Positions 1 to 64,000 of a stretch of 64,000 nt of DNA are shown here, in pieces (positions within the stretch are counted from its first letter, which is position 1; every line of letters begins with the position of its first letter). The position numbers were made by a program, and so were the translations under genes. The DNA is from Artemia franciscana (taxonomy: Eukaryota; Arthropoda; Branchiopoda; Anostraca; Artemiidae): the NCBI RefSeq assembly GCF_032884065.1, contig NC_088879.1:24352038-24416037 (forward strand). Reading direction: 5' to 3'. Under the pieces are notes generated by a model. The model saw only the letters and a program-made list of their open reading frames with translations. It made no database searches and was not told where the DNA came from.

Positions 1-204
1 GAATACGGTTATATATTTAAATGAAAGAATAGCACACGATTTTTATATCTGTTTATCGAAATAAAACAACATTACTTAGTGACCTATCATTGGCTTAGAT
101 TTTTAATTATTTAAATCTTAAGAAATACTGCTCCTGCGGAAACCGAAAAAATCCTTTTTTTTTCTATAAAACTATGAATATGCTGAATGTGCCTTATAGT
201 ATTA

Positions 205-1660
205 AATAAAAGAAATTTTTTCAACTGAGAGTAAGGAGCAACATCAAAACTTGAAACGAAGAGAAATTATTACTTATATGAGTGGCTGCCGTCTCCTCAA
301 TCCCTCGTTCTTTACGTTAAATTTTTTTTTTAAGGACATTTAAAAAAAAACTTATTATTCTAATTAGGTGTGTTTCAGGAGTCGTTTTTGAAGAATTGGG
401 ACAAAAGTCAAATTTTAACGTAAAGAGTGGGGTATTGAGGAGAGGGGAGCCTCCTAATGTAAGTAAAATTTCTGTTCATTTTAAGGTTTGATGTTGCTCC
501 TGACTTTCATTTGAAAAAAGTTTTTTTATTAAGGGGGAAGGGTGCACAGTATTCGGACAGTTTGAAGTCAGAAAACAATTCTTACTTCATAATATGCAGA
601 ATAATTGTACCTAACACGTTTTGCATGCGGACCCGCTATACTTTACGCCCTCCCTTAATTTGCAAATCTATAGCCAAAATTTGTTTCTAAAGTAATGAAG
701 AAACTAAAGAAAAAAACAGTTTGCTCACGAGATTTACAATCAGCGTAAACTTGAGTGAGTGGCGCATAATACACAAGTACCAAAATTTCTTCCTCCTACG
801 GAAACTAAAATAACAAAACCCTAATAAAATTCTCAAATTTGGAAGGCCCTATTTTTTACGGTAGGGGGGATGTTTTTTGGAGAGGTATTTCCTTGGGGAT
901 TATTTTCCGCGGGGGGTATTTTACATGGGGAAATATTTTCCGAGGGGGGGAGGGTGTAAATCCCGTCCGCTACGTACAATATGGACAAATTTTGTAACTT
1001 AAAAATATCTTTCCCCAGGGGCTGTAAGGGGTAATGCTATCTCCTAAGCCATGATTATTTGGTCCTTCAACTATGCTGAACAAAATGGCTGTCCCAAAGT
1101 TTTGATCGGACAACTTCGTGAAAAAAGGGGTGTGGGAGAGGGGCTAGTCACCCTGCAATGTTTTTGGTCACTTTAAAAGGGAACTAGAGCTTTTAATTTC
1201 CGGTCAAGTGAGCCATTTCCCGATATTCTAGGACTGTTGGTTCGATGCAATCACCCCTGGAGAAAACAGACAAAAAAAATACAACAAATAAACACGCATC
1301 TGTGACCTATCTTTTGGCAAAAAAATTAATGCAAAATTCCTTATTTTTGCAGATTGGAGTTGAAACTTCTACAATAAAGATCTTGAATACGTTGAATGTT
1401 ATGATGTGATTCTTATTAAGCTCCTTGACTTTTAGGGGTGTTTTTTCCCATTTACGAAAATCTGGCAAATTTTATCAGACGTGTTACTTTTGATAGGTAA
1501 CATAGAACTTAATTTTTCTCAACTATTTGGAATCACCATAACAAGCCGATTCTTTTTATGTATCTATTAATACCAAAATTCTGTTTTAAGAGTTTCGGTT
1601 ACTATTGAGCCGTGTCAATTCTTACTTACAGTTCCTTACCGGTAACTGTTTGATCGGACC
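205..1660 (-). mobile_element. Divergent family E element, foldback end plus body
   Basis: The left part (213-526) is a foldback. A left arm holding the GTAAGGAGCAAC module and TCCTCAATCCCTCG is answered on the right by TGAGGAGAGGGG and the complement of the module, GTTGCTCCTGAC. The body at 1020-1660 matches the minus strand of family E: the phrase around ACAAAATGGCTGTC, the ACACGCATCTGTGACC stretch, and the terminus at 1600-1650 ending ACTGTTTGATC. The middle (530-1020) is hard to align and contains a G-rich tract with TTTTCCG boxes. No coding capacity is apparent. This is an old copy compared with those at 24-58 kb. Confidence 0.6.
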
Positions 1661-2559
1661 TACAAAGCAATGATTTTAGCTTTCTTTTAACTAGTTAAAC
1701 TTTCGAATGATAGGTCAACTTTTCTTAAGGAGAAATCCATAACCATAACCACTTTGCCTCCCTTGATTTGGATAAAACATAAAAACATTAAAAAATAAGA
1801 TAGTTTGAAGGTTAATTTATTTCAAACATTCTCCCTTCTAGGCTAGCTACAGTACTATTGTTTTTTTTTATTTTGTTTTTATCAATATAGCTTTACTAAA
1901 TGTTATTTTATAGGTGGCTTTAGTTTAATCCAAGTTTCATACGTTTTCTTACAATTCTTTCTGGATTTTCACATTTTTCAATCCATTCTCCCCATGTTAA
2001 TACGAAAATATTTCTGGGGAATTTTCCGCAGGGTATTTTCTACGGGGAGAATTTTCCGTGGGTAGTGAAGTTTCTTGGGAAAATTTACTATGAGGGTGAG
2101 GACTGTAAATTCTGCAATTTGCCCATTTTTTACATACAGTATAAGGAAGGGTGAAGAATTCCAGGTAATCCATGGAGAGGGGGGAGTCCAGGTATGATTT
2201 GAAAAATGGTCAGAAATTAAAGAAAAATTTAAAAATTCAAATAAACGTAGGAATAATTGTCCAGCGGCGATTTCAAAACAATTTTTTCAACTGAAAGTAG
2301 GATCTGTTAAAATCCAAATCGAACAGAAATAAATCTGTAAATGAGGGAGGCTTCATCCTTTTTATCCTTGCTTTTTACACTAAAGTTTGCTTTTTGTCCC
2401 AATTCTTTAAGAACACTTCATGAAACACAAAGGCTTTTTAAATGGAAAAAGAATCTTTCTTAAAGCAATAAAAAATTTAGCGTAGCAAGCAACAGGTTGA
2501 GGAGGGGACGGCCCCCCTCTCAATTAAGGAATAATTCATGTTTGGTTTAGGTCTTAATG

Positions 2560-3505
2560 TTGCGTAGGTAAGGAGGGAGGGGCCCAGCTCAATAGTAACC
2601 AAAACTCTAAAGAAGGAAATTTGAAAATTTACCTGGTATTCAAAAATAGGGGGGAACATCCCCTGAAAGTCATAGAATCTGAATGAAAATCACAAAATCA
2701 GATTCAGCGTATCAAAGGACCCTTCTGTAGAAGTTTCAAGCTCTTATCTACAAAAAAGTAAAAATGTTTATTTTTTTGCCAGAAGAAAGATCACGGATGC
2801 GTGCTTTTTCTATTTTTTTTTCTAAGTTCTAAGGTATAAAATTTGCCCTTTGTTTGCGTGTAGTATTTGTTATTGGGAAGTATACATGTATTTTTCGAGT
2901 GGTGAGTTTTCTGATGGGAGGATTCTCCATGGTGAGGGAAGTTTCCGGGGGGGATTTTTTTTTAGAAGAAACTATACACTGGGGGATTTTCCTGAATCCC
3001 TATACGAAGTTCTACTTATGTCCTCCTTTCTCTTTGTCGAATCAATTTTACAAGTGGAGATATTAAGGGTAATTTTCTAAGGTAAATTTTTACCAGGATT
3101 AAATTGTCTAGAGGGTATATCCGTGAAGAGGAGGGATTTTTCCGCGGAGGTGGAGACAGATTTCGTGGGATTATTTAAGAAAGGTATCAGAAATTAAACA
3201 TAAAAAAAGTGTTTCAACTTAAAGTAAGAAGCTATATAAATTATTAAGTATAAGAAGGGGTGCCCCCTCCTCAACACCTGGGTTTTTACGTTAAAGTTCA
3301 AATTTTGTCCAAATTTTTAAGAATGACCCCTGAAACACAAGGCTCGTTTAATTAGAATAACTAGAAGATTTCTTAAAAGCACTAAAAGTCTTTAGCGTAA
3401 AGAGCGAGGTGTTGAGGAGGGGGACACCCTTCGTATACGGAATAATTTCTGTTTGTTTTAAGTTTTGATGTTGCTCCTTACTTTATGTTGAAAAAATTTG
3501 TTTTT
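2560..3505 (+). mobile_element. Divergent family E element (partial) ending in a foldback
   Basis: Starts in the conserved CTCAATAGTAACCAAAACTC segment near 2589 and continues through the segment with ATCACGGATGCGTG (about 2791). It then diverges into a G-rich stretch (2890-3180) with repeated TTTTCCG/CGGGG boxes, and ends in a foldback (3203-3505). The foldback arms pair GCCCCCTCCTCAACACCT on the left with AGGTGTTGAGGAGGGGGA on the right. Together with 205-1660 it forms an inverted pair. The 60-76 codon open frames here are incidental. Confidence 0.5.
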
Positions 3506-3626
3506 CTATTTACTTTACAAAAGTAACGGAGTGAACTTGTAAACTGCTAAAATATAAAATGTAACTGCAAAAAAATAATTTCCTGACCAAAGTGGGATTT
3601 ATACCTCATGTCTAGCTGCGCCAATA

Positions 3627-4030
3627 TACACAGACTCAACTCCCGATTAGCTCCTATTCAACTCAACCTCTTTAAATTAATCCTTGTTCAACTCAACACC
3701 CAGTCAACCCAACCGTTGTGCAGTTTAAACCCCTTGAACTCAACTCTGTGCTACTCAATCCCATTCAACTCTGTCCATTAAACCCAATTCGTATCCAACT
3801 CAGCCACCCTTGAACTTAACCCTATTTGAGTCAACCCACATGCAACTCAACCTCCACTCAATCCAACCTCATGCAACTTAACCTCCGTTTAACTTGATCC
3901 CCATGCAACTCAACTGCAGGTCAATTCAATCCCTTGCAACTCAGCTCCCGTTTTGGCGTAAGCTACACGTTATGTCAGATTGAATTGAATGGGGTTGAGC
4001 TACATGGGTCTGAGTTAATTTGGGTTTACC
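3627..4030. repeat. TCAACTCAACCC-type degenerate satellite with strand switch
   Basis: About 320 bases of irregular units around CAACTCAACCC and CAACTTAACC (3640-3955) are followed by a short stretch of the complementary type, GGGGTTGAGCTACATGGG (3990-4025). The tract can therefore fold back on itself. The same satellite recurs at 5475, 9757, 10495 and 16780, each time with a switch from the C-rich to the G-rich form. Confidence 0.75.
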
Positions 4031-4054
4031 TTGTTTCGGAAAACAAAAATGTAA

Positions 4055-4495
4055 TATCTCATCTGTTAGATTGATTTTGATCTCTTTTGCTCTTTTTAAC
4101 TGAAATTCAAGTTCATAAAAGTCCTTTCAGTTTCCCTAATCCTTTGATGTAATAAATATCCTAAGTTTGTGTACAAGTGTTTATCCACATTAATTTGGTT
4201 TTAAGGCCTATATAGGCTGTCATTTTTAGACTTTCAGACTAAAGAAGAGTCTAGATGCGGCAATGTGCATGGAAATGATGGGACAACTTGAGAAGGTAAT
4301 ACTTCTCTGGCATGAACAAATTTACCATCTTATTTGCTAAACTTATTTTCATCCGGTTTTCACTTTTGTAACTTATATCCAAGTTAATAAAAGCCTTTCA
4401 CTTTCCTTAATCAATGGCTGTAATACGTATTCTATGCCATTTACAAGAGTTTATCCAACTTAATTTGAAGTGTCTAGGGCCTACATATTCTTTTT
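4055..4495 (+). repeat. Diverged direct duplication, unit about 275 bp apart
   Basis: The stretch 4055-4215 (AAGTTCATAAAAGTCCTTTC ... TTTATCCACATTAATTTGG ... GGCCTATAT) recurs in diverged form at 4345-4490 (AAGTTAATAAAAGCC ... TTTATCCAACTTAATTTG ... GGGCCTACAT). The intervening 100 bases hold the exon-like segment listed separately. Confidence 0.55.
4238..4295 (+). other. Weak candidate 58-base exon
   Basis: Bounded upstream by TTTAGACTTTCAG, which could be a splice acceptor, and downstream by GAAG/GTAATA, which could be a donor. Read with one leading base, the segment is open and gives LKKSLDAAMCMEMMGQLEK, an amphipathic helical-looking peptide. I do not recognise the protein and see no convincing flanking exon. 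A second weak acceptor/donor pair lies at 4740-4780. It may be coincidence in repeat DNA. Confidence 0.15.
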
Positions 4496-4500
4496 TCACC

Positions 4501-5339
4501 TGTTCGAAAGATATTGTCGGACGAGAGGGGATTTATACCAAATACTTTGCTAATCAGATTTTTGGATGAGGTACAGTATCCACGTAACACGAAATTGATT
4601 GCTACAATCCTAACATATTATTAGCAAAAGAAACATCCAATAATGGAGACTTGACGTTTATTAACTGGAATGGAGAGGGGTAATATAAAAGAAGAAAAAT
4701 GGCGCGTATTTAATTTGATGTTATCAGAAAGATATATCAGAAGGAAGGAAGTTCGGTGCCTGCAGAACATTTCCAAGGTAAAAGTTCGAAAAAATAAAGT
4801 TTCGAATCAGTGTTATATTTTATAGATTATCGATTGTATATTTGCGTGAATTTTTCTCTTCTAGAGGAGGGGAATCCTAACCTGCTCCCTTGTTGATGTG
4901 GATAACCATGTTAAAGAAAGGGGGGATTGCTAAAAGCATATGTTTATCATTTATATTAAAATATACTAATAACCATGAAGCGACCTGAACAGAAAAAGAT
5001 GAGGATTGTTTTTATAATACGTTTTTCCGAAGAGTCTTAAGTGATGAGTTGAGGAACTAGCTCTAAGCCGTATCTGGATTTGTCCTTTTTGTCAAAACTC
5101 CCAAGCTCATTTTTGTGTGTTCAACCCTTTTTCCAATGGTAAAAACAAACCTGAGGCCTTTTCAAGATGTAGTTTTCATTAAAATTAATGTTCAATGAAT
5201 CAAGCAAATCAACTCGGATGAATGGTTTGACTTCACCTACGAAGCAGGATATTTTTGAACATTATGAACATTTGTCATTGAATAGTAAGCGAGTGTAAAA
5301 TAGGACAGAGTATTGTAGAATTAACCTCAATGAAATAGG
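4501..5339. other. No recognised feature
   Basis: AT-rich sequence without a long open frame, tandem structure or recognised repeat. Nothing supportable seen. Confidence 0.5.
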
Positions 5340-5349
5340 AATAACCTCC

Positions 5350-5475
5350 GTAAAAAAGGTAAAGGTAAAGGATACGGCATTAGACTTTACAGTCCCTACC
5401 GGCGGTGCTGATCTCCGTTTCTTGGCCCTTCAGCCAGGAAGTGCAATGGAATTACGCAATAACCTGCGTAAGAGT
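5350..5475 (+). repeat. Short dispersed repeat, SINE- or LINE-5'-like
   Basis: Starts with GGTAAAGGTAAAGGATACGG, runs through ACTTTACAGTCCCTACCGGC and TTGGCCCTTCAGCCAGGAAG, and ends near 5475. This segment is clearly less AT-rich than its surroundings and has the look of a dispersed retroelement head. I see only one copy here, so the assignment rests on impression. Confidence 0.35.
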
Positions 5476-5745
5476 TAGAAAATTTTGGAATTGCCTCAAC
5501 CTTCATGCAACTAAACCCCCGTTCAACTTAACCCCATTCAATCTAGCCTAATCTGTTGGAGGGGTTCGAGTTTAATGAATGTTGAAATGCAGGAGAATGG
5601 AGTTGAATGAAAATCGGGCTGCATGAGGGTTAGGTTACAATGGGTCTTAACTAAACGGTCGACTTAAACGGGAGTTGCGTCTGAATGAAAGTTGAGTAGA
5701 GGAAGGGTTGAATGAAAGTTGAGCAAATGGTTTGAGCCATACGGG
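5475..5745. repeat. TCAACTCAACCC-type satellite foldback
   Basis: C-rich units (ACCCCCGTTCAACTTAACCC at about 5515-5545) switch to G-rich units (GGAGTTGAATG, GGGTTGAATGAAAGTTGAG) from 5560 on. The two halves are roughly complementary, so the tract is a degenerate foldback. Confidence 0.65.
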
Positions 5746-6227
5746 GACTGAGTTCTATAAATACGTTGGTCATATGACCTCGAAAATTTCTTAAGTGCCT
5801 CAAACTGAGCATCTTGTACCTATGAGCCTGCCTCAAGGTGCTCATCCTCTCAGTGTTTATAAATTGATCCGAAAAACCACCAAATGAGCAGAAGTCCTAC
5901 GAATTTTCTGCCAACCCTCCGAAATATCAAGTTTTCATAATTCCCTTTCCTTATCATGTAATTCTGTTCCTAACAGAATTATTTCATTTTTCTAACTAGA
6001 CTCCAAACCACTCATAATTCTTCCTAATCATCAAAATAAATTTGTGGGTAAAACCTTATCAAGATCTATAAAGGGAACCATCCTTTGCTTACTTCAAAAA
6101 TAAGCTATTATTTGGATCGAACTGCTAAACTCGTTTCTTAAAATGAAAAATCCAAGATTGTAATCTAAAGTTTTGGGATCGTAATACATCTTATTATACA
6201 TGCAAGTTTTAAAGAATATAACTAGTA
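5746..6227. other. No recognised feature
   Basis: AT-rich, no clear repeat or coding signal. Confidence 0.45.
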
Positions 6228-8165
6228 GTATATGGTCTATCTGTCTCAATAGAACCTATCCACTACTTCCTTCTTCCTTAGCATCTTAAGATCTCGAAGA
6301 AAGTTTAACGGCGATTACCCCAATCTGCCATCTATATAACCAGAGTCATAGATAGCGTTATTTTTAACTACGGTTATAAATAGTGACATATTTTCTGATT
6401 TTAATTAATTCGTCTGGATTTTTATGCATTGGTTTCCCCTGAATTTTTATGCATTGATTATAATTTATGTGGTGTTATCTGGATTTCTATGGACTGGTTT
6501 TATTTTCTACAGCATTGGTCATGGTTTTATGAACTCGTCCAAATTTCTATGTCTTGGTTATGATTTTTTTAGGTTGGCCGTGATTTCCACAGTTTTGTCT
6601 TGATTTCTAATATTTGGTATGGATTTCTAGGGTTTGCCCTGATTTTACACTTTAGTTTTGACTTTTATGAATTTACCCGGATTTAATGAGGATGGTTTTT
6701 AATTTCTACAGTTTAGTCTTGATTCTTATGACTTTGTTGGGATTTCTATGTATTGTTCAAGATTTTTTAGAGGTTCCGCATGATTTCTTAAATTTGGTCT
6801 TGATTTATATGGTATGGTTTTTATTTCTAGAGTTAGCTCCGATTTTTATGAATTCATCTAGATTTATATGTGTTTGTTATGTTTTCCCTAGATTCCCTTG
6901 AATTTCCATGCTTTGGGTATGATTTCTATGGGTATTTTTTAGGATTTCCTGAACCAGTTATAGTTTCTACAGTTCTTGATGTCTTTGGATTGGTCTTGAT
7001 TTTCAGGTTTGATCCTGTATTTTCGTGAATTTGAGTGGATTTCCATGCATTACTTATGATTTCTATGAATTCTTGATTTTTGTGAATTTACCTGGATTTC
7101 TATGCATTGGTTATGATTTTTATGAATTCCCCTGAATGTCTATGCATGGATTATGATTCCTATGGGATTTTCTGAATTCTTATGGATCGGTCATGTTTTC
7201 TACAGTTTTGCCTTGATGTCCCTGGTTTGGTTGCGATTTTTAGGGTTGACCCTGATTTTTATAAATTGGTGTGGATTTCTATGCATTGCTTATGATTTCA
7301 ATGAATTCTTCCGAATTTCTATGTATTGGTGAATTATTTTATAAATTCATCATGATTTTTATGCATTGGTTATGATTTTTTAGAAGTTGGGTGCGATGAC
7401 TAACATTTGGTCTTGATATCTATGGTTTGGTCTTGAATACTAGGCTTTGCCATGATTTCTAAGGTTAGGTCTTGATTTCTATGGTTTGGTCATGATTTCT
7501 AGTGTTTTTTTTCTAGGGTTGGCGTTGGTTTTTATGAATTTGTCTGGCTTTCTATGTGTTGCTTACGATTGGTATGAATTCTTACGGAATTTGTCAAAAG
7601 AATTTGTCTGTCCAGTAAACATATCAAATCACCGTGGTTTGCATGTTCTCGTAACGATGCCTAAAGTGCCCAGGAACAGATGACTGATAACACTTACCAA
7701 AACTCCAATTGAGGAATCTATTGAACAAATAATTTATTAGGATATTTTGACGCTTTGCATCAGTTGGCTAGAGTCCCAGAAATAATGCATTTATTACCTA
7801 GAATGTATTTTTAAGGAAATTGTATCTTCAATGGCTTTTTGGCTAATTCGAGTAGCATGTCATTCTTTTACCATATGAAATCAAGGGTATCACGTTCTAT
7901 TTGTACACATCAGACATAAATTTAGTAAAGTCAATGGAAAACTGCTTAGAAGGTACTAAAAAGTGTTTCTTTGGGAAAAAAAATGTGACCATCTATAACT
8001 GTAGTTAGCAAGAGCACCATCTACGACTCTGATTATGAAGATGGCTGTATTTTAGAAATCGCCAGTAAACCTTCTTCATGATCTTGAATCGCTAAGGAAG
8101 AACAAAGTAGTGGATATGGCTGTATTGGGACAGATAGATCCCATCCTGCTATAACTTTTATTTTC
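6228..8165. mobile_element. Inverted-repeat element enclosing a minisatellite
   Basis: Left arm 6228-6390 and right arm 7985-8165 are inverted copies with mismatches. Left GGTCTATCTGTCTCAATA pairs with right TATTGGGACAGATAGATCC. Left TATCCACTACTTCC pairs with right GTAGTGGATA. Left CTTCTTCCTTAGC pairs with right GCTAAGGAAGAACA. Left CCAGAGTCATAGAT pairs with right ATCTACGACTCTGATTATG. Between the arms lies a degenerate minisatellite (6400-7590) and 400 bases of unremarkable sequence. It resembles a non-autonomous foldback transposon; no transposase is present. Confidence 0.6.
6400..7590 (+). repeat. Degenerate minisatellite, unit about 30-45 bp
   Basis: Repeated variants of GATTTCTATGNATTGGTTATG and TTTTATGAATTNNNCTGGAT run for nearly 1.2 kb. 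The tract is T/G-rich on this strand and C-poor. Short open frames inside it (for example at 6686 and 7486) translate the repeat and are not genes. Confidence 0.8.
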
Positions 8166-8369
8166 CTTCTTTGGGGTTAAATTTTATTCTGGTCCTAAAA
8201 TTACCAGCTTAATGGGATAAATTGAGTAACAACACTGAAGGAAATATTGTACCATCAACCTATATTCCAAACTGCAATGACTTCAAGCGGTCTATTATTA
8301 GATTACGGCTCGCCGTCGTGTTTGAAGTTTGGAACTAAGCTCTGTAAACGAAAGATAATTAAAAATTTT

Positions 8370-8620
8370 GCTTAAATCGTTCATAACAACCGACTTAAGT
8401 GATTAAGATGTATTTTATTAAATGTATTAAGTGATTAATGTATTTATTAAGTAAGTAAATGCATTAAGTGATGTATTAAGTGATTAAGATGTATTTATAC
8501 AGAAAAATCCAACGATTAAATAAAAGAAATATTTAAAAAAAACTCGTGTACGAGTTTACGCAACGAGTTTTACGTGTACGAGTTTACGCAGTCGTATACG
8601 CAACGTCAATCTAACCCCAT
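8370..8620. repeat. Short tandem repeats (AAGTGATTAAGATGTATT and ACGAGTTTACGCA types)
   Basis: 8395-8515 holds several imperfect copies of TTAAGTGATTAAGATGTATT. 8545-8605 holds three imperfect copies of CGTGTACGAGTTTACGCA. Neighbouring small arrays in AT-rich DNA. Confidence 0.7.
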
Positions 8621-8699
8621 CTGAACATTTGCACCAGCTTTGTTATGACTGTGTTATTTAATGGGACCCTTCTTAATTATTTTATAGTATTCATCTAAA

Positions 8700-8775
8700 A
8701 CAAAATTTCGCTGTCGTAGTAGTGGTAGCAGCGTTAGCAGTAGTAGTGATGGTAGTTGTAGCAGTGGTGGTAGGA
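8700..8775 (+). repeat. Imperfect trinucleotide (GTA/GTG/GCA) microsatellite
   Basis: A run built from GTAGTGGTAGCAGC-like triplets over about 70 bases. Confidence 0.75.
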
Positions 8776-9732
8776 TGCAAGTATTAACTTTTGAGCATTT
8801 TCATTCCCTTTTGAGCTCTCTTAAAATTTTGATCGAATGTGTTTTGAGGATTATAGGATTGTGGGAAAGGTCCTGGTTACCCTCTATTCACTTTTAACTC
8901 TTAAAAAGAGAACTTAAACTTTAAAATTCCATTCAAATGAGCCCCATCCAACCGGAAGTAACACCCGTTCCATAAAACCTTATATGCCCCGGGGCATAGC
9001 CTACAGCCCTTGCCCCTGGGCTCTGGGAGGTTGTGTTTACGCTGAAGACATCTTCAGGTCACAAACTTTATCAGATGCGTTAGGGGGAAAGAATGTGTCA
9101 GGGGGGACTAGTTGCCCTCTATCAGTTTGGACTCTTTACAGAAAACTAGAGCTTTAAATTTCCAATCCAATGGTCCTCTTCCAAAGTACACACAACCACC
9201 CCTTCCATTAAAACCTTATAGGCCTCTGGGGAAAAACTTACAACCCTTGCCCCGAGGCTCTTGGGGATTTGTTTCAATCCCAAAGGCCTTGTTACCTCAA
9301 AATTTCTATCATCGATCACCTAGAATCTTAAGAAGAGCACTAAAACTCCCTTTTCCAATCCAACGAGCCTCTTCCAAAGTGCATACGTCCTTTAAAAAAA
9401 AAACCTTGTTTGCCCCCTTGGCATAACTTACAACCCTTGCCATGGAGGCTGAGGGGGGGGGTCATATTTAAAGATATATTTACTGAATCTTTCAGCTTCA
9501 GTGAACAAAATGGCTATCTCACAATTTGGAGCAATGATGGGCGTGGAGAGGGGCTGGCTACCCTCCAATCACTTTCGACTCTTAAAAAGAGCACTACAAC
9601 CTTTTCGAAGTTTCTATGACAACTCCTTCTATACCAAGTGCCCTGGTCTAAAACAAACGAATAATACATTGTGCCCAAATCGCTCTTTACTTAGCCAGCG
9701 GTATTGCGCTGCCTGTGATATAACATGTCGCC

Positions 9733-9930
9733 CATTTAGGGGTTTTTCTACCGTCTAAATCAATCCCATTCAACTCAACCTTAGTTAACTTAACCCTTTT
9801 GGCACTCGACCCCTGTTCAACTCAACTTTTTTTTTAACTTAACTCCCACAGAACTCAATCCTCACTCAATTCAGTGCCAATTCATCTCGACCTCAATTCA
9901 ACCCGTGCAACTAGTTATGTTAGGCTAAGG
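9733..9930 (+). repeat. Direct repeat flanking the 46-bp array, left copy
   Basis: Runs from CCATTTAGGGGTTTTTC to CAACTAGTTATGTTAGGCTA. It is repeated at 10462-10663 and, as a single copy, at 16757-16945 in composite B copy 2. Confidence 0.75.
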
Positions 9931-9939
9931 GTCCCAGCT

Positions 9940-10460
9940 AACAAAACAGAAGACACTTTGAAAAACACTTTTAAGGTGAAACCTATCCAAACAGAAGACA
10001 CTTTCAAAAAAAAACTTTTAAGCCAAAACCTAACAAAACAGATGACATTTTGAAAAAAAAAACTTTTAAGCCGAAACTTAACAAAACAGAAGACGCTTTG
10101 AAAAAATCTTTTAAGGCAAAATTTTACAAAACAGGAGACACTTTGAAAAAAATTAAGGTGTAACGTAACAAAACATAAGACACTTTAAAGAAAGTCTTTA
10201 AGGTGAAGCATAACAAAGCTGAAGACGCTTAAAAAAACAAAACTTTTAAGGTGAAACGTAACAAAACAGAACACACTGTGAAAAAAAACTTTAAAGGTGA
10301 AACGTACAAAAACAGAAGACACGTTGAAAAAACAACTTTAAAGATGAAAGGTAAAAAAAAACAGTTGACACTGAAAAAAAAAGACTTTTAAGGTGAAACG
10401 TATCAAAACAGAAAACACTTCGAAAAAGAACTTTTAAGATGAAGCCTAACAAAATGGAAG
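9940..10460 (+). repeat. 46-bp tandem array, about 12 units
   Basis: Units of 42-49 bases centred on ACAAAACAGAAGACACTTTG, then an A-run, then CTTTTAAGGTGAAACCTA. Starts are at about 9946, 9991, 10038, 10086, 10131, 10173, 10217, 10266, 10311, 10360, 10410 and 10455. The array sits exactly between two direct copies of a ~200 bp segment and is absent from composite B copy 2. Confidence 0.85.
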
Positions 10461-10461
10461 A

Positions 10462-10840
10462 CCATTTAGGGGTTTAGGGGTTTTTCAACCGTCTAAATCA
10501 ATCCCATTCATCTCAGCTCTATTTAACTTAACCCCTTTGTCACTCAACCCCAGTTCAACTAAACTTTTTTAATTTAAATCCCACGGAGCTCAACCCTCGC
10601 TCAATTCAGCGCCAATTCAACTCGACCTCAATTCAACCCAGACAACTAGTTATGTTAGGCTAAAATGGGGCTGAGTTGAATGGGGATTGAGTCAGAGTGA
10701 AGTTGAGTTGCAAGGGATTGAATTAAATGAGGATTAGTTGCACAGTGGTTGAGTTAAATGGGATAGATTTTTACAGGGGTTGAGTTGAAGGGGGGCTGAG
10801 TTACGTAGCTTGAGCTAAACGAGGGCTGAGTTACCTGCAC
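10462..10840. repeat. Direct repeat right copy, then G-rich satellite arm
   Basis: 10462-10663 repeats 9733-9930. From 10670 the sequence switches to GGGGCTGAGTTGAATGGGG-type units up to about 10835, complementary in style to the C-rich half. The two halves form a degenerate foldback. Confidence 0.7.
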
Positions 10841-11560
10841 ACAAAAATAACTAATGTACTTTTTCTAGTTAATTTTAAAAAGTGTAAAAAAATCAAGGAA
10901 AAGTAGACAAACTAAGAAATAACAATAAAAAAATCGTTAAATCACGGGTTCTAAGAAAGGGTGCGAGCAGGACAGCACACACGTGGTGCATGAATCATAA
11001 TCTTGTTTCATCCTTTATTTCATATAATGAAAAGTCCATTAGGACAAAAAGGAAAATTGAAGAAGTTGTATGTTGTTACATCAATTGCTTTATTTCATGA
11101 GGGGTAATTTAAAGCCAATGGTAATGTTTAAAAGCTGCTTTATCTATGTTTAAAAGGATAAATATGGAGTACAGTTCTTCACTATTGCAACAAGGATTCT
11201 TTGATGGAAGCTGTAAGTTTCAAACAAAGGAAATTAATTGCAAATGAGGTGGATAATTCGACTAATATAGTAAACAAACGAGCTTTTATCGTAAACGAAG
11301 CGCAAGTGAATCAAATTATGTAAGGTACTAAGAAGTCAATGAGACCACATAAACTGCCATTTTTACTTACAGAGTAATCAAATTCAGTTATTTTCTATAT
11401 TTAGACTGTTCAAGAGGTCGATAATATAACCTTGTCAATAAAACCATCCGTAGAGCAAGTAATGAAGAAAAACTCTTATTTTATTTTTGATGTAGATACC
11501 ATCTAGTGAACCAATGCCCAGGATTTGTGGTTTTTCCAAATATTTTTTTATTTGTTATTT

Positions 11561-12700
11561 TTTTTTAATCCACATTTAGGTTAAGTTTCAGAGAAGGTTG
11601 AGGAGAATGCGGAAATTAATGAAAACACTATTAAACGCATTTGGGTTGTCAAAACGGCGCATCTGCAATATCTAAGGAACGACTAATGGTGTTTAGTTGA
11701 TTATTTAAGGTAATTTTGTTGGGATGTTGAACTAACTCAAACGATACCGGGTGCATCCAGGTTGTTAAAATTATATGGACAAATTATAAAATTATTGGAG
11801 CTACTTGTCCCTAAGGTTTTTATTACGTGCACATGGGTCTTACGCAAAACTAAAGTGCACCGCAACGGTACAATGCACCTGTATTGGATTGTTTACTTCA
11901 GGATCTGTCTGGTTGTTACACAAAAGGTTTTTTTTTCTGAAAGATTCAGGTTGGCCCCGCTTGTTACGCAGTAGGGGGATTGTTTACTTTTGCAAATTTT
12001 TTTGGTTATTACGTAATAGAGTTTACTTATGCAAACGGATGTAGGTGCTTTTACGTAATCGGGGATGTTTACTTATGCAAATGATTCCTTTGGATGGTAC
12101 GTAGTAAAACATGCTAGAGTCCGCTTGTCAAGCAGGGAAGTTCCGGTAACGCAGACACTATATTACAAATGCAAAAGATTTCTTTGGTTTTTACACCATT
12201 GGTTTGGCTGGTTGATTTCATTGGATTTTCTTTCTTAAAAATATTTAGGAGGCCCGCCAAATCAGGATTTCTACGGTTGTTATGTAATGGGTTTGCTTGT
12301 TACATGATGGTTTTTCTGAACCTTTAAAAAACCTTCAGGGCCCTGCCAAATTTGGATTGCATTGGTTGTTATGTAATAGGGTATGTTTTGCATATGCAAA
12401 TGATTTCTTTGCTTGTTGTGTAATTGGGTTTGGCTGCTACGTAATAAGACTTCTTAGAGTCCGCTAGTCAAGCAGAAATCTCCGATTGTAGATGAGGGGG
12501 GCACGCACGTGGGTGTTAAACAATGACGGTTCACACGTTGGATGTTACGTAGTCTTGCGTGACTTGATATATTTATTGGGGGTCACTTAATCTGGCATGA
12601 CTTGGTAGATTCACTGGGAATGTCGTAATGACAGTACACAGGTAGGGTTTTACGTAATGACGATGAACAAGCGGGGTATTACATAATGCTTTAAGAGATT
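11561..12700 (+). repeat. Degenerate repeats around TTACGTAAT and TTTACTTATGCAAA
   Basis: From about 11880 to 12660 the phrases GTTTACTTNTGCAAATG, GATTTCTTTGGTTGTTACG and TACGTAAT recur irregularly. Two copies of a CTAGAGTCCGCTTGTCAAGCAG-like phrase lie about 340 bases apart (12112 and 12453). The open frames at 11762 and 11805 overlap this repeat and have no recognisable domain. Confidence 0.5.
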
Positions 12701-12870
12701 TTTCTTCAAGATTTCGTTTTTCTTAAGGATTTACTTTTTTCTTTCAACGTGTTTTTTTTCTTTGGGATTTTAAATTCTGTCAAGTTGTTTTTTTGGGATT
12801 TCATTTTCTTTCAAGGCGTTTTTTTTCAGGATTTCATTTTCCTTTCATGATTTTTTTTCAAGGAACCTTT
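12700..12870 (+). repeat. T-rich low-complexity repeat
   Basis: Four or five repeats of a GATTTCATTTTCTTTCAAGG-like unit with long T runs. Confidence 0.6.
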
Positions 12871-13440
12871 ATAGTCTAAAGACTTTTGTCTGCATTAGGA
12901 TTTGAAAAGTGATTTTCCCTCAAGGGAATGGATCGCTGGACAGGTGGACTATCAAACCGTCATTATTTAGGCATACTTTCTGCGTTGATAACCTATTCGA
13001 CGCAAGCTGAAACCCCTTGTGCCACTTACAAGAACGATTAAATTGTTCGCATGTTTCCAACCCTTACTGTTATGAGAGCACAAGCATCCCAATACTATTG
13101 ATTTTTGCTCTATTACATGTATCTGCCTATTACAGCATTATTAATTTTCTAAGGCTACCTAGACAGGTTAAGTTAGATGTTATATCTGTGAGATGTTACA
13201 AAGCATTTGCTCTAGATATTTCATTGCGCAAATGATTACGGTTTGAAGATTCGTCCTGGAACAAAAAATCTAAAGAATTAAAGATTTTTTACATACAAAT
13301 TTTATTAATGAAACAAATTTACAAGCATTCTTAAAACACAGAAGAAGTAATTCAAAAATCAACAAAAGGAAAAACAGAACTTGAAAAAATCTTACAAAGG
13401 ATAAAATATAAGCAAAGAACCATGAATTAAAGAAAGGCAG
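12871..13440. other. No recognised feature
   Basis: AT-rich. A 72-codon open frame at 13017-13235 has no recognisable motif and is not supported as a gene. Confidence 0.45.
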
Positions 13441-14250
13441 GGGGAATAGAAACTAGTTCCAGGGAGGAAGGATTGTTATTAGAGGTAAATTTAAGCCATT
13501 TGATGAGGTATATCTGAGAGACCTTTGTGAAAATGAATCGTTTTTTTTGCTCTATTAGACACACCTGCTAAAAGAGACACATTTTTGCATTCGGTTATTC
13601 ACGAGCGGTTCTAATGAGAATACAACGTTTCTTAGAACAAAAAATATGCATATTTTACGCCACCATGACTATATATGGCTTGCGTACCCCCTAGCAACCG
13701 ATTTCAGAAGCGAAGATTGTTATTAGGGATAAATTTAAGCCATTTTGAGAGTTTTTTACGAGAGATTTAATGAAAATGCCACGTTTCTTTGAACCAACAC
13801 TATGCATTGCCATCGTGACAATATATGGCTGGCCCACCACGCTGCAAGTAATTCTAGAGGGTTGGCGCTTCTTATTTTAGATAAATTTAATAACCATTAA
13901 GAGTTATTTCTGAGAGGCCTTCAGGAAAATGCTGTGTTTCTTTGAGCAAAGGCTATGTATATACAATTCACCGCTGCAATATTTGGCTACCCAGCCTAGC
14001 AAGCAATTACAGAGGGAGAGGAATATTATTAGAGATAAATTTAAGCCATATTAAGAGATATTTCTGGGAGCTTTTACTAAAATACCCCGTTTTTTTGACT
14101 GGGTGCTAGATTTCAGTCGCCCTTCCATCGAAAAAATTCTTTTAACATTTCTCAGCTTAAGTTTAAGCTGTAAAAAGTCTTAGTCAAAGGTAATTCACGC
14201 CACTATGGCTATATATGGGTAGCCCATTGCATCCCTGTGATACATCTTAT
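13440..14250 (+). repeat. Tandem repeat, four units of about 160-240 bp
   Basis: A core phrase close to TTATTAGAGATAAATTTAAG begins near 13475, 13710, 13872 and 14028. Each is followed by an AGAGANNTTTNTGAGAG-like phrase and then a CACCATGACTATATATGGCT-like phrase. The first unit is longer through inserted sequence, and the array decays towards 14250. Confidence 0.75.
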
Positions 14251-14764
14251 CACCCGTATGGCATTTTCAACCTTTCACTGACTTTGGGATTTCTTTTGAG
14301 GCTGCTCCATGGTAATATATGGTGGAAAATTGACAATAGCTAGTTTACTGAAATTTTCCGAACAGCATCAACTGTTCATTGGAAAGATAAATACTCACAT
14401 CTCATTTAAAAGGTGAAGATGAAACATTTTAAGAAAGTGCGTGTATATGATAAAGCTATCGTAGCAGTAAATGCTGACATAGAGAAATATTTGAACTTCG
14501 AAACATGCATGAATGGGGATCTTATTGGAAACGTATCCATGCGTTACCATAACAGCAAGCAGTTAACTTCCATTGGAGATTCAGAACTCCAGAGTTGATA
14601 ACAAGCAAAAAAAATTCTGACCTAAAAGATTTTAGTTGATGACGAAGGCCAACTTGTTATTACTGCTATTTATAACATGTTTCCAATTGTTCGTTCCTTT
14701 CACCATCTTTCTGGCATTAGAATTCAAAAGAAGACCAAAAGAAGACAGGCCTACTCCACCACTA
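14251..14764. other. No recognised feature; one 61-codon open frame
   Basis: The open frame at 14413-14598 (+) starts MKMKHFKKVRVYDK and has no domain I recognise. There is no context supporting a gene. Otherwise ordinary AT-rich sequence. Confidence 0.35.
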
Positions 14765-15625
14765 ATTTGTTTTCCTATATCTTATCCACGTGCTCCTTAA
14801 GACGAAGTCCATCAAAATTATCCATATAAAGGGGGATACGTCACAACCCAGCTTAACTCCTAATTTAATACAAAATCAGTTGCTAACCTCTTTTCCAACC
14901 TTAACCGCAACAGGATTATTCTCGTACATAGCACAAAACACTTTTAATGTATTTTTCTGGTATACCATATAAAGATAAGACCTTCAGTAAAGCTCTTCTA
15001 TCAACAGAATCGAAAGCTTGTTCATAATAAATAAAACTGAGGACCAAAGATGTTTGACAACGAGGGGAGTCCTTAATTATTAAACCTAAGAGTGAAAACT
15101 TGGTCGACACATCCTCTACCTTTTTTAAAACCACACTGTTCTTCCCTTAAAACTTTGTCTACAGTATCTCTCAGTCTAAAAAGTATTATATTACTAAGTA
15201 ATTTGCTACCAACAGAGACTGACCAGACTAATGTCTCGATAATGACGACATTCACTCTTTTCACCTTTCTTATACAGTGGTTTAGTTAAGGTTTATCTAA
15301 AATCATTAGGTACTTCCCCTTTTTCGAAAATCATATTCATAATCTTCAGGAGCTTATTTATAACCTCAGAGCCACCATATTTAAGAAACTCATTTATCAC
15401 ACTATCAGCACCTGGAGCCTTATCATTTTTTTAATCCTGTTAGTACTGTCGCTAATTCTTCCTCACAAAACCAATCTTCCTTCACATCCAAGGTATTACA
15501 AACTTTTTCATTTTCATTTATATCTTTTCCTGCAACTGTATCTTGGTTTTGCACAGTCTCAAAATTGTCCGCCCATCTTTCTTTAAATTGTTCCTTATCA
15601 CAAAAAAGGGAATACTTAATACAAA
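14765..15625 (-). pseudogene. LINE reverse transcriptase fragment, frameshifted
   Basis: Read on the minus strand from 15625 downwards, the frames give WFCEEELATVL, then LKNDKAPGADSVINEFLKYG, then LLSNIILFRLRDTVDK, REEQCGFKKGRGCVDQ, YEQAFDSVDRRALLKVLSLYGIP, MYENNPVAVKVG and finally GVKLGCDVSPFIWIILMDF. These are the successive early blocks of a non-LTR reverse transcriptase up to the GVKQGCVLSP block. The fragment stops before the YADD catalytic box, so it cannot work. Stops and frameshifts (near 15290, 15073 and 14930) break it. It lies between the two composite B copies. Confidence 0.85.
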
Positions 15626-15699
15626 TATAAAATTCTTCCTTATCACAATTATTATATTAGATAAATTATCTAAATGACTTATCTAAATAATGCTGAACC

Positions 15700-17745
15700 A
15701 AACAGCTCTCTTAAAATTTTGATGGGATGTTTTGGGGTTATAGGCTTGTGGGGGAGGGCTTGGTTGCCCTCTATTCAATTTTGATTCTTAAAAAGGGCAC
15801 TTAAACTTCCGAATTTCCAACCAAATGAACCCCGTTATATCCGAAGTTTATCCGAGCACCCGTTCCATAAAACCTTATATACCCCAGGACACAACTTACA
15901 ACCCTTGCCCCTGGACCCTGGTAAGTTGTGTTTACCCTAAAGGCATTGTCAGATCGTAATTTTTATCGAATGCGTTAGAGGAAAAGAAGGTGTCAGGGAG
16001 GGGGCTAGTTACCCTCCATCACTTTTAACTCTTTACATGGAACTAGAACTTTAAATTTCCAGTCAAATGATCATCCTCCAAAGTTCACACAGCCACCCCT
16101 TCCATTAAAACTTTATATGACCCCGGGTTATTAACTTAAAACCGTTTCCCCCAGACTCCCGGGGAGTTGGGTCAGCCTCAAAGACCTTTCCTTGTGATCT
16201 GTGGAATGTTTTTGAGCAAATTTTTATCTCAAATTTTCTATCGGACAAATTTTGGGGAAGTAGGGCGTGAGAGAGGGGAATAGCTCTCCTCCATTCACTT
16301 AGAATCTTAAAAGGGCACTAGAACTTACGATTTCCATTCCAACGATCCCCCTACAAAGTTTTTACGATATTTCCATAAAAACCCTAAATACCCCTTAGAA
16401 GGGCATAACTTACAACCCTTGCCATGAAGGCTTTTGGGGGGAGGAGGGTCTTCTTTAAAGACATAATTACTGGACCTTTCAACTACAGTGAACATGGTTG
16501 TCTCAAAATTTTGATTGGATGGATTTGGCACAATGATTGGCGTAGGGAAGGGCTGGCTACTCTCCAATCACTTTTGACGTTTAAAACGAGCACGAAAACG
16601 TACCATTTCCAATCAAATGAAATCCTTTCGAAGTTTCTATGACAACTCCTTCTATACCAAAGGCCCTGTTCTAAAACAAACGAATAGTACATTGTGCCCA
16701 CATCGCTCTTTACTTAGCCAGCATTATTACGCAGCCTGTGATAAAACATTTCGCTCATTTAGGGGTTTTTTCACCGTCTACACTAGCCCCATTCATCTCA
16801 GCCCTCATTCTAATTAGCCCCTTTACCACTCAACCCCTGTTTAACTCAAATTTATTTAACTTAAGTCCCATGCAACTTAACCCTCGTCCAGTTCAACGCC
16901 CATTCAACTCGACCTTAATTCAGCCCATCCAACTAGTTATGTTAGCTTGGATGGGGCTGAGTTGAATGGGGATTGAGTGAAATTGAAGTTGAGTTGCATG
17001 AGACTGAATTAAATGGGGTTTAGTTGCACGGTGGTTGAGTTAAATGGGGTAGGTTTTGATAGGGGTTGAGTTGAAGGGGGGCTGACTTACGCAGCTTGAC
17101 CTAAACGAGGGGTGAGTTACATGCGCATTAAAAAAAAATAAAATGTGCATGCACATTAAAAAAAAGTCAAAAATCATGGAAAAGTAGACAAAGTAAAAAA
17201 TAATAGCAAAAAAGTCACTAAATCCTGGGTTTTGAGGAAGGCGGCGAGCAGGACAGCCCATTAATTTAAAGCTGATCCTAGTATTTAGAAGCTTCTTTAT
17301 AAATGTTTAAAAGGATAAATAAGGAGTACAGTTCTTCACTTTTTAAACAAAGACTCTTTGATAGAAGCTGTAGGTTTCAATCGAAGTAAATTAATTGCAA
17401 ATGAGGCGGATAATTGGATCAATTTAGTAAATAAATAAGCTTTTATCGCAAACGAAGCACACGTGGATCAAATTATATAAGGTGCTAAAAGGTCCACGAG
17501 ACCACCTAAACAGCTTATTTTACTAACAGAGTAAGCAAATTTAGTTATTTTGTACATATAGACTGTTCATGAGGTAAAGATGAACATGTCAATACAACCA
17601 TCTGTAGGGCAAGTAAGAATAAATAAATCTTGTTTTGTTGTTGATGTATATACCCTTTTGGGAACCAACGCCCAGGATTTTTCGATTTTTTTTTTATTCG
17701 TTCTTTTTTGAATCCATATTTATTATAAGGAAATATTTCGTGAAT
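15700..17745 (+). mobile_element. Composite repeat B, copy 2
   Basis: Direct, diverged copy of 8812-11560 without the 46-bp array. Same order of blocks: AGCTCTCTTAAAATTTTGAT; CCGTTCCATAAAACCTTATA (15860); ACAACCCTTGCC at 15898 and 16405; TCTATGACAACTCCTTCTAT at 16635; the C-rich to G-rich satellite at 16780-17120; and the right block TGTTTAAAAGGATAAATA near 17305. A short open frame in the right block is interrupted by stops in both copies. Confidence 0.7.
16780..17120. repeat. TCAACTCAACCC-type satellite foldback inside composite B
   Basis: C-rich units (CACTCAACCCCTG, CATTCAACTCGACC) to about 16935, then G-rich units (GGGGCTGAGTTGAATGGGG) to about 17120, with an AACTAGTTATGTTAG junction. 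Confidence 0.7.
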
Positions 17746-17839
17746 ATACAAAGCTAAGAGCCAATCCAGTTCTTTGGTGCTAATACCTCAAGCAATGCCT
17801 CAAACTAGTTATACTGGCTAACTGACCGTTTGTATTAAG

Positions 17840-18035
17840 GCACACACCGTTGCAACCTGTCATTCCACGCAAATTAACGGCCCCGTGTCAATTCTAAATT
17901 CTTGGTTCAACCTGTCTAAGACCATAGGTAGGCGTGCCTTGTTTACCTCTCATTCCATGCAATCTAATAGTCCTATATCAATTTTAAATTCTTGGTCAAC
18001 CTGACTGAGACTCTAGGCAGGCGTGACTTGCTAAA
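17840..18035 (+). repeat. Tandem duplication of about 95 bp
   Basis: CCTGTCATTCCACGCAA ... TCAATTCTAAATTCTTGGTT at 17858 recurs as CCTCTCATTCCATGCAA ... TCAATTTTAAATTCTTGGT at 17945. Each is followed by CAACCTG and an AGGCGTG phrase. Confidence 0.65.
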
Positions 18036-18039
18036 AGAT

Positions 18040-19200
18040 AACAAACAAGTATTGGTCAGTAAGAGAGGCACACTTACTCCCGCCGCTTACCCGTGCCATT
18101 TAACCAAACACTTGGAAAACTATAGCTTCTATGACTATCTTAGCTCTATGACTATCTACCTTAGTTCTACTGGCCCTAGGAATGACGCATTGACGGATAA
18201 TAGATAGACATATCCATCTAACAAATGAACTAACATCATTTTTATACAATCTTAATAATGGGGGCTAATGTCAGAATTGCCTCTCACTCAATTGGAATAT
18301 CTGCCTTGGCTTTTTCTACAAGACTTGATGGCCACAACTATTCAATTTAATTCAAAACAGCCTTTGCTTTATTTAATTTTTTTTATAATTATTAAACAGT
18401 GCTGTTGCTTTTTGATAGCCTTATTTTGAAAAGTCTTGTCAAACCCGATTAAGTAAAACTTTTTTTGGAATATCTGGAACAGTTCCTCTTCGCTGTTTTA
18501 TTTAAACATTTTTGTTACACTATTCTTGACTGAAACTGCTTGAAACTGTAACTGCAACTGTGCAACAATTGGAAATGCAAATGCGACAATTTGTGACAGC
18601 GACTGCAACTATTTGCTACTGCGTCTGCTACTACTTCTACGGCTAGAACTGTTGAACTAAATCAAAAGATTCTAATTGCAACCTGCATGTCAATACGGCA
18701 TAGTGCATCCAGGTTGTCAAAAGGGCTGATCTGCAACAATTTACGAATCGCTAAGTTTGTCAAGTTGGAAAATTTAGGAACTTTAAGGGTTTCAAGTTTA
18801 AACTATCAGATAATGTTGAGGGGTGTTGTCCTAGGTGCAACACTGGTACAAGACATTAGGTACATCCAGATTGTCAAAGAGCGAATCGTGGTATATCTAT
18901 ATTGATCTCAGGAACTGCTATAGGTATAAAATCGAAACTTTCAGGGAATGTCAAGGGAGATATTAAAAGACACTAAATGAATTCAGGCTACAAAAATGGG
19001 ATACCCTCAATAAATGAAGAACATTTAGGGAAGGGTATTAAGCTGAAAACTTCAAGGAATATTGAGGAGGACGTTGAACTTTGAAACAGTATGTCCATCC
19101 CGGTTGTCAAACGGGTGTAGCTGTTTTATCTCAGGAAAGGCTAAGATTATAAACCTGGAACTTTCAGATAACTCACCAGAAATAATACCAATAGTAAGTA
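18040..19200 (+). repeat. Weak dispersed repeats around GCATCCAGGTTGTCAAA
   Basis: The phrase occurs near 18706, in related forms at 18862 and 19090, and earlier near 11640-11760. 18530-18650 is a C/T/G-rich imperfect repeat of AACTGCAACTG. Otherwise no gene or element can be supported. Confidence 0.4.
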
Positions 19201-19870
19201 GTAAACAATCATAAATTGCAAAAAATACACTTTAGTATTACTCAAAAAGGGATAAATTTGTATACTGTAAAAAGTGGCCTTAATCGGTTTACTTTTACTG
19301 TACAGAAACTCATATTGTTTTGTGTTTTCAGGAAAGCTCTTGTTTTCTATAATCTTTCAAATATAGTAAATATGACTATTTGGTTTATTTGTGCTAGCGT
19401 TATTGGTATATGTTAAATAGACTGTGAAGCAATAACTTTTGTTCGTTTTAAGTTTCAACTTCGCCCTTTAATTCCTTCAAAAACTTTTGTTTTTAAATTA
19501 AACTTTGCCCGTTTTAAACTTAAATCTAATACAGAAGCAACACTGGAATAATCTTTTTAAATTGTTTTTCGAGGAAGGGGGAACAGCGCCCTCATATACG
19601 AAATAGTCCTTGTTCCTTTTAAGTTTTAATATCGCTCCTTACTTTCAGTTGAAAAAAATTATTCAGTTTCTGATCGTTTTTCAAATAATACCAAGAAATC
19701 CATGCTACACAAAATGGTGTGCACGATTTTTAAAGGTGGGCAACCTCGACCGTTAGAAAAGAGTTACTATTTTTCTAATGAAGATTTTTAAGGTTTTCAA
19801 AACCTAAGCAAAGTTCTGGTACATCTAACCTATTTCACTATACATCCCCTTTCCCCCTGATAAACCCCGA
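19200..19870 (+). mobile_element. Partial copy of the TIR element seen at 33100-33990
   Basis: GTATACTGTAAAAAGTGGCC near 19260 is the diverged reverse complement of the segment at about 33285-33330. TTTTCAGGAAAGCTCTTG to TTTTGTTCGTTTTAAGTTTC (19326-19456) matches 33825-33960 directly. 19670-19830 is an inverted, diverged copy of 32790-32945 (AAACCTAAGCAAAGTTCTGG). No coding potential. Confidence 0.6.
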
Positions 19871-20085
19871 AAAACATTAGACACACAGGTATGGAATAGC
19901 AATAAAAAAAAAGTTGGAAAGTAACCTGCAACCAGAAAAATATCGCAGGAAAGAAAAAGGCTAATAGGTTCTTAGTGCTATGATTTCTGTATATACATCA
20001 TAAATAGTTTTCTTCTGTCTATTATAAAAGGAAATCATATCTATATATATAAAAATAAGTTGTTTGTTTGTGTGTGTTTGTTGAC

Positions 20086-20187
20086 TGACGTCATGTTTGT
20101 GTGTCGACTGACGTCATGTTTGTCGACTGACGTCATTATAAGGATTCAGAATTATGTCGTCATGAAGTTGTTTGTCGACTGACGTCA
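20086..20187 (+). promoter_or_regulatory. Cluster of TGACGTCA octamers in the Helitron 5' end
   Basis: Perfect TGACGTCA palindromes at 20086, 20109, 20128 and 20180. Further ones lie at 20854, 20877 and 22427, in the matching position of the other Helitron 5' ends. TGACGTCA is the consensus CREB/ATF binding site. Whether it acts as promoter or enhancer here is inference. It could simply be a tandem repeat of GTCGACTGACGTCATGTTT. Confidence 0.4.
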
Positions 20188-20204
20188 TGTTTGTCGACTG
20201 ACGA

Positions 20205-20457
20205 AATTACAGACCGGGACACCAGGACACAAATGACGACCGGGACACCAGGACACAAATGACGACCGGGACACAGGGAATATAAATGACGACCGGGACA
20301 CTCAAAGAGAAATTACAGACTGGGACACCGGGACACAAATAACGACCGGGACACAGGGAATATAAATGACGACCGGGACACAGGGACACAACAACAAAGG
20401 GGATGCTGGGGGCCACAGGGGGGATACATAAATGACGACCGGGACACAGGGAATGTT
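20205..20457 (+). repeat. GACCGGGACAC minisatellite in Helitron copy 1
   Basis: Variants of AATGACGACCGGGACACAGG repeat irregularly every 25-30 bases. Homologous tracts are at 21715-21990, 23285-23335 and 23512-23820. The proline- and cysteine-rich open frames on the minus strand (SLCPGRHLYS type) are translations of this repeat, not genes. Confidence 0.85.
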
Positions 20458-20651
20458 CGATTAGCAATCACCATCAACAAAGCTCGAGGGCAATCATTAG
20501 AATAATGAGGTATAGATCTGAATACGGATTGTTTTTCCCATGGACAATTATATGTTGCATTTTCAAGATTCGGTAAACCTGACAATCTATTTATATGCAC
20601 AGACAATGGGACAGGGAAGAATGCTGTATAATCGCAAGTTTTACGTAGTTA
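20458..20651 (+). pseudogene. Helitron Rep-helicase C-terminal remnant, copy 1
   Basis: Frame from 20458 reads RLAITINKARGQSLE, two stops (TAA TGA), then [20 protein letters not shown] and [19 protein letters not shown] before a stop. This is the final block of the Pif1-like superfamily 1 helicase of Helitrons. The TINKAQGQS and LYVACSR motifs belong to helicase motifs V-VI. The TGA is shared with the two other copies, the TAA is private. There is no upstream helicase or Rep domain. Confidence 0.88.
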
Positions 20652-20660
20652 AAAACATAT

Positions 20661-20821
<161 letters not shown>

Positions 20822-20985
20822 GTTGTCTGTGGATCTGTGGATCGTGGATCAGGTGACGTCATGTTTCTGTGTCGGCTGACGTCATGAAATTAGTTGTCGT
20901 CATTTTTGTTATGACGATGCTTAGTATATTGTAAAACACATTAATTTGGTTAATAATATACCATTTAAAACACCAAAATGAACAT

Positions 20986-21060
20986 GCTGGAGTAGTCACT
21001 CGGTGAGAGAGGGTGTCAGAACGGAGAATGAAGGTCCCAGGTTCAAATCCTGGCTAGGCT
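20986..21060 (+). pseudogene. tRNA-like segment inside Helitron copy 2
   Basis: The 3' half has a good T arm, CCAGG-TTCAAAT-CCTGG, containing a B-box. The 5' half resembles an A-box region (AGTCACTCGGTGAGAG). The acceptor halves (GCTGGAG and CTAGGCT) pair poorly, and the anticodon arm is unclear. It is best seen as a tRNA-derived SINE head or decayed tRNA carried by the Helitron. The A-rich tract that follows could be an expanded SINE tail. Confidence 0.45.
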
Positions 21061-21675
21061 AAAAAAGGTAAAAAACTAAAAACTAAAAAAAAACTGAAAA
21101 AACTAAAAAAAGGCAAAAACTACAAAAAAAATAAAAACTAATAAAAAAATAAAACAGCCGAAAAACTAAAAAAACTAAAGAAACTAAAAAAAGGAAAAAA
21201 CTTAAAAAACTAAAAACTAAAAAAAAACTAAAAAAAAAGGAAAAAACTGAAAAATAGAAGAGAAAAAGAAAACTAATAAAATTAAAAATAAACATAAAAA
21301 AAAAGATAAAAACTAAAAATAAAGTAAAAAGAAAAAACGAAAAAAAAATAAAAAAGCTAAAAAAAAGGTAAAAACCAATAAAAAACTAAAAAGAAAAAAG
21401 GTGAAAAACTAAAAAAAAATTTAATCTAAAAAACTAAAAAAAACTAAAAAGGTAAAAACTAAAAGAACTAAAAAAGAAAAAAAAACTAAAAAAAGGAAAA
21501 AAACTGAAAAATAAAGGAGAAAAAGAAAACTAAAAAAATATAAATAAAAGTAAAAAAACTAAAAAGATAAAAACTTAAAAAAAAAACTAAAAAGAAAAAG
21601 AAAGAAACTAAAAAACCTAAAAAAAGGTCAAAACCAATAAAAAAAAACTAAAAGGAAAAAAAGGGAAAAAATTAA
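21061..21675 (+). repeat. A-rich CTAAAAA/GGTAAAAA tract
   Basis: About 600 bases of AAAACTAAAAAAGGTAAAAA-type sequence, almost without T runs. Related tracts are at 22470-22800, 22910-23235, 23340-23500 and 24640-24735. Low complexity; T-rich minus-strand frames are artefacts. Confidence 0.9.
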
Positions 21676-21999
21676 AAATTTATTTCATCATATACCAATT
21701 CAAAAACGAATGTATACCGGGATGACGACCGGAACACAGGGAATATAAATGACACAACTACAACGGGGACGCCGGGGGCACAGGGGGATATAAATGACGA
21801 CCGGGACACCGGGACACAAGGAATATAAATGACGCCCGGGACGCTCAAAGAGAAATCACAGACTGGGACACCGGGACACAAATGACGACCGGGACACAGG
21901 GAATATAAATGACGACCGGGACACAGGGACATAACTACAAAGGGGACGCCAGGGTGCACAGGGGGATATATAAATGACGATGGCGACTCAGGGAATGGT

Positions 22000-22181
22000 C
22001 GATTAGCAATCACCATCAACAAAGCTCAAGGGCAATCATTAGAATCATGAGGTATAGATCTGAATACGGATTGTTTTCCCATGGACCATTGTATGTTGCA
22101 TGTTCAAGAGTCGGTAAACCTGACAATCTATTTATATGCACAGACAATGGGACAGCAAAGAATGTTGTATATATAAGTTTT
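22000..22181 (+). pseudogene. Helitron helicase C-terminal remnant, copy 2
   Basis: RLAITINKAQGQSLES, then TGA, then GIDLNTDCF, then a one-base deletion in the T-run before CCCATGG. The remainder is readable in the shifted frame ([28 protein letters not shown]). It shares the TGA with copies 1 and 3 and the frameshift with copy 3 only. Confidence 0.88.
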
Positions 22182-22189
22182 TAGTATAA

Positions 22190-22378
<189 letters not shown>

Positions 22379-23240
22379 TCTATATATATAAAAATAAGTT
22401 GTCTGTGGATCTGTGGATGGATCAGGTGACGTCATGTTTGTTCGCATATGACGTCTGAATTATTTCACACTAATACAAAAGAAGAAAAAAACTAAAAAAA
22501 GTAAAAACTACAAAAAAAACTAAAAAGAAAAAAAAACTAAAAAAGCTAAAAAACTAAAAAAAACTAAAAAAAGGTAAAAATCTAATAACTAAAAAAAAAC
22601 TGAAAAAATTAAAAAAAAGGCAAAAACTACAAAAAAAATAAAAACTAATAAAAAAACTAAAAAAGCTAAAAAACTAAAAAAACTAAAAAAAACTAAAAAA
22701 AGGTAAAAAACTAAAAAAAACTAAAAACTAAAAAAGAAAAAAACTAAAAAAAAGGAAAAAACTGAAAAATAAAAGAGAAAAAGAAAACTAAAAAAATATG
22801 AATAAATATATATAAAAATAAGTTGTTTGTGGGTTATGTCTGTCTGTCTGTCTGTCGAGTGACGTCGTGTTTGTCCGCATATGACGTCTGAATTATTTCA
22901 CACTAATACAAAAGAAGAAAAAAAACTAAAAAAGGTAAAAACTACAAAAAAAACTAAAAAGAAAAAAAACTAAAAAAGCTAAAAAACTAAAAAAAACTAA
23001 AAAAAGGTAAAAAACTAAAAACTAAAAAAAACTGAAAAAACTAAAAAAAGGCAAAAACTAAAAAAAAACTAAAAACTAATAAAAAAACTAAAAAAGCTAA
23101 AAAACTAAAAAAACTAAAAAAACTAAAAAAAGGTAAAAAACAAAAAAAAACTAAAAACTAAAAAAGAAAAAACTAAAAAAAAAGGAAAAAACTGAAAAAT
23201 AAGAGAAAAAGAAAACTAAAAAAATATTAATAAATATAAA
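22379..23240 (+). mobile_element. Two further Helitron 5' segments with A-rich tracts
   Basis: The first 5' end is at 22379 (TCTATATATATAAAAATAAG), followed by TGACGTCA at 22427, CGCATATGACGTCTGAATTA and an A-rich tract. A second, almost identical 5' segment starts at about 22806 (ATATATAAAAATAAGTTGTT) with the same CGCATATGACGTCTGAATTA (22873) and A-rich tract. The two are a ~430 bp tandem duplication; neither has its own helicase or 3' end. Confidence 0.7.
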
Positions 23241-23827
23241 AAATATAAATATAAATATAATATAAATTAGCAATCAACAAAGCACCGAGACACAAATGAC
23301 GACCGGGACACAGGGAGTATAAATGACGACCAGGACATAAGTAAAAAAAAAAACTAAAAAAACTAAAAAAATGGTAAAAACTACAAAAAAACTAAAAACT
23401 AATAAAAAAAACTAAAAAATCTAAAAATCTAAATAAACTAAAAAAGAAAAAAAAGAAAAAAGGAAAAAAATAAAGGAGAAAAACAAAACTAAAAAACGAA
23501 TGTATATACAGACCGGGACACCGGGATACAAATGACGACCGGGACACAGGGAATATAAATGACGACCGGGACACAGGGACACAACTACAATGGGGACGCC
23601 GGGGGGCACAGGGGGATATAAATGACGACCGGGACACCGGGACACAAGGAATATAAATGACGCCCGGGACACTCAAAGAGAAATCACAGACTGGAACACC
23701 GGGACACAAATGACGACCGGGACACAGGGAATATAAATGACGACCGGGACACAGGGACATAACTACAAAGGGGACGCCGGGGTGCACAGGGGGATATATA
23801 AATGACGATGGCGACTCAGGGAATGGT

Positions 23828-24022
23828 CGATTAGCAATCACCATCAACAAAACTCAAGGGCAATCATTAGAATCATGAGGTATAGATCTGAATACGGATT
23901 GTTTTCCCATGGACCATTATATGTTGCATGTTCAAGAGTCGGTAAACCTGACAATCTATTTACATGCACAGACAATGGGACAGCAAAGAATGTTGTATAT
24001 TCGCAAGTTTTACGTAGTTAAA
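23828..24022 (+). pseudogene. Helitron helicase C-terminal remnant, copy 3
   Basis: Same TGA and same one-base T-run deletion as copy 2. Reads RLAITINKTQGQSLES, stop, GIDLNTDCF, frameshift, [34 protein letters not shown]. This copy keeps the end of the protein (QVLRS) before the (AT)n tract. Confidence 0.88.
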
Positions 24023-24026
24023 AACA

Positions 24027-24127
<101 letters not shown>

Positions 24128-24290
24128 ATCTATATTCACAGGTGGGACATAGGGACACAACTACAATGGCGCGTAACTAATATGGCGCGTAACGACTTAC
24201 GCGCGCGGGGGGGCTTGGGGGGGGGGGGGGCGCGAAGCGCCCCCACCAACTAGGTGTTGGGTTGGCGCGAAGCGCCACCCCAACAGCTAG

Positions 24291-24740
<450 letters not shown>

Positions 24741-24812
24741 ATATCTATATGCCGTTTTTAGTGCCATCTGGCGCTTATCTATGGTGGATTTTATAAGAAT
24801 TAAATAAAAAAA

Positions 24813-25081
24813 CTAATTTATTAAGCTGAAAGTAAGGAGCGACATTAAAACTTAAAACGAACAGAAATTAATCCGTATATAAAATGGGTTGTCTCCTCCG
24901 CAATCCCTCGCTCTTTACGCTAAAGCTTTTAATTGTTTTAAAAAGAAGAATTGTGGCAAAGAGTCAAACTTTAGCGTAAAGAGCGAGGGATTGCGGAGGA
25001 GACAACCCATTTTATATACGGAGTAATTTCTGTTCGTTTTAAGTTTTAATGTCGCTCCTTACTTTCAGCTAAAAAAATTAG
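24813..25081. repeat. Family E foldback, 113-bp arms
   Basis: Left arm 24813-24925, right arm 24969-25081, spacer 43 bases. Arms differ at only about four positions. The core AAAATGGGTTGTCTCCTCCG on the left is matched exactly by CGGAGGAGACAACCCATTTT on the right, although no other copy has this core. Confidence 0.93.
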
Positions 25082-25545
25082 TTTTTTTTTATTTAATTTC
25101 TGAACGTTTTTGAATTAATGCATGTTTGGTTTTGGCTCTCCCCACATAAATTATTAAAATAAAATTTGTATATTAATTCTTTTTTTGGATAAATGGTTTT
25201 CTCTTAGTTTTGATCAGACGATTTTGAGAAATAAGGGGTGGAGAAGGAGGCCTAGTTGCCCTCCAATTTTTCGGTTACTTAAAAAGGCAACTAGAAATTT
25301 TAATTTTTAACGAACGTTTTTATTAGTAAAAAATATACGTAACTTATAAATTAGCAACTTACGTAACAAACTTTCATAATCTTATATTTTTATTATGTAT
25401 ACAAGGAAATCTCGTTATCCTCGCTATCTATTAGGTTTGTATCCTCGTTAATACCTCGCTCTTTACACTAAATCTTAAGTTTTGTCCCAATTCTTTAAAA
25501 ATGACCCCTGAATCAGAAAGGCCGTAGAATAAATAGTTGAAATTA

Positions 25546-25623
25546 CTAAAAATACTTTAGCATAAAGAGCGAGGTATTTATCTCCTTCTAAATACCTCGC
25601 TCTTTATGCTAAAGTATTTTTAG
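25546..25623. repeat. Perfect 35-bp hairpin, 8-base loop
   Basis: Left arm 25546-25580 and right arm 25589-25623 are exact reverse complements; the loop is TCTCCTTC. In sister copies (39430, 40010) only the left arm is present and is followed by different sequence. Both arms carry the private variant TTAGCATAAAG, where sisters have TTAGCG. Confidence 0.97.
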
Positions 25624-26744
25624 AACCCCTCATGTGCGTAATAGTCTCTGTTCGTTTTAAGTTTCAATGCTACTCCTACCTTTCATTTGAAAAAACGTTT
25701 TCATGTTTATTTTTCATTGTTTTCTTTTAGTAATGCTAGAAAATCATGCGCCCTTTTCCTTGAATTTTTCTTCCCCCATGACAGATTCCTCCAAGGAAAG
25801 ATCCTCCAACATAGCCCCCTCCCCTCAGCCCCACCTGCCAAACAAAATAAAACCCCCCTGAAAACGTCTGTACACTTCCCAATAACAATTACTATATGTA
25901 AACACTGGTCAAAGTTTGTAACTTGCAGCCCCTCCCCCAGGGATTGTAGGGGAGTAAATCATCCCCAAATACATAGTTATTATGGTTTTCGACTATGCTG
26001 AACAAAATGGCTATCTCAAAATTTTGATCCGTTGACTTTGGGAAAAAATGAGCGTGGGAGGGGGCCTAGATGCCCTCCAATTTTTTGGTCACTTAAAAAG
26101 GGCACTAGAAATTTTCATTTCCGTTAGAATGAGCCCTCTTGTGACATTCTAGGACCACTTGGTCGATACGATCACCCCTGGGAAAAATAAATAAATAAAC
26201 ACGCACCCGTGATTTGTCTTCTGGCAAAAAATACAAAATTCCACATTTTTGTAGATAGGAGCTTGAAACTTCTACAGTAGGGTTCTCTGATACGCTGAAT
26301 CTGATGGTGTGATTTTCGTTAACAGTCTATGACTTTTAGGGGGTGTTTCCCCCTATTTTCTTAAATAAGGCAAATTTTCTCAGGCTCGTAACTTTTGATG
26401 GGTAAGACTAAACTTAATGAAACTTATATATTTAAAATCAGCATTAAAATTCAATTCTTTTGATGTAGCTATTGATATCAAAATTCAATTTTTTAGACTT
26501 TTGGCTACTATTGAGCCGGGTCGCTCCTTACTACAGTTCGTTTCCACGAACTGTTTGATGTTGAATCATATGGTTCTATGAGATTTGAAGCCCTACGATT
26601 TAGTTTTCTAATATGCTGAATTTAATGGTGTAGTTTACATCAAGATTAATGGACTTTTTTTGGGGTATTTCTCCCTTTTTCAAAAGTCGGGCGTATCTTC
26701 TCAGGGCCATAACATTTGATGGGTGGCATTGAACTTAATGATAT

Positions 26745-28435
26745 TGTCAAACAGTTCGTGGTAACGAACTGTAGTAAGGAGCGACCCGGCTCAATAGTAA
26801 CCGAAACTCTAAAAAATGGAATTTTAATGCCAATAGCTACATCAAAAGAATCGAATTTTAATACTAATTTTAAATATATAAGTTTCTTCAAGTTTAGTCT
26901 TACCCATCAAAAGTTATGAGCCTGAGAAAATGTGCCTTATTTTAGAAAATAGGGGTAAACACCCCCTAAAAGTTATAGAACCGTAACAAAAATCACACCA
27001 ATAGATTCAGAGTATCAGAAAACCCTATTGTTGAAGTTTCAAGCTTCTATCTGTAAAAATCTGGAAATTTGTATTTTTTGCCAGAAGGCAGATCACGGAT
27101 GCATGTTTATTTGTTTTTTTGTTTGTTTTTTGTTTTGTTTTTTTCCCCAGGGGTGGTCGTATTGACCCAGTGGTCCTAGAACCTTGCGAGAGGGCTCATT
27201 CTAACAGAAATTAAAAGTTCTATTGCCCTTTTTAAGTGACCAAAAAAATTGGAGGGCACCTAGGCCTCCTCCCAAGCTAATTATTTTCCCAAAGTCAACG
27301 GATCAAAATTCTGAGATAGCCATTTTATTCAGCGTCATCGAAAAACCTTATAACTATGTCTTTGGGGATGACTTACTCCCCCACAATCTCCGTGGGAGGA
27401 GCTACAAGTTACAAACTTTGACCAGTGCTTACATATACTAATGGTTACTGGGAAGTCTACAAACGTTTTCAGGGGGATTTTTTGGTTGGGGAGGGGTGAG
27501 GAAGAGGGGGATATGTTGGGGGAACTTTCCATCGAGGAATTTGTCATAGCGGAATAGAATTTCCATGAAGGGAGCGCAGGATTTTCTAGCATTATTAAAA
27601 AAAAAATGAAAAAATAGATATGAAAAAGTTTTTTCAACTGGAAGTAACGAGCACCATTAAAACTTAAAACGAACAGAAATTATTACGCATATGAGTGGCT
27701 CACCTCCTCCTAATGCCTCGCTCTTTACGCTAAAGTATTTTTAGTAATTTCAACTATTTATTCTACGGCTTTTGTGATTCAGAGGTCATTGTTAATGAAT
27801 TGGGACAAAATTTAAGCTTTAAAGAGCGAGCACCCCCTCATATATGTAATAAAAATGAGAATACGGAAGTTCGTTACGTAAGTTAATTTATAAGTTACGT
27901 ATATCTTTTACTAATAAAAACATTCGTAAAAAATTAAAAGTTCTAGTTGCCTTTTTAAATAACCAAAAAATCGGAGGGAAACTAGGCTTCCTCACCCGCT
28001 CCTTTTTTTCTCAAAATAATTCGATCAAAACTATGTGAAAGCCATTTAGCCAAAAAAAAAAATATGCAAATTTCGTTTTAATTATTCCTCTGCGGAGAGC
28101 CAAAATCAAAACATGCATTCATTCAAAAACGTTCAGAAATTAAATAAAAAAAAACAAGTTTTTTAACTGAAAGTAAGGAGCGACATTAAAACTTAAAACG
28201 AACAGAAATTACTTCGTATGCGAAAGGGGCTGCTTCCTCATCAACGCCCGCTCTTTATGCTAAAGTTTTTTACTGTTTTAAAAAGTAGAGCTGATAGAAA
28301 GAATCAAACTTTAGCGTAAAGAGCGGGACGTTGATGAGGAAGCAGCCCCTTTCATATACCGAATAATTTCTGTTCGTTTCAAGTTTTAATGTCGCTCCTT
28401 ACTTCAAGTTAAAAAAATTTGTTTTTATATTTAAT
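26745..28435 (+). mobile_element. Family E element (plus), near full length
   Basis: About 1.69 kb, opposite in orientation to the copy at 24799-26559, so the two short-palindrome ends face each other across 185 bases. Starts TCAAACAGTTCGTGGTAACG (26747), then AAGGAGCGACCCGGCTCAAT, and ends in the foldback at 28152-28432. The spacer 26560-26745 is itself a diverged minus-strand E fragment (GTAACATTTGATGGGTGG-like). Confidence 0.82.
28152..28432. repeat. Family E foldback with GGGGCTGCTTCCTCATCAAC core
   Basis: The left core GGGGCTGCTTCCTCATCAAC is answered by GTTGATGAGGAAGCAGCCCC on the right, exactly complementary. This arm pair is less perfect in the CGTATGCG/CATATACCG segment. Confidence 0.9.
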
Positions 28436-29560
28436 TTTACTTGGAATTCACGTAAAAAGCCTATTCTTGTAGACAAGTAAATTTAACTCATTTCAAAGTA
28501 AATTTTTGTTTGCTTATGTCTATATTAACTTTTTAAACTCAAAAGGACAATAAGCATCCGCCTTTCCCTTGCATAATTCCAATATTTGAATTGAATTTTA
28601 TACTGAACGTAGTCAATGATCATTGAAATTACTTTCAATGATCCCGTAGTCAAATTTAATTCTAAATTGAAGAAATTTCAAAATACTCTTGAAGTCCAAA
28701 AAAAGCTGATTAATATAACCTGTTTATGTTAAAATAACACTTTTTTTTTTACTGAAAAGTACATAAATATTAACAATTCCAATAATTGTCGGAATTCAAA
28801 GAGCAAGTCACAATTTCAACATAAAAATCGGATTTTTTTACTTGTTTAAAGTCTAGCAAAATATTTTGTTGGAAATCAGTTATTTTTACAGTGAAAAATG
28901 AATATAAACAAATTTCTGATGCATTTTTCGATCTTTTTTTATAAGCCCCCAAGCCCGAAAAAAATCCTGAATATGGCCCTGCATAGCTCTATTTTTCACG
29001 CAATTTGCTTCTCTCCCGCCCCTCGAAAAAAAATTTCCCATCCGATATAAATTCCTGCAATCATGCTTGTCTCTGTGTCATCTAGTTTTCGATTAATTTA
29101 ACTGGGAGTGGCACCTTGTCTAGCAAAACTGCCATTTACAATTTTCTATCAAATGAAATAAATTTCAAATAACCTTGAAAATACAGTTAATTAGCGTTGC
29201 ATTAATGGCATTGAGAAGACTGCTCCTGACATGCTGCCAGTGACGTGTGTCCCCGACAAAAAGAAGTTCCGGGGGTCAATAAAAGTTTGACTGATAAAAG
29301 AAAGAGTATCAAGGCGATAATGCTTCTTTTTTGTAAACATCCTCATAGAATAAATTAAAAACTTGACACTGGGATTATTGGTTTACCAGGAGGGGTCTGA
29401 TGACAAAATGTCAAATTGACAAGTTGATAGAGGAATGATGAAAATTGGTACTATCGTGAGGTAATGGAAAAAGCCTTGCAAAATTACTTTTTAGAAGTGC
29501 GGATATTTTTTACACCAAATGATTTTGATTACGTGATTAGTTTTAATAGCGTGATCAATG
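28436..29560. other. No recognised element; one small hairpin
   Basis: AT-rich sequence. A 10-bp hairpin ATCATTGAAA-TTAC-TTTCAATGAT lies at about 28618-28641. No coding signal. Confidence 0.5.
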
Positions 29561-29672
29561 GTTTAGCATCAGAACTCTTTTGTTGAAGAGGACCATGGAG
29601 ATTTAATAGTTATTGTGTGTTGCTATTGTAATATGTTCCCTTTGTAAATAAAATTATTATTATTATTTCAGG
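29560..29672 (+). mobile_element. Probable LINE 3' tail with (ATT)n
   Basis: TTTGTAAATAAAATTATTATTATTATTT (split here as AATAAA plus ATT repeats) ends a stretch that looks like a non-LTR 3' UTR. A polyadenylation-like AATAAA followed by a trinucleotide tail is typical of some LINE families. No coding part remains. Confidence 0.45.
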
Positions 29673-29839
29673 AGCACTTCAAAGTAATTCAAAGAATAAA
29701 AATAATTTGCATCTTTCCTGTTATACCTATGCCACTACTTACTCGTTGCTTCAATTTACGGGTACTAAGTTGAAACAAAAGAGTTCCGTATGGCAAGACG
29801 AAAGGGAAACATACATTCTGGTCTATATATATGCGAATT

Positions 29840-29940
29840 ATGTGCAACTGAAATTAAGGAGCAACATTGAAACTTAATGAGCAGAAATTATTCCACATGT
29901 AAGGAGGGGATGCTCCTTCCTCAACCCTCACTAGTAAAAA
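29840..29940 (+). repeat. Isolated half of a family E foldback
   Basis: CAACTGAAATTAAGGAGCAACATTGAAACTTA-type module (quoted in part: AAGGAGCAACATTGAAAC) followed by TGCTCCTTCCTCAACCCTC, with no complementary arm downstream. Confidence 0.6.
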
Positions 29941-30232
29941 AAAAAAGCTGTAATAAAAAATCGCTGTCAGTTAGTAAAGCACAAATGATTTCGGACCTTT
30001 GGAAGGTTTAGAGGACGTAGCCCTCCTCTTATCTGTGGCAATTTTTTTTGTGTTTCTGTCTTTTTTGTGTTTCATTTATTCACTCATTGTAATTTTGCGT
30101 TTTTTTGTGTTTGTCTTCTCTAAAATCTCATGTTTTTTGTGTTTGTCTTTTTTGTTTCATTTATTCACTCATTGTAATTTCTGTTCCTGTTGAGCATGAA
30201 TTACTTGAGTTACTTTATTCTTCCTTTAGCTT

Positions 30233-31020
30233 TTGATCAAACAGTCCTTGGTAACAAACTATAAGGAGCGAAGTGGTTCAATAGTGACTGAAACTCTAAA
30301 GAACGGAATTCTGACATCAATATAATTGGTTTATTATGCTGATTTCAAATATATAAGTTTCATTAAGTTTACAGTTACGCATCAAAGGCTACGAGCCTGA
30401 GAAAATTGGTTGGATTTAAAAAAAGGGAGACACATACCCTAAAAGCCAAAGGATCTTAATGAAAATAACACCGTCAGGATCAGCGTATCAGAGAACTTTA
30501 CTGTACAGGTCCATGCTCCTATTTGCCGAAATGTGGAATTTTGGGAAAAAATGAGCGTGGGAGGGGGCCTAGATACCCTCCGATTTTTTGGGTCGCTTAA
30601 AAAGGGCACTAGAACTTTTAATTTCCGTTAGAATGAGCCCCCTCGCAACATTCTAGTACCACTCAGTCGATACAATCACCCATGGGGAAAAAACAACAAA
30701 ACAAAAAACACGCTTCCGTGATCTGTCTTCAGGCAAAAAATGCGAAATTCCACATTTTTATAGATAGGAGCTTGAAACTTCTACAATAATGTTCTCTGAT
30801 ACGCTGAATCTGATGGTGTGATTTACGTTAAGATTGTATTACGTTTAGGGGGTGTTTTCCCCTATTTTCTAAAATGAGCCAAATTTTCTCAGGCTCGTAG
30901 CATTAAAATGAGATTCTTTTGATATAACCATTGGTATCAAAATTCCATTTTTTAGAGTTTCGGTTACTATTGAGCCGCGTCGCTCCTTACTACAGTTCGG
31001 TACTATGAACTGTTTGATTA
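30233..31020. mobile_element. Two partial family E copies joined tail to tail
   Basis: 30233-30535 is plus-oriented (GATCAAACAGTCCTTGGTAA, then AAGGAGCGAAGTGGTTCAAT). From 30540 the sequence is minus-oriented (GAGCGTGGGAGGGGGCCTAG ... TTGAGCCGCGTCGCTCC), ending ACTGTTTGATT at 31019. Both short-palindrome ends therefore lie outside, giving an 790-bp unit with inverted termini. Confidence 0.7.
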
Positions 31021-32740
31021 GAATGTCGTTTAGAAAAAGTTAAACTCTGGGCATTGAACCTTCTAGGAAATCTAAAAAAACCTATTAGGCCAAAACCCAG
31101 TGAAGTGTATAAAGAGGGTTTACTTCAAATTGACGGGGGGGAGGGATAAAATCTGGGCTAATCGAAAATTTTTTAAGTCCAGCAGCTCCACAGTCTAGGA
31201 GGTAATGCGTCTCATATGACTCGCGAGTGGAGATCCAAAAATTAATAGTCATGGCTGTTAAGAACATATGGAAATATGTGGGAAGGACGGACCACTTTCA
31301 TTTAGACTAAAAATTCTGCTAAGAAAACTTCCAATCAAGCTATTAAAAACATATAAATCAACATTAAAATTATTTATCTTTTAAAATAGCGTCACAAATT
31401 TATAACGTTATCTTAAGATAGCGTATTTAGCTGTACCCCTATTAAGACGTCAAATTAATAACCTGATGGGCTGTTTCGAGAAGAAGTTACAGCTTATTAC
31501 TGTTTTGAAGTATGAGCTAAAGGATTGCGAATTTTTATTTCGTATAATGAAAAAACTCTTAGCGTAAACAACGAGACATTCAATTGTCGTAATTTCCCAT
31601 TATATTAGAATGTGATTGAGAAAAATAATACTCTGGCCTATGACAAATTTAAAAAAAAATTGAAAGAATCTCTCAGTTCAAAAAATGGAAGGGGGCAAAA
31701 AGCTGGGGGAGAGGTATTTGTTGCTCTCAGAGGTAAAACATGGATGACAATAGTTTCCCTCTAAAATGTTTCTTAGCAATTGATTCATTCGGGAACATAA
31801 GTTTGCTGGTTTCCTATCAAGCGCATATCATGAGGAAAAAGATGTAGCAGATTTGTCGATTTTTGATTCACTAAAATTCGTTCTGTATTATAAATTGCTT
31901 TCGATTTATTTTACCCAAGTGCGTGTCAAGACCAGTTTCATACAACTCAAAAAAATTCATACAATTTTCATGACATGAATATTGAGTATTATAATAACTG
32001 ATCATTCTTCTTATTCAGTGAAGGTCGAACAAATGCTAATCATGTCCTGACACGAATATGTAGGTCATTCATCCAAATTTAGTGCTAATGCAGTTATGCT
32101 AATGTTGTATATATACAGGAGGAATCGGAGCCCTACTGAGGAAGAATAGAGTAGTGGCTGTGGGCCTTCTGGGAACTGTTGAGGGAATACTACTCTCTCA
32201 CTTTTTCTAATAGGAACTTTTATCGACACAGTATTCTATAATAGCCAATTACAAATCTGTTTGCTTAATAAGGTCCAATAACTATGCTTCTTGTGATGGC
32301 ACAAATCTCCATAGTTTCTGGGGAAAGGACTGAAAGTTACACAATTATGATCTTACAAGATCAAATAGATTAAATTCGATCATCAGCCACCGTAGTTCAG
32401 TTACTAGCACGTTAAATTTTGAATCAGAATTGCAAGGGTTCAGTTTCTTAATCAGGCATTTTTTTTAATTATGGTTTTTGCCTTGTATTTGATTATTTTT
32501 TCAGCTAATTCGCTATTTTGTTAATTTATTTTTTGAATTGTGAAATGTTCCACACTCTTTTCTGGGACAAATTACGCCCCGGAACCCAAAACCCTTGCCA
32601 CTTATGGGCTGGAGAAGTGTAGGCATATGTTCTGGAACCAATTGAAGTTGTATCTTCAAAGAAGGACTAATAATTGTTATATTTATTTATCCATATTATT
32701 TTCTCTTTTACTATTGAATAGACAGAATAAAATTATTTGT
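31021..32740. other. No recognised feature
   Basis: About 1.7 kb of AT-rich sequence without tandem structure or recognised protein. If a host gene were hidden in this window, this and 55.3-57.0 kb are the least repetitive places to look. Confidence 0.4.
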
Positions 32741-33990
32741 AGTATATATAGAAAAATGATAATGCTAAGAACCTATTTGCCTTTTCTTTTCCGTGATATT
32801 TTTCTATCAAAATTTTGCTTAGGTTTTGAAAACCTTAGAAATCTTCTTTTGAAAAAAAGTTACTCTTTCGTAACAGTCTAGGCAGCTCACCTTCGAAAAT
32901 CGTGTACATCATTTTGTGTAGCATTGGTTTCTCGGCATTATTTAAAAAAACAGTCTGAAATCTAGATTTTTTTTTAAACTAAAAGTAAAGAGCGAAATTA
33001 AAACTTTAAGGGAACATAAATTATTCTGTATATGAGGGGGCTGCTGCCCCCTCCTAAAAAAATAAAAAATAGTCATTGCAGTGTTGTTTCTGCATTTTTG
33101 AGGGAAATAAAGAGCGAAGTTGAAACTTAAAACGAACAAAAATTATTACTTCACTGTCAATCTAACATATATCGATAAAATTAGTACAAATAAACCAAAT
33201 AATTAATTTTTCCTACGTGTGTAAGATTATATTAAACAAAGGATTGTTTATTGAAAACACAAGATAACACAGTAATTTTGGTACAGTAAAAGCAAACCAA
33301 TTAAGGACACCTTTTACAGTATAAAAATAGAGAATTTTAGGATTGTTCTGTAATTTTTCTTTTCCTTTAATTTGGTAACAATTCTGCACAATGAATCGGT
33401 CCAGTTAATGGTTAGCTTTAATATGTTTATCATAACTTGTTATTTTCTGCTGCATGGAGATAAATTACCACACTTAAAGAGTCCATATTATGGCTTATTT
33501 GATCTTCATTTTGAGTAATACTAAAGCCTATTTTATATAATTTAAAATTGTTTATTACACTTATTACACTATTACAGTTGGTGAGACCAAAATGTTACCT
33601 GGTAAATCAATCCAATATTTCTGTATGCTGTTCAGTTACTTTATGGTTATTAAAAAAATATTTATTTTTTTGCTTATGTTTTTAAGATAATTTTAATTGT
33701 ATACTGAGAGTTACTGATGGTGTAAGACTATGAAAAGCTTTATATATTAGTTTGTTGTTGTCAGGCTGCATACTCACTTTTAATTAATAAATCAACATCC
33801 TTGTTTTTTTTTGGTTTTTGTGTTTTCAGTAAAGCGCTTGTTTTCTATAATCCTACAGACATAGGGAAATATGATTATTTAGTTGATTTGTACTAGTTTT
33901 ATTGATATAAGTTAGAAAGACTGAAAAGCAATAATTTTTGTTCGTTTTAAGTTTCAATATCGCTCTTAACTTCCCTCAGAAATCTTTGTT
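32740..33990. mobile_element. TIR (foldback) element of about 0.9 kb with flanking relative
   Basis: Left arm about 33100-33290 and right arm about 33790-33990 are inverted copies with mismatches. Left CGAACAAAAATTATTACTTC pairs with right GCAATAATTTTTGTTCG. Left AGTACAAATAAACCAAATAA pairs with right TTATTTAGTTGATTTGTACT. The segment 32790-33010, left of it, is related to 19670-19830 in inverse orientation and ends in a family E-like module (AAAGTAAAGAGCGAAATTAA). The middle (33290-33790) has no coding potential. Confidence 0.6.
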
Positions 33991-34281
33991 TTTTTTTAAA
34001 TTAATCTCTGCTCAAGAATCTCTTCTCAAGCCTTGTTTTAACTTGTGTCTCATATTCATTATCGTATTACTCCTAATTCTGAAAGATATACTGATATTAG
34101 ATCCCTAGATAATAGTTTGAGATCCGTGTGATTCTAAAGAGCCGGTGTATTTTTGACGGTATCCGACAAAGTAAGGAAATTTGTCAAGATTCGGCCATGG
34201 TGTTACATTATAATATCCCTTGAGTTTTAAACTACCGTGAGAAACGGAGAACCGCTACCTGACCTGTTCTATCTTGTTTGG

Positions 34282-34757
34282 AATAATATGAAAAAAACTT
34301 CGTTTTCTTAAAGAGTTAAAGAGGCTGCGTCCCAAAGTCGAACCTTAAAACGTACAGGAATTAGAAGAGGCAGTTGGGGGGCTGCCGCCCCCCAAACCCC
34401 CAGCTTTTAAAGACTCTTTTGTACAGGTTTTTTTTTTGGGGGGGGGGGACTTCATTGTTACTAATTACTAGTTTCGGCGCAATGATTCTCCTGTCCTCTT
34501 GTGTTTAACATTTTTCGAAGTTATTCCATTATTCATTCATTTCAATTTTTTGTTAATTAAAAGAGGGCCTTTCCGAAGCCAAGTGCTGGGGGTTAGCAAA
34601 AAAACAAAAAACCTGTACAAAAGAGTCTTTAAAAGCTGGGGGTTTGGGGGGCGGCAGCCCCCCAACTGCCTCTTCTAATTCCTGTACGTTTTAAGGTTCG
34701 ACTTTGGGACGCAGCCTCTTTAACTCTTTAAGAAAACGAAGTTTTTTTCATATTATT
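34282..34757. mobile_element. Foldback with apparently perfect 147-bp arms
   Basis: Left arm 34282-34428 and right arm 34611-34757, spacer 182 bases. I compared the arms base by base and found no mismatch. The arms contain a smaller palindrome, GGGGGGCTGCCGCCCCCC-like, and the phrase TTAAAACGTACAGGAATTAG. The spacer includes a T/G homopolymer run (34424-34450). A related partial unit lies at 35160-35190 (CTTTTAAAGACTCTTTTGTA). Confidence 0.9.
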
Positions 34758-35430
34758 TCTGTACGTTTTTCTACAATCCATGGTGGATGTAATTTAATAA
34801 TTCCTGTACTCCTCGTACAGGAATTAGGAGAGGAACTTGGGTGGCTGCCGCCCCCCCCCCGCTTTTAAATCATTGTATAAAATAGAAAAAAAATAGATAG
34901 AATGACCGAAATGTTTCTTTTGCTCATAAGAAGCTAATATTCTGTTATCTCTCAAATGATAAGCTGTCCAGGTGTTATCAAAAATTTTTCTGGAATGGAG
35001 CTGGATTTTTATGATGCTTGCAGTCATTCTCGCCGTGCCGAGCTGATTATTTTGATGTACTTGAATGTTGATATTCGTAACTTTTAAGAATTTCAAAAAT
35101 TAACATGGGACTATTAGACTATTAGGACTATAAGAAGACTATTAGGAGAGGCAAACCCCCCGCTTTTAAAGACTCTTTTGTACAGGTTTAATTTTTTTTC
35201 ATATTAATTCTGTACGTTTTTCTACAATCCATGGTGGATGTAATTTAATAGTTCCTGTACTCCTCGTACAGGAATTAGGAGAGGAACCCACCCCCGCTTT
35301 TAAATCATTGTATAAAATAGAAAAAAAAATAGATAGAATGACCGAAATGTTTCTTTTGCTCATAAGAAGCTAATATTCTGTTATCTCTCAAATGATAAGC
35401 TGTCCAGGTGTTATCAAAATTTTTTTGATG
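34758..35430 (+). repeat. Direct duplication with ATTCCTGTAC hairpin, two copies
   Basis: 34740-35005 and 35195-35425 share TCTACAATCCATGGTGGATG, the hairpin ATTCCTGTAC-TCCTC-GTACAGGAAT, AAATAGATAGAATGACCGAA and GATAAGCTGTCCAGGTGTTA. The copies differ by small indels, and the interval between them holds unrelated sequence. Confidence 0.8.
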
Positions 35431-35443
35431 TTGTGAAAAAAAA

Positions 35444-35516
35444 TCGCCCGTAAGGGACTTGAACCCTTGACCAGAGGATTAAAAGTCTCACGTTCTACCA
35501 ACTGAGCTAATAACTT
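35444..35516 (-). tRNA. tRNA-Lys(TTT)-like pseudogene
   Basis: Minus strand: TAGCTCAGTTGGTAGAAC (A-box and D arm), anticodon loop CTTTTAA giving TTT, and a perfect T arm AAGGG-TTCAAGT-CCCTT with B-box. It is followed by the 3' acceptor strand ACGGGCG, an A and then a run of T (pol III terminator). The 5' acceptor strand (AAGTTAT) does not pair with ACGGGCG, and only about three of five anticodon-stem pairs form. I read it as a tRNA-derived pseudogene or SINE head whose 5' end has been replaced. The internal promoter looks usable. Confidence 0.6.
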
Positions 35517-35589
35517 ACATGTGTGTAAATATAACTTCTCAATAGCTTTTAAAAATTTCAAATTAACATGGGCTCTTATGGAGAGAAAT

Positions 35590-36060
35590 CCGTTAATTTA
35601 AATAGCTAATGGGTGGTTTCTGGAAAACAGGGAAGGAGTTATCGGATCAAGCTGAAATTTCGCGGATAAGCTCCTGGGCCGTAGGGGACCTTAACTTGTG
35701 AATTTCAGCCCGATCGGACAACGTTAAAAGGGGTGGGGGGTTGGAGGGTCGAAACTTTCGGGGGGTTAAGATTTTCCTACGAAACTTTCATGGGCACTTA
35801 CTCGGAGAATTCCGCATCGAATGAGTCTTCGTACACCCAGATCCGATGTCAGATGTGACCTGTAGACGTGGCGAAAAAAAAAGTAAATGAATTTTAAGTG
35901 GCTATGCGTGGTTTCTGGAAAACAGGGAAGGAGTTATCGGATCAAGCTGAAATTTCGCGGATAAGCTCCTGGGCCCTAGGGGACCTTAACTTGTGAATTT
36001 CAGCCCGATCGGACAACGTTAAAGGGGGGCTTGGGTTGACAGGTCGAAACTTTCGGCCAG
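35590..36060 (+). repeat. Tandem duplication of about 296 bp
   Basis: 35603-35735 (GGTGGTTTCTGGAAAACAGG, ATTTCGCGGATAAGCTCCTG, TCAGCCCGATCGGACAACGT) recurs at 35899-36030 almost unchanged (GTGGTTTCTGGAAAACAGG and the following phrases). The segments after each copy diverge. Origin unknown; less AT-rich than its surroundings. Confidence 0.8.
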
Positions 36061-36236
36061 ATTTTCCCCATGAAGAAAAAGTTGGAGGGGGATGAAATTT
36101 TGCAGGTTTCTTAGTTGGAGCTCGGGCTACGAAATGCATCCCTCCCCATCCGTCTGCGACCACTGGAACCGAAGATCGCTTAACATTGTCGTGTGTCGCC
36201 TCTTTATAGAGGCACGAGTGTGCCTCCTTGATTAAA

Positions 36237-37975
36237 TAAAAAAAGCAAGGTTTTTTAACTGAAAGTAAGGGGCAGCATAAAAACTGAAAACGAACAAAAA
36301 TTATTCCGTATATGAAAGGACCTGTCCCCACCTCAACGCCTCGCTCTTTACGCTAAAGTTTGACTCTTTGTCCCAGCTGTACTTTTTAAGACAATAAAAC
36401 TTTTGTGTGAAGAGTGAGGCGTTGAGGGGGGACAGCTCCTTTCATATACGAAATAATCTCTGTTCGTTTTAAGATTTGATGTCACTCCTTACTTTCAGTT
36501 ATTTTTTTTTTTTTAATTTAATTTCTGAACGTTTTTCAGCTAATGTAGCTTTGAATTTGGTTTGCCGTACCTGAAAAATTTTAACGAAATTTGTATATTA
36601 ATTTTGGCAGATTTATTTCGGATCTATTTTTTAAAAACAAGCTTCCTATTCTAATTAAATGCCCCCCTTGTTTCAATTTTAGTGAACAGTCAAACTTTAG
36701 CGCAAAGAGAAAGGTATTGAGGAGGCAAAACTTCATATGTGGCATAATTTCTGTTCGTTTTTCAAATGATGGCAGTAAATCTGGCTCACCCACTGTAAAT
36801 TATACCCTTCCTCCTCACGGAAAACAACTCCGTGGAAATTTCATCCAACGTAAAGTGCAACTCCCCATCCGTCACATTCCCTCCAAACAGTTCTATCCTC
36901 GCTGAGAATTTCCCTCCCCTTAAAATTTCTTGTGGACGATTCACCCGGAAAAATTTTCCTTAGCATCCTTTCATTTGAAAAAGACTTTAATCTCTAATCG
37001 ATTTCACGATCATTCTAGAAATACCCCCTTCCATGGACATGATTTCTAAGAAAACAAAACACGGGGAACAGCGCCCCTGGATAATTCTCCCGAAACATCT
37101 CCACATAAAACATTTGGCAAAGAGAATGTAAGCCAATTAAAAAGAATTTCGTTTAGTAATTCTGTCGAAACCCCCAAGTTTAACATTTCCCATGAAATAT
37201 TTGCTGCCTAGAAATTTTCCCCTCCCAAGGAAAATTTCACCAATAGATAACCACCCCAAGCACACACACCACAAGAAAAAAATGGATATATACTTATAAC
37301 AAATACTATATGTAAAGAATGGACGAAGTTCAAAATTTGTAGCCCTTTCCTGGGGACTGTGGAGGGTCATCTTACACCTAAAGACATAGTTATTTGATTT
37401 TTGATGATGCTGAACAAAATGGCAAACTCAATTTTTTTTATCAGGTGACTTTTGAAAAAAAATGAGCGCGGGAATAGGGCTAGTTGCCCTCCAATTTTTT
37501 GGTCACTATAAGAGGGCACTAGAAATTTGAATTTCCGTTCTAATGAGCTCCTAGTAAAATTCTAGGACCACTGGGTCCATACGATCACCCCTTGGAAAAA
37601 ACAAAACAAAAAAAACACGCATCCGTGACCTTTCTTCTGAGAAAAAGATACAAAATTCCACATTTTTACATATAGGAGCTTGAAACATCTACAGTAGGGT
37701 TGTCTCATACGCTGAATCTGATGGTGTGATTTTTATTAAGATCTTATGAATTGTAGGGATGTTCCCTCCTTTTTTCGAAAATAAGGCAAATATTATGAGG
37801 TTCATAACTTTTGATGACTAATACTAAAGCTGATGAAACTTGTATATTAAAAATTCGCTAAGAATCTGATTCTTTTGATGTATCTATTGGTATCGAAATT
37901 TTGTTTTTTAGAGTTTCAATTACTATTGAGCCGGGCCGTCCCTTACTTGCAGTTTGATATCCACGAAAGCGTGAC
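36237..37975 (-). mobile_element. Divergent family E element (minus)
   Basis: Foldback at 36246-36510 (core GACCTGTCCCCACCTCAACG, answered by TTGAGGGGGGACAGCTCC). The body from about 37380 has ACAAAATGGCAAACTC, GAGCGCGGGAATAGGGCTAG and CACGCATCCGTGACC, then TATTGAGCCGGGCCGTCCC. It ends near 37960 in a decayed short palindrome. 36780-37250 carries the GGAAAATTTCC-rich module also seen at 59.1 and 61.3 kb. Confidence 0.65.
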
Positions 37976-38283
37976 TTGCTTCCCAATTAGTGTTGATTCT
38001 TAATGCTAATAGTAAATAACATATATTTCCCAATAAGCAGTTTGAAACTTTGGTTCAAATTCGATTTAAATTATTCTTTTTCGGACGCCAACCGTATGGC
38101 TTTTGTACTCTTCTCCAACATAGCAACATTTGGCCCTATAATTTCTCACCATTCTCATATAATTTATCTACGTTTGCATTTTTTTCAATTTAACTCCCCC
38201 TCCTTAAAATAAATCCTGTTATCATATCTTTTCAGAAACGTTATTTCTAGTGGTCCCACTTTCCGTTACACAGATAGCTATCA

Positions 38284-38690
38284 AATAGTTTGCAGTAATG
38301 AACTGTAAGTAAGGAGCGGCTCGGCAAATAGTAACGGAAACTCTAAAAAAAAAGAATTTTGACAACAACTGATGTCTCGAAAGAATTGAATTTTTACGCC
38401 GATTCCAAATAATTCAAATTTATTAAATTCCATCTTATCATCAAAAGCTACAAGCATGAGATAATTTGCCTGATTTTTGAAAAAGGAAGAAACATCACAA
38501 ACAGGCAATGATCTTCATGAAGATTCGATGTAGCATGTCAGAGAACCCTATTGCAGATGTTGCAAGCTCCTATCTACAAAAAGTAGAATTATGAGAAGAA
38601 GGACAGCGGATGCGTCTTTATTCGTTTTTCGTTTGTTTTGTTATTTCTTAGGGGTGGTCGTATCGAACTGGTGGTAGTGTGATTTTATCA
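38284..38690 (+). mobile_element. Partial family E element (5' part)
   Basis: Begins CAAATAGTTTGCAGTAATGAACTG, a decayed short palindrome (quoted positions 38283-38306), then GTAAGGAGCGGCTCGG. It runs to GGGGTGGTCGTATCGAACTG near 38650 and stops abruptly. Confidence 0.65.
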
Positions 38691-38973
38691 CACTATCCCC
38701 CCCATATGGTAAATTGAGCAGCTAAAAAGAGAGTTTGACCAATAAAAACAATGAAGCAAAGAATGCATTTTGGAACATTCTATACTCCAAAATACAGGTA
38801 GAATGTATGGGGTAGAATATTCTGTAGTATGTATTTTCACATTTTGTTGATTGTAAATCCTTTTGTATGTTATTTTTTTGGGGGGAGGGGTAGTTATCAT
38901 AGCATGTTAAGATAATAAATAAGGAAAATAATTTGGAATTACTGGCAACTGTTAAAGAGTTGACCTATGATAG

Positions 38974-40996
38974 AAATTAAACAAAAAAACTAGCTTTTTA
39001 AATGAAAGTAAGGAGCGACATTAAAACTTAAAACGAACAGAAATTACTCCGTAGAAATTACTCCGCACATAAATAATTAAAACGAAATTTGCAAATTATT
39101 TTTTTGGCTAAATGGCTTTTTCATAGTTTTAATCGGAAGATTTTGAGAAAAAAGGAGCGAGGGAGGAGGCCTAGCTGCCCTCCAATCTTTTGATTACTTA
39201 AAAAGGCACTAACTTTAAATTTTTTACGAACGTTTTCATAAGTAAAAAATATACATAACTTACGAATTAACTTACATAGCGAACTTCTGTATTCGTATGT
39301 TTTTATTCCGTATATGAGGGGCTCGCCCCTCGTCGATACCTCGCACTTTACACTAAAGCTTAAATTTGTCCCAATTCCTTAAGAATGGCCCCTGAATCAA
39401 AAAGGCCGTAGAATAAGTAGTTGTAATTACTAAAAATACTTTAGCGCAAAGAGCGAGGCATTACGAGGAGGTAAACCCCTCATATGCGTTATAATGTCTG
39501 TTCGTTTTCAATTTTAATGCTGCTCGTCACTTTCAGTAAAAAAAACTTTTCATATTTATTTTTTCATTGTTTTTTAAATAATGCCAAAAAATCCTGCGCC
39601 CCCTCCATTGAAAGTATCTTCCCCCATGAGAAGCTACTCTATGGAAAGATCCTCCCACGTAACCCCTCCCCTCAACTCTCCCTCCCCCCAACCAAATGGC
39701 TAAATGGCTTTCTCATAGTTTTGATCGAATGAATTTGAGAAAAAAAGCAGTGGGTGAGGAAGCCTAGATGCCCTCCGATTTTTTGGTTACTTAAAAAGGC
39801 AACTAGAACTTTTAATTTTTTACGAATATTTTTATTAGTAAAAGATATACGTAACTTATAAATTAGCTTACGTAACGAACTTCCGTATTCTTATTTTTTA
39901 TTACATATATGAGGGGGTGCTCGCTCTTTACAATAAAGCTTAAATTTTGTCCCAATTCATTAACAATGACCCCTGAATCCCAAAAGCCGTAGAATAAATG
40001 GTTGAAATTATTAAAAATACTTTAGCGTAAAGAGTGAGGTATTAGGAGGAGGTGAGCCCCTCATATGCGTAATAATTTCTGTTCGTTTTAAGTTTTAATG
40101 CTGCTCCTTACTTTCAGTTGAAAAAACTTTTTCATATCTATTTTTTCATTGTTTTTTTTTAATAATGCTAGAAAATCCTGCGCTCCCTTCATGGAAATTC
40201 TCTTCCCCCATGACTAATTCCTCGATGGAAAGTTCCCCCAACATACTCCCCTCTTCTCAACCCCCCTCCCAACCAAAAAAAAATCCCCCTGAAACATCTC
40301 TACAGTTCCCAGTAACCATTACTATATGTAAACACAGGTCAAAGTTTGTAACTTGCAGTCCCTCCCAAGGGGACTGCGGGGGAGTAAGTTGTCCCAAAAG
40401 ACATAGTTATTAGGTTTTTCAACTATGGTGAATAAAATGGCTATCTCAGAAATTTTATCCGGTGACTGTGACTTTGGGAAAAATGAGCGTGGGAGGGGGC
40501 CTCAGTGCCCTCCAATTTGTTCTGTCACTTAAAAAGGGCACTAGAACTTTTAATTTCCGTTAGAATGGACCCTTTCGCGACATTCTAGTACTGCTGAGTC
40601 GATACGATCACCCCTGGTAAAAAAACAACAAATAAACACGCATCCGTGATTTGTCTTCTGGCAAAAAATGTGAAATTCCACATTTTTGTAAATAGGGGCT
40701 TGAAACTTCTACAATAGGGTTCTCTTATACGCTGAATCTAATGGTGTGCTTTTTGTTAAGATCGTATGACTTTTAGGGGGGTGTTTCCCCTATTTTCTAA
40801 AATAAGGCAAATTTTCTCAGGCCCGTAACTTTTGATGGATATAACTGATCTTGATGAAATTTATATATTAAAAATCAGCATTAAAATGCGATTCTTTTGA
40901 TGTAGCTATTGGCATTAAAATTCCATTTTTTAGAGTTTCGGTTACTATTGAGCCGGGTCGCTCCTTACTACAGTTCGTTACCACGAACTGTTTGAT
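38974..40996 (-). mobile_element. Family E element (minus) with internal duplication
   Basis: About 2.0 kb. The left foldback is truncated: one module (AAAGTAAGGAGCGACATTAA) survives, with a 15-base stutter of AAATTACTCCG. A block of about 590 bases is present twice (39115-39700 and 39705-40270), each with CTCCAATC/CTCCGATT, AGCTTAAATTTTGTCCC-like and GGTGAGCCCCTCATATGCG-like phrases. Ends in GTTCGTTACCACGAACTGTTTGAT at 40974-40996. Confidence 0.75.
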
Positions 40997-41363
40997 AACC
41001 AGAGATAACAGGTTGGAACTAACATTTTTGTAAATAGGGGCTTGAAACTTCAACAGTAGGGTTTTCTGATACTCTGAATCTATTGGTGTGATTTTCGTTA
41101 CGGATCTATGACTTTTAGGGGCTGTTTACCCCTATTTTCTAAAATAAGGCACATTTTCTCAGGCTCGTAACTTTTGATGGGTAACACTAAACTTGATGAA
41201 ACTTATATATCTAAAATTAGTATTAAAATTCGATTCTTTTGATGTAGCTATTGGCATTAAAATTCCATTTTTTAGAGTTTCGGTTACTATTGAGCCGGGT
41301 CGCTCCTTACTACAGTTCGTTACCACGAATTGTTTGATGACCAGAGATAACAGGTTGGAACTA
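40680..41363 (-). repeat. 342-bp tandem duplication across an element end
   Basis: 40680-41021 and 41022-41363 are direct repeats (about 95 percent by eye). Each contains the last ~315 bases of family E plus 25 bases of flank, CCAGAGATAACAGGTTGGAA. The flank is duplicated together with the element, so this is a later tandem duplication, not a second insertion. Confidence 0.88.
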
Positions 41364-41439
41364 AGAATAAGAGTAATTAATTTTAATATACATGGCCAGG
41401 TACTGACTAGAGGCGTCACTAGCCAATATGTTTGAGGGG

Positions 41440-41870
41440 GGAATAACAGATTTTACAGATAGGCTGGTCACCGACTGATGAATGAATCTACTGTTATTTA
41501 CTTCTGAAAAAAATGATAAATAAACTCGCATCCTTTGATCTTTCTTCTACAAAAACAATTAACAATTTCAGAGATATAAGCTTAATACTACAGCTGGTTT
41601 CTTTAATATTCTAAATATAATGGTGTGATTTTCATTACAATCATTTCCCATTTTTGGTTTGTTTCCCCGATTTTATCGCAAATTTTTCTGGCTTGTAGTG
41701 TTTGATACTTAATATCAAACTTGACGAAGTTGAATATTTGGAATCAACATAAAACACTATTTTTTTTCATTTATTAACTGTTAATAAAATTTATTTTTTA
41801 GAGTTTTAGTTACTATTTGCCTGAGCCCCTCCTTAATTATAGTTCATTACCACAAACTGTTCAATTCTAC
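41440..41870 (-). mobile_element. Old family E remnant
   Basis: Recognisable phrases in order: ATAAACTCGCATCCTTTGAT, TAATGGTGTGATTTTCATTA, TTTTTTAGAGTTTTAGTTAC, TAGTTCATTACCACAAACTG. Heavily diverged. Confidence 0.55.
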
Positions 41871-42782
41871 TCCTTATATTCTATATGTATTTAAGAGTTT
41901 AGGTAAAATTTCCATCATCTCTCCTTTTCTTCTTTTTCATTTGTCTTAATGTCCCTTTGACTCTCTAATTCTGCATCCTAGGAGAAATTTCCAGGGGAAA
42001 ATGGTAGAAATTTTCAAGAAGGGGATACACCGGAATCCAACTCATACAAGATAAATGATTAACATGAACATTTATCTAAATACTTGATTTAACTATGTTG
42101 ATTCACTTGATTTCTTATGGAAATATATTTCATTATATGTAATCACACATCAGCTATTAGGAAGTAGGGGCACTGTGTCATTGTATGGGTAGGGTGGGGA
42201 TTGCCAAATGCCTATAACAGCCCATTTCAATGTACAAATGATCTAACTCTCCAAGAGCCTTCAGATTAATATAAAAAAGGGCAAAGGGGAATTAGTCTCT
42301 CATTTTCCTTCATTAAGACTAAACCGTAAAGGTCGTTTTGGGTGATACGTTCCTTCTTATTGTAGAGAAATACATCTGATATTTATTTTAAACCTTCATT
42401 CAACTAAACTGATTTGGTTTATACTTCATAAAATTATATACGGGATGCATAGGTGTGCGCATCAGCTATTATGTAAAGATGGGAGGAAGTCTTTTTATAA
42501 GGGAGATAAGATAAAGTTTGTTTTCTAAAGGCTATTACAAGCTTTAGGTATTAAATACTAACACTTTATGACCAACAGCTATCACAGGCTGAAAGAAAAA
42601 AAAAGAACACCGAATTTATATTCCAAGTCAAACACTGAAAGGTCTAAAGGCAAACTTGCCAGCCATGACAAAAACAAAAAAAAATCTTAAGAAAAAGAAA
42701 AACAAACGGAACTACGGCCAGTAGAAGAAAAAGAAAAACTAAAATGACACGGGTATTACGCCTTTACATAACCAGCCGTCTT
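41871..42782. other. No recognised feature
   Basis: A CATCAGCTATTA phrase occurs at 42148 and 42460, perhaps a decayed duplication. No gene seen. Confidence 0.4.
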
Positions 42783-43072
42783 CAACACTTAAAACAAAGA
42801 AGAATTCAAAATAACCTAAAAGAAAATAAAAACTAAAACCAAGAAAAAAATATACAGTTGTTGCTGCTGTGATTGAGCACCACAGAAGATCTATAGAGTT
42901 GCTTTAATGAAGTCAACTTGGTTTCGTTGCTTCGGTGGATTCATTGAAGCAACTCTATTTAGCTTCTGTGGTGCTCAATTATACTAGCAACAAACAATTG
43001 TATATATTGTTTTTTGGTTTTAGATTTTATTTTGGTTTAGGTTAGTTTGATTCTTCTTTGTTTAAAACGTTG
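42783..43072. mobile_element. 290-bp palindromic (MITE-like) element
   Basis: Left 42783-42905, right 42947-43072. Left GATTGAGCACCACAGAAG pairs with right CTTCTGTGGTGCTCAATT. Left AGAGTTGCTT pairs with right AAGCAACTCT. Left AAAACAAAGAAGAATTC pairs with right GATTCTTCTTTGTTTAAAAC. About 85 percent complementary over ~125 bp. The 41-base loop is itself closed by AATGAA/TTCATT. No coding capacity. Confidence 0.8.
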
Positions 43073-43096
43073 CGCTTTGTTTTATACAAACGAAAT

Positions 43097-44510
43097 ATCA
43101 AACAGTTCATGGTAACGAACTGTAGTAAGGAGCGACCCGGCTCAATAGTAAACGAAACTCTAAAAAATGGAATTTTGATGCTAATAGATGCATCAAAAGA
43201 ATCAGATTTTTATGCTGATTTTAAACATACAAGTTTTATCAACTTTAATCTTTGTCACCAAAGGTTACGAGCCTGAGAAAATTTGCCTTATTTTGGAAAA
43301 TAGGGGGAAACACCCTTTAAAGGTCATAGAATCGTAACGAAAATCACACCATCGCATTCAACGTATCAGAGAACCCTACAGCGAAGATTTGAAGCTCCTA
43401 TCTACAAAAATGTGGAATTTCGTATTTTTTGCCAGAAGACAGATCATGGGGGCGTGTTTATTTGTTTTTTTTTCCCAGGGGTCATCGTATCGACCAAGTG
43501 GTCCTAGAATGTCGCAAGAGGGCTCATTCTAACGGAATTGAAAAGATCTAGTGCCCTTTTTAAGTAACAAAAAAATTCGAGGGCACCTAGGCCCCCTCCC
43601 ACGCTCATTTATTTTACAAAGTCAACGGATCAAAATTTTGAGATAGTCATTTTGCTTCACATAGTCGAATACCATAATAACTATGTCTTTGGGGATGACT
43701 TACTCCCCCGCAGTCCCCGGGGGAGGGGCTACAAGTTACAAACTTTGACCAGTGTTTACATACAGTAATGATTATTGGGAAGTGTACAGACGTTTTCAGG
43801 GGGATTTTTTTGGTTTAGGGGGGGGTTGAGAATTTTTCTTAAGGAATTGGGACCGAATTTAATCTTAGTGTAAAGAGTGAGGTATTAACGAGGGGACAAA
43901 CCTCCTCATATACATAATAAAAATATAAGAACATAGAAGTTCGTTACGTAAGTTAGTTCTTAAGTTACGCATATTTTTACTAATAAAAATGTTCGTTAAA
44001 AATTAAAAGTTCTAGTTGCCTTTTTAAGCAACCGAAAAATTGGTGGGCAACTAGGCCTCCTCCTCCACCCCTTTTTTCCAAAATCGTCTGATCGAAACTA
44101 AGAGAAAGTTATTCAGCCAAAAAAGAATTAATATGCAAATTTCATTTTAATAATTTATCTGCGGAGAGCCAAAATCAAACATGCATAAATTCAAAAACGT
44201 TCAGAAATTAAAAAAAAAAAACTAGTTTTTTTAACTGAAAGTAAGAAGCGACATTAAAACTTAAAACGAACAGTAATTACTACGTGTATGAAAGGGGCTG
44301 TTCCCTTCTCAACGCCCCGCTCTTTACGCTAAAGTTTGTACTGTGTAATAAAGTAGAATTGAGAGAAAGATTCAAACTTTAGCGTAAAGAGCGGGGCGTT
44401 GAGAAGGGAACAGCCCCTTTCATACACGTAGTAATTTCTGTTCGTTTTAAATTTTAATGTCGCTCCTTACGTTCAGTTAAAAAAAAAACTAGTTTTTTTT
44501 TTATTTAATC
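43097..44510 (+). mobile_element. Family E element (plus) with internal deletion
   Basis: About 1.41 kb. Starts ATCAAACAGTTCATGGTAAC. A ~250-base block seen in longer copies is missing near 43835 (TTGAGAATTTTTCTTAAGGA junction). Ends in the foldback at 44221-44494, whose arms share the private pair ACGTGTATG (left) and CATACACGT (right). Confidence 0.82.
44221..44494. repeat. Family E foldback with private ACGTGTATG variant
   Basis: The left core GGGGCTGTTCCCTTCTCAAC matches GTTGAGAAGGGAACAGCCCC on the right exactly. Other copies have CGTATATG at the variant position. Confidence 0.92.
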
Positions 44511-45066
44511 ATGTTCAGGACAGATATCAAAATTATTGAGGCACTCCAGAATAAAGGAGATAAAACTGTTTTGGAACCTCTCAGTAACAGCATGGATCGA
44601 ACAGCAAGTTGGGATTGCTAAGGAGGCTAAGTGGGGGAGTTAGGGTCTAATGTGGTTGAAAAAATTGGAGGAAATGTCCTCAGTACAGGTATTAAAAAAC
44701 AGATTTAGCAAAACACAAAGAGATTTTTTTTACTGCCCAAACTAGAGCTTTTACTGCCCAAATAACTCTCATTGAGCCTTCAGATACATGTAAAATGAAT
44801 TTTGTGTAATAGATGGGTAGAAATTTATATTTAGTCCCTTTTGATTCCAAGAATTTTTGTTAGTGTAACCCTTTATTATTGGTACAAGAGATGTGCCCCT
44901 CTCATTTCGACGTTTTTTTCTGTGCTGTGTAAAACATTACGTTTACATGTGTTGCGGTTAAGAGGTGAACAAAGTGACGTGGGGAGCATTCCATAGACTA
45001 TGGTATAGTTGATCAGGAAAATAAACAACTGCTTATACATGGATGAAGTCTTTTCTTTCATTAATT
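44511..45066. other. No recognised feature
   Basis: AT-rich; the 61-codon minus frame at 44876 has no motif. Confidence 0.45.
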
Positions 45067-45316
45067 AAGAAGTTGCAATAAACTACTACTACTAATAACT
45101 CACTGCAGCACCAGGCCGCCTGAGGCCAACACAGCTACGCACGCTCCTCCTCCAACCTAATCTATTTAAATCCTCCCTCTTTACACCCTCCCAGGAAGTT
45201 CCCATTTCCTTTAAATCTTTATTTATGACATCCTCCCAACCAAGACAAGGACGACCTGTTTTCCGTGTAGCCTCAGACGGGCTGTAAGTACATACACAGT
45301 TGTAATAAACGTACAT
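45067..45316 (-). pseudogene. 5'-truncated LINE, C-terminal end and 3' tail
   Basis: Minus-strand frame: ATRKTGRPCLGWEDVINKDL, KEMGTSWEGVKREDLNRLGW, RRSVRSCVGLRRPGAAVSY and a stop at 45092. This is the well-known C-terminus of a non-LTR ORF2, downstream of the reverse transcriptase (W..R..RPRW.DVI...L type). The tail TTATTAGTAGTAGTAGTTTA follows on the minus strand. It is the same family as 63424-63790. The first residues (MYVYYNCVCTYSPSE) are probably flanking sequence. Confidence 0.85.
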
Positions 45317-45539
45317 ACAAACACAAAAATAAAAGTCTGAACATCTAGTAAGTATGATTTAATCAATCACTTACGGAAGAATTAGCCCAAACTGCTAAAA
45401 CAGAGGACCATGCTGACATCAATGTCTCAATTATTATGTAATATTGAGGTGGCTGCTTTTTTTATACTAATATACTAATTTATGTTGTGATTTTATACTA
45501 ATTAATACTAATTTATGTTGTGACACTAAAAGGTTGATC

Positions 45540-45830
45540 CAATGTGTCCCCTACCAGGCACTCGTGTAGTAATGTGTTGGTGGGGTGAAGGGTCAAATTC
45601 CATTTAAACGACGAGAGATATTAATTAGGCAAAAAATAGAGACAAATACCGAAAAATTGAACAAATCTTATGTCTTGGGGAATAGGGGCAAGAAGCCTCT
45701 GAGTATTCGTATATGGATGCGTCATACCACTAGACTACGAAAAAGTAATATTAAAACACATAAACGGTGTCTTTTGTTTTTCCAGGAAATTTTGACCCTA
45801 CATTTACAGTGAATAAAAGATCAGGAATTT
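45540..45830 (+). other. Unassigned open frame of 75 codons
   Basis: 45585-45812 reads MKGQIPFKRREILIRQKI... and is lysine- and arginine-rich. No domain is recognised, and there is no start context or neighbouring exon. It may be chance. Confidence 0.2.
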
Positions 45831-45851
45831 GAAAATGTGTACAATATACAA

Positions 45852-46028
45852 GGCTGGCAGATCCAGAGGGTGGGGGACCCTGGGCTACCCAAGGATTTTC
45901 TGCCACCCTCATTCCTCGCTCTTCTTTTTTCACCCTTATTTTAAAATAAATTCGTCAATTTGATCAATTATTGGCGCCCTTTTCAAATCACCCCACCCCC
46001 AGATTTTTCTATCGATCCGCCGCTGGCC
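45852..46028 (+). mobile_element. Short MITE, copy 1
   Basis: Ends resemble CTGGCAGATCCAG and its inverted partner GATCCGCCGCTGGCC. The interior is shared in reverse orientation with 47874-48040 (ATTGGCGCCC, GATCAATT, TTTTAAAATAA). The CAG(T/C)GGCGGATC-type terminus suggests an hAT-like MITE; that is a family-level inference. Confidence 0.55.
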
Positions 46029-47140
46029 ATATCTAGAATTTTGGATCAGGGGAGGGGTGTTTTTGTCTGTGTGTGGGACAGGGGGCTAAAAAAATAACGC
46101 TGAAAAAACACAGCTAAAAGTTGTTCATGTAATTGTTTTTTTACTTTTATATAAGTCGGGCAAAAGATTGAGGAGGTGGGTCAAACACAGAATTTTCACT
46201 GCTATGCTCTGAATCTTACGTTTTCCTGATACTGTGCATCTGGAGTATTTTCTCCAATAGAGGCTAAAGCCCACAAAAAGTCTGTTTTAGGCTTCAAACT
46301 AGCAATAAATACCCCGGTCCCTACTGATCAGTCCTCAGGCACTATGTTTTGATACCCCTTTACCCTCAGTTTTTATTGCAATTGTTTGTTACTCAACATT
46401 CCTGGGGATATTTTCTGATGAAGATAACAAAAAGTCTTGCGTATTCATATTTGCCGGTGTCTTGTTTTGGCTATCACAAACACCTTTCGAAATTTGTTTT
46501 TCTATAAGTCGTAGTAATATCATCTAATCCTACTAATAGAATACTATTTAACCGTGAAATGGTATCTGCCTAATCTAAATCAACCTGAAAAACATTTGAG
46601 CTACTGCAATATAATAGCTAAAATCCCATTGGTTCCTTTTTTAACCAATCATAAATCCTTAAATTATTTCTGTGTGTTTAAGCGATATTTTATTCTTTAA
46701 AAATAATAACAAAAAAATAGATCATACTTCATATTTAAAGTTGCTAGTTAAAACTAATACGCTGATTTCAAACAATTGCGTATTTAATTGCAGATACAAG
46801 CAAGGCCTTCTTCTATTGGTTGGAATATTGTAATCTAATTTCATTGGTCTGCTGTTTAGTTCCATTCGTGATGCTATAGACATTGTGTTTTAGGCAGTTT
46901 AGTTCATTCTATTCTTGTTAGGAATTGATTATACTCCCATTAGTTTTTATTAGTAATGTTAAGATCTAACGGAACACTAAGTGGTAATACGATTGGTAAG
47001 TGCATCAAATTGGTTTCATTATGTTTAATAACGTGAATGGTTAAATAGAAGTGACTAGTATTATAAAGCCAATTCAAATCTGAGAGGTAGGCACACTGAA
47101 TGTAAGACTGTTGTGCTTATATGACTGTTTGGGGCTGCAT
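46029..47140. other. No recognised feature
   Basis: AT-rich single-copy-looking sequence; nothing supportable. Confidence 0.4.
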
Positions 47141-47142
47141 CA

Positions 47143-47200
47143 GTGGCGAATCCAGGGGGGGGGCATCCCCCCCCCACACCAAACGTAGTGGTGGATTTGG
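47143..47200 (+). mobile_element. MITE terminus with G/C homopolymer palindrome
   Basis: CAGTGGCGAATCCAGGGGGG followed by GCATCCCCCCCCC. The CAGTGGCG(A/G)ATCCAG start is the same terminus type as in the two neighbouring MITEs. The far end is not clear. Confidence 0.4.
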
Positions 47201-47873
47201 GGATAATATCATGTTGCCATATTAAATATCATATTTTTTCGTAGAGATTGAACAAGTTTTCATAATTTTATGGTGGGGTAGTTTTTACAACTTATATTTT
47301 TTGTATCAACATTTTACACCATTTTAATTCCAACAGACTTATTAGAACTTTAAACTTCAGCAAATTTTAGGTTAAATTTACTACCACTTCCACAACCTAC
47401 CTACGGAGTAGGCCTATAATCGTTGATGTGCCTTTTAAATTGCTGGTATTTCTTTGTTTGCAAGTTTATTGGAGTAAAATATTTTGTACTCCCCTTTCCC
47501 CGCTAACAAAATCCTGGACCCGCTAACAACATGGACTGCATTAAAGGTATACCAATAGATAAGGGGGCTCTATGACGAGGCAGGGGAGACGAGTCAATTG
47601 AACAAGAACTCATGGAGAGGACCCCTTCTGTCAACGTGATTTTCTAGAAAAAAGGATGTATTGATGTTCTTTTTTTTAATCCAAAAATAAACTTTTATCA
47701 TTCAGCGATAATTTGCCTTTGTAACTATTCTATTCTCTGCCAATGATCAGTATTACTATTATGTAAAAACAAAGATTCGATAGATCGAGCTCAAATTTGA
47801 TACATCGAAACAAGGGGTTTAAATTCAGAACTCTAAACAAAGGCATAGGACCAATTAATCTGTTGTGGAAGAC

Positions 47874-48045
47874 AAGGGCGGATCTAGAGCAAAATCTTGG
47901 GAGGGGGAATTGTGACAAGGGCGCCAATAATTAACCAAATTGATAAGTCTATTTTAAAAAAGAGTAAAAACAGAAAAAAAACACGGAATGAGTACGCCTG
48001 GAAAAATCTTGGGGGACGGGTCCCCTCAGCCCCCTGGATTACAAA
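47874..48045 (-). mobile_element. Short MITE, copy 2 (inverted relative to copy 1)
   Basis: Begins CAAGGGCGGATCTAG, ends near CAGCCCCCTGGATTA. The interior AAGGGCGCCAATAATTAACC is the reverse complement of copy 1 (GGCGCCC side), followed by ATTGATAAGTCTATTTTAAA. Confidence 0.6.
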
Positions 48046-48054
48046 ATAACAGTA

Positions 48055-48382
48055 ATTGTCGGTTATATAATACACACTCGAGAAGTAAGTTTGGTTAATG
48101 AGAATGAAATAAAACAAAATACCATGAAAATATAATAGTTTTTAAACAAATTTGGGCTATATACTTGCATATTGGGGGGGGGATAAAACATAGCGTATAT
48201 TAATTACGTAACCTAACCAAAATACCAACTGAATACTTAAATAAAATATACTTACAATTTATTTTCCAACTAAGCCAAAGCTAATTGTCTTGTATAAAGA
48301 AGATGCATGACCAGTTTCTTGTCTTATGTTTCGCTATCATTTGCGATCGAAATTCTCAAGTGTGTATTATATAACCGACAAT
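48055..48382. repeat. 30-bp inverted repeat bounding 328 bp
   Basis: Left 48055-48084 starts ATTGTCGGTTATATAATACA; right 48353-48382 ends GTATTATATAACCGACAAT. 29 of 30 positions are complementary. The enclosed sequence is AT-rich and non-coding. It may be a small TIR element. Confidence 0.7.
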
Positions 48383-48787
48383 TCCAAAAACTTCAAAAAT
48401 CATATCAAAATTTGTTTATATATATATGGTTTTGTTGCGTTTTTACAAGTGGGTTTTTGGGAGGGGGTTTATTACCTTGCCCCCTCCTCTGGATACAGCC
48501 TTAATGTCGGGAGAAAGTTCCTTTTTAAAACAGTGCCAACTTATTGTTTGGCTTTAGCTTTAGCATTGATAACTCTTGATACCCGGGGTGAATCTCCCGC
48601 ATTTTATTCTAGGGGGACAAGAGGGATCCATATCTAGATAGTCAAGGGGCATGTGATATATAAAATTTTTCTCTCCACATTATTGGGGGAGGGGGCAGAA
48701 AATGCAAAAAAAAATGTCACGTATTTGATCAAACCCGATAAAAAAATACTCGAAATATAAGGTTTAGGAACTTTTATGCATGGTTTT

Positions 48788-50496
48788 ATCAAACAGTTCG
48801 TGGTAACGAACTGTTGTAAGGAGCGACCCGGCTCAATAGTAACCAAAACTCTAAAAAAATGGAATTTTGATACCAATACCTACATCAAAGAATCGTATTT
48901 TAATGCTTATTTTAAATATATAAGTTTCATCAAGTTTAGTCTTACCCATCAAAAGTTACGAGCCTGAGAAAATTTGTGTTATTTTAGAAAATAGGGGGAA
49001 ACGCCCCCTAGAAGTTATAGAATCTTGACGAAAATCACACCATCAGATTCAACGTATCAGAGAACCCTACTGTAGAAGTTTCAAGCTCCTATCTACAAAA
49101 ATGTGGAATTTTGTATTTTTAGCCAGAAGGCAGATCACGGATGCGTGTTTATTTGTTGTTTTGTTTTGTTTTTTTGGTTTTTTTCCCAGGGGTGATCGTA
49201 TCGACCCAGTTGCCCTAGAATGTTGCAAGAGGGCTCATTCTAACGGAAATGAAAAGTTCTAGTGCCCTTTTTAAGTGACCAAAAAAATTGGAGGGCACCT
49301 AGGCCCCCTCCCACGCTAATTATTTTACCAAAGTCAACGGATCAAAATTCTGAGATAGCCATTTTATTCAGCGTAGTCGAAAAACCTTATAACTATGTCT
49401 TTGGGGACGACTTACTCCCCCACAGTCCCCGTGGGAGGGGCAACAAGTCACAAACTTTGACCAGTGCTTACATATAGTAATGGTTATTGGGAAGTGTACA
49501 GGCGTTTTCAGGAGGATTTTTTTGGTTGGGGGAGGGGTTGAAAAGAGGGGGATATGCTGGGGGAACTTTCCATCGATAATTTGTCATGGGGGAAGAAAAT
49601 CTCCACGAAGGGAGCGCAGGATTTACTAGCATTATTAAAAAAAAAACAATGAAAAATAAATATGAAAAAGTTCTTTCAGTTGGAAGTAAGGAGCAGCATT
49701 AAAACTTAAAACAAACAGAAATTATTACCCATTTGAGGGGCTCACCTTCTCCTAATACCTCGCTCTTTACGCTAAAGTATTTTTAGTAATTTCAACTATT
49801 TATTCTACGGCTTTTGTGATTCTGGGGTCATTCTTAATGAGTTGGGACAAAATTTAAGCTTTAGTGTAAAGAGCGAGGATCTGACAAGGGGGAGAACCCC
49901 CCCATATATGTAATAAAAATATGAGAATACAAAAGTTCTTTACGTAAGCTAATTTATAAGTTACGTAAATCTTTTACTAATAAAAATATTCGTAAAAAAT
50001 TAAAAATTCTAGTTGCCTTTTTAATTAACCAAAAAATCGGAGGGCAACTAGGCTTCCTCCCCCGCTCTTTTTTCTCAAAATCATTCGATCAAAATTATGA
50101 GAAAGCCATTTAGCCAAAAAAAAACACAAATTTTGCTTTAATTATTCCTCTGCGGAGAGCCAAAATCAAAACATGCATTGATTCAAAAACGTTTAGAAAT
50201 TAAATAAAAAAACAAGTTTTTTAACTGAAAGTAAGGACCGACATTAAAACTTAAGACGACCAGAAATTACTTCGTATATGAAAGAGGCTGCTTCCTCATC
50301 AACGCCCCGCTCTTCACGCTAAATTTTTTTACTGTTTTAAAAAGAAGAATTGAGAGAAAGAGTCAAACTTTAGCGTACAGAGCGGGGCGTTGATGAGGAA
50401 GCAGCCTCTTTCATATACGAAGTAATTTCTGGTCGTTTTAAGTTTTAATGTCGCTCCTTACTTTCAGTTAAAAAAACTTGTTTTTTTTATTTAATC
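48788..50496 (+). mobile_element. Family E element (plus), best full-length copy
   Basis: About 1.71 kb. Start ATCAAACAGTTCGTGGTAAC, then AAGGAGCGACCCGGCTCAAT, CACGGATGCGTGTTTATTTG, GGGGTGATCGTATCGACCCA, CTATGTCTTTGGGGACGACT, GTTTTCAGGAGGATTTTTTT, TCGCTCTTTACGCTAAAGTA, and the foldback at 50213-50481. Ends TTTTTTTTATTTAAT. Flanks (GCATGGTTTT on the left, CTCTTAAAGG on the right) show no target-site duplication. Confidence 0.85.
50213..50481. repeat. Family E foldback with private GACCAG/CTGGTC variant
   Basis: The left arm reads GACGACCAGAAATTAC and the right arm GTAATTTCTGGTCG; all other copies have GAACAG/CTGTTC. The left core AAAGAGGCTGCTTCC also matches right GGAAGCAGCCTCTTT, where sisters have GGGGCTG. 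Confidence 0.93.
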
Positions 50497-50654
50497 TCTT
50501 AAAGGTTCTGCTTTGACACTATAAAAAAAAAAAAAAAAATCAAAGATCAATTTGGATTTTCATCTAACTGTGACCGCGTGAATCTGGACTTTGTTTTGCT
50601 CCTTTACCAGTTATTTAAGGAAAATTCTGAGTACAGGTTTAAAGGTCTGTTCGC

Positions 50655-51570
50655 ATCGATATTTCAATAGCACTGAGCTAGTGCTCAGATTCTAGCAATC
50701 ACAATGTCTACTTTACGAATGATCTGAGTGCCAGTGGCGACGTTAGATGAGCAACCTATGTGAATGCACTGGGCCCCGCGCCATCAAGGGCTCCGATATT
50801 TCAATAGCACTAAGCTAGTGCTCAGATTCTTGCAATCACAATGTGTTAGGCATGTGCAACCTATGTGAATGCACTGGGCCCCGCACCACCAAGGGCTCCA
50901 ATATTTCAATAGCACTGAGCTAGTGCTCAGATTCTAGCAATCACAATGTCTACTTTACGAATGATCTGAGTGGCAGTGGCGACGTTAGGCATGTGCAACC
51001 TATGTGTATGCACTGGGCCCCGCGCCACCAAGGGCTCCGATATTTCAATAGCACTGAGCTAGTGCTCAGATTCTAGCAATCACAATGTCTACTTTACGAA
51101 TGATCTGAGTGGCAGTGGCGACGTTAGGCATGTGCAACCTATGTGAATGCACTGGGCCCCGCGCCACCAAGGGCTCCGATATTTCAATAGCACTGAGCTA
51201 ATGCTCAAATTCTAGCAATCACAATGTCTACTTTACGAATGATCTGAGTGGCAGTGGCGACGTTAGGCATGTGCAACCTATGTGTATGCACTGGGCTCCG
51301 CGCCACCAAGGGTTCCGATATTTCAATAGCACTGAGCTAGTGCTCAGATTCTAGCAATCACAATGTCTACTTTACGAATGATCTGAGTGGCAGTGGCAAT
51401 GCACTGGGCCCCGTGCCACCAAGGGCTCCGGTATTTAAATAGCACAGAGCTAATGCTAGGATTCTAGCAATCACAATGTCTACTTTACGAATGATCTGAG
51501 TGGCAAAGGCGACGTTAGGCATGTGCAACCTATGTGTATGCACTGGGCCCCGCGCCACCAAGGGCTCCGC
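50655..51570 (+). repeat. 139-bp satellite, seven units
   Basis: Unit starts (GATATTTCAATAGCACTGAG) at about 50658, 50795, 50900, 51039, 51179, 51317 and 51430, with spacings 137, 105, 139, 140, 138 and 113; the short ones carry internal deletions. Each unit contains the inverted repeat CTGAGC-TAGT-GCTCAG, a TCAGAT...ATCTGA pair, and a GC-rich box GCACTGGGCCCCGCGCCACC. The array is far more GC-rich than its surroundings. Open frames through it are incidental. Confidence 0.95.
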
Positions 51571-51960
51571 ATTTGAGTGTAGGCATGATTTAAAAATGCA
51601 AGGCCGCGCGAATGTTCAGCCATCTTTGTGTATCATTGAAATACCGTCAAGAATTATCTTCCATGCTGCACGACGAAAATACACCCTGAAATTAAATTTT
51701 AAACCACAAAAATACATACACAATGAGATTTAATTCAATGAATGACATAAATACGATTCCACCGTTTGTAGTAATGCTCACTGGGGCCCGGCAAATTGGT
51801 ATTGCACACGATCCCAAAAGGTGCTGACTGGCTGGATCTGACTAATTCAAATCATGAATTTTTACTGTAGAATAATTTCTTAGCCCACACAACCTTTCAT
51901 TTTGAAATTTTAATGAAATTGTGTTTAAAGCCGGGTAAATTTGTTTAATAAAGTAGTTAA
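51571..51960. other. No recognised feature
   Basis: A 77-codon frame starting in the last satellite unit runs into this stretch but shows no motif. Confidence 0.4.
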
Positions 51961-52330
51961 AAAAAATTGTAAATAGAAAATAATAATAAAAGTCTGAATA
52001 TTTCGGCTTCGCGTCTGGAAGCCTTTATCAACGGAGAAAAGCGAAAGAAAATAGTTTAAACATAACATAAGGAAAATCACAAAAAATCATATAAAAGCTA
52101 AAAATTAAGCAATGGAAAAACTTGCATTTAAACAAAATTCATCATGATAAAGCACCAAAGCACAAACAATGAAGGAACAAGGTAAGATGTTTGCTCTACG
52201 GATGGTTTTGTTTGTCCAAATTGTCTTCTGATGAAGGATTCTAGCAGAATGAAACATCTTTTTTATAAAAAAGTTTTATGTGTCGTGCCCTAGCTTAAAA
52301 CCAACATTTTAAGGAACTAGGGCAAGGTGA
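51960..52330. mobile_element. Possible retroelement terminus with hammerhead-like motifs
   Basis: Minus strand 52001-52030: TTGATAAAGGCTTC, loop CAGACGC, GAAGCCGAAATATTC. The 6-bp stem GGCTTC/GAAGCC sits between a CTGANGA-like box and GAAA. Plus strand 52228-52255: CTGATGAAGGATTC, TAGCA, GAATGAAAC. Both have the order of hammerhead-ribozyme core boxes (CUGANGA, stem II, GAAA), which Penelope-like elements often carry. The minus motif deviates at two core bases and the plus motif has a weak stem, so activity is doubtful. A GCCCTAG...CTAGGGC stem lies at about 52287-52325. Confidence 0.3.
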
Positions 52331-53320
52331 GGTTTTTGAACAGAAAGATTATTATTTTATATTGAAAAAGCATTTTTAGTTTTCATTGCTTATCAAAAAG
52401 CTTTCCCTTTTTAATATACTGTAATTACAATTGTTCCTCACCGTTGGCTTTTTATCACAGCCAAAGATTCTTCATAAGGCATTAACTAAATATTCCATAA
52501 TGTTCAAGTAATTTCTTTAGTAAATAAATGAACTTCGATGCTGGCTCTAACTAGCATTGCAATTTACTTGAATCTTACCATGAATGGGTTAGGAACTACT
52601 GAATTCTCAATTTTTCCGGAATAGCATTTTTACTATAGAATTTGGGGTGAAAGAAAAAGCGTATTATTGTTCACATGGATGGAAATTCTCCCCAACCCTT
52701 CCCAAAATTCATTCTATATTTTTTTTTTATTCGAAGGCTCAATGAGAATTTGGATGTTTGGGCATTAGAATGCACTCTTTGAGGCGTCTACCCTCTCCCA
52801 CCTAAATGTGTGCTTGTACATCACCGTATGTAATTTTATGAGCTATGAAGCAAATCCGTTTAGTTAAATCAAACTAAAGACATGTTAGAAACATTTTTCT
52901 TCAATAAGAAGAGATATATCACCCCAGAGTACCTTTATCCGGGCTCAGTCTAAATGAAAGGATGCTAACTTCTACCCCCCCCCCCCATTACCTGTTCTAT
53001 TTACCTGAAGTATCATGAAGAGTTTAATATTATGAGGATTGAAATGAGCTCTTTTAGGCATCTGCCCCCCCTCCCGGCTACACAATGATCCGTCGCCTAA
53101 CCTTCGTAAAAGCTGATGCGTAACTGTATATCATTAAACAGAATTTCATGAAAAATCAAGTGAATCAAATGAGGAAAACTAAGCATTAAGATACATCCCT
53201 ATATCAACCTTATATCTTGCATTGATAATGTGATTTTTGAGGCACGAATGCTCCACTATACGAAATTGCTTCCTCTGCAACTAGAAAATTCAATGCATGG
53301 TTTTTGAATCTTTTAAAACG
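52331..53320. other. No recognised feature
   Basis: AT-rich; nothing supportable. Confidence 0.4.
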
Positions 53321-53629
53321 ATTGCCCATCTCAGAATTTTCGAATCGGTAGCAGCTTGGTCCTTTGTGGGGTAAAATCGTAGCTTAGTACCAAAAATGGC
53401 AGAAAATGCCAATTTCCAGTGGTTCAATCTTTTTGTTCAATGAATAAGGGCTCTTGAACTTTCTATTTGCGTTCAAATGTGCATCCCCCTGGGGAAAAAA
53501 GAACATCAAATAAACACTCATCCGTGATCTTTTTTCTAGAAAAAAAGAAGCAAAATTTCACACTTTGTAGGTAGGAGCTTGAAAAATCTACAGGAAAATC
53601 TACACTGATATGCTGAATCTAGTAGTGTC
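53320..53629 (-). mobile_element. Family E fragment abutting the next copy
   Basis: Minus-oriented phrases GTGCATCCCCCTGGGG, ACACTCATCCGTGATC and TAGGTAGGAGCTTGAAA, stopping exactly where the plus copy starts. The junction reads AGTAGTGTCATCAAAC. Confidence 0.6.
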
Positions 53630-55080
53630 ATCAAACAATCCGTGGTAACAAACTGTAGTAAGGAGCGACCCGGCTCAATAGTAACCGAAACTCTAAAAAC
53701 GGAATTTTTATAACAATAGTTACATCAAAAGAATTACATTTTAATGCTGATTTTAAATATATAAGTTTCATTAAGTTTAGACTCACCCATCAAAAGTTCC
53801 GAGCCTGAGAAAATTTGTCTTATTTTAGAAAATAAGGGGAAACATCCCTAAAAAGCCAAATAATCTTAACGAAAATCACACCATCAGATTCAGCGTATCA
53901 GAGAACCCTACAGTAGAAGTTTCAAGCTCCTACTAACAAAGATGTAGAATTTTGCATTTTTGCCACAAGACAGATCACGGATGCGTGTTTAATTTGTTTG
54001 TTTATTTTTTGTTTTTTTTTTCCAGGGGTGATCGTATCGACCCAGTGGTCCTAGAATGTCGTGAGAGGTCTTATTCTAACGAAAATTAAAACTTCCAGTG
54101 CCCTTTTTAAGTAACCAAAAATTGGAGGGCACCTAGGCCCCCTCCCATGCTTATTTTTTTCTCAAGGCCACCGGATCAAAATTCTGAGATAGCCATTTTA
54201 TTCAACATAGTCGAAAAGCCTAATAACTATGTCTTTGGGGACGACTTACTCTCCAAAGTCCCCGTGGGAGGGACTGTAAGTTACAAACTTCGACTAGTGT
54301 TTACATATAATAATGGTTATTGGGAAGTGCACAGGCGCTTTCAGGGGGATTCTTTTGGCTGGGGAGGGGTTGAGGGGAAGGGGTTATGCGGGGGGAAATT
54401 TCCATGGAGGAATTTTTCATGGGAAAAGAAAATTTCCATGAAGGAGGCGCAAGATTTTTTAGCATTTTTTTTTAAAGAACAATGAAAAAATAAATATGAA
54501 AAAGTTTTTTAAACTGGAAGTAAGGAACAGCATTAAAACTTAAAACGAACAAAAATCATTACGCATATGAGGGGTTCACCTCCTCCTAATGCCTCGCTGT
54601 TTACGCCACAGTGATTTTATTAATTTCAACTATTTATTCTACGGCCTTTGTGATTTAGGGGTCATTCTTAGGGAATTGGGATAAAATTTAAGCTTTTGTG
54701 CAGAGAGCGAGGTATTGATGAGGGGAGAGGAGCCCCCTCATATACGTGATAAAAACATACGGATATAGAAGCTCGTTACGTAAGTTAACTCGTAAAGTAC
54801 GTAAGTTACGTATATTTTTACTAATAAAAACGTTTGTAAAAAATTAAAAGTTTTAGTTGCCTTTTAAATAACCAAAAAAACTGGAGGGTAACTAGGCCTA
54901 CTCCCTCGCTTCTTTTTTCTCAAAATCGTCCGATCAAAATTATAATAAAAATTTATATATTATAATTATAATATATAAAATTATATATTTCATATACGGA
55001 GTAATTTCTGTTCGTTTTAAGTTTTAATATCGCTCCTTACTTTTAGTTAAAAAAAAACTTGTTTTTCTTTATTTCATCAA
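53630..55080 (+). mobile_element. Family E element (plus) with broken foldback
   Basis: Starts ATCAAACAATCCGTGGTAAC. Body intact to about 54935. The left foldback arm is replaced by a short AT-rich palindromic run (TTATATATTATAATTATAAT, 54950-54985); the right arm survives (CATATACGGAGTAATTTCTG). Ends near 55079. Confidence 0.8.
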
Positions 55081-55189
55081 GATCGCTTGAATTCTTAGGT
55101 TTTTTTAAAAGCACCCAAATTTTCTTTTACTCGTAGCAATTGATATGCTAACATTAACTTTAATAATTTTATATATTTGGAATAAGAGT

Positions 55190-55315
55190 AAAAATTCAAT
55201 TCCTTTGACGTATTAAAATTGTTATAAAAATTTCTTCTTTAGAGGTTTGGTTTACTATTGGTCCAAGTCGCTTCTTACTAACAGTTCGATACCAGGAATT
55301 GCTTGATTAAATTGT
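55190..55315 (-). mobile_element. Small family E terminal fragment
   Basis: AATTCCTTTGACGTATTAAA, TTTACTATTGGTCCAAGTCG, CAGTTCGATACCAGGAATTG: a decayed minus-strand terminus. Confidence 0.55.
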
Positions 55316-57003
55316 TCATGTTATGAACCAGGCAGATAAGCAGAAATTCGTTTGAACGAAGGGTTGAATTGTTTAGCACAGGTAGAACCCCTAAACAAAA
55401 AGTGCATTATATGAACATTACAGGACAAATTCGAATCTTAAGAAATTCTGAGATGTAAAAGAATGGGGATCAAGATCCCCCAAGACCCTGAACTGTGTGA
55501 GAATTATTAAATCTAAAATAATGAAACAAAAGCAGAAAAATAGTTCTTTGAGACCCATGAAATAGCTTGTTTTCTTACTCGTTGGGAAATATTATAAGGT
55601 TTACTTTAGTGTCCATTGAAAACTATAGGGGCTCTTCCGGTATTTTCTAACGGTTCTTAAACAAGTCTTGGGTTTCCTTCACCCTGTAAAGCGTAAAATC
55701 TATTCCCTAGGTGATCTGGTGAACTTAGCATATGGTATTGAAGACAAAAACGTGCTAATTACTTCAATATACCTTTTGTAGTGTGAATGCAAGTGACTAA
55801 CCCTAGGGGGCGGGTATATGTGCAAAATCAGGCGATAAGTCCTACGTGTGCTTTGCATAACGTTTCCCCAAAGAATTTCTCTTTCTTTCAAGCTCAGGAT
55901 GAATGTGAGTCTAAGGTTGTAAATTTTTTTGTGATTAATTTACATGCTTGATATTATGATTATTTGAAAAATACATCTAACGTACTTCGCATGTCATACG
56001 AAACTTATATGACACAACTAAAATATACAACTTTCTGAAGAGTGGAATAGCTGCTTCAGAAGTTTAAAGTGTTATCTCAAAGCAGTTTCTCGCACTTGTC
56101 AATTAATGAAAATTAGGCAGGAGGGTAAAATGTATGTTTTAAAATTCTAAGAGGGAAATTCCATTGTTTTTTTTTCAGTTTTTTTAATGAAAATACCACG
56201 TGGGCATTTCTCAATGTAAATGTTGAAACACGTTATCATTCAAAACCTAGGGGAGAAATGTAGCCACTAGTCCCCCTTCAGTCGACACTACTGCTTTCTC
56301 GTGTTCATAACAACTGGGACTACCACATATACTTTTAGAAACTGAGAAAAAAGTAAAAAAAAAATTCTAGTTGGGTATTTACCAACTGTTCTTATGTGTA
56401 AAACTCGGCTCTCCGCCACCAGTTCAGTTTGGACCTCCCTCAATCTCAACACGACAATTTTAATTGAAAAGTCATAGTTTTTCTATCTGTTATACTTTGT
56501 TAGATAAGATATTGTGTCTGCAAGGGCGATAACAGATTTCACTGATTTCAAGACCCAAAAGCATAATATGGACACTCCGGAAATGTGAAACCTGTAAACA
56601 TCTACGTACACTAGAGAATGGAACGGTAAAAGCCTGAAATAGAACGGGCATTGGAAAACCCCCAACGAAAATTCTTTATTTTAATGTATTTCTTACTTCC
56701 GAAAAAGAAAATAAGCGATAAGAAGATAAGCTAGCGATGGTGGCAAATGTTTCAGTACCTTTCGCTGAAATACAAGCAGACGCAATTTTCGAAGATTTTT
56801 CATATTTAAATTCTAAGGGACCTGCCTCTTTTTCGTAAAAATTTTAAACTCTTATTTTTTGCTTTCCTGTAAAATTATGGAAAGAGCTATGGGTTTGAAT
56901 TTCTGTTTAATCTATATGAATAAATATTATTTAATGACTTTACAATATTAGCAATATTAACTATTTCCGCCATTGAAACTGAAATTGAACAATTTTTTTG
57001 ACG
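55316..57003. other. No recognised feature
   Basis: About 1.7 kb without recognised repeats, tandem structure or coding domains. One of the few places that could hold unique host sequence. Confidence 0.4.
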
Positions 57004-58610
57004 AATCAAACCGTTCGTGGTAACGAACTGTAGTAAGGAGCGACCCGGATGAATAGTAACCAAAACTCTAAAAAATAAAATGTTGATATCAATAGCTAAA
57101 TCAAAGAAATCGCATTTTGATGCTGATTTTAAATATATAAGTTTCATCAAGTTTAGTCTTACCCATCAAAAGTTGTGAGCCTGAGAAAATTTGCCTTGTT
57201 TTAGAAAATAGGGGGAAACACCCCCTAAAAGTCATAAAATGATCTGCCAGAAGGCAGATCACGGATTCGTCTTTATTTGTTTGTTTGTTTTTTTCTCAGG
57301 GGTGATCGTATCGACCTAGTGGTCCTAGAATGCTGTGAGAGGGCTGATTCTAACGGAAATGAAAAGTTCTAGTGCCCTTTTTAAGTGACCAAAAAAGTTT
57401 GAGGGCACCTAGGTTCCCACGCTAATTATTTTTCCAAAGTCACCAGATCAAAATTCTGAGATAGCCATTTTATTCAGCGTAGTCAAAAAACCTTATAACT
57501 ATGTCTTTGGGGACGACTTACTCCCCCACAGTCCCCGTGGGAGGGGCTAAAAGTTACAAACTTTGACCAGTGATTACATATAGTAATGGTTATTGGGAAG
57601 TCTACAGACGTTTTCAGGGGGATTTTTGGTTGGGGGAGGGGTTGAGAAGAGGCGGGTATGTTGGGGGAACTTTCGTTGGATGTAATTGTTATGGGGGAAG
57701 AAAATTTCCATGAAGGGAGCGCAGGATTTTGAGCATTATTAAAAAAAATAATGAAAAAAAATAAAAATGAAAAAGTTTTTTCAACTGAAAGTAAGGAGCA
57801 GCATTAAAACTTAAAACGAACAGAAATTATAACGCATATAAGGGGCTCACCTCCTCCTAATACCTCGCTCATTACGCTAAAGTATTTTTAGTAATTTCAA
57901 CTATTTATTCTACGGCTTTTGTGATTCAGGGGTCATTCTTAAGGAATTGGGACAAAATTTAAGCTTTAATGTAAAGAGTGAGGTACTGACAAGGGGTGAG
58001 CCCCCTCATATTCGTAATAAAACATGAGAATACAAAGTTCGTTACGTAAGCTAATTTGTAAGTTACGTATATCTTCTACTAATAAAAGCATTCGTAAAAA
58101 ATTAAAAGTTCTAGTTGCCTTTTTAAGTAACCAAAAAATCGGAGGGCAACTAGGCTTTCTCCCCCGCTCCTTTTTTCTCAAAATCATTCGATCAAAACTA
58201 CTAGAAAGCCATTTAGCAACAAAAAAAAAATTCAAATTTCGTTTTAATTATTCCTCTGCGGAGAGCCAAAATCAAAACATGCATTGATTCAAAAACATTC
58301 AGAAATTAAATAAAAAAAAACAAGTTTTTTTTTAACCGAAAGTAAGGAGCGACATTAAAACTTAAAACGAACAGAAATTACTTCATATATGAAAGTGGCT
58401 GCTTCCCCATCAACGCCCCGCTCTTTACGCTAAAGTTTTTTGCTGTTTTAAAAAGTAGAGTTGAGAGAAAGAGTCAAACTTTAGCTTAAAAAGCGGGGCG
58501 TTGATGAGGAAGCAGCCCCTTTCATATATGAAGTAATTTCTGTTCGTCTAAGTTTTAATGTCGCTTCTTACTTTCAGTTAAAAAAAAACTTGTTTTTTTT
58601 ATATTTAATA
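57004..58610 (+). mobile_element. Family E element (plus) with hairpin at a deletion junction
   Basis: Starts ATCAAACCGTTCGTGGTAAC. The ~140-base block between the phrase CACCCCCTAAAAGTCATA and GGCAGATCACGGAT, present in sister copies, is missing here. The junction is a perfect 8-bp hairpin, GATCTGCC-AGAA-GGCAGATC, at 57241-57260. Ends in the foldback at 58321-58592. Confidence 0.82.
58321..58592. repeat. Family E foldback
   Basis: Left core GGCTGCTTCCCCATCAACGC against right GCGTTGATGAGGAAGCAGCC; one mismatch in the core and a T/C difference just before it (GTGGCTG versus CAGCCCC). Confidence 0.9.
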
Positions 58611-58928
58611 TAGGGCAAAGATTAATCGAGACATGAGTTGCCATTCCTAAATCAGCTATAACTGGTTTTTTTTTCTCATTGGCCAGTTGCGAGTAGCTAA
58701 TTTAGCTGATCCCGGTCACCCGCACAGATTTATATGTGAAAAAAAGTGGCTCAGAGGGTGATAAGAGCTCCGTAGCTCATGCAGTGGCCCCAAATTATGC
58801 AAATAGGCCAAGTAAAACACAGGTTGCGTAGATGCAATTTATTAAAAGTGTGGCAATTGCAAGGGCTAAAGTGAGACCCTTGGGTTCATGCCCTTTCCAA
58901 AACCGTAGTCCTTTTCTCCACACGTATG

Positions 58929-61616
58929 ATAATGTTTTGCCTGTTTCTATTCATGATCGAATGCTTAGGAAATATTCATTAATTATTAATTGTTGATCTG
59001 TTTTTAAGTTTTTTTTCTATCGCTTTTGCCATTTCTGTTATTATCGTTATTATTGTTCAAATTTATGCTATTTAATTAGCAAGTGCTTTCTGAAGGTGTT
59101 AGACCCCCCCTGAAAATTTCTCCATCTTAGGCAAAAATTTCCTTCGGAAAACTCCCTCCCTGCTGAAAATTTTTCCTTGACAATTTCCGCGCAACATTCT
59201 CTTCATATGTTAAATTGTACATCCAAAGAGAAAGAAAGAAAGATAAAAAGAATTCTGTAAATAACTCTCACGGAAATTCTTCACAGAAAAATTTCTCCTC
59301 GTTGAACATTCTCCCCGTGGAAATACCCCTCCCACCCTCGCAGAAACCCCCCCCCCCCCCCGCGAAAAATGTCCGTTCGTTTCGCCAAAGCAATAGTACG
59401 ACTTTCCTAATTCAAACGACTTCAGTCATTTACCTGTAAATGGTCGTGGATTTCGTCAACAAAGGCACTTAAGAATGTATGAGCTCTTCATTTCAGATCT
59501 AAGATTAACATTGCTACCTAGAAGTCCGAAATCAAAATAGGGTCAGTTCAAATATTACAAAAAGAAGTCGGTTTTCACCAGGGTATCTATTTAAGAATTT
59601 TTTATTTTCTATTTAAGAACAGTGCAACATCACGGATGCAGCGACAGCTGCAGCGGAAGACAGACCAAATCAAAAGTTTCAAAACACGCCTTTGCAGAAA
59701 ATTGCTATTTACAGCAGATTCAAGAATGGTATTTCTTCTTAGGAAAGTCACAGCCCCCGCCTTGAACAAGAAGCAAAACCACTTTTGCATGGCTAGCACT
59801 GATATGTCTCCTTTTTCTTCTTTTATTCACCCAGGGGGTGATCATATCGAACCTATAGTCTTAGAATGTTGGGACAGGGTATCATTTGAAAGAAAATCGC
59901 CATATCTAATGCCCTTTTTAAGTAAAAGCAAGAGATATACTAGACCGAAATGGTGTTTACTGTAATTTTGTACCACAAAACATCAATTTGTACCCAAAGA
60001 AAGTCAAAATGCCGGAGAATACAAAACATGACTTACTTGACTTAACGCTCTTGCTCAGCAGGGTCACCAGCGCAGAGGGAACTGGTTGACAACGCCGTCA
60101 GTCTTCTCCAAGTAGCCCTGTCCAGGGCTAAGGATGGGGCCTCATTTGGGTTGATGTTGCGATTGAGCAGGCGTTGGTTTATTACATCAACCCATCTAGT
60201 GCGTGGCCTTCCTCGAGGGCGTTTCCAGCCATTTTCCGAGGGATTGAAGTCCGAGATGATCCTTGCGGGGGTACTTAGTTCTTTTGCTAAAAGAAACTTA
60301 GAACCAGGCTGGTTCAGTGTCAGGACATTCCAGGTTGCAACATTAATGCCACCTTGGTCAGTGATGTTCAAAGGGGTACGTCCTTGGGCAGGCCTGGGTC
60401 CATTTGGGAAAGTAGGTGGGGCATCCGAGGCTGTATTTCCATTTCCATTCGTAGCAATGAATTTCAGGAGGAGAGCGGCTAACCCAACCATCCCTAGGTG
60501 CATTTAGTTCTCCGGTGGCTATTCGGATATCCAGAGGTACGTGAAGTCAGCTCTGCATGCGCCAAGAATGGATTAGAGAAGACTTCAGACGAGCACCAAT
60601 ATACAAAATATAGGAGAAACAATCGATTTTTTACGGTCTAAAATCCTAGACAAAATTGTTTCAACCCCCCCCCCTCTAGTCTTGAAAAACAGATCTAAAA
60701 TATGACATGAAAGCCGAAAGCAACTCCATTTGTATGACTAACCCATCAGTTGGTAATAACGTGAATGCTCCTGTAATGACTAAGCTTTTTCAGTAAATAT
60801 TAAAAAAACAATTTCCAAAAAGAAGTTTTCTAAAGAATAGTAAAGGCAACATTAAACTTATGATCAGAAGAAATAGAACCTACAACAACTCAAAATCAAA
60901 ATGACCAGAAATTACTATTAAAGAATAAATGAAACCCAAAACGAATAGAAATTAAATATACATTAATAACTGAAAAACTTATTCAAAACCTGAAAAGCGA
61001 TTTCCTTTCAAATGAGCCCTATCCCAAGATTCTGAGGGTACAGGTTTAATATGATCACCCAACTCCTTTATGTGCACTGTTAGTCTCAGACTTGAAATGA
61101 AGAGTTCATACATTCTTAAACGCCTCTCTTGACGAAAACAACAGCCATTTGCAGGGAATGTACTGAAGTCGTTTGAATTAGGAGGGGAGTTTTCTGTGTG
61201 TGCTTGGGGGGATATTTCCACGGGAAAATGTTCAACGAGGAAAAAAAATCTGGAAAGAATTTCCCTGGTTCCATTGAAAGAATTCTTTTTATTTGTCTTT
61301 CTTTCTCTTTGGATGTACAATTTTACGTTTGAAGATAATGTTGCGGGGAAATTGTCAAGGGAAAATTTTCAGCGAGGAGAGAATTTATCGAGGAAAATTT
61401 CCACCTGGGAGGGCAATTTTCATCGGGGGAGGGGGTGTCTAGTGCCCTCAGAAAGCACTTGCGAATTAAATAGTGTAAATTTGAATAATATTAACGATAA
61501 TATAAATGGCGAAAGCGATAGAAATAATAAAAACTAAAAAACAGATTATCATTTAGTAGTATATCAATATTTCCTAAGCACTCGATGATGAGTTGAAACA
61601 GGCAAAACATTATTGT
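58929..61616. mobile_element. 2.7 kb inverted-repeat element with ~600 bp arms
   Basis: Left arm 58929-59520 (continuing at 59828-59910) and right arm 60985-61616 are inverted copies. Left GATAATGTTTTGCCTGTTTC pairs with right GAAACAGGCAAAACATTAT. Left GCAAGTGCTTTCTGA pairs with right TCAGAAAGCACTTGC. Left AAATTGTACATCCAAAGAGA pairs with right TCTCTTTGGATGTACAATTT. Left AAGAATGTATGAGCTCTTCA pairs with right TGAAGAGTTCATACATTCTT. A ~300 base insertion splits the left arm (59521-59827), and a LINE derivative occupies the centre. The inner arm ends are related to family E (GGGGGTGATCATATCGAACC). Confidence 0.78.
60042..60503 (-). CDS. Internally deleted LINE ORF: endonuclease start fused to C-terminus
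   Basis: Uninterrupted 153-codon frame. Residues about 50-70 read GGINVATWNVLTLNQPGSKF, the N-terminal strand of the APE-type endonuclease of non-LTR elements (NVATWNVRTL type). From about residue 90, NGWKRPRGRPRTRWVDVI and NQRLLNRNINPNEAPSLALD plus RATWRRLTALSTS match the extreme C-terminus of the same kind of ORF. The rest of the endonuclease and the whole reverse transcriptase (roughly 800 residues) are missing. The frame stays open across the joint, and the start codon is followed by a proline-rich leader. It sits antisense at the centre of the inverted-repeat element. It cannot be autonomous; it is either a fresh deletion or a non-autonomous family that keeps both LINE ends. Confidence 0.75.
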   Translation of the reverse strand: MHLGMVGLAALLLKFIATNGNGNTASDAPPTFPNGPRPAQGRTPLNITDQGGINVATWNVLTLNQPGSKFLLAKELSTPARIISDFNPSENGWKRPRGRPRTRWVDVINQRLLNRNINPNEAPSLALDRATWRRLTALSTSSLCAGDPAEQER

Positions 61617-61994
61617 ATAAGTGGAGCTAAGGAGGGTAACTAGCCCCCCCCCCCCAGCTTTGCTCATTTTAGAATTTATTTATTCATTTATGTTAGTAGG
61701 CTACCTGTTGTATTTTTTGCTATGATTGTTTATTTAATTTCTATACGTTTTGGTTTTCATTTATTCTTTAATAGCAATTTCTGGTTATTTCAAGTTTGAG
61801 TAATAGTAGGTTTCTATTTCTTCTTATAATATGTCCTTTGCTTTTCTTTTGAGAATTTTTTATTCAGAAAGTTTTTTTTAAATTAATTTCTGTTTATTTT
61901 TGATAGCCAAAGTTTCAAGTTTTTCAAATTCCCTATTTCAAAAATTTTTATTTCAAAGAAAAAATTAACGGTTTTAGCAAGAATTGATGAAATT

Positions 61995-62450
61995 AAACTG
62001 AATATATGTTAAAAAAGGCGTGGGGGCTAGTTGCCCTCCGGCCTCTTTTGACTCTTAATCACCGACTCGTTTGAATCTTAATCATTTGATTCTGAATTAA
62101 CTTCCAATTTGCAATCAAATGAGCCTTCTCTGAAGTTTATACGAGCACCCCTTCTATAAGAACCTTAAATTTTTTCGGGGTGTAACTTACAACGCCCGTC
62201 CCTTGGCCCTGAGTGGTTGTGTCGACACCGGAGCTATTGTTAAATGATGTTTAAACTATTTTTAACAATAAGAATATCTCAAAATTTGTATCGGATGTAT
62301 TAGGGGAAAAGAGCTTGAGGGGGCTAGTTGCCTTCTGGTTATTTTTTACTCTTAAAAAAGGGACTAGAACTTCAGACTTTCAATCGAATGAGTCCTCTTT
62401 GAAATATATATACGACTACCCCTTCCATATGAAGTGTCACTGGGAAAAAA
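61995..62450 (+). mobile_element. Composite B fragment
   Basis: GGGGGCTAGTTGCCCTCCGG, GAGCACCCCTTCTATAAGAA, GTAACTTACAACGCC and GGTTGTGTCGACACC match 15740-15960 in order. A second partial unit follows with GGGGGCTAGTTGCCTTC (62320). Confidence 0.65.
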
Positions 62451-62470
62451 AAATAATAATAAAACATTAG

Positions 62471-62502
62471 AGCCGATGGACCAGATGGTCCATCGGCTTT
62501 TT
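62471..62502 (+). terminator. Perfect 12-bp hairpin followed by T5
   Basis: AGCCGATGGACC, loop AGAT, GGTCCATCGGCT, then further Ts. By shape it is a bacterial-type intrinsic terminator, but it sits in eukaryotic repeat DNA between a composite B fragment and family E. A function as terminator is therefore not implied. Confidence 0.4.
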
Positions 62503-62558
62503 GTCACCAGATGGATGAAATGTATAAGTAACAAAAAACGTCTTGCCACAGCAAAATG

Positions 62559-63375
62559 TTATTCAACTGAAAGTAAGGAGCAGCATTAAAACTTAAAACG
62601 AACAGAAATTGTTACGCATATCAGCGATTCACCTCCTCTAATACCCACTCTTTAGGCTAAAGTATTTTTAGATATTTTAACCTCTATTCTACGGCCTTTG
62701 TGATTCGGTGGTCATTCTTAAGGAACTGGGACAAAATATATGCTTTAGTGTAAAGAGCGAGGCATTGACGAAGGGGTGAACCCCCTCAAATACGTAATAA
62801 GAACTTACGAATATAGAAGTTCGTTACGTAAGTTAATTTGTAAGTTACGTATATTTTTTACTAATTAAAATGTTTGTAAAAATTAAAAGTTCTAGTTGCC
62901 TTTTTAAGTAACCAAAAAATTGAAGGGCAGCGATGCCCCCGCTCCTTTTTGTCTCAAAATCATCCAAACAAAATTATGAGTCATTTAGCCAAAAAAAAAT
63001 TAACTTGCAAATTGTTTTAATTATTCATTTGCAGAGAGCCAGAATTAAAACATGCATTAATTCAAAAACGTTCAGAAATTGATAAAAAAAACAAGTGTTT
63101 TTAACTGAGATTAAGGAGCGACATTGAACTTAAAACGAACAGAAATTACTCCGTATACGAAAGGGGTTGTGCCCTCCTCAGTGCCCTGCTCTTTGTGCTA
63201 AATTTTTTTTTTACTATTTAAAAAGTAAAGTTGAGAGAAAGAGTCAGTCTTTAGCGTAAAGAGCAGGGCACCGAGGAGGGAACAGTCCCTTTCATATACG
63301 GAGTAATTTCTGTTCGTTTTAAGTGTTAGTGTCGCTCCTTAGTGTCAGTTAAAAAAACTTGTTTTGTTTATAATT
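62559..63375 (+). mobile_element. Family E element, 3' half
   Basis: Starts inside the body at the module AACTGAAAGTAAGGAGCAGC and runs to the foldback at 63092-63362. The short-palindrome end is missing. Confidence 0.78.
63092..63362. repeat. Family E foldback with private GTGCCCTGCTC core
   Basis: Left CTCAGTGCCCTGCTCTTT is matched by right AAAGAGCAGGGCACCGAG; sisters have CAACGCCCCGCTC. Right-end variants GTGTTAGTGTCGC are not all mirrored. Confidence 0.88.
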
Positions 63376-63423
63376 TTTCCTGATAAATTACCGACGGATT
63401 GTTCTGAGTACCCGGCTGACTTA

Positions 63424-63790
63424 CCGTAATCAAAACAGTAGGCTGTACGAAATGTGTGGTTCAATTCCACTTTCTAGGGCTATAATGAGAGAAATGTTGA
63501 GATGGCTAGGACACGTTCTGTGGATGAAGCATAACAGATCACCGAAGATTGTCCTTTTCGGCCATCCTTCTAAGTCTAAACGAAAAGCAGATCGTCCGTG
63601 GTTGGGGTGGGAGGTTGTCATAAAGAATGATTTAAAGGAAATGGGAATTTCCTGGAAGGGTGTACAGAGAGGGCGGGGCTTTGAATAGATTGGGATGGAG
63701 GAGGAGCGTGCGAATCTGTGTTGGCCTCAGGATGCTTGGTGCTGCGGTGAGCTGTTAGTGCCAGACTGCCAGTAGTATTAGTATGATGAA
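63424..63790 (+). pseudogene. 5'-truncated LINE, C-terminal end and 3' tail
   Basis: Frame reads EMCGSIPLSRAIMREMLRWL, GHVLWMKHNRSPKIVLFGHP, SKSKRKADRPWLGWEVVI, KNDLKEMGISWKGVQR, then a frameshift near 63672 and RLGWRRSVRICVGLRMLGAA. RWLGHVLRM...W.DVI...W is the conserved C-terminal block of many non-LTR ORF2 proteins. Ends with a CAGTAGTATTAGTATGATGA tail. Same family as 45067-45316 (LGWE-VI--DLKEMG shared). It is inserted directly after the family E end. Confidence 0.87.
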
Positions 63791-63859
63791 CAAGGAGAAA
63801 ACCGCTTTTTGTATGGTTATCATGCATCTCATTATTTATTACTAATTTTTTTTTCTGCT

Positions 63860-64000
63860 TGTGCCAGCAGGTTGCTTCAAGATTGCGGATATGGCTAATG
63901 TCTTAGTTTATGGCTTTACATCTTTTACTTCTTTATGGCTAATGGCTAATTATGGCTAATGGCATGTTTAATGGCTCTCTTAAAAGCTAGAGCTATGTGT
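63860..64000 (+). repeat. Imperfect TATGGCTAATG tandem repeat
   Basis: TATGGCTAATG, TTTATGGCTT, TTATGGCTAATGGC and TTAATGGCTC recur to the window end. Confidence 0.6.

Follow-up and report, generated by a model that had tools for sequence, protein, structure and literature searches.

Why should the two arms of a foldback resemble each other more closely than they resemble the arms of related copies of the same repeat? The question is raised by a stretch of 64,000 nucleotides of the Artemia franciscana genome (here called the window), for which an earlier note had proposed either arm-to-arm repair within each copy or selection for a hairpin. We find that the arms are matched within copies and that the matching was probably acquired in the sources of subfamilies, where one arm would from time to time have been copied onto the other, and that the subfamilies then spread as copies whose arms decayed for the most part independently.

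Terminal hairpins of a mobile element

The foldbacks belong to copies of one mobile element, of which they are the terminal hairpins: a hairpin of ~300 bp forms the 3' terminus of a repeat of ~1.7 kb that is apparently noncoding and probably nonautonomous. Seven near-complete terminal hairpins lie in the window, with arms of 75 to 134 nt that are 85 to 97% identical and with loops of 41 to 46 nt; six had been described before and were all confirmed in place, and the seventh was found at 36230-36526. Copy A (24798-26559, minus strand) ends in a hairpin at 24798-25101, with the distal arm at 24825-24925, the body-side arm at 24969-25069, and a loop (24926-24968) that is inverted relative to the other copies. 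On the plus strand are copies B (26747-28438; arms 28165-28265 and 28309-28410, loop 28266-28308), C (43096-44510; arms 44233-44334 and 44377-44478, loop 44335-44376), D (48788-50496; arms 50223-50323 and 50368-50469, loop 50324-50367), F (57005-58610; arms 58334-58435 and 58479-58579, loop 58436-58478), and G (62553-63377, without the 5' part; arms 63103-63202 and 63249-63350, loop 63203-63248). Copy H (36230-37967, minus strand; arms 36257-36358 and 36400-36500, loop 36359-36399) is the oldest, and its body, at a divergence of 0.33 to 0.56, can be aligned in pieces only.

Two further copies have incomplete hairpins. Of the terminal hairpin, both copy E (53630-55078, plus strand) and copy I (38972-40998, minus strand) retain just the outer portion of a single arm; in copy I, where the hairpin has collapsed, a short repeated stretch marks the junction. 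Internal hairpins served as controls and lie at 49681-49916 in copy D (plus strand; right arm truncated, loop of 81 nt), 54512-54752 in E (plus), 57783-58020 in F (plus), 62565-62800 in G (plus), and 39303-39537 in I (minus). Target-site duplications are usual for foldback and Galileo-type transposons; none was seen by eye in the seven window copies. Exact-pattern scans of viral contigs and genome contigs gave no matches. The single match from Rfam, to a tRNA at 35451-35510, falls in none of the mapped copies of the element, and ARAGORN found no tRNA in the window.

Concerted arms within the window

Arm comparisons covered copies A, B, C, D, F, G, and H, with E and I excluded for their incomplete hairpins. 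Over 102 arm columns, the left-right distance was 0.010 to 0.149 within copies (mean, 0.075), versus 0.154 to 0.155 between copies, which bears out the proposal that the arms of one repeat are more alike than those of related repeats. When all 5,040 left-right pairings were scored, the true one gave a sum of 59, which no other pairing reached (mean, 107.9). The suspected excess of compensatory changes was also found, in that 14 paired changes were each confined to a single copy of the window where 0.58 would be expected by coincidence, and the two results together exclude chance pairing of the arms. Grouping of left arms with left arms, the outcome that the earlier note had named as contrary to concerted evolution, was rejected on the arm tree (dlnL, 78.2), ruling out separate left-arm and right-arm ancestry. 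Left and right arms fell together in six of the seven copies, with strong support for A and C only. When seven genomic hairpins fetched by chance were pooled with the seven of the window, the distances were 0.081 within and 0.137 between copies, and for three older hairpins, compared separately, they were 0.242 and 0.306. The internal hairpins listed above showed no concert (0.301 within, 0.300 between).

That each copy carries the complementary change in its opposite arm is correct as an overall pattern, but not for every copy. Copy B (28152) is without a private pair and has 10 discordant sites, its left arm is closer to the D and F arms than to its own partner, and on the tree its arms are neither together nor rejected as together (P = 0.133); copy F has just one private pair. 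Relative to the expectation from body branches, from which the poorly aligned copy H was left out, left-right differences are few in copy A (1 versus 12.3) and copy C (4 versus 15.5), whereas copy B carries the full expected number (10 versus 9.5). An early reading of the shortfall in A and C as postinsertion repair was dropped once genomic copies revealed the subfamilies described below.

The GC content of the arm core is 0.50 to 0.60, compared with 0.35 for the window, which would fit GC-biased conversion; since 5 to 10% of 36-nt windows of the body also reach 0.55, we draw no inference from it.

Matched sources and decaying copies

Genome-wide sets comprised 27 copies of the A type, 35 of the D type, and 28 of the C type, for which 40 were scored from each of 941, 3,938, and 3,676 candidates. 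Because they were picked by their likeness to the window copies, these sets are not a random sample; the candidates are a first look, and the lists of 3,938 and 3,676 may overlap and may contain false ones. Each of the arm motifs quoted as private to a copy occurs once per strand in the window, in the copy named (the first motif having been searched in a longer form). Genome-wide, those at 24813, 44221, and 50213 turned out to be traits of subfamilies or sub-subfamilies: the core of copy A (24813), the pair ACGTGTATG/CATACACGT of copy C (44221), and AGAGGC of copy D mark subfamilies, and GACCAG/CTGGTC of copy D (50213) is common to 8 of the 35 D-type copies. This check covered the A, C, and D types; for copy G (63092), the subfamily reading would predict that further copies carry its GTGCCCTGCTC pair.

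The consensus hairpins of the A, C, and D subfamilies are without a single arm mismatch (over 121 positions in A, 102 columns in C, and the whole aligned stem in D). Between the consensus arms of A and D, there are 12 differences in 100 positions, every one of them present in both arms, and sub-subfamily pairs are likewise nearly always present in both (k64 in 8 of 8 copies, k65 in 6 of 7). Such perfect stems might reflect selection for a paired hairpin, with copies with matched arms alone acting as sources and compensatory changes accruing without copying, and it is in keeping with this that all 12 differences lie at positions 17 to 52, so that neither the outer part of the arm nor the base of the stem differs between the A and D sources. 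We nevertheless give very little credence to this second proposal of the earlier note. Discordant transitions showed no wobble preference (17 versus 19), so a wobble-based signal of RNA selection was rejected; a mismatched source still gave rise to at least eight copies; and inversion of the loop, documented below, requires physical exchange.

Inserted copies behave differently from their sources. In the A, D, and C sets together, 140 variants were seen once and in one arm (42, 38, and 60 by set), compared with 6 that were unique to one copy and present in both arms (1, 3, and 2). By a looser count, there were 6 paired and 92 single changes in copies, as opposed to 12 and 0 in sources (Fisher P = 5e-12). 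As the consensus stems are perfect and inserted copies acquire most of their changes in a single arm, the matching arose mainly in source lineages. Arm-to-arm copying, as suggested in the earlier note, is thereby supported, but not as a process that goes on in each inserted copy.

It is accordingly quite improbable that every inserted copy continues to homogenize its own arms by repair. The shortfall of left-right differences in window copies A and C would agree with such repair but is accounted for by the subfamily branches, and copy B shows none. Left-right differences in the A set have a Poisson-like distribution, perfect copies are not in excess (3 versus 2.4 expected), and the singleton rate in its distal arm (0.0113) equals that of the body (0.0117). 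On the other side stands a small within-copy excess in all three subfamilies (2.41 versus 3.03 per 100 in A, 2.29 versus 3.21 in D, and 0.070 versus 0.082 in C), which was reached in 0 of 20,000 shuffles in each set. Paired variants common to several copies explain this excess at least in part; the excess, with the four paired changes of the A and D sets that are unique to one copy, where 0.36 were expected, leaves room for some postinsertion copying or for unsampled sub-subfamilies. The single-arm load was unequal between left and right arms, in opposite directions in the A set (19 versus 47) and the D set (63 versus 18); the bias in the A set fits the query used.

Mismatches, too, can be inherited. 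Eight of the 27 A copies have the k31 mismatch in common, most of them sharing sites in the body as well, and in the majority it has been erased; the k0 mismatch was inherited by nine D copies. Hence, the arms are not invariably reset when the element moves, since one mismatch was passed to several copies and later erased, and an obligatory reset at every move is rejected. The loop, in turn, has been inverted at least three times: 36 of the 37 A-type loci have it inverted, L027 has it flipped back, and it is flipped in an F-like locus (L032:2178-2538).

These observations bear on a further possibility, namely, that the arms are copied anew during transposition, when the 3' hairpin would refold in a single-stranded or self-primed intermediate and the loop would flip in some moves. 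Matching that is present in sources and scarce in resident copies, loop flips in young copies such as L027, and concert in the terminal but not the internal hairpin are what recopying would produce. Internal and terminal hairpins differ also in arm and loop length, however, the element is without a known transposase or intermediate, and the inherited k31 and k0 mismatches again stand against it, making this account unlikely in our view. Were it true, the divergence of the arms would serve as a clock of insertion, and the orientation of the loop would be a marker that is inherited.

The reading that we prefer remains copying in subfamily sources. One arm would episodically have been copied onto the other in germline source copies, by polymerase template switching or by gene conversion between the arms, either of which could also invert the loop; paired changes would thus have become fixed in each subfamily, and as the subfamilies spread, their copies would have inherited the same near-perfect hairpin, the two arms of which would then mutate mostly independently. 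It thereby distinguishes the matching of arms in source lineages from their independent decay after insertion, two things that are readily confused. If it applies genome-wide, the divergence between arms would date insertions, as do the two ends of a retrotransposon, and the orientation of the loop would mark exchange events. If most of the 3,938 and 3,676 candidates are real, they offer a large natural record of arm matching in long hairpins.

Relation to known inverted repeats

Arm-to-arm copying in source copies is best read as a process of an already known kind. Homogenization of inverted repeats with inversion of the spacer by template switching is described for short repeats in yeast genes and for RNA stems (PMC8604942, PMC8794818). 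Here as there, the arms are made alike and the spacer is inverted, as expected of repeats homogenized by template switching or conversion, but the arms are ~120 bp long, they belong to a dispersed mobile element, and the matching concerns mainly source lineages. For the Y-chromosome palindrome P6 (PMC3723533) and long inverted repeats of Caenorhabditis elegans (PMC1803023), conversion is described as keeping arms alike, with rare central inversions; those are single loci of kilobase scale, unlike the dispersed repeat family studied here.

Galileo and other foldback-type transposons form subfamilies with their own repeats, which are 98 to 100% identical within a copy and for which exchange has been proposed (PMC3573991, PMC4168063). 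The Artemia element likewise has long inverted repeats that form a foldback, repeats specific to subfamilies, and arms alike within a copy. However, Galileo is described in the same reports as a coding P-superfamily element flanked on either side by its repeats, whereas here the two arms sit together at the 3' end of a noncoding body of ~1.7 kb, around a loop of 41 to 46 nt.

A start in TC, a 3' hairpin, a small 5' hairpin, and the apparent absence of a target-site duplication recall Helitrons and Helitron2, as described in PMC5148889, from which the element differs in the lack of a CTRR end and in its far longer hairpin. The genome holds at least 150 Rep matches; five Helitron loci among them (three just 3.5 kb long) shared no sequence with the element at an E value of 0.01, and kinship with these five was rejected. 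The element ends in ATTTAAT, with the stem running to the terminus, in place of the Helitron arrangement of CTRR and a short hairpin 10 to 12 nt upstream. Its 5' hairpin is formed by CAGTTCG/CGAACTG, and TAAGGAGCGAC near the 5' end recurs inverted in the 3' arm, a likeness noted without statistics. All 38 of the 38 ends listed start with TCAA(A/G)C, as the TC start of Helitrons would have it. With regard to the insertion of Helitrons between A and T, the base preceding TC is A in 25 of these 38, T in 8, and G in 5, and a T follows ATTTAA in most copies.

The element and its hairpin-bearing copies

All six foldbacks reported in the earlier note were found at their places, and a seventh was added at 36230-36526, but they are not separate small elements: each sits at the 3' end of a roughly 1.7-kb repeat, the family E element, with a constant 5' end (ATCAAACAGTTCGTGG...) and a constant 3' end (...TTTATTTAAT). 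The terminal hairpin is borne by copies A (24798-26559, minus strand), B (26747-28438), C (43096-44510), D (48788-50496), F (57005-58610), G (62553-63377), and H (36230-37967, minus strand). In two of the nine copies, E (53630-55078) and I (38972-40998, minus strand), most of it is gone, as an unstable hairpin would lead one to expect. In one of the two a short stretch is repeated at the junction. Both open reading frames of at least 150 amino acids in the window (23392-23850 and 60042-60503) fall outside the mapped copies, and we therefore call the element non-coding.

Also present are a long hairpin at 34282-34757 (156-nt arms, 99% alike, around a 164-nt loop) with a GC-rich core that resembles the arms of family E, a related stretch lacking the hairpin at 35152-35425, and, immediately downstream of copy D, a tandem array of a 139-bp unit (50845-51397; about four copies, 97% matches).

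Matching of arms within window copies

The claim that arms are more alike within a copy than between copies was borne out. Over 102 columns left and right arms differ by 0.075 within copies and by 0.155 between them, and the true pairing alone, among 5,040 pairings, gives the observed distance sum. Paired changes unique to one window copy number 14, against 0.58 expected. In the arm tree, a clade of all left arms is rejected by 78 log units. The matching does not extend equally to every copy: left and right arms come together in six of the seven, with strong support for A and C, whereas those of copy B stand apart, although their togetherness is not rejected. When seven further hairpins, present by chance in fetched loci, were combined with the seven of the window, the distances were 0.081 within and 0.137 between copies, and none of 20,000 shuffles reached the observed within-copy distance.

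An internal hairpin in the same copies (57 alignable columns, loop of 80 to 84 nt) served as a control. Across five copies its arms were equally distant within and between copies (0.301 versus 0.300), with 67 of 120 pairings equally low. Same-side arms were closer (left-left, 0.275; right-right, 0.217), and every left arm fell on one side of a branch, the support of which was only 52. Hence, concerted change is a property of the terminal hairpin, whose arms are longer and whose loop is shorter.

Assuming independent arms over the body branch of each window copy, the expected left-right differences are 12.3 for A, 9.5 for B, 15.5 for C, 8.0 for D, 10.9 for F, and 19.4 for G, compared with 1, 10, 4, 4, 7, and 12 observed. 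A reading of the shortfall in A and C as repair after insertion was dropped, since genome copies place much of those branches in shared subfamily history.

Matched sources and diverging residents

Genome copies resembling A, D, and C were collected: 27 complete A-type hairpins from the first 30 loci fetched (L010, L011, and L026 were incomplete), with ten added loci (L031-L040) used for loops and, where length allowed, singleton rates; 35 of 40 D-type places; and 28 of 40 C-type places. The paired changes of A, C, and D do not prove private to single copies. The A core, AGAGGC in D, and ACGTGTATG and CCCTTCTC in C are subfamily traits, of which individual copies have lost one letter or another. 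Likewise, GACCAG/CTGGTC, described as private to the copy at 50213, is common to 8 of the 35 D-type copies, in both arms every time.

The consensus stems, taken to represent the source copies of the subfamilies, are without mismatch (A, 121 positions; D, the whole aligned stem; C, 102 columns). Between the A and D consensus, 12 of 100 arm positions differ, every one of them in both arms and within positions 17 to 52 counted from the loop. No difference between the two sources falls in the outer arm or the stem base, and the arm core (24881-25013 in copy A) is GC-rich, as are those of the other copies.

Recent variants in resident copies behave otherwise, being mainly confined to a single arm. 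Those seen once in one arm number 42 in A, 38 in D, and 60 in C; those unique to one copy yet present in both arms number 1, 3, and 2, with 0.18 coincidences expected in A and 0.18 in D. Paired variants common to several copies occur at arm positions k44, k38, and k25 in A, at k64, k65, k97, and k69 in D, and at columns 27, 49, and 65 in C, some of them in a single arm only in further copies. Left-right differences have a mean of 2.41 and a variance of 2.32 in A (three copies with zero; 2.4 expected) and of 2.29 and 2.89 in D (two with zero; 3.6 expected). Singleton rates in 28 A copies are 0.0117 in the body, 0.0113 in the distal arm, and 0.0076 in the body-side arm, which was the search query; in 15 D copies they are 0.0151 in the body, 0.0129 in the left arm, and 0.0034 in the right. 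This low right-arm rate may reflect search bias, as may the asymmetry of single-arm changes in D-type loci L041-L075 (63 in the left, body-side arm versus 18 in the right, distal arm).

The split between sources and residents is not entirely clean, as arms are a little closer within copies even inside subfamilies: 2.41 versus 3.03 per 100 in A, 2.29 versus 3.21 in D, and 0.070 versus 0.082 in C, with 0 of 20,000 shuffles reaching the excess in each. At least in part this arises because sub-subfamily pairs (for example, k44, k64, and k65) generate such an excess. A stepwise record is preserved at k31 in A, which is discordant (left T, right C) in 8 of 27 copies. Among 23 long-bodied copies, an older group of 8 (k31 discordant or k44 ancestral) differs from the majority of 15 at 19 body sites, 12 of these at 7 to 1. 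The exception is probably L030, a k31-discordant copy that nevertheless bears the majority k44 letter on its left arm. In majority copies both positions are matched across arms; thus, the mismatch passed through several moves and was later erased along with a new change. In D, a k0 letter on the left arm only is common to nine copies.

Loop inversion, mechanism, and element class

The loop of window copy A is inverted relative to the body, compared with six other copies (the mean score is -1 as written and 43.8 when inverted, against at most 10.7 in 2,000 shuffles). The same inversion occurs in 36 of 37 A-type loci scored, L027 having flipped back, and in an older A relative (L023:220-602). 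The loop of L032:2178-2538, with an F-type core, flipped independently. All 35 D-type and 28 C-type copies have the common orientation; one tally, in which window A and D are each counted twice, gave 46 normal and 39 inverted loops. At least three inversions are needed to account for these orientations.

Template switching between inverted repeats leaves a double footprint of matched arms and an inverted spacer (PMC8604942), and for the Y palindrome P6 conversion accompanied by rare inversion has been described (PMC3723533). Probably, the family E arms were matched and the loop inverted by template switching or by conversion between arms. The closest transposon parallel is Galileo (PMC3573991). 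Our literature search found no paper joining transposable element hairpin arms with template switching and loop inversion, and in a search on Artemia repeats Artemia was not mentioned among the matches listed.

The Helitron marks of the element are mixed. Its 3' flanks (L001-L075; n = 62) show an A/G-rich preference 7 to 10 nt downstream of the element end, one position being A in 51 of the flanks. This is an insertion-site preference, without a target-site duplication seen around the element on inspection by eye. Elsewhere in the window, stretches within 20037-24031, sitting among (TA)n and A-rich arrays, match the sequence around Helitron loci L076, L077, L079, and L080 at 76 to 99%. Of 7,435 candidates in the genome, 150 were scored, giving at least 150 Helitron Rep-domain matches above the family cut-off; two of those listed have an internal stop.
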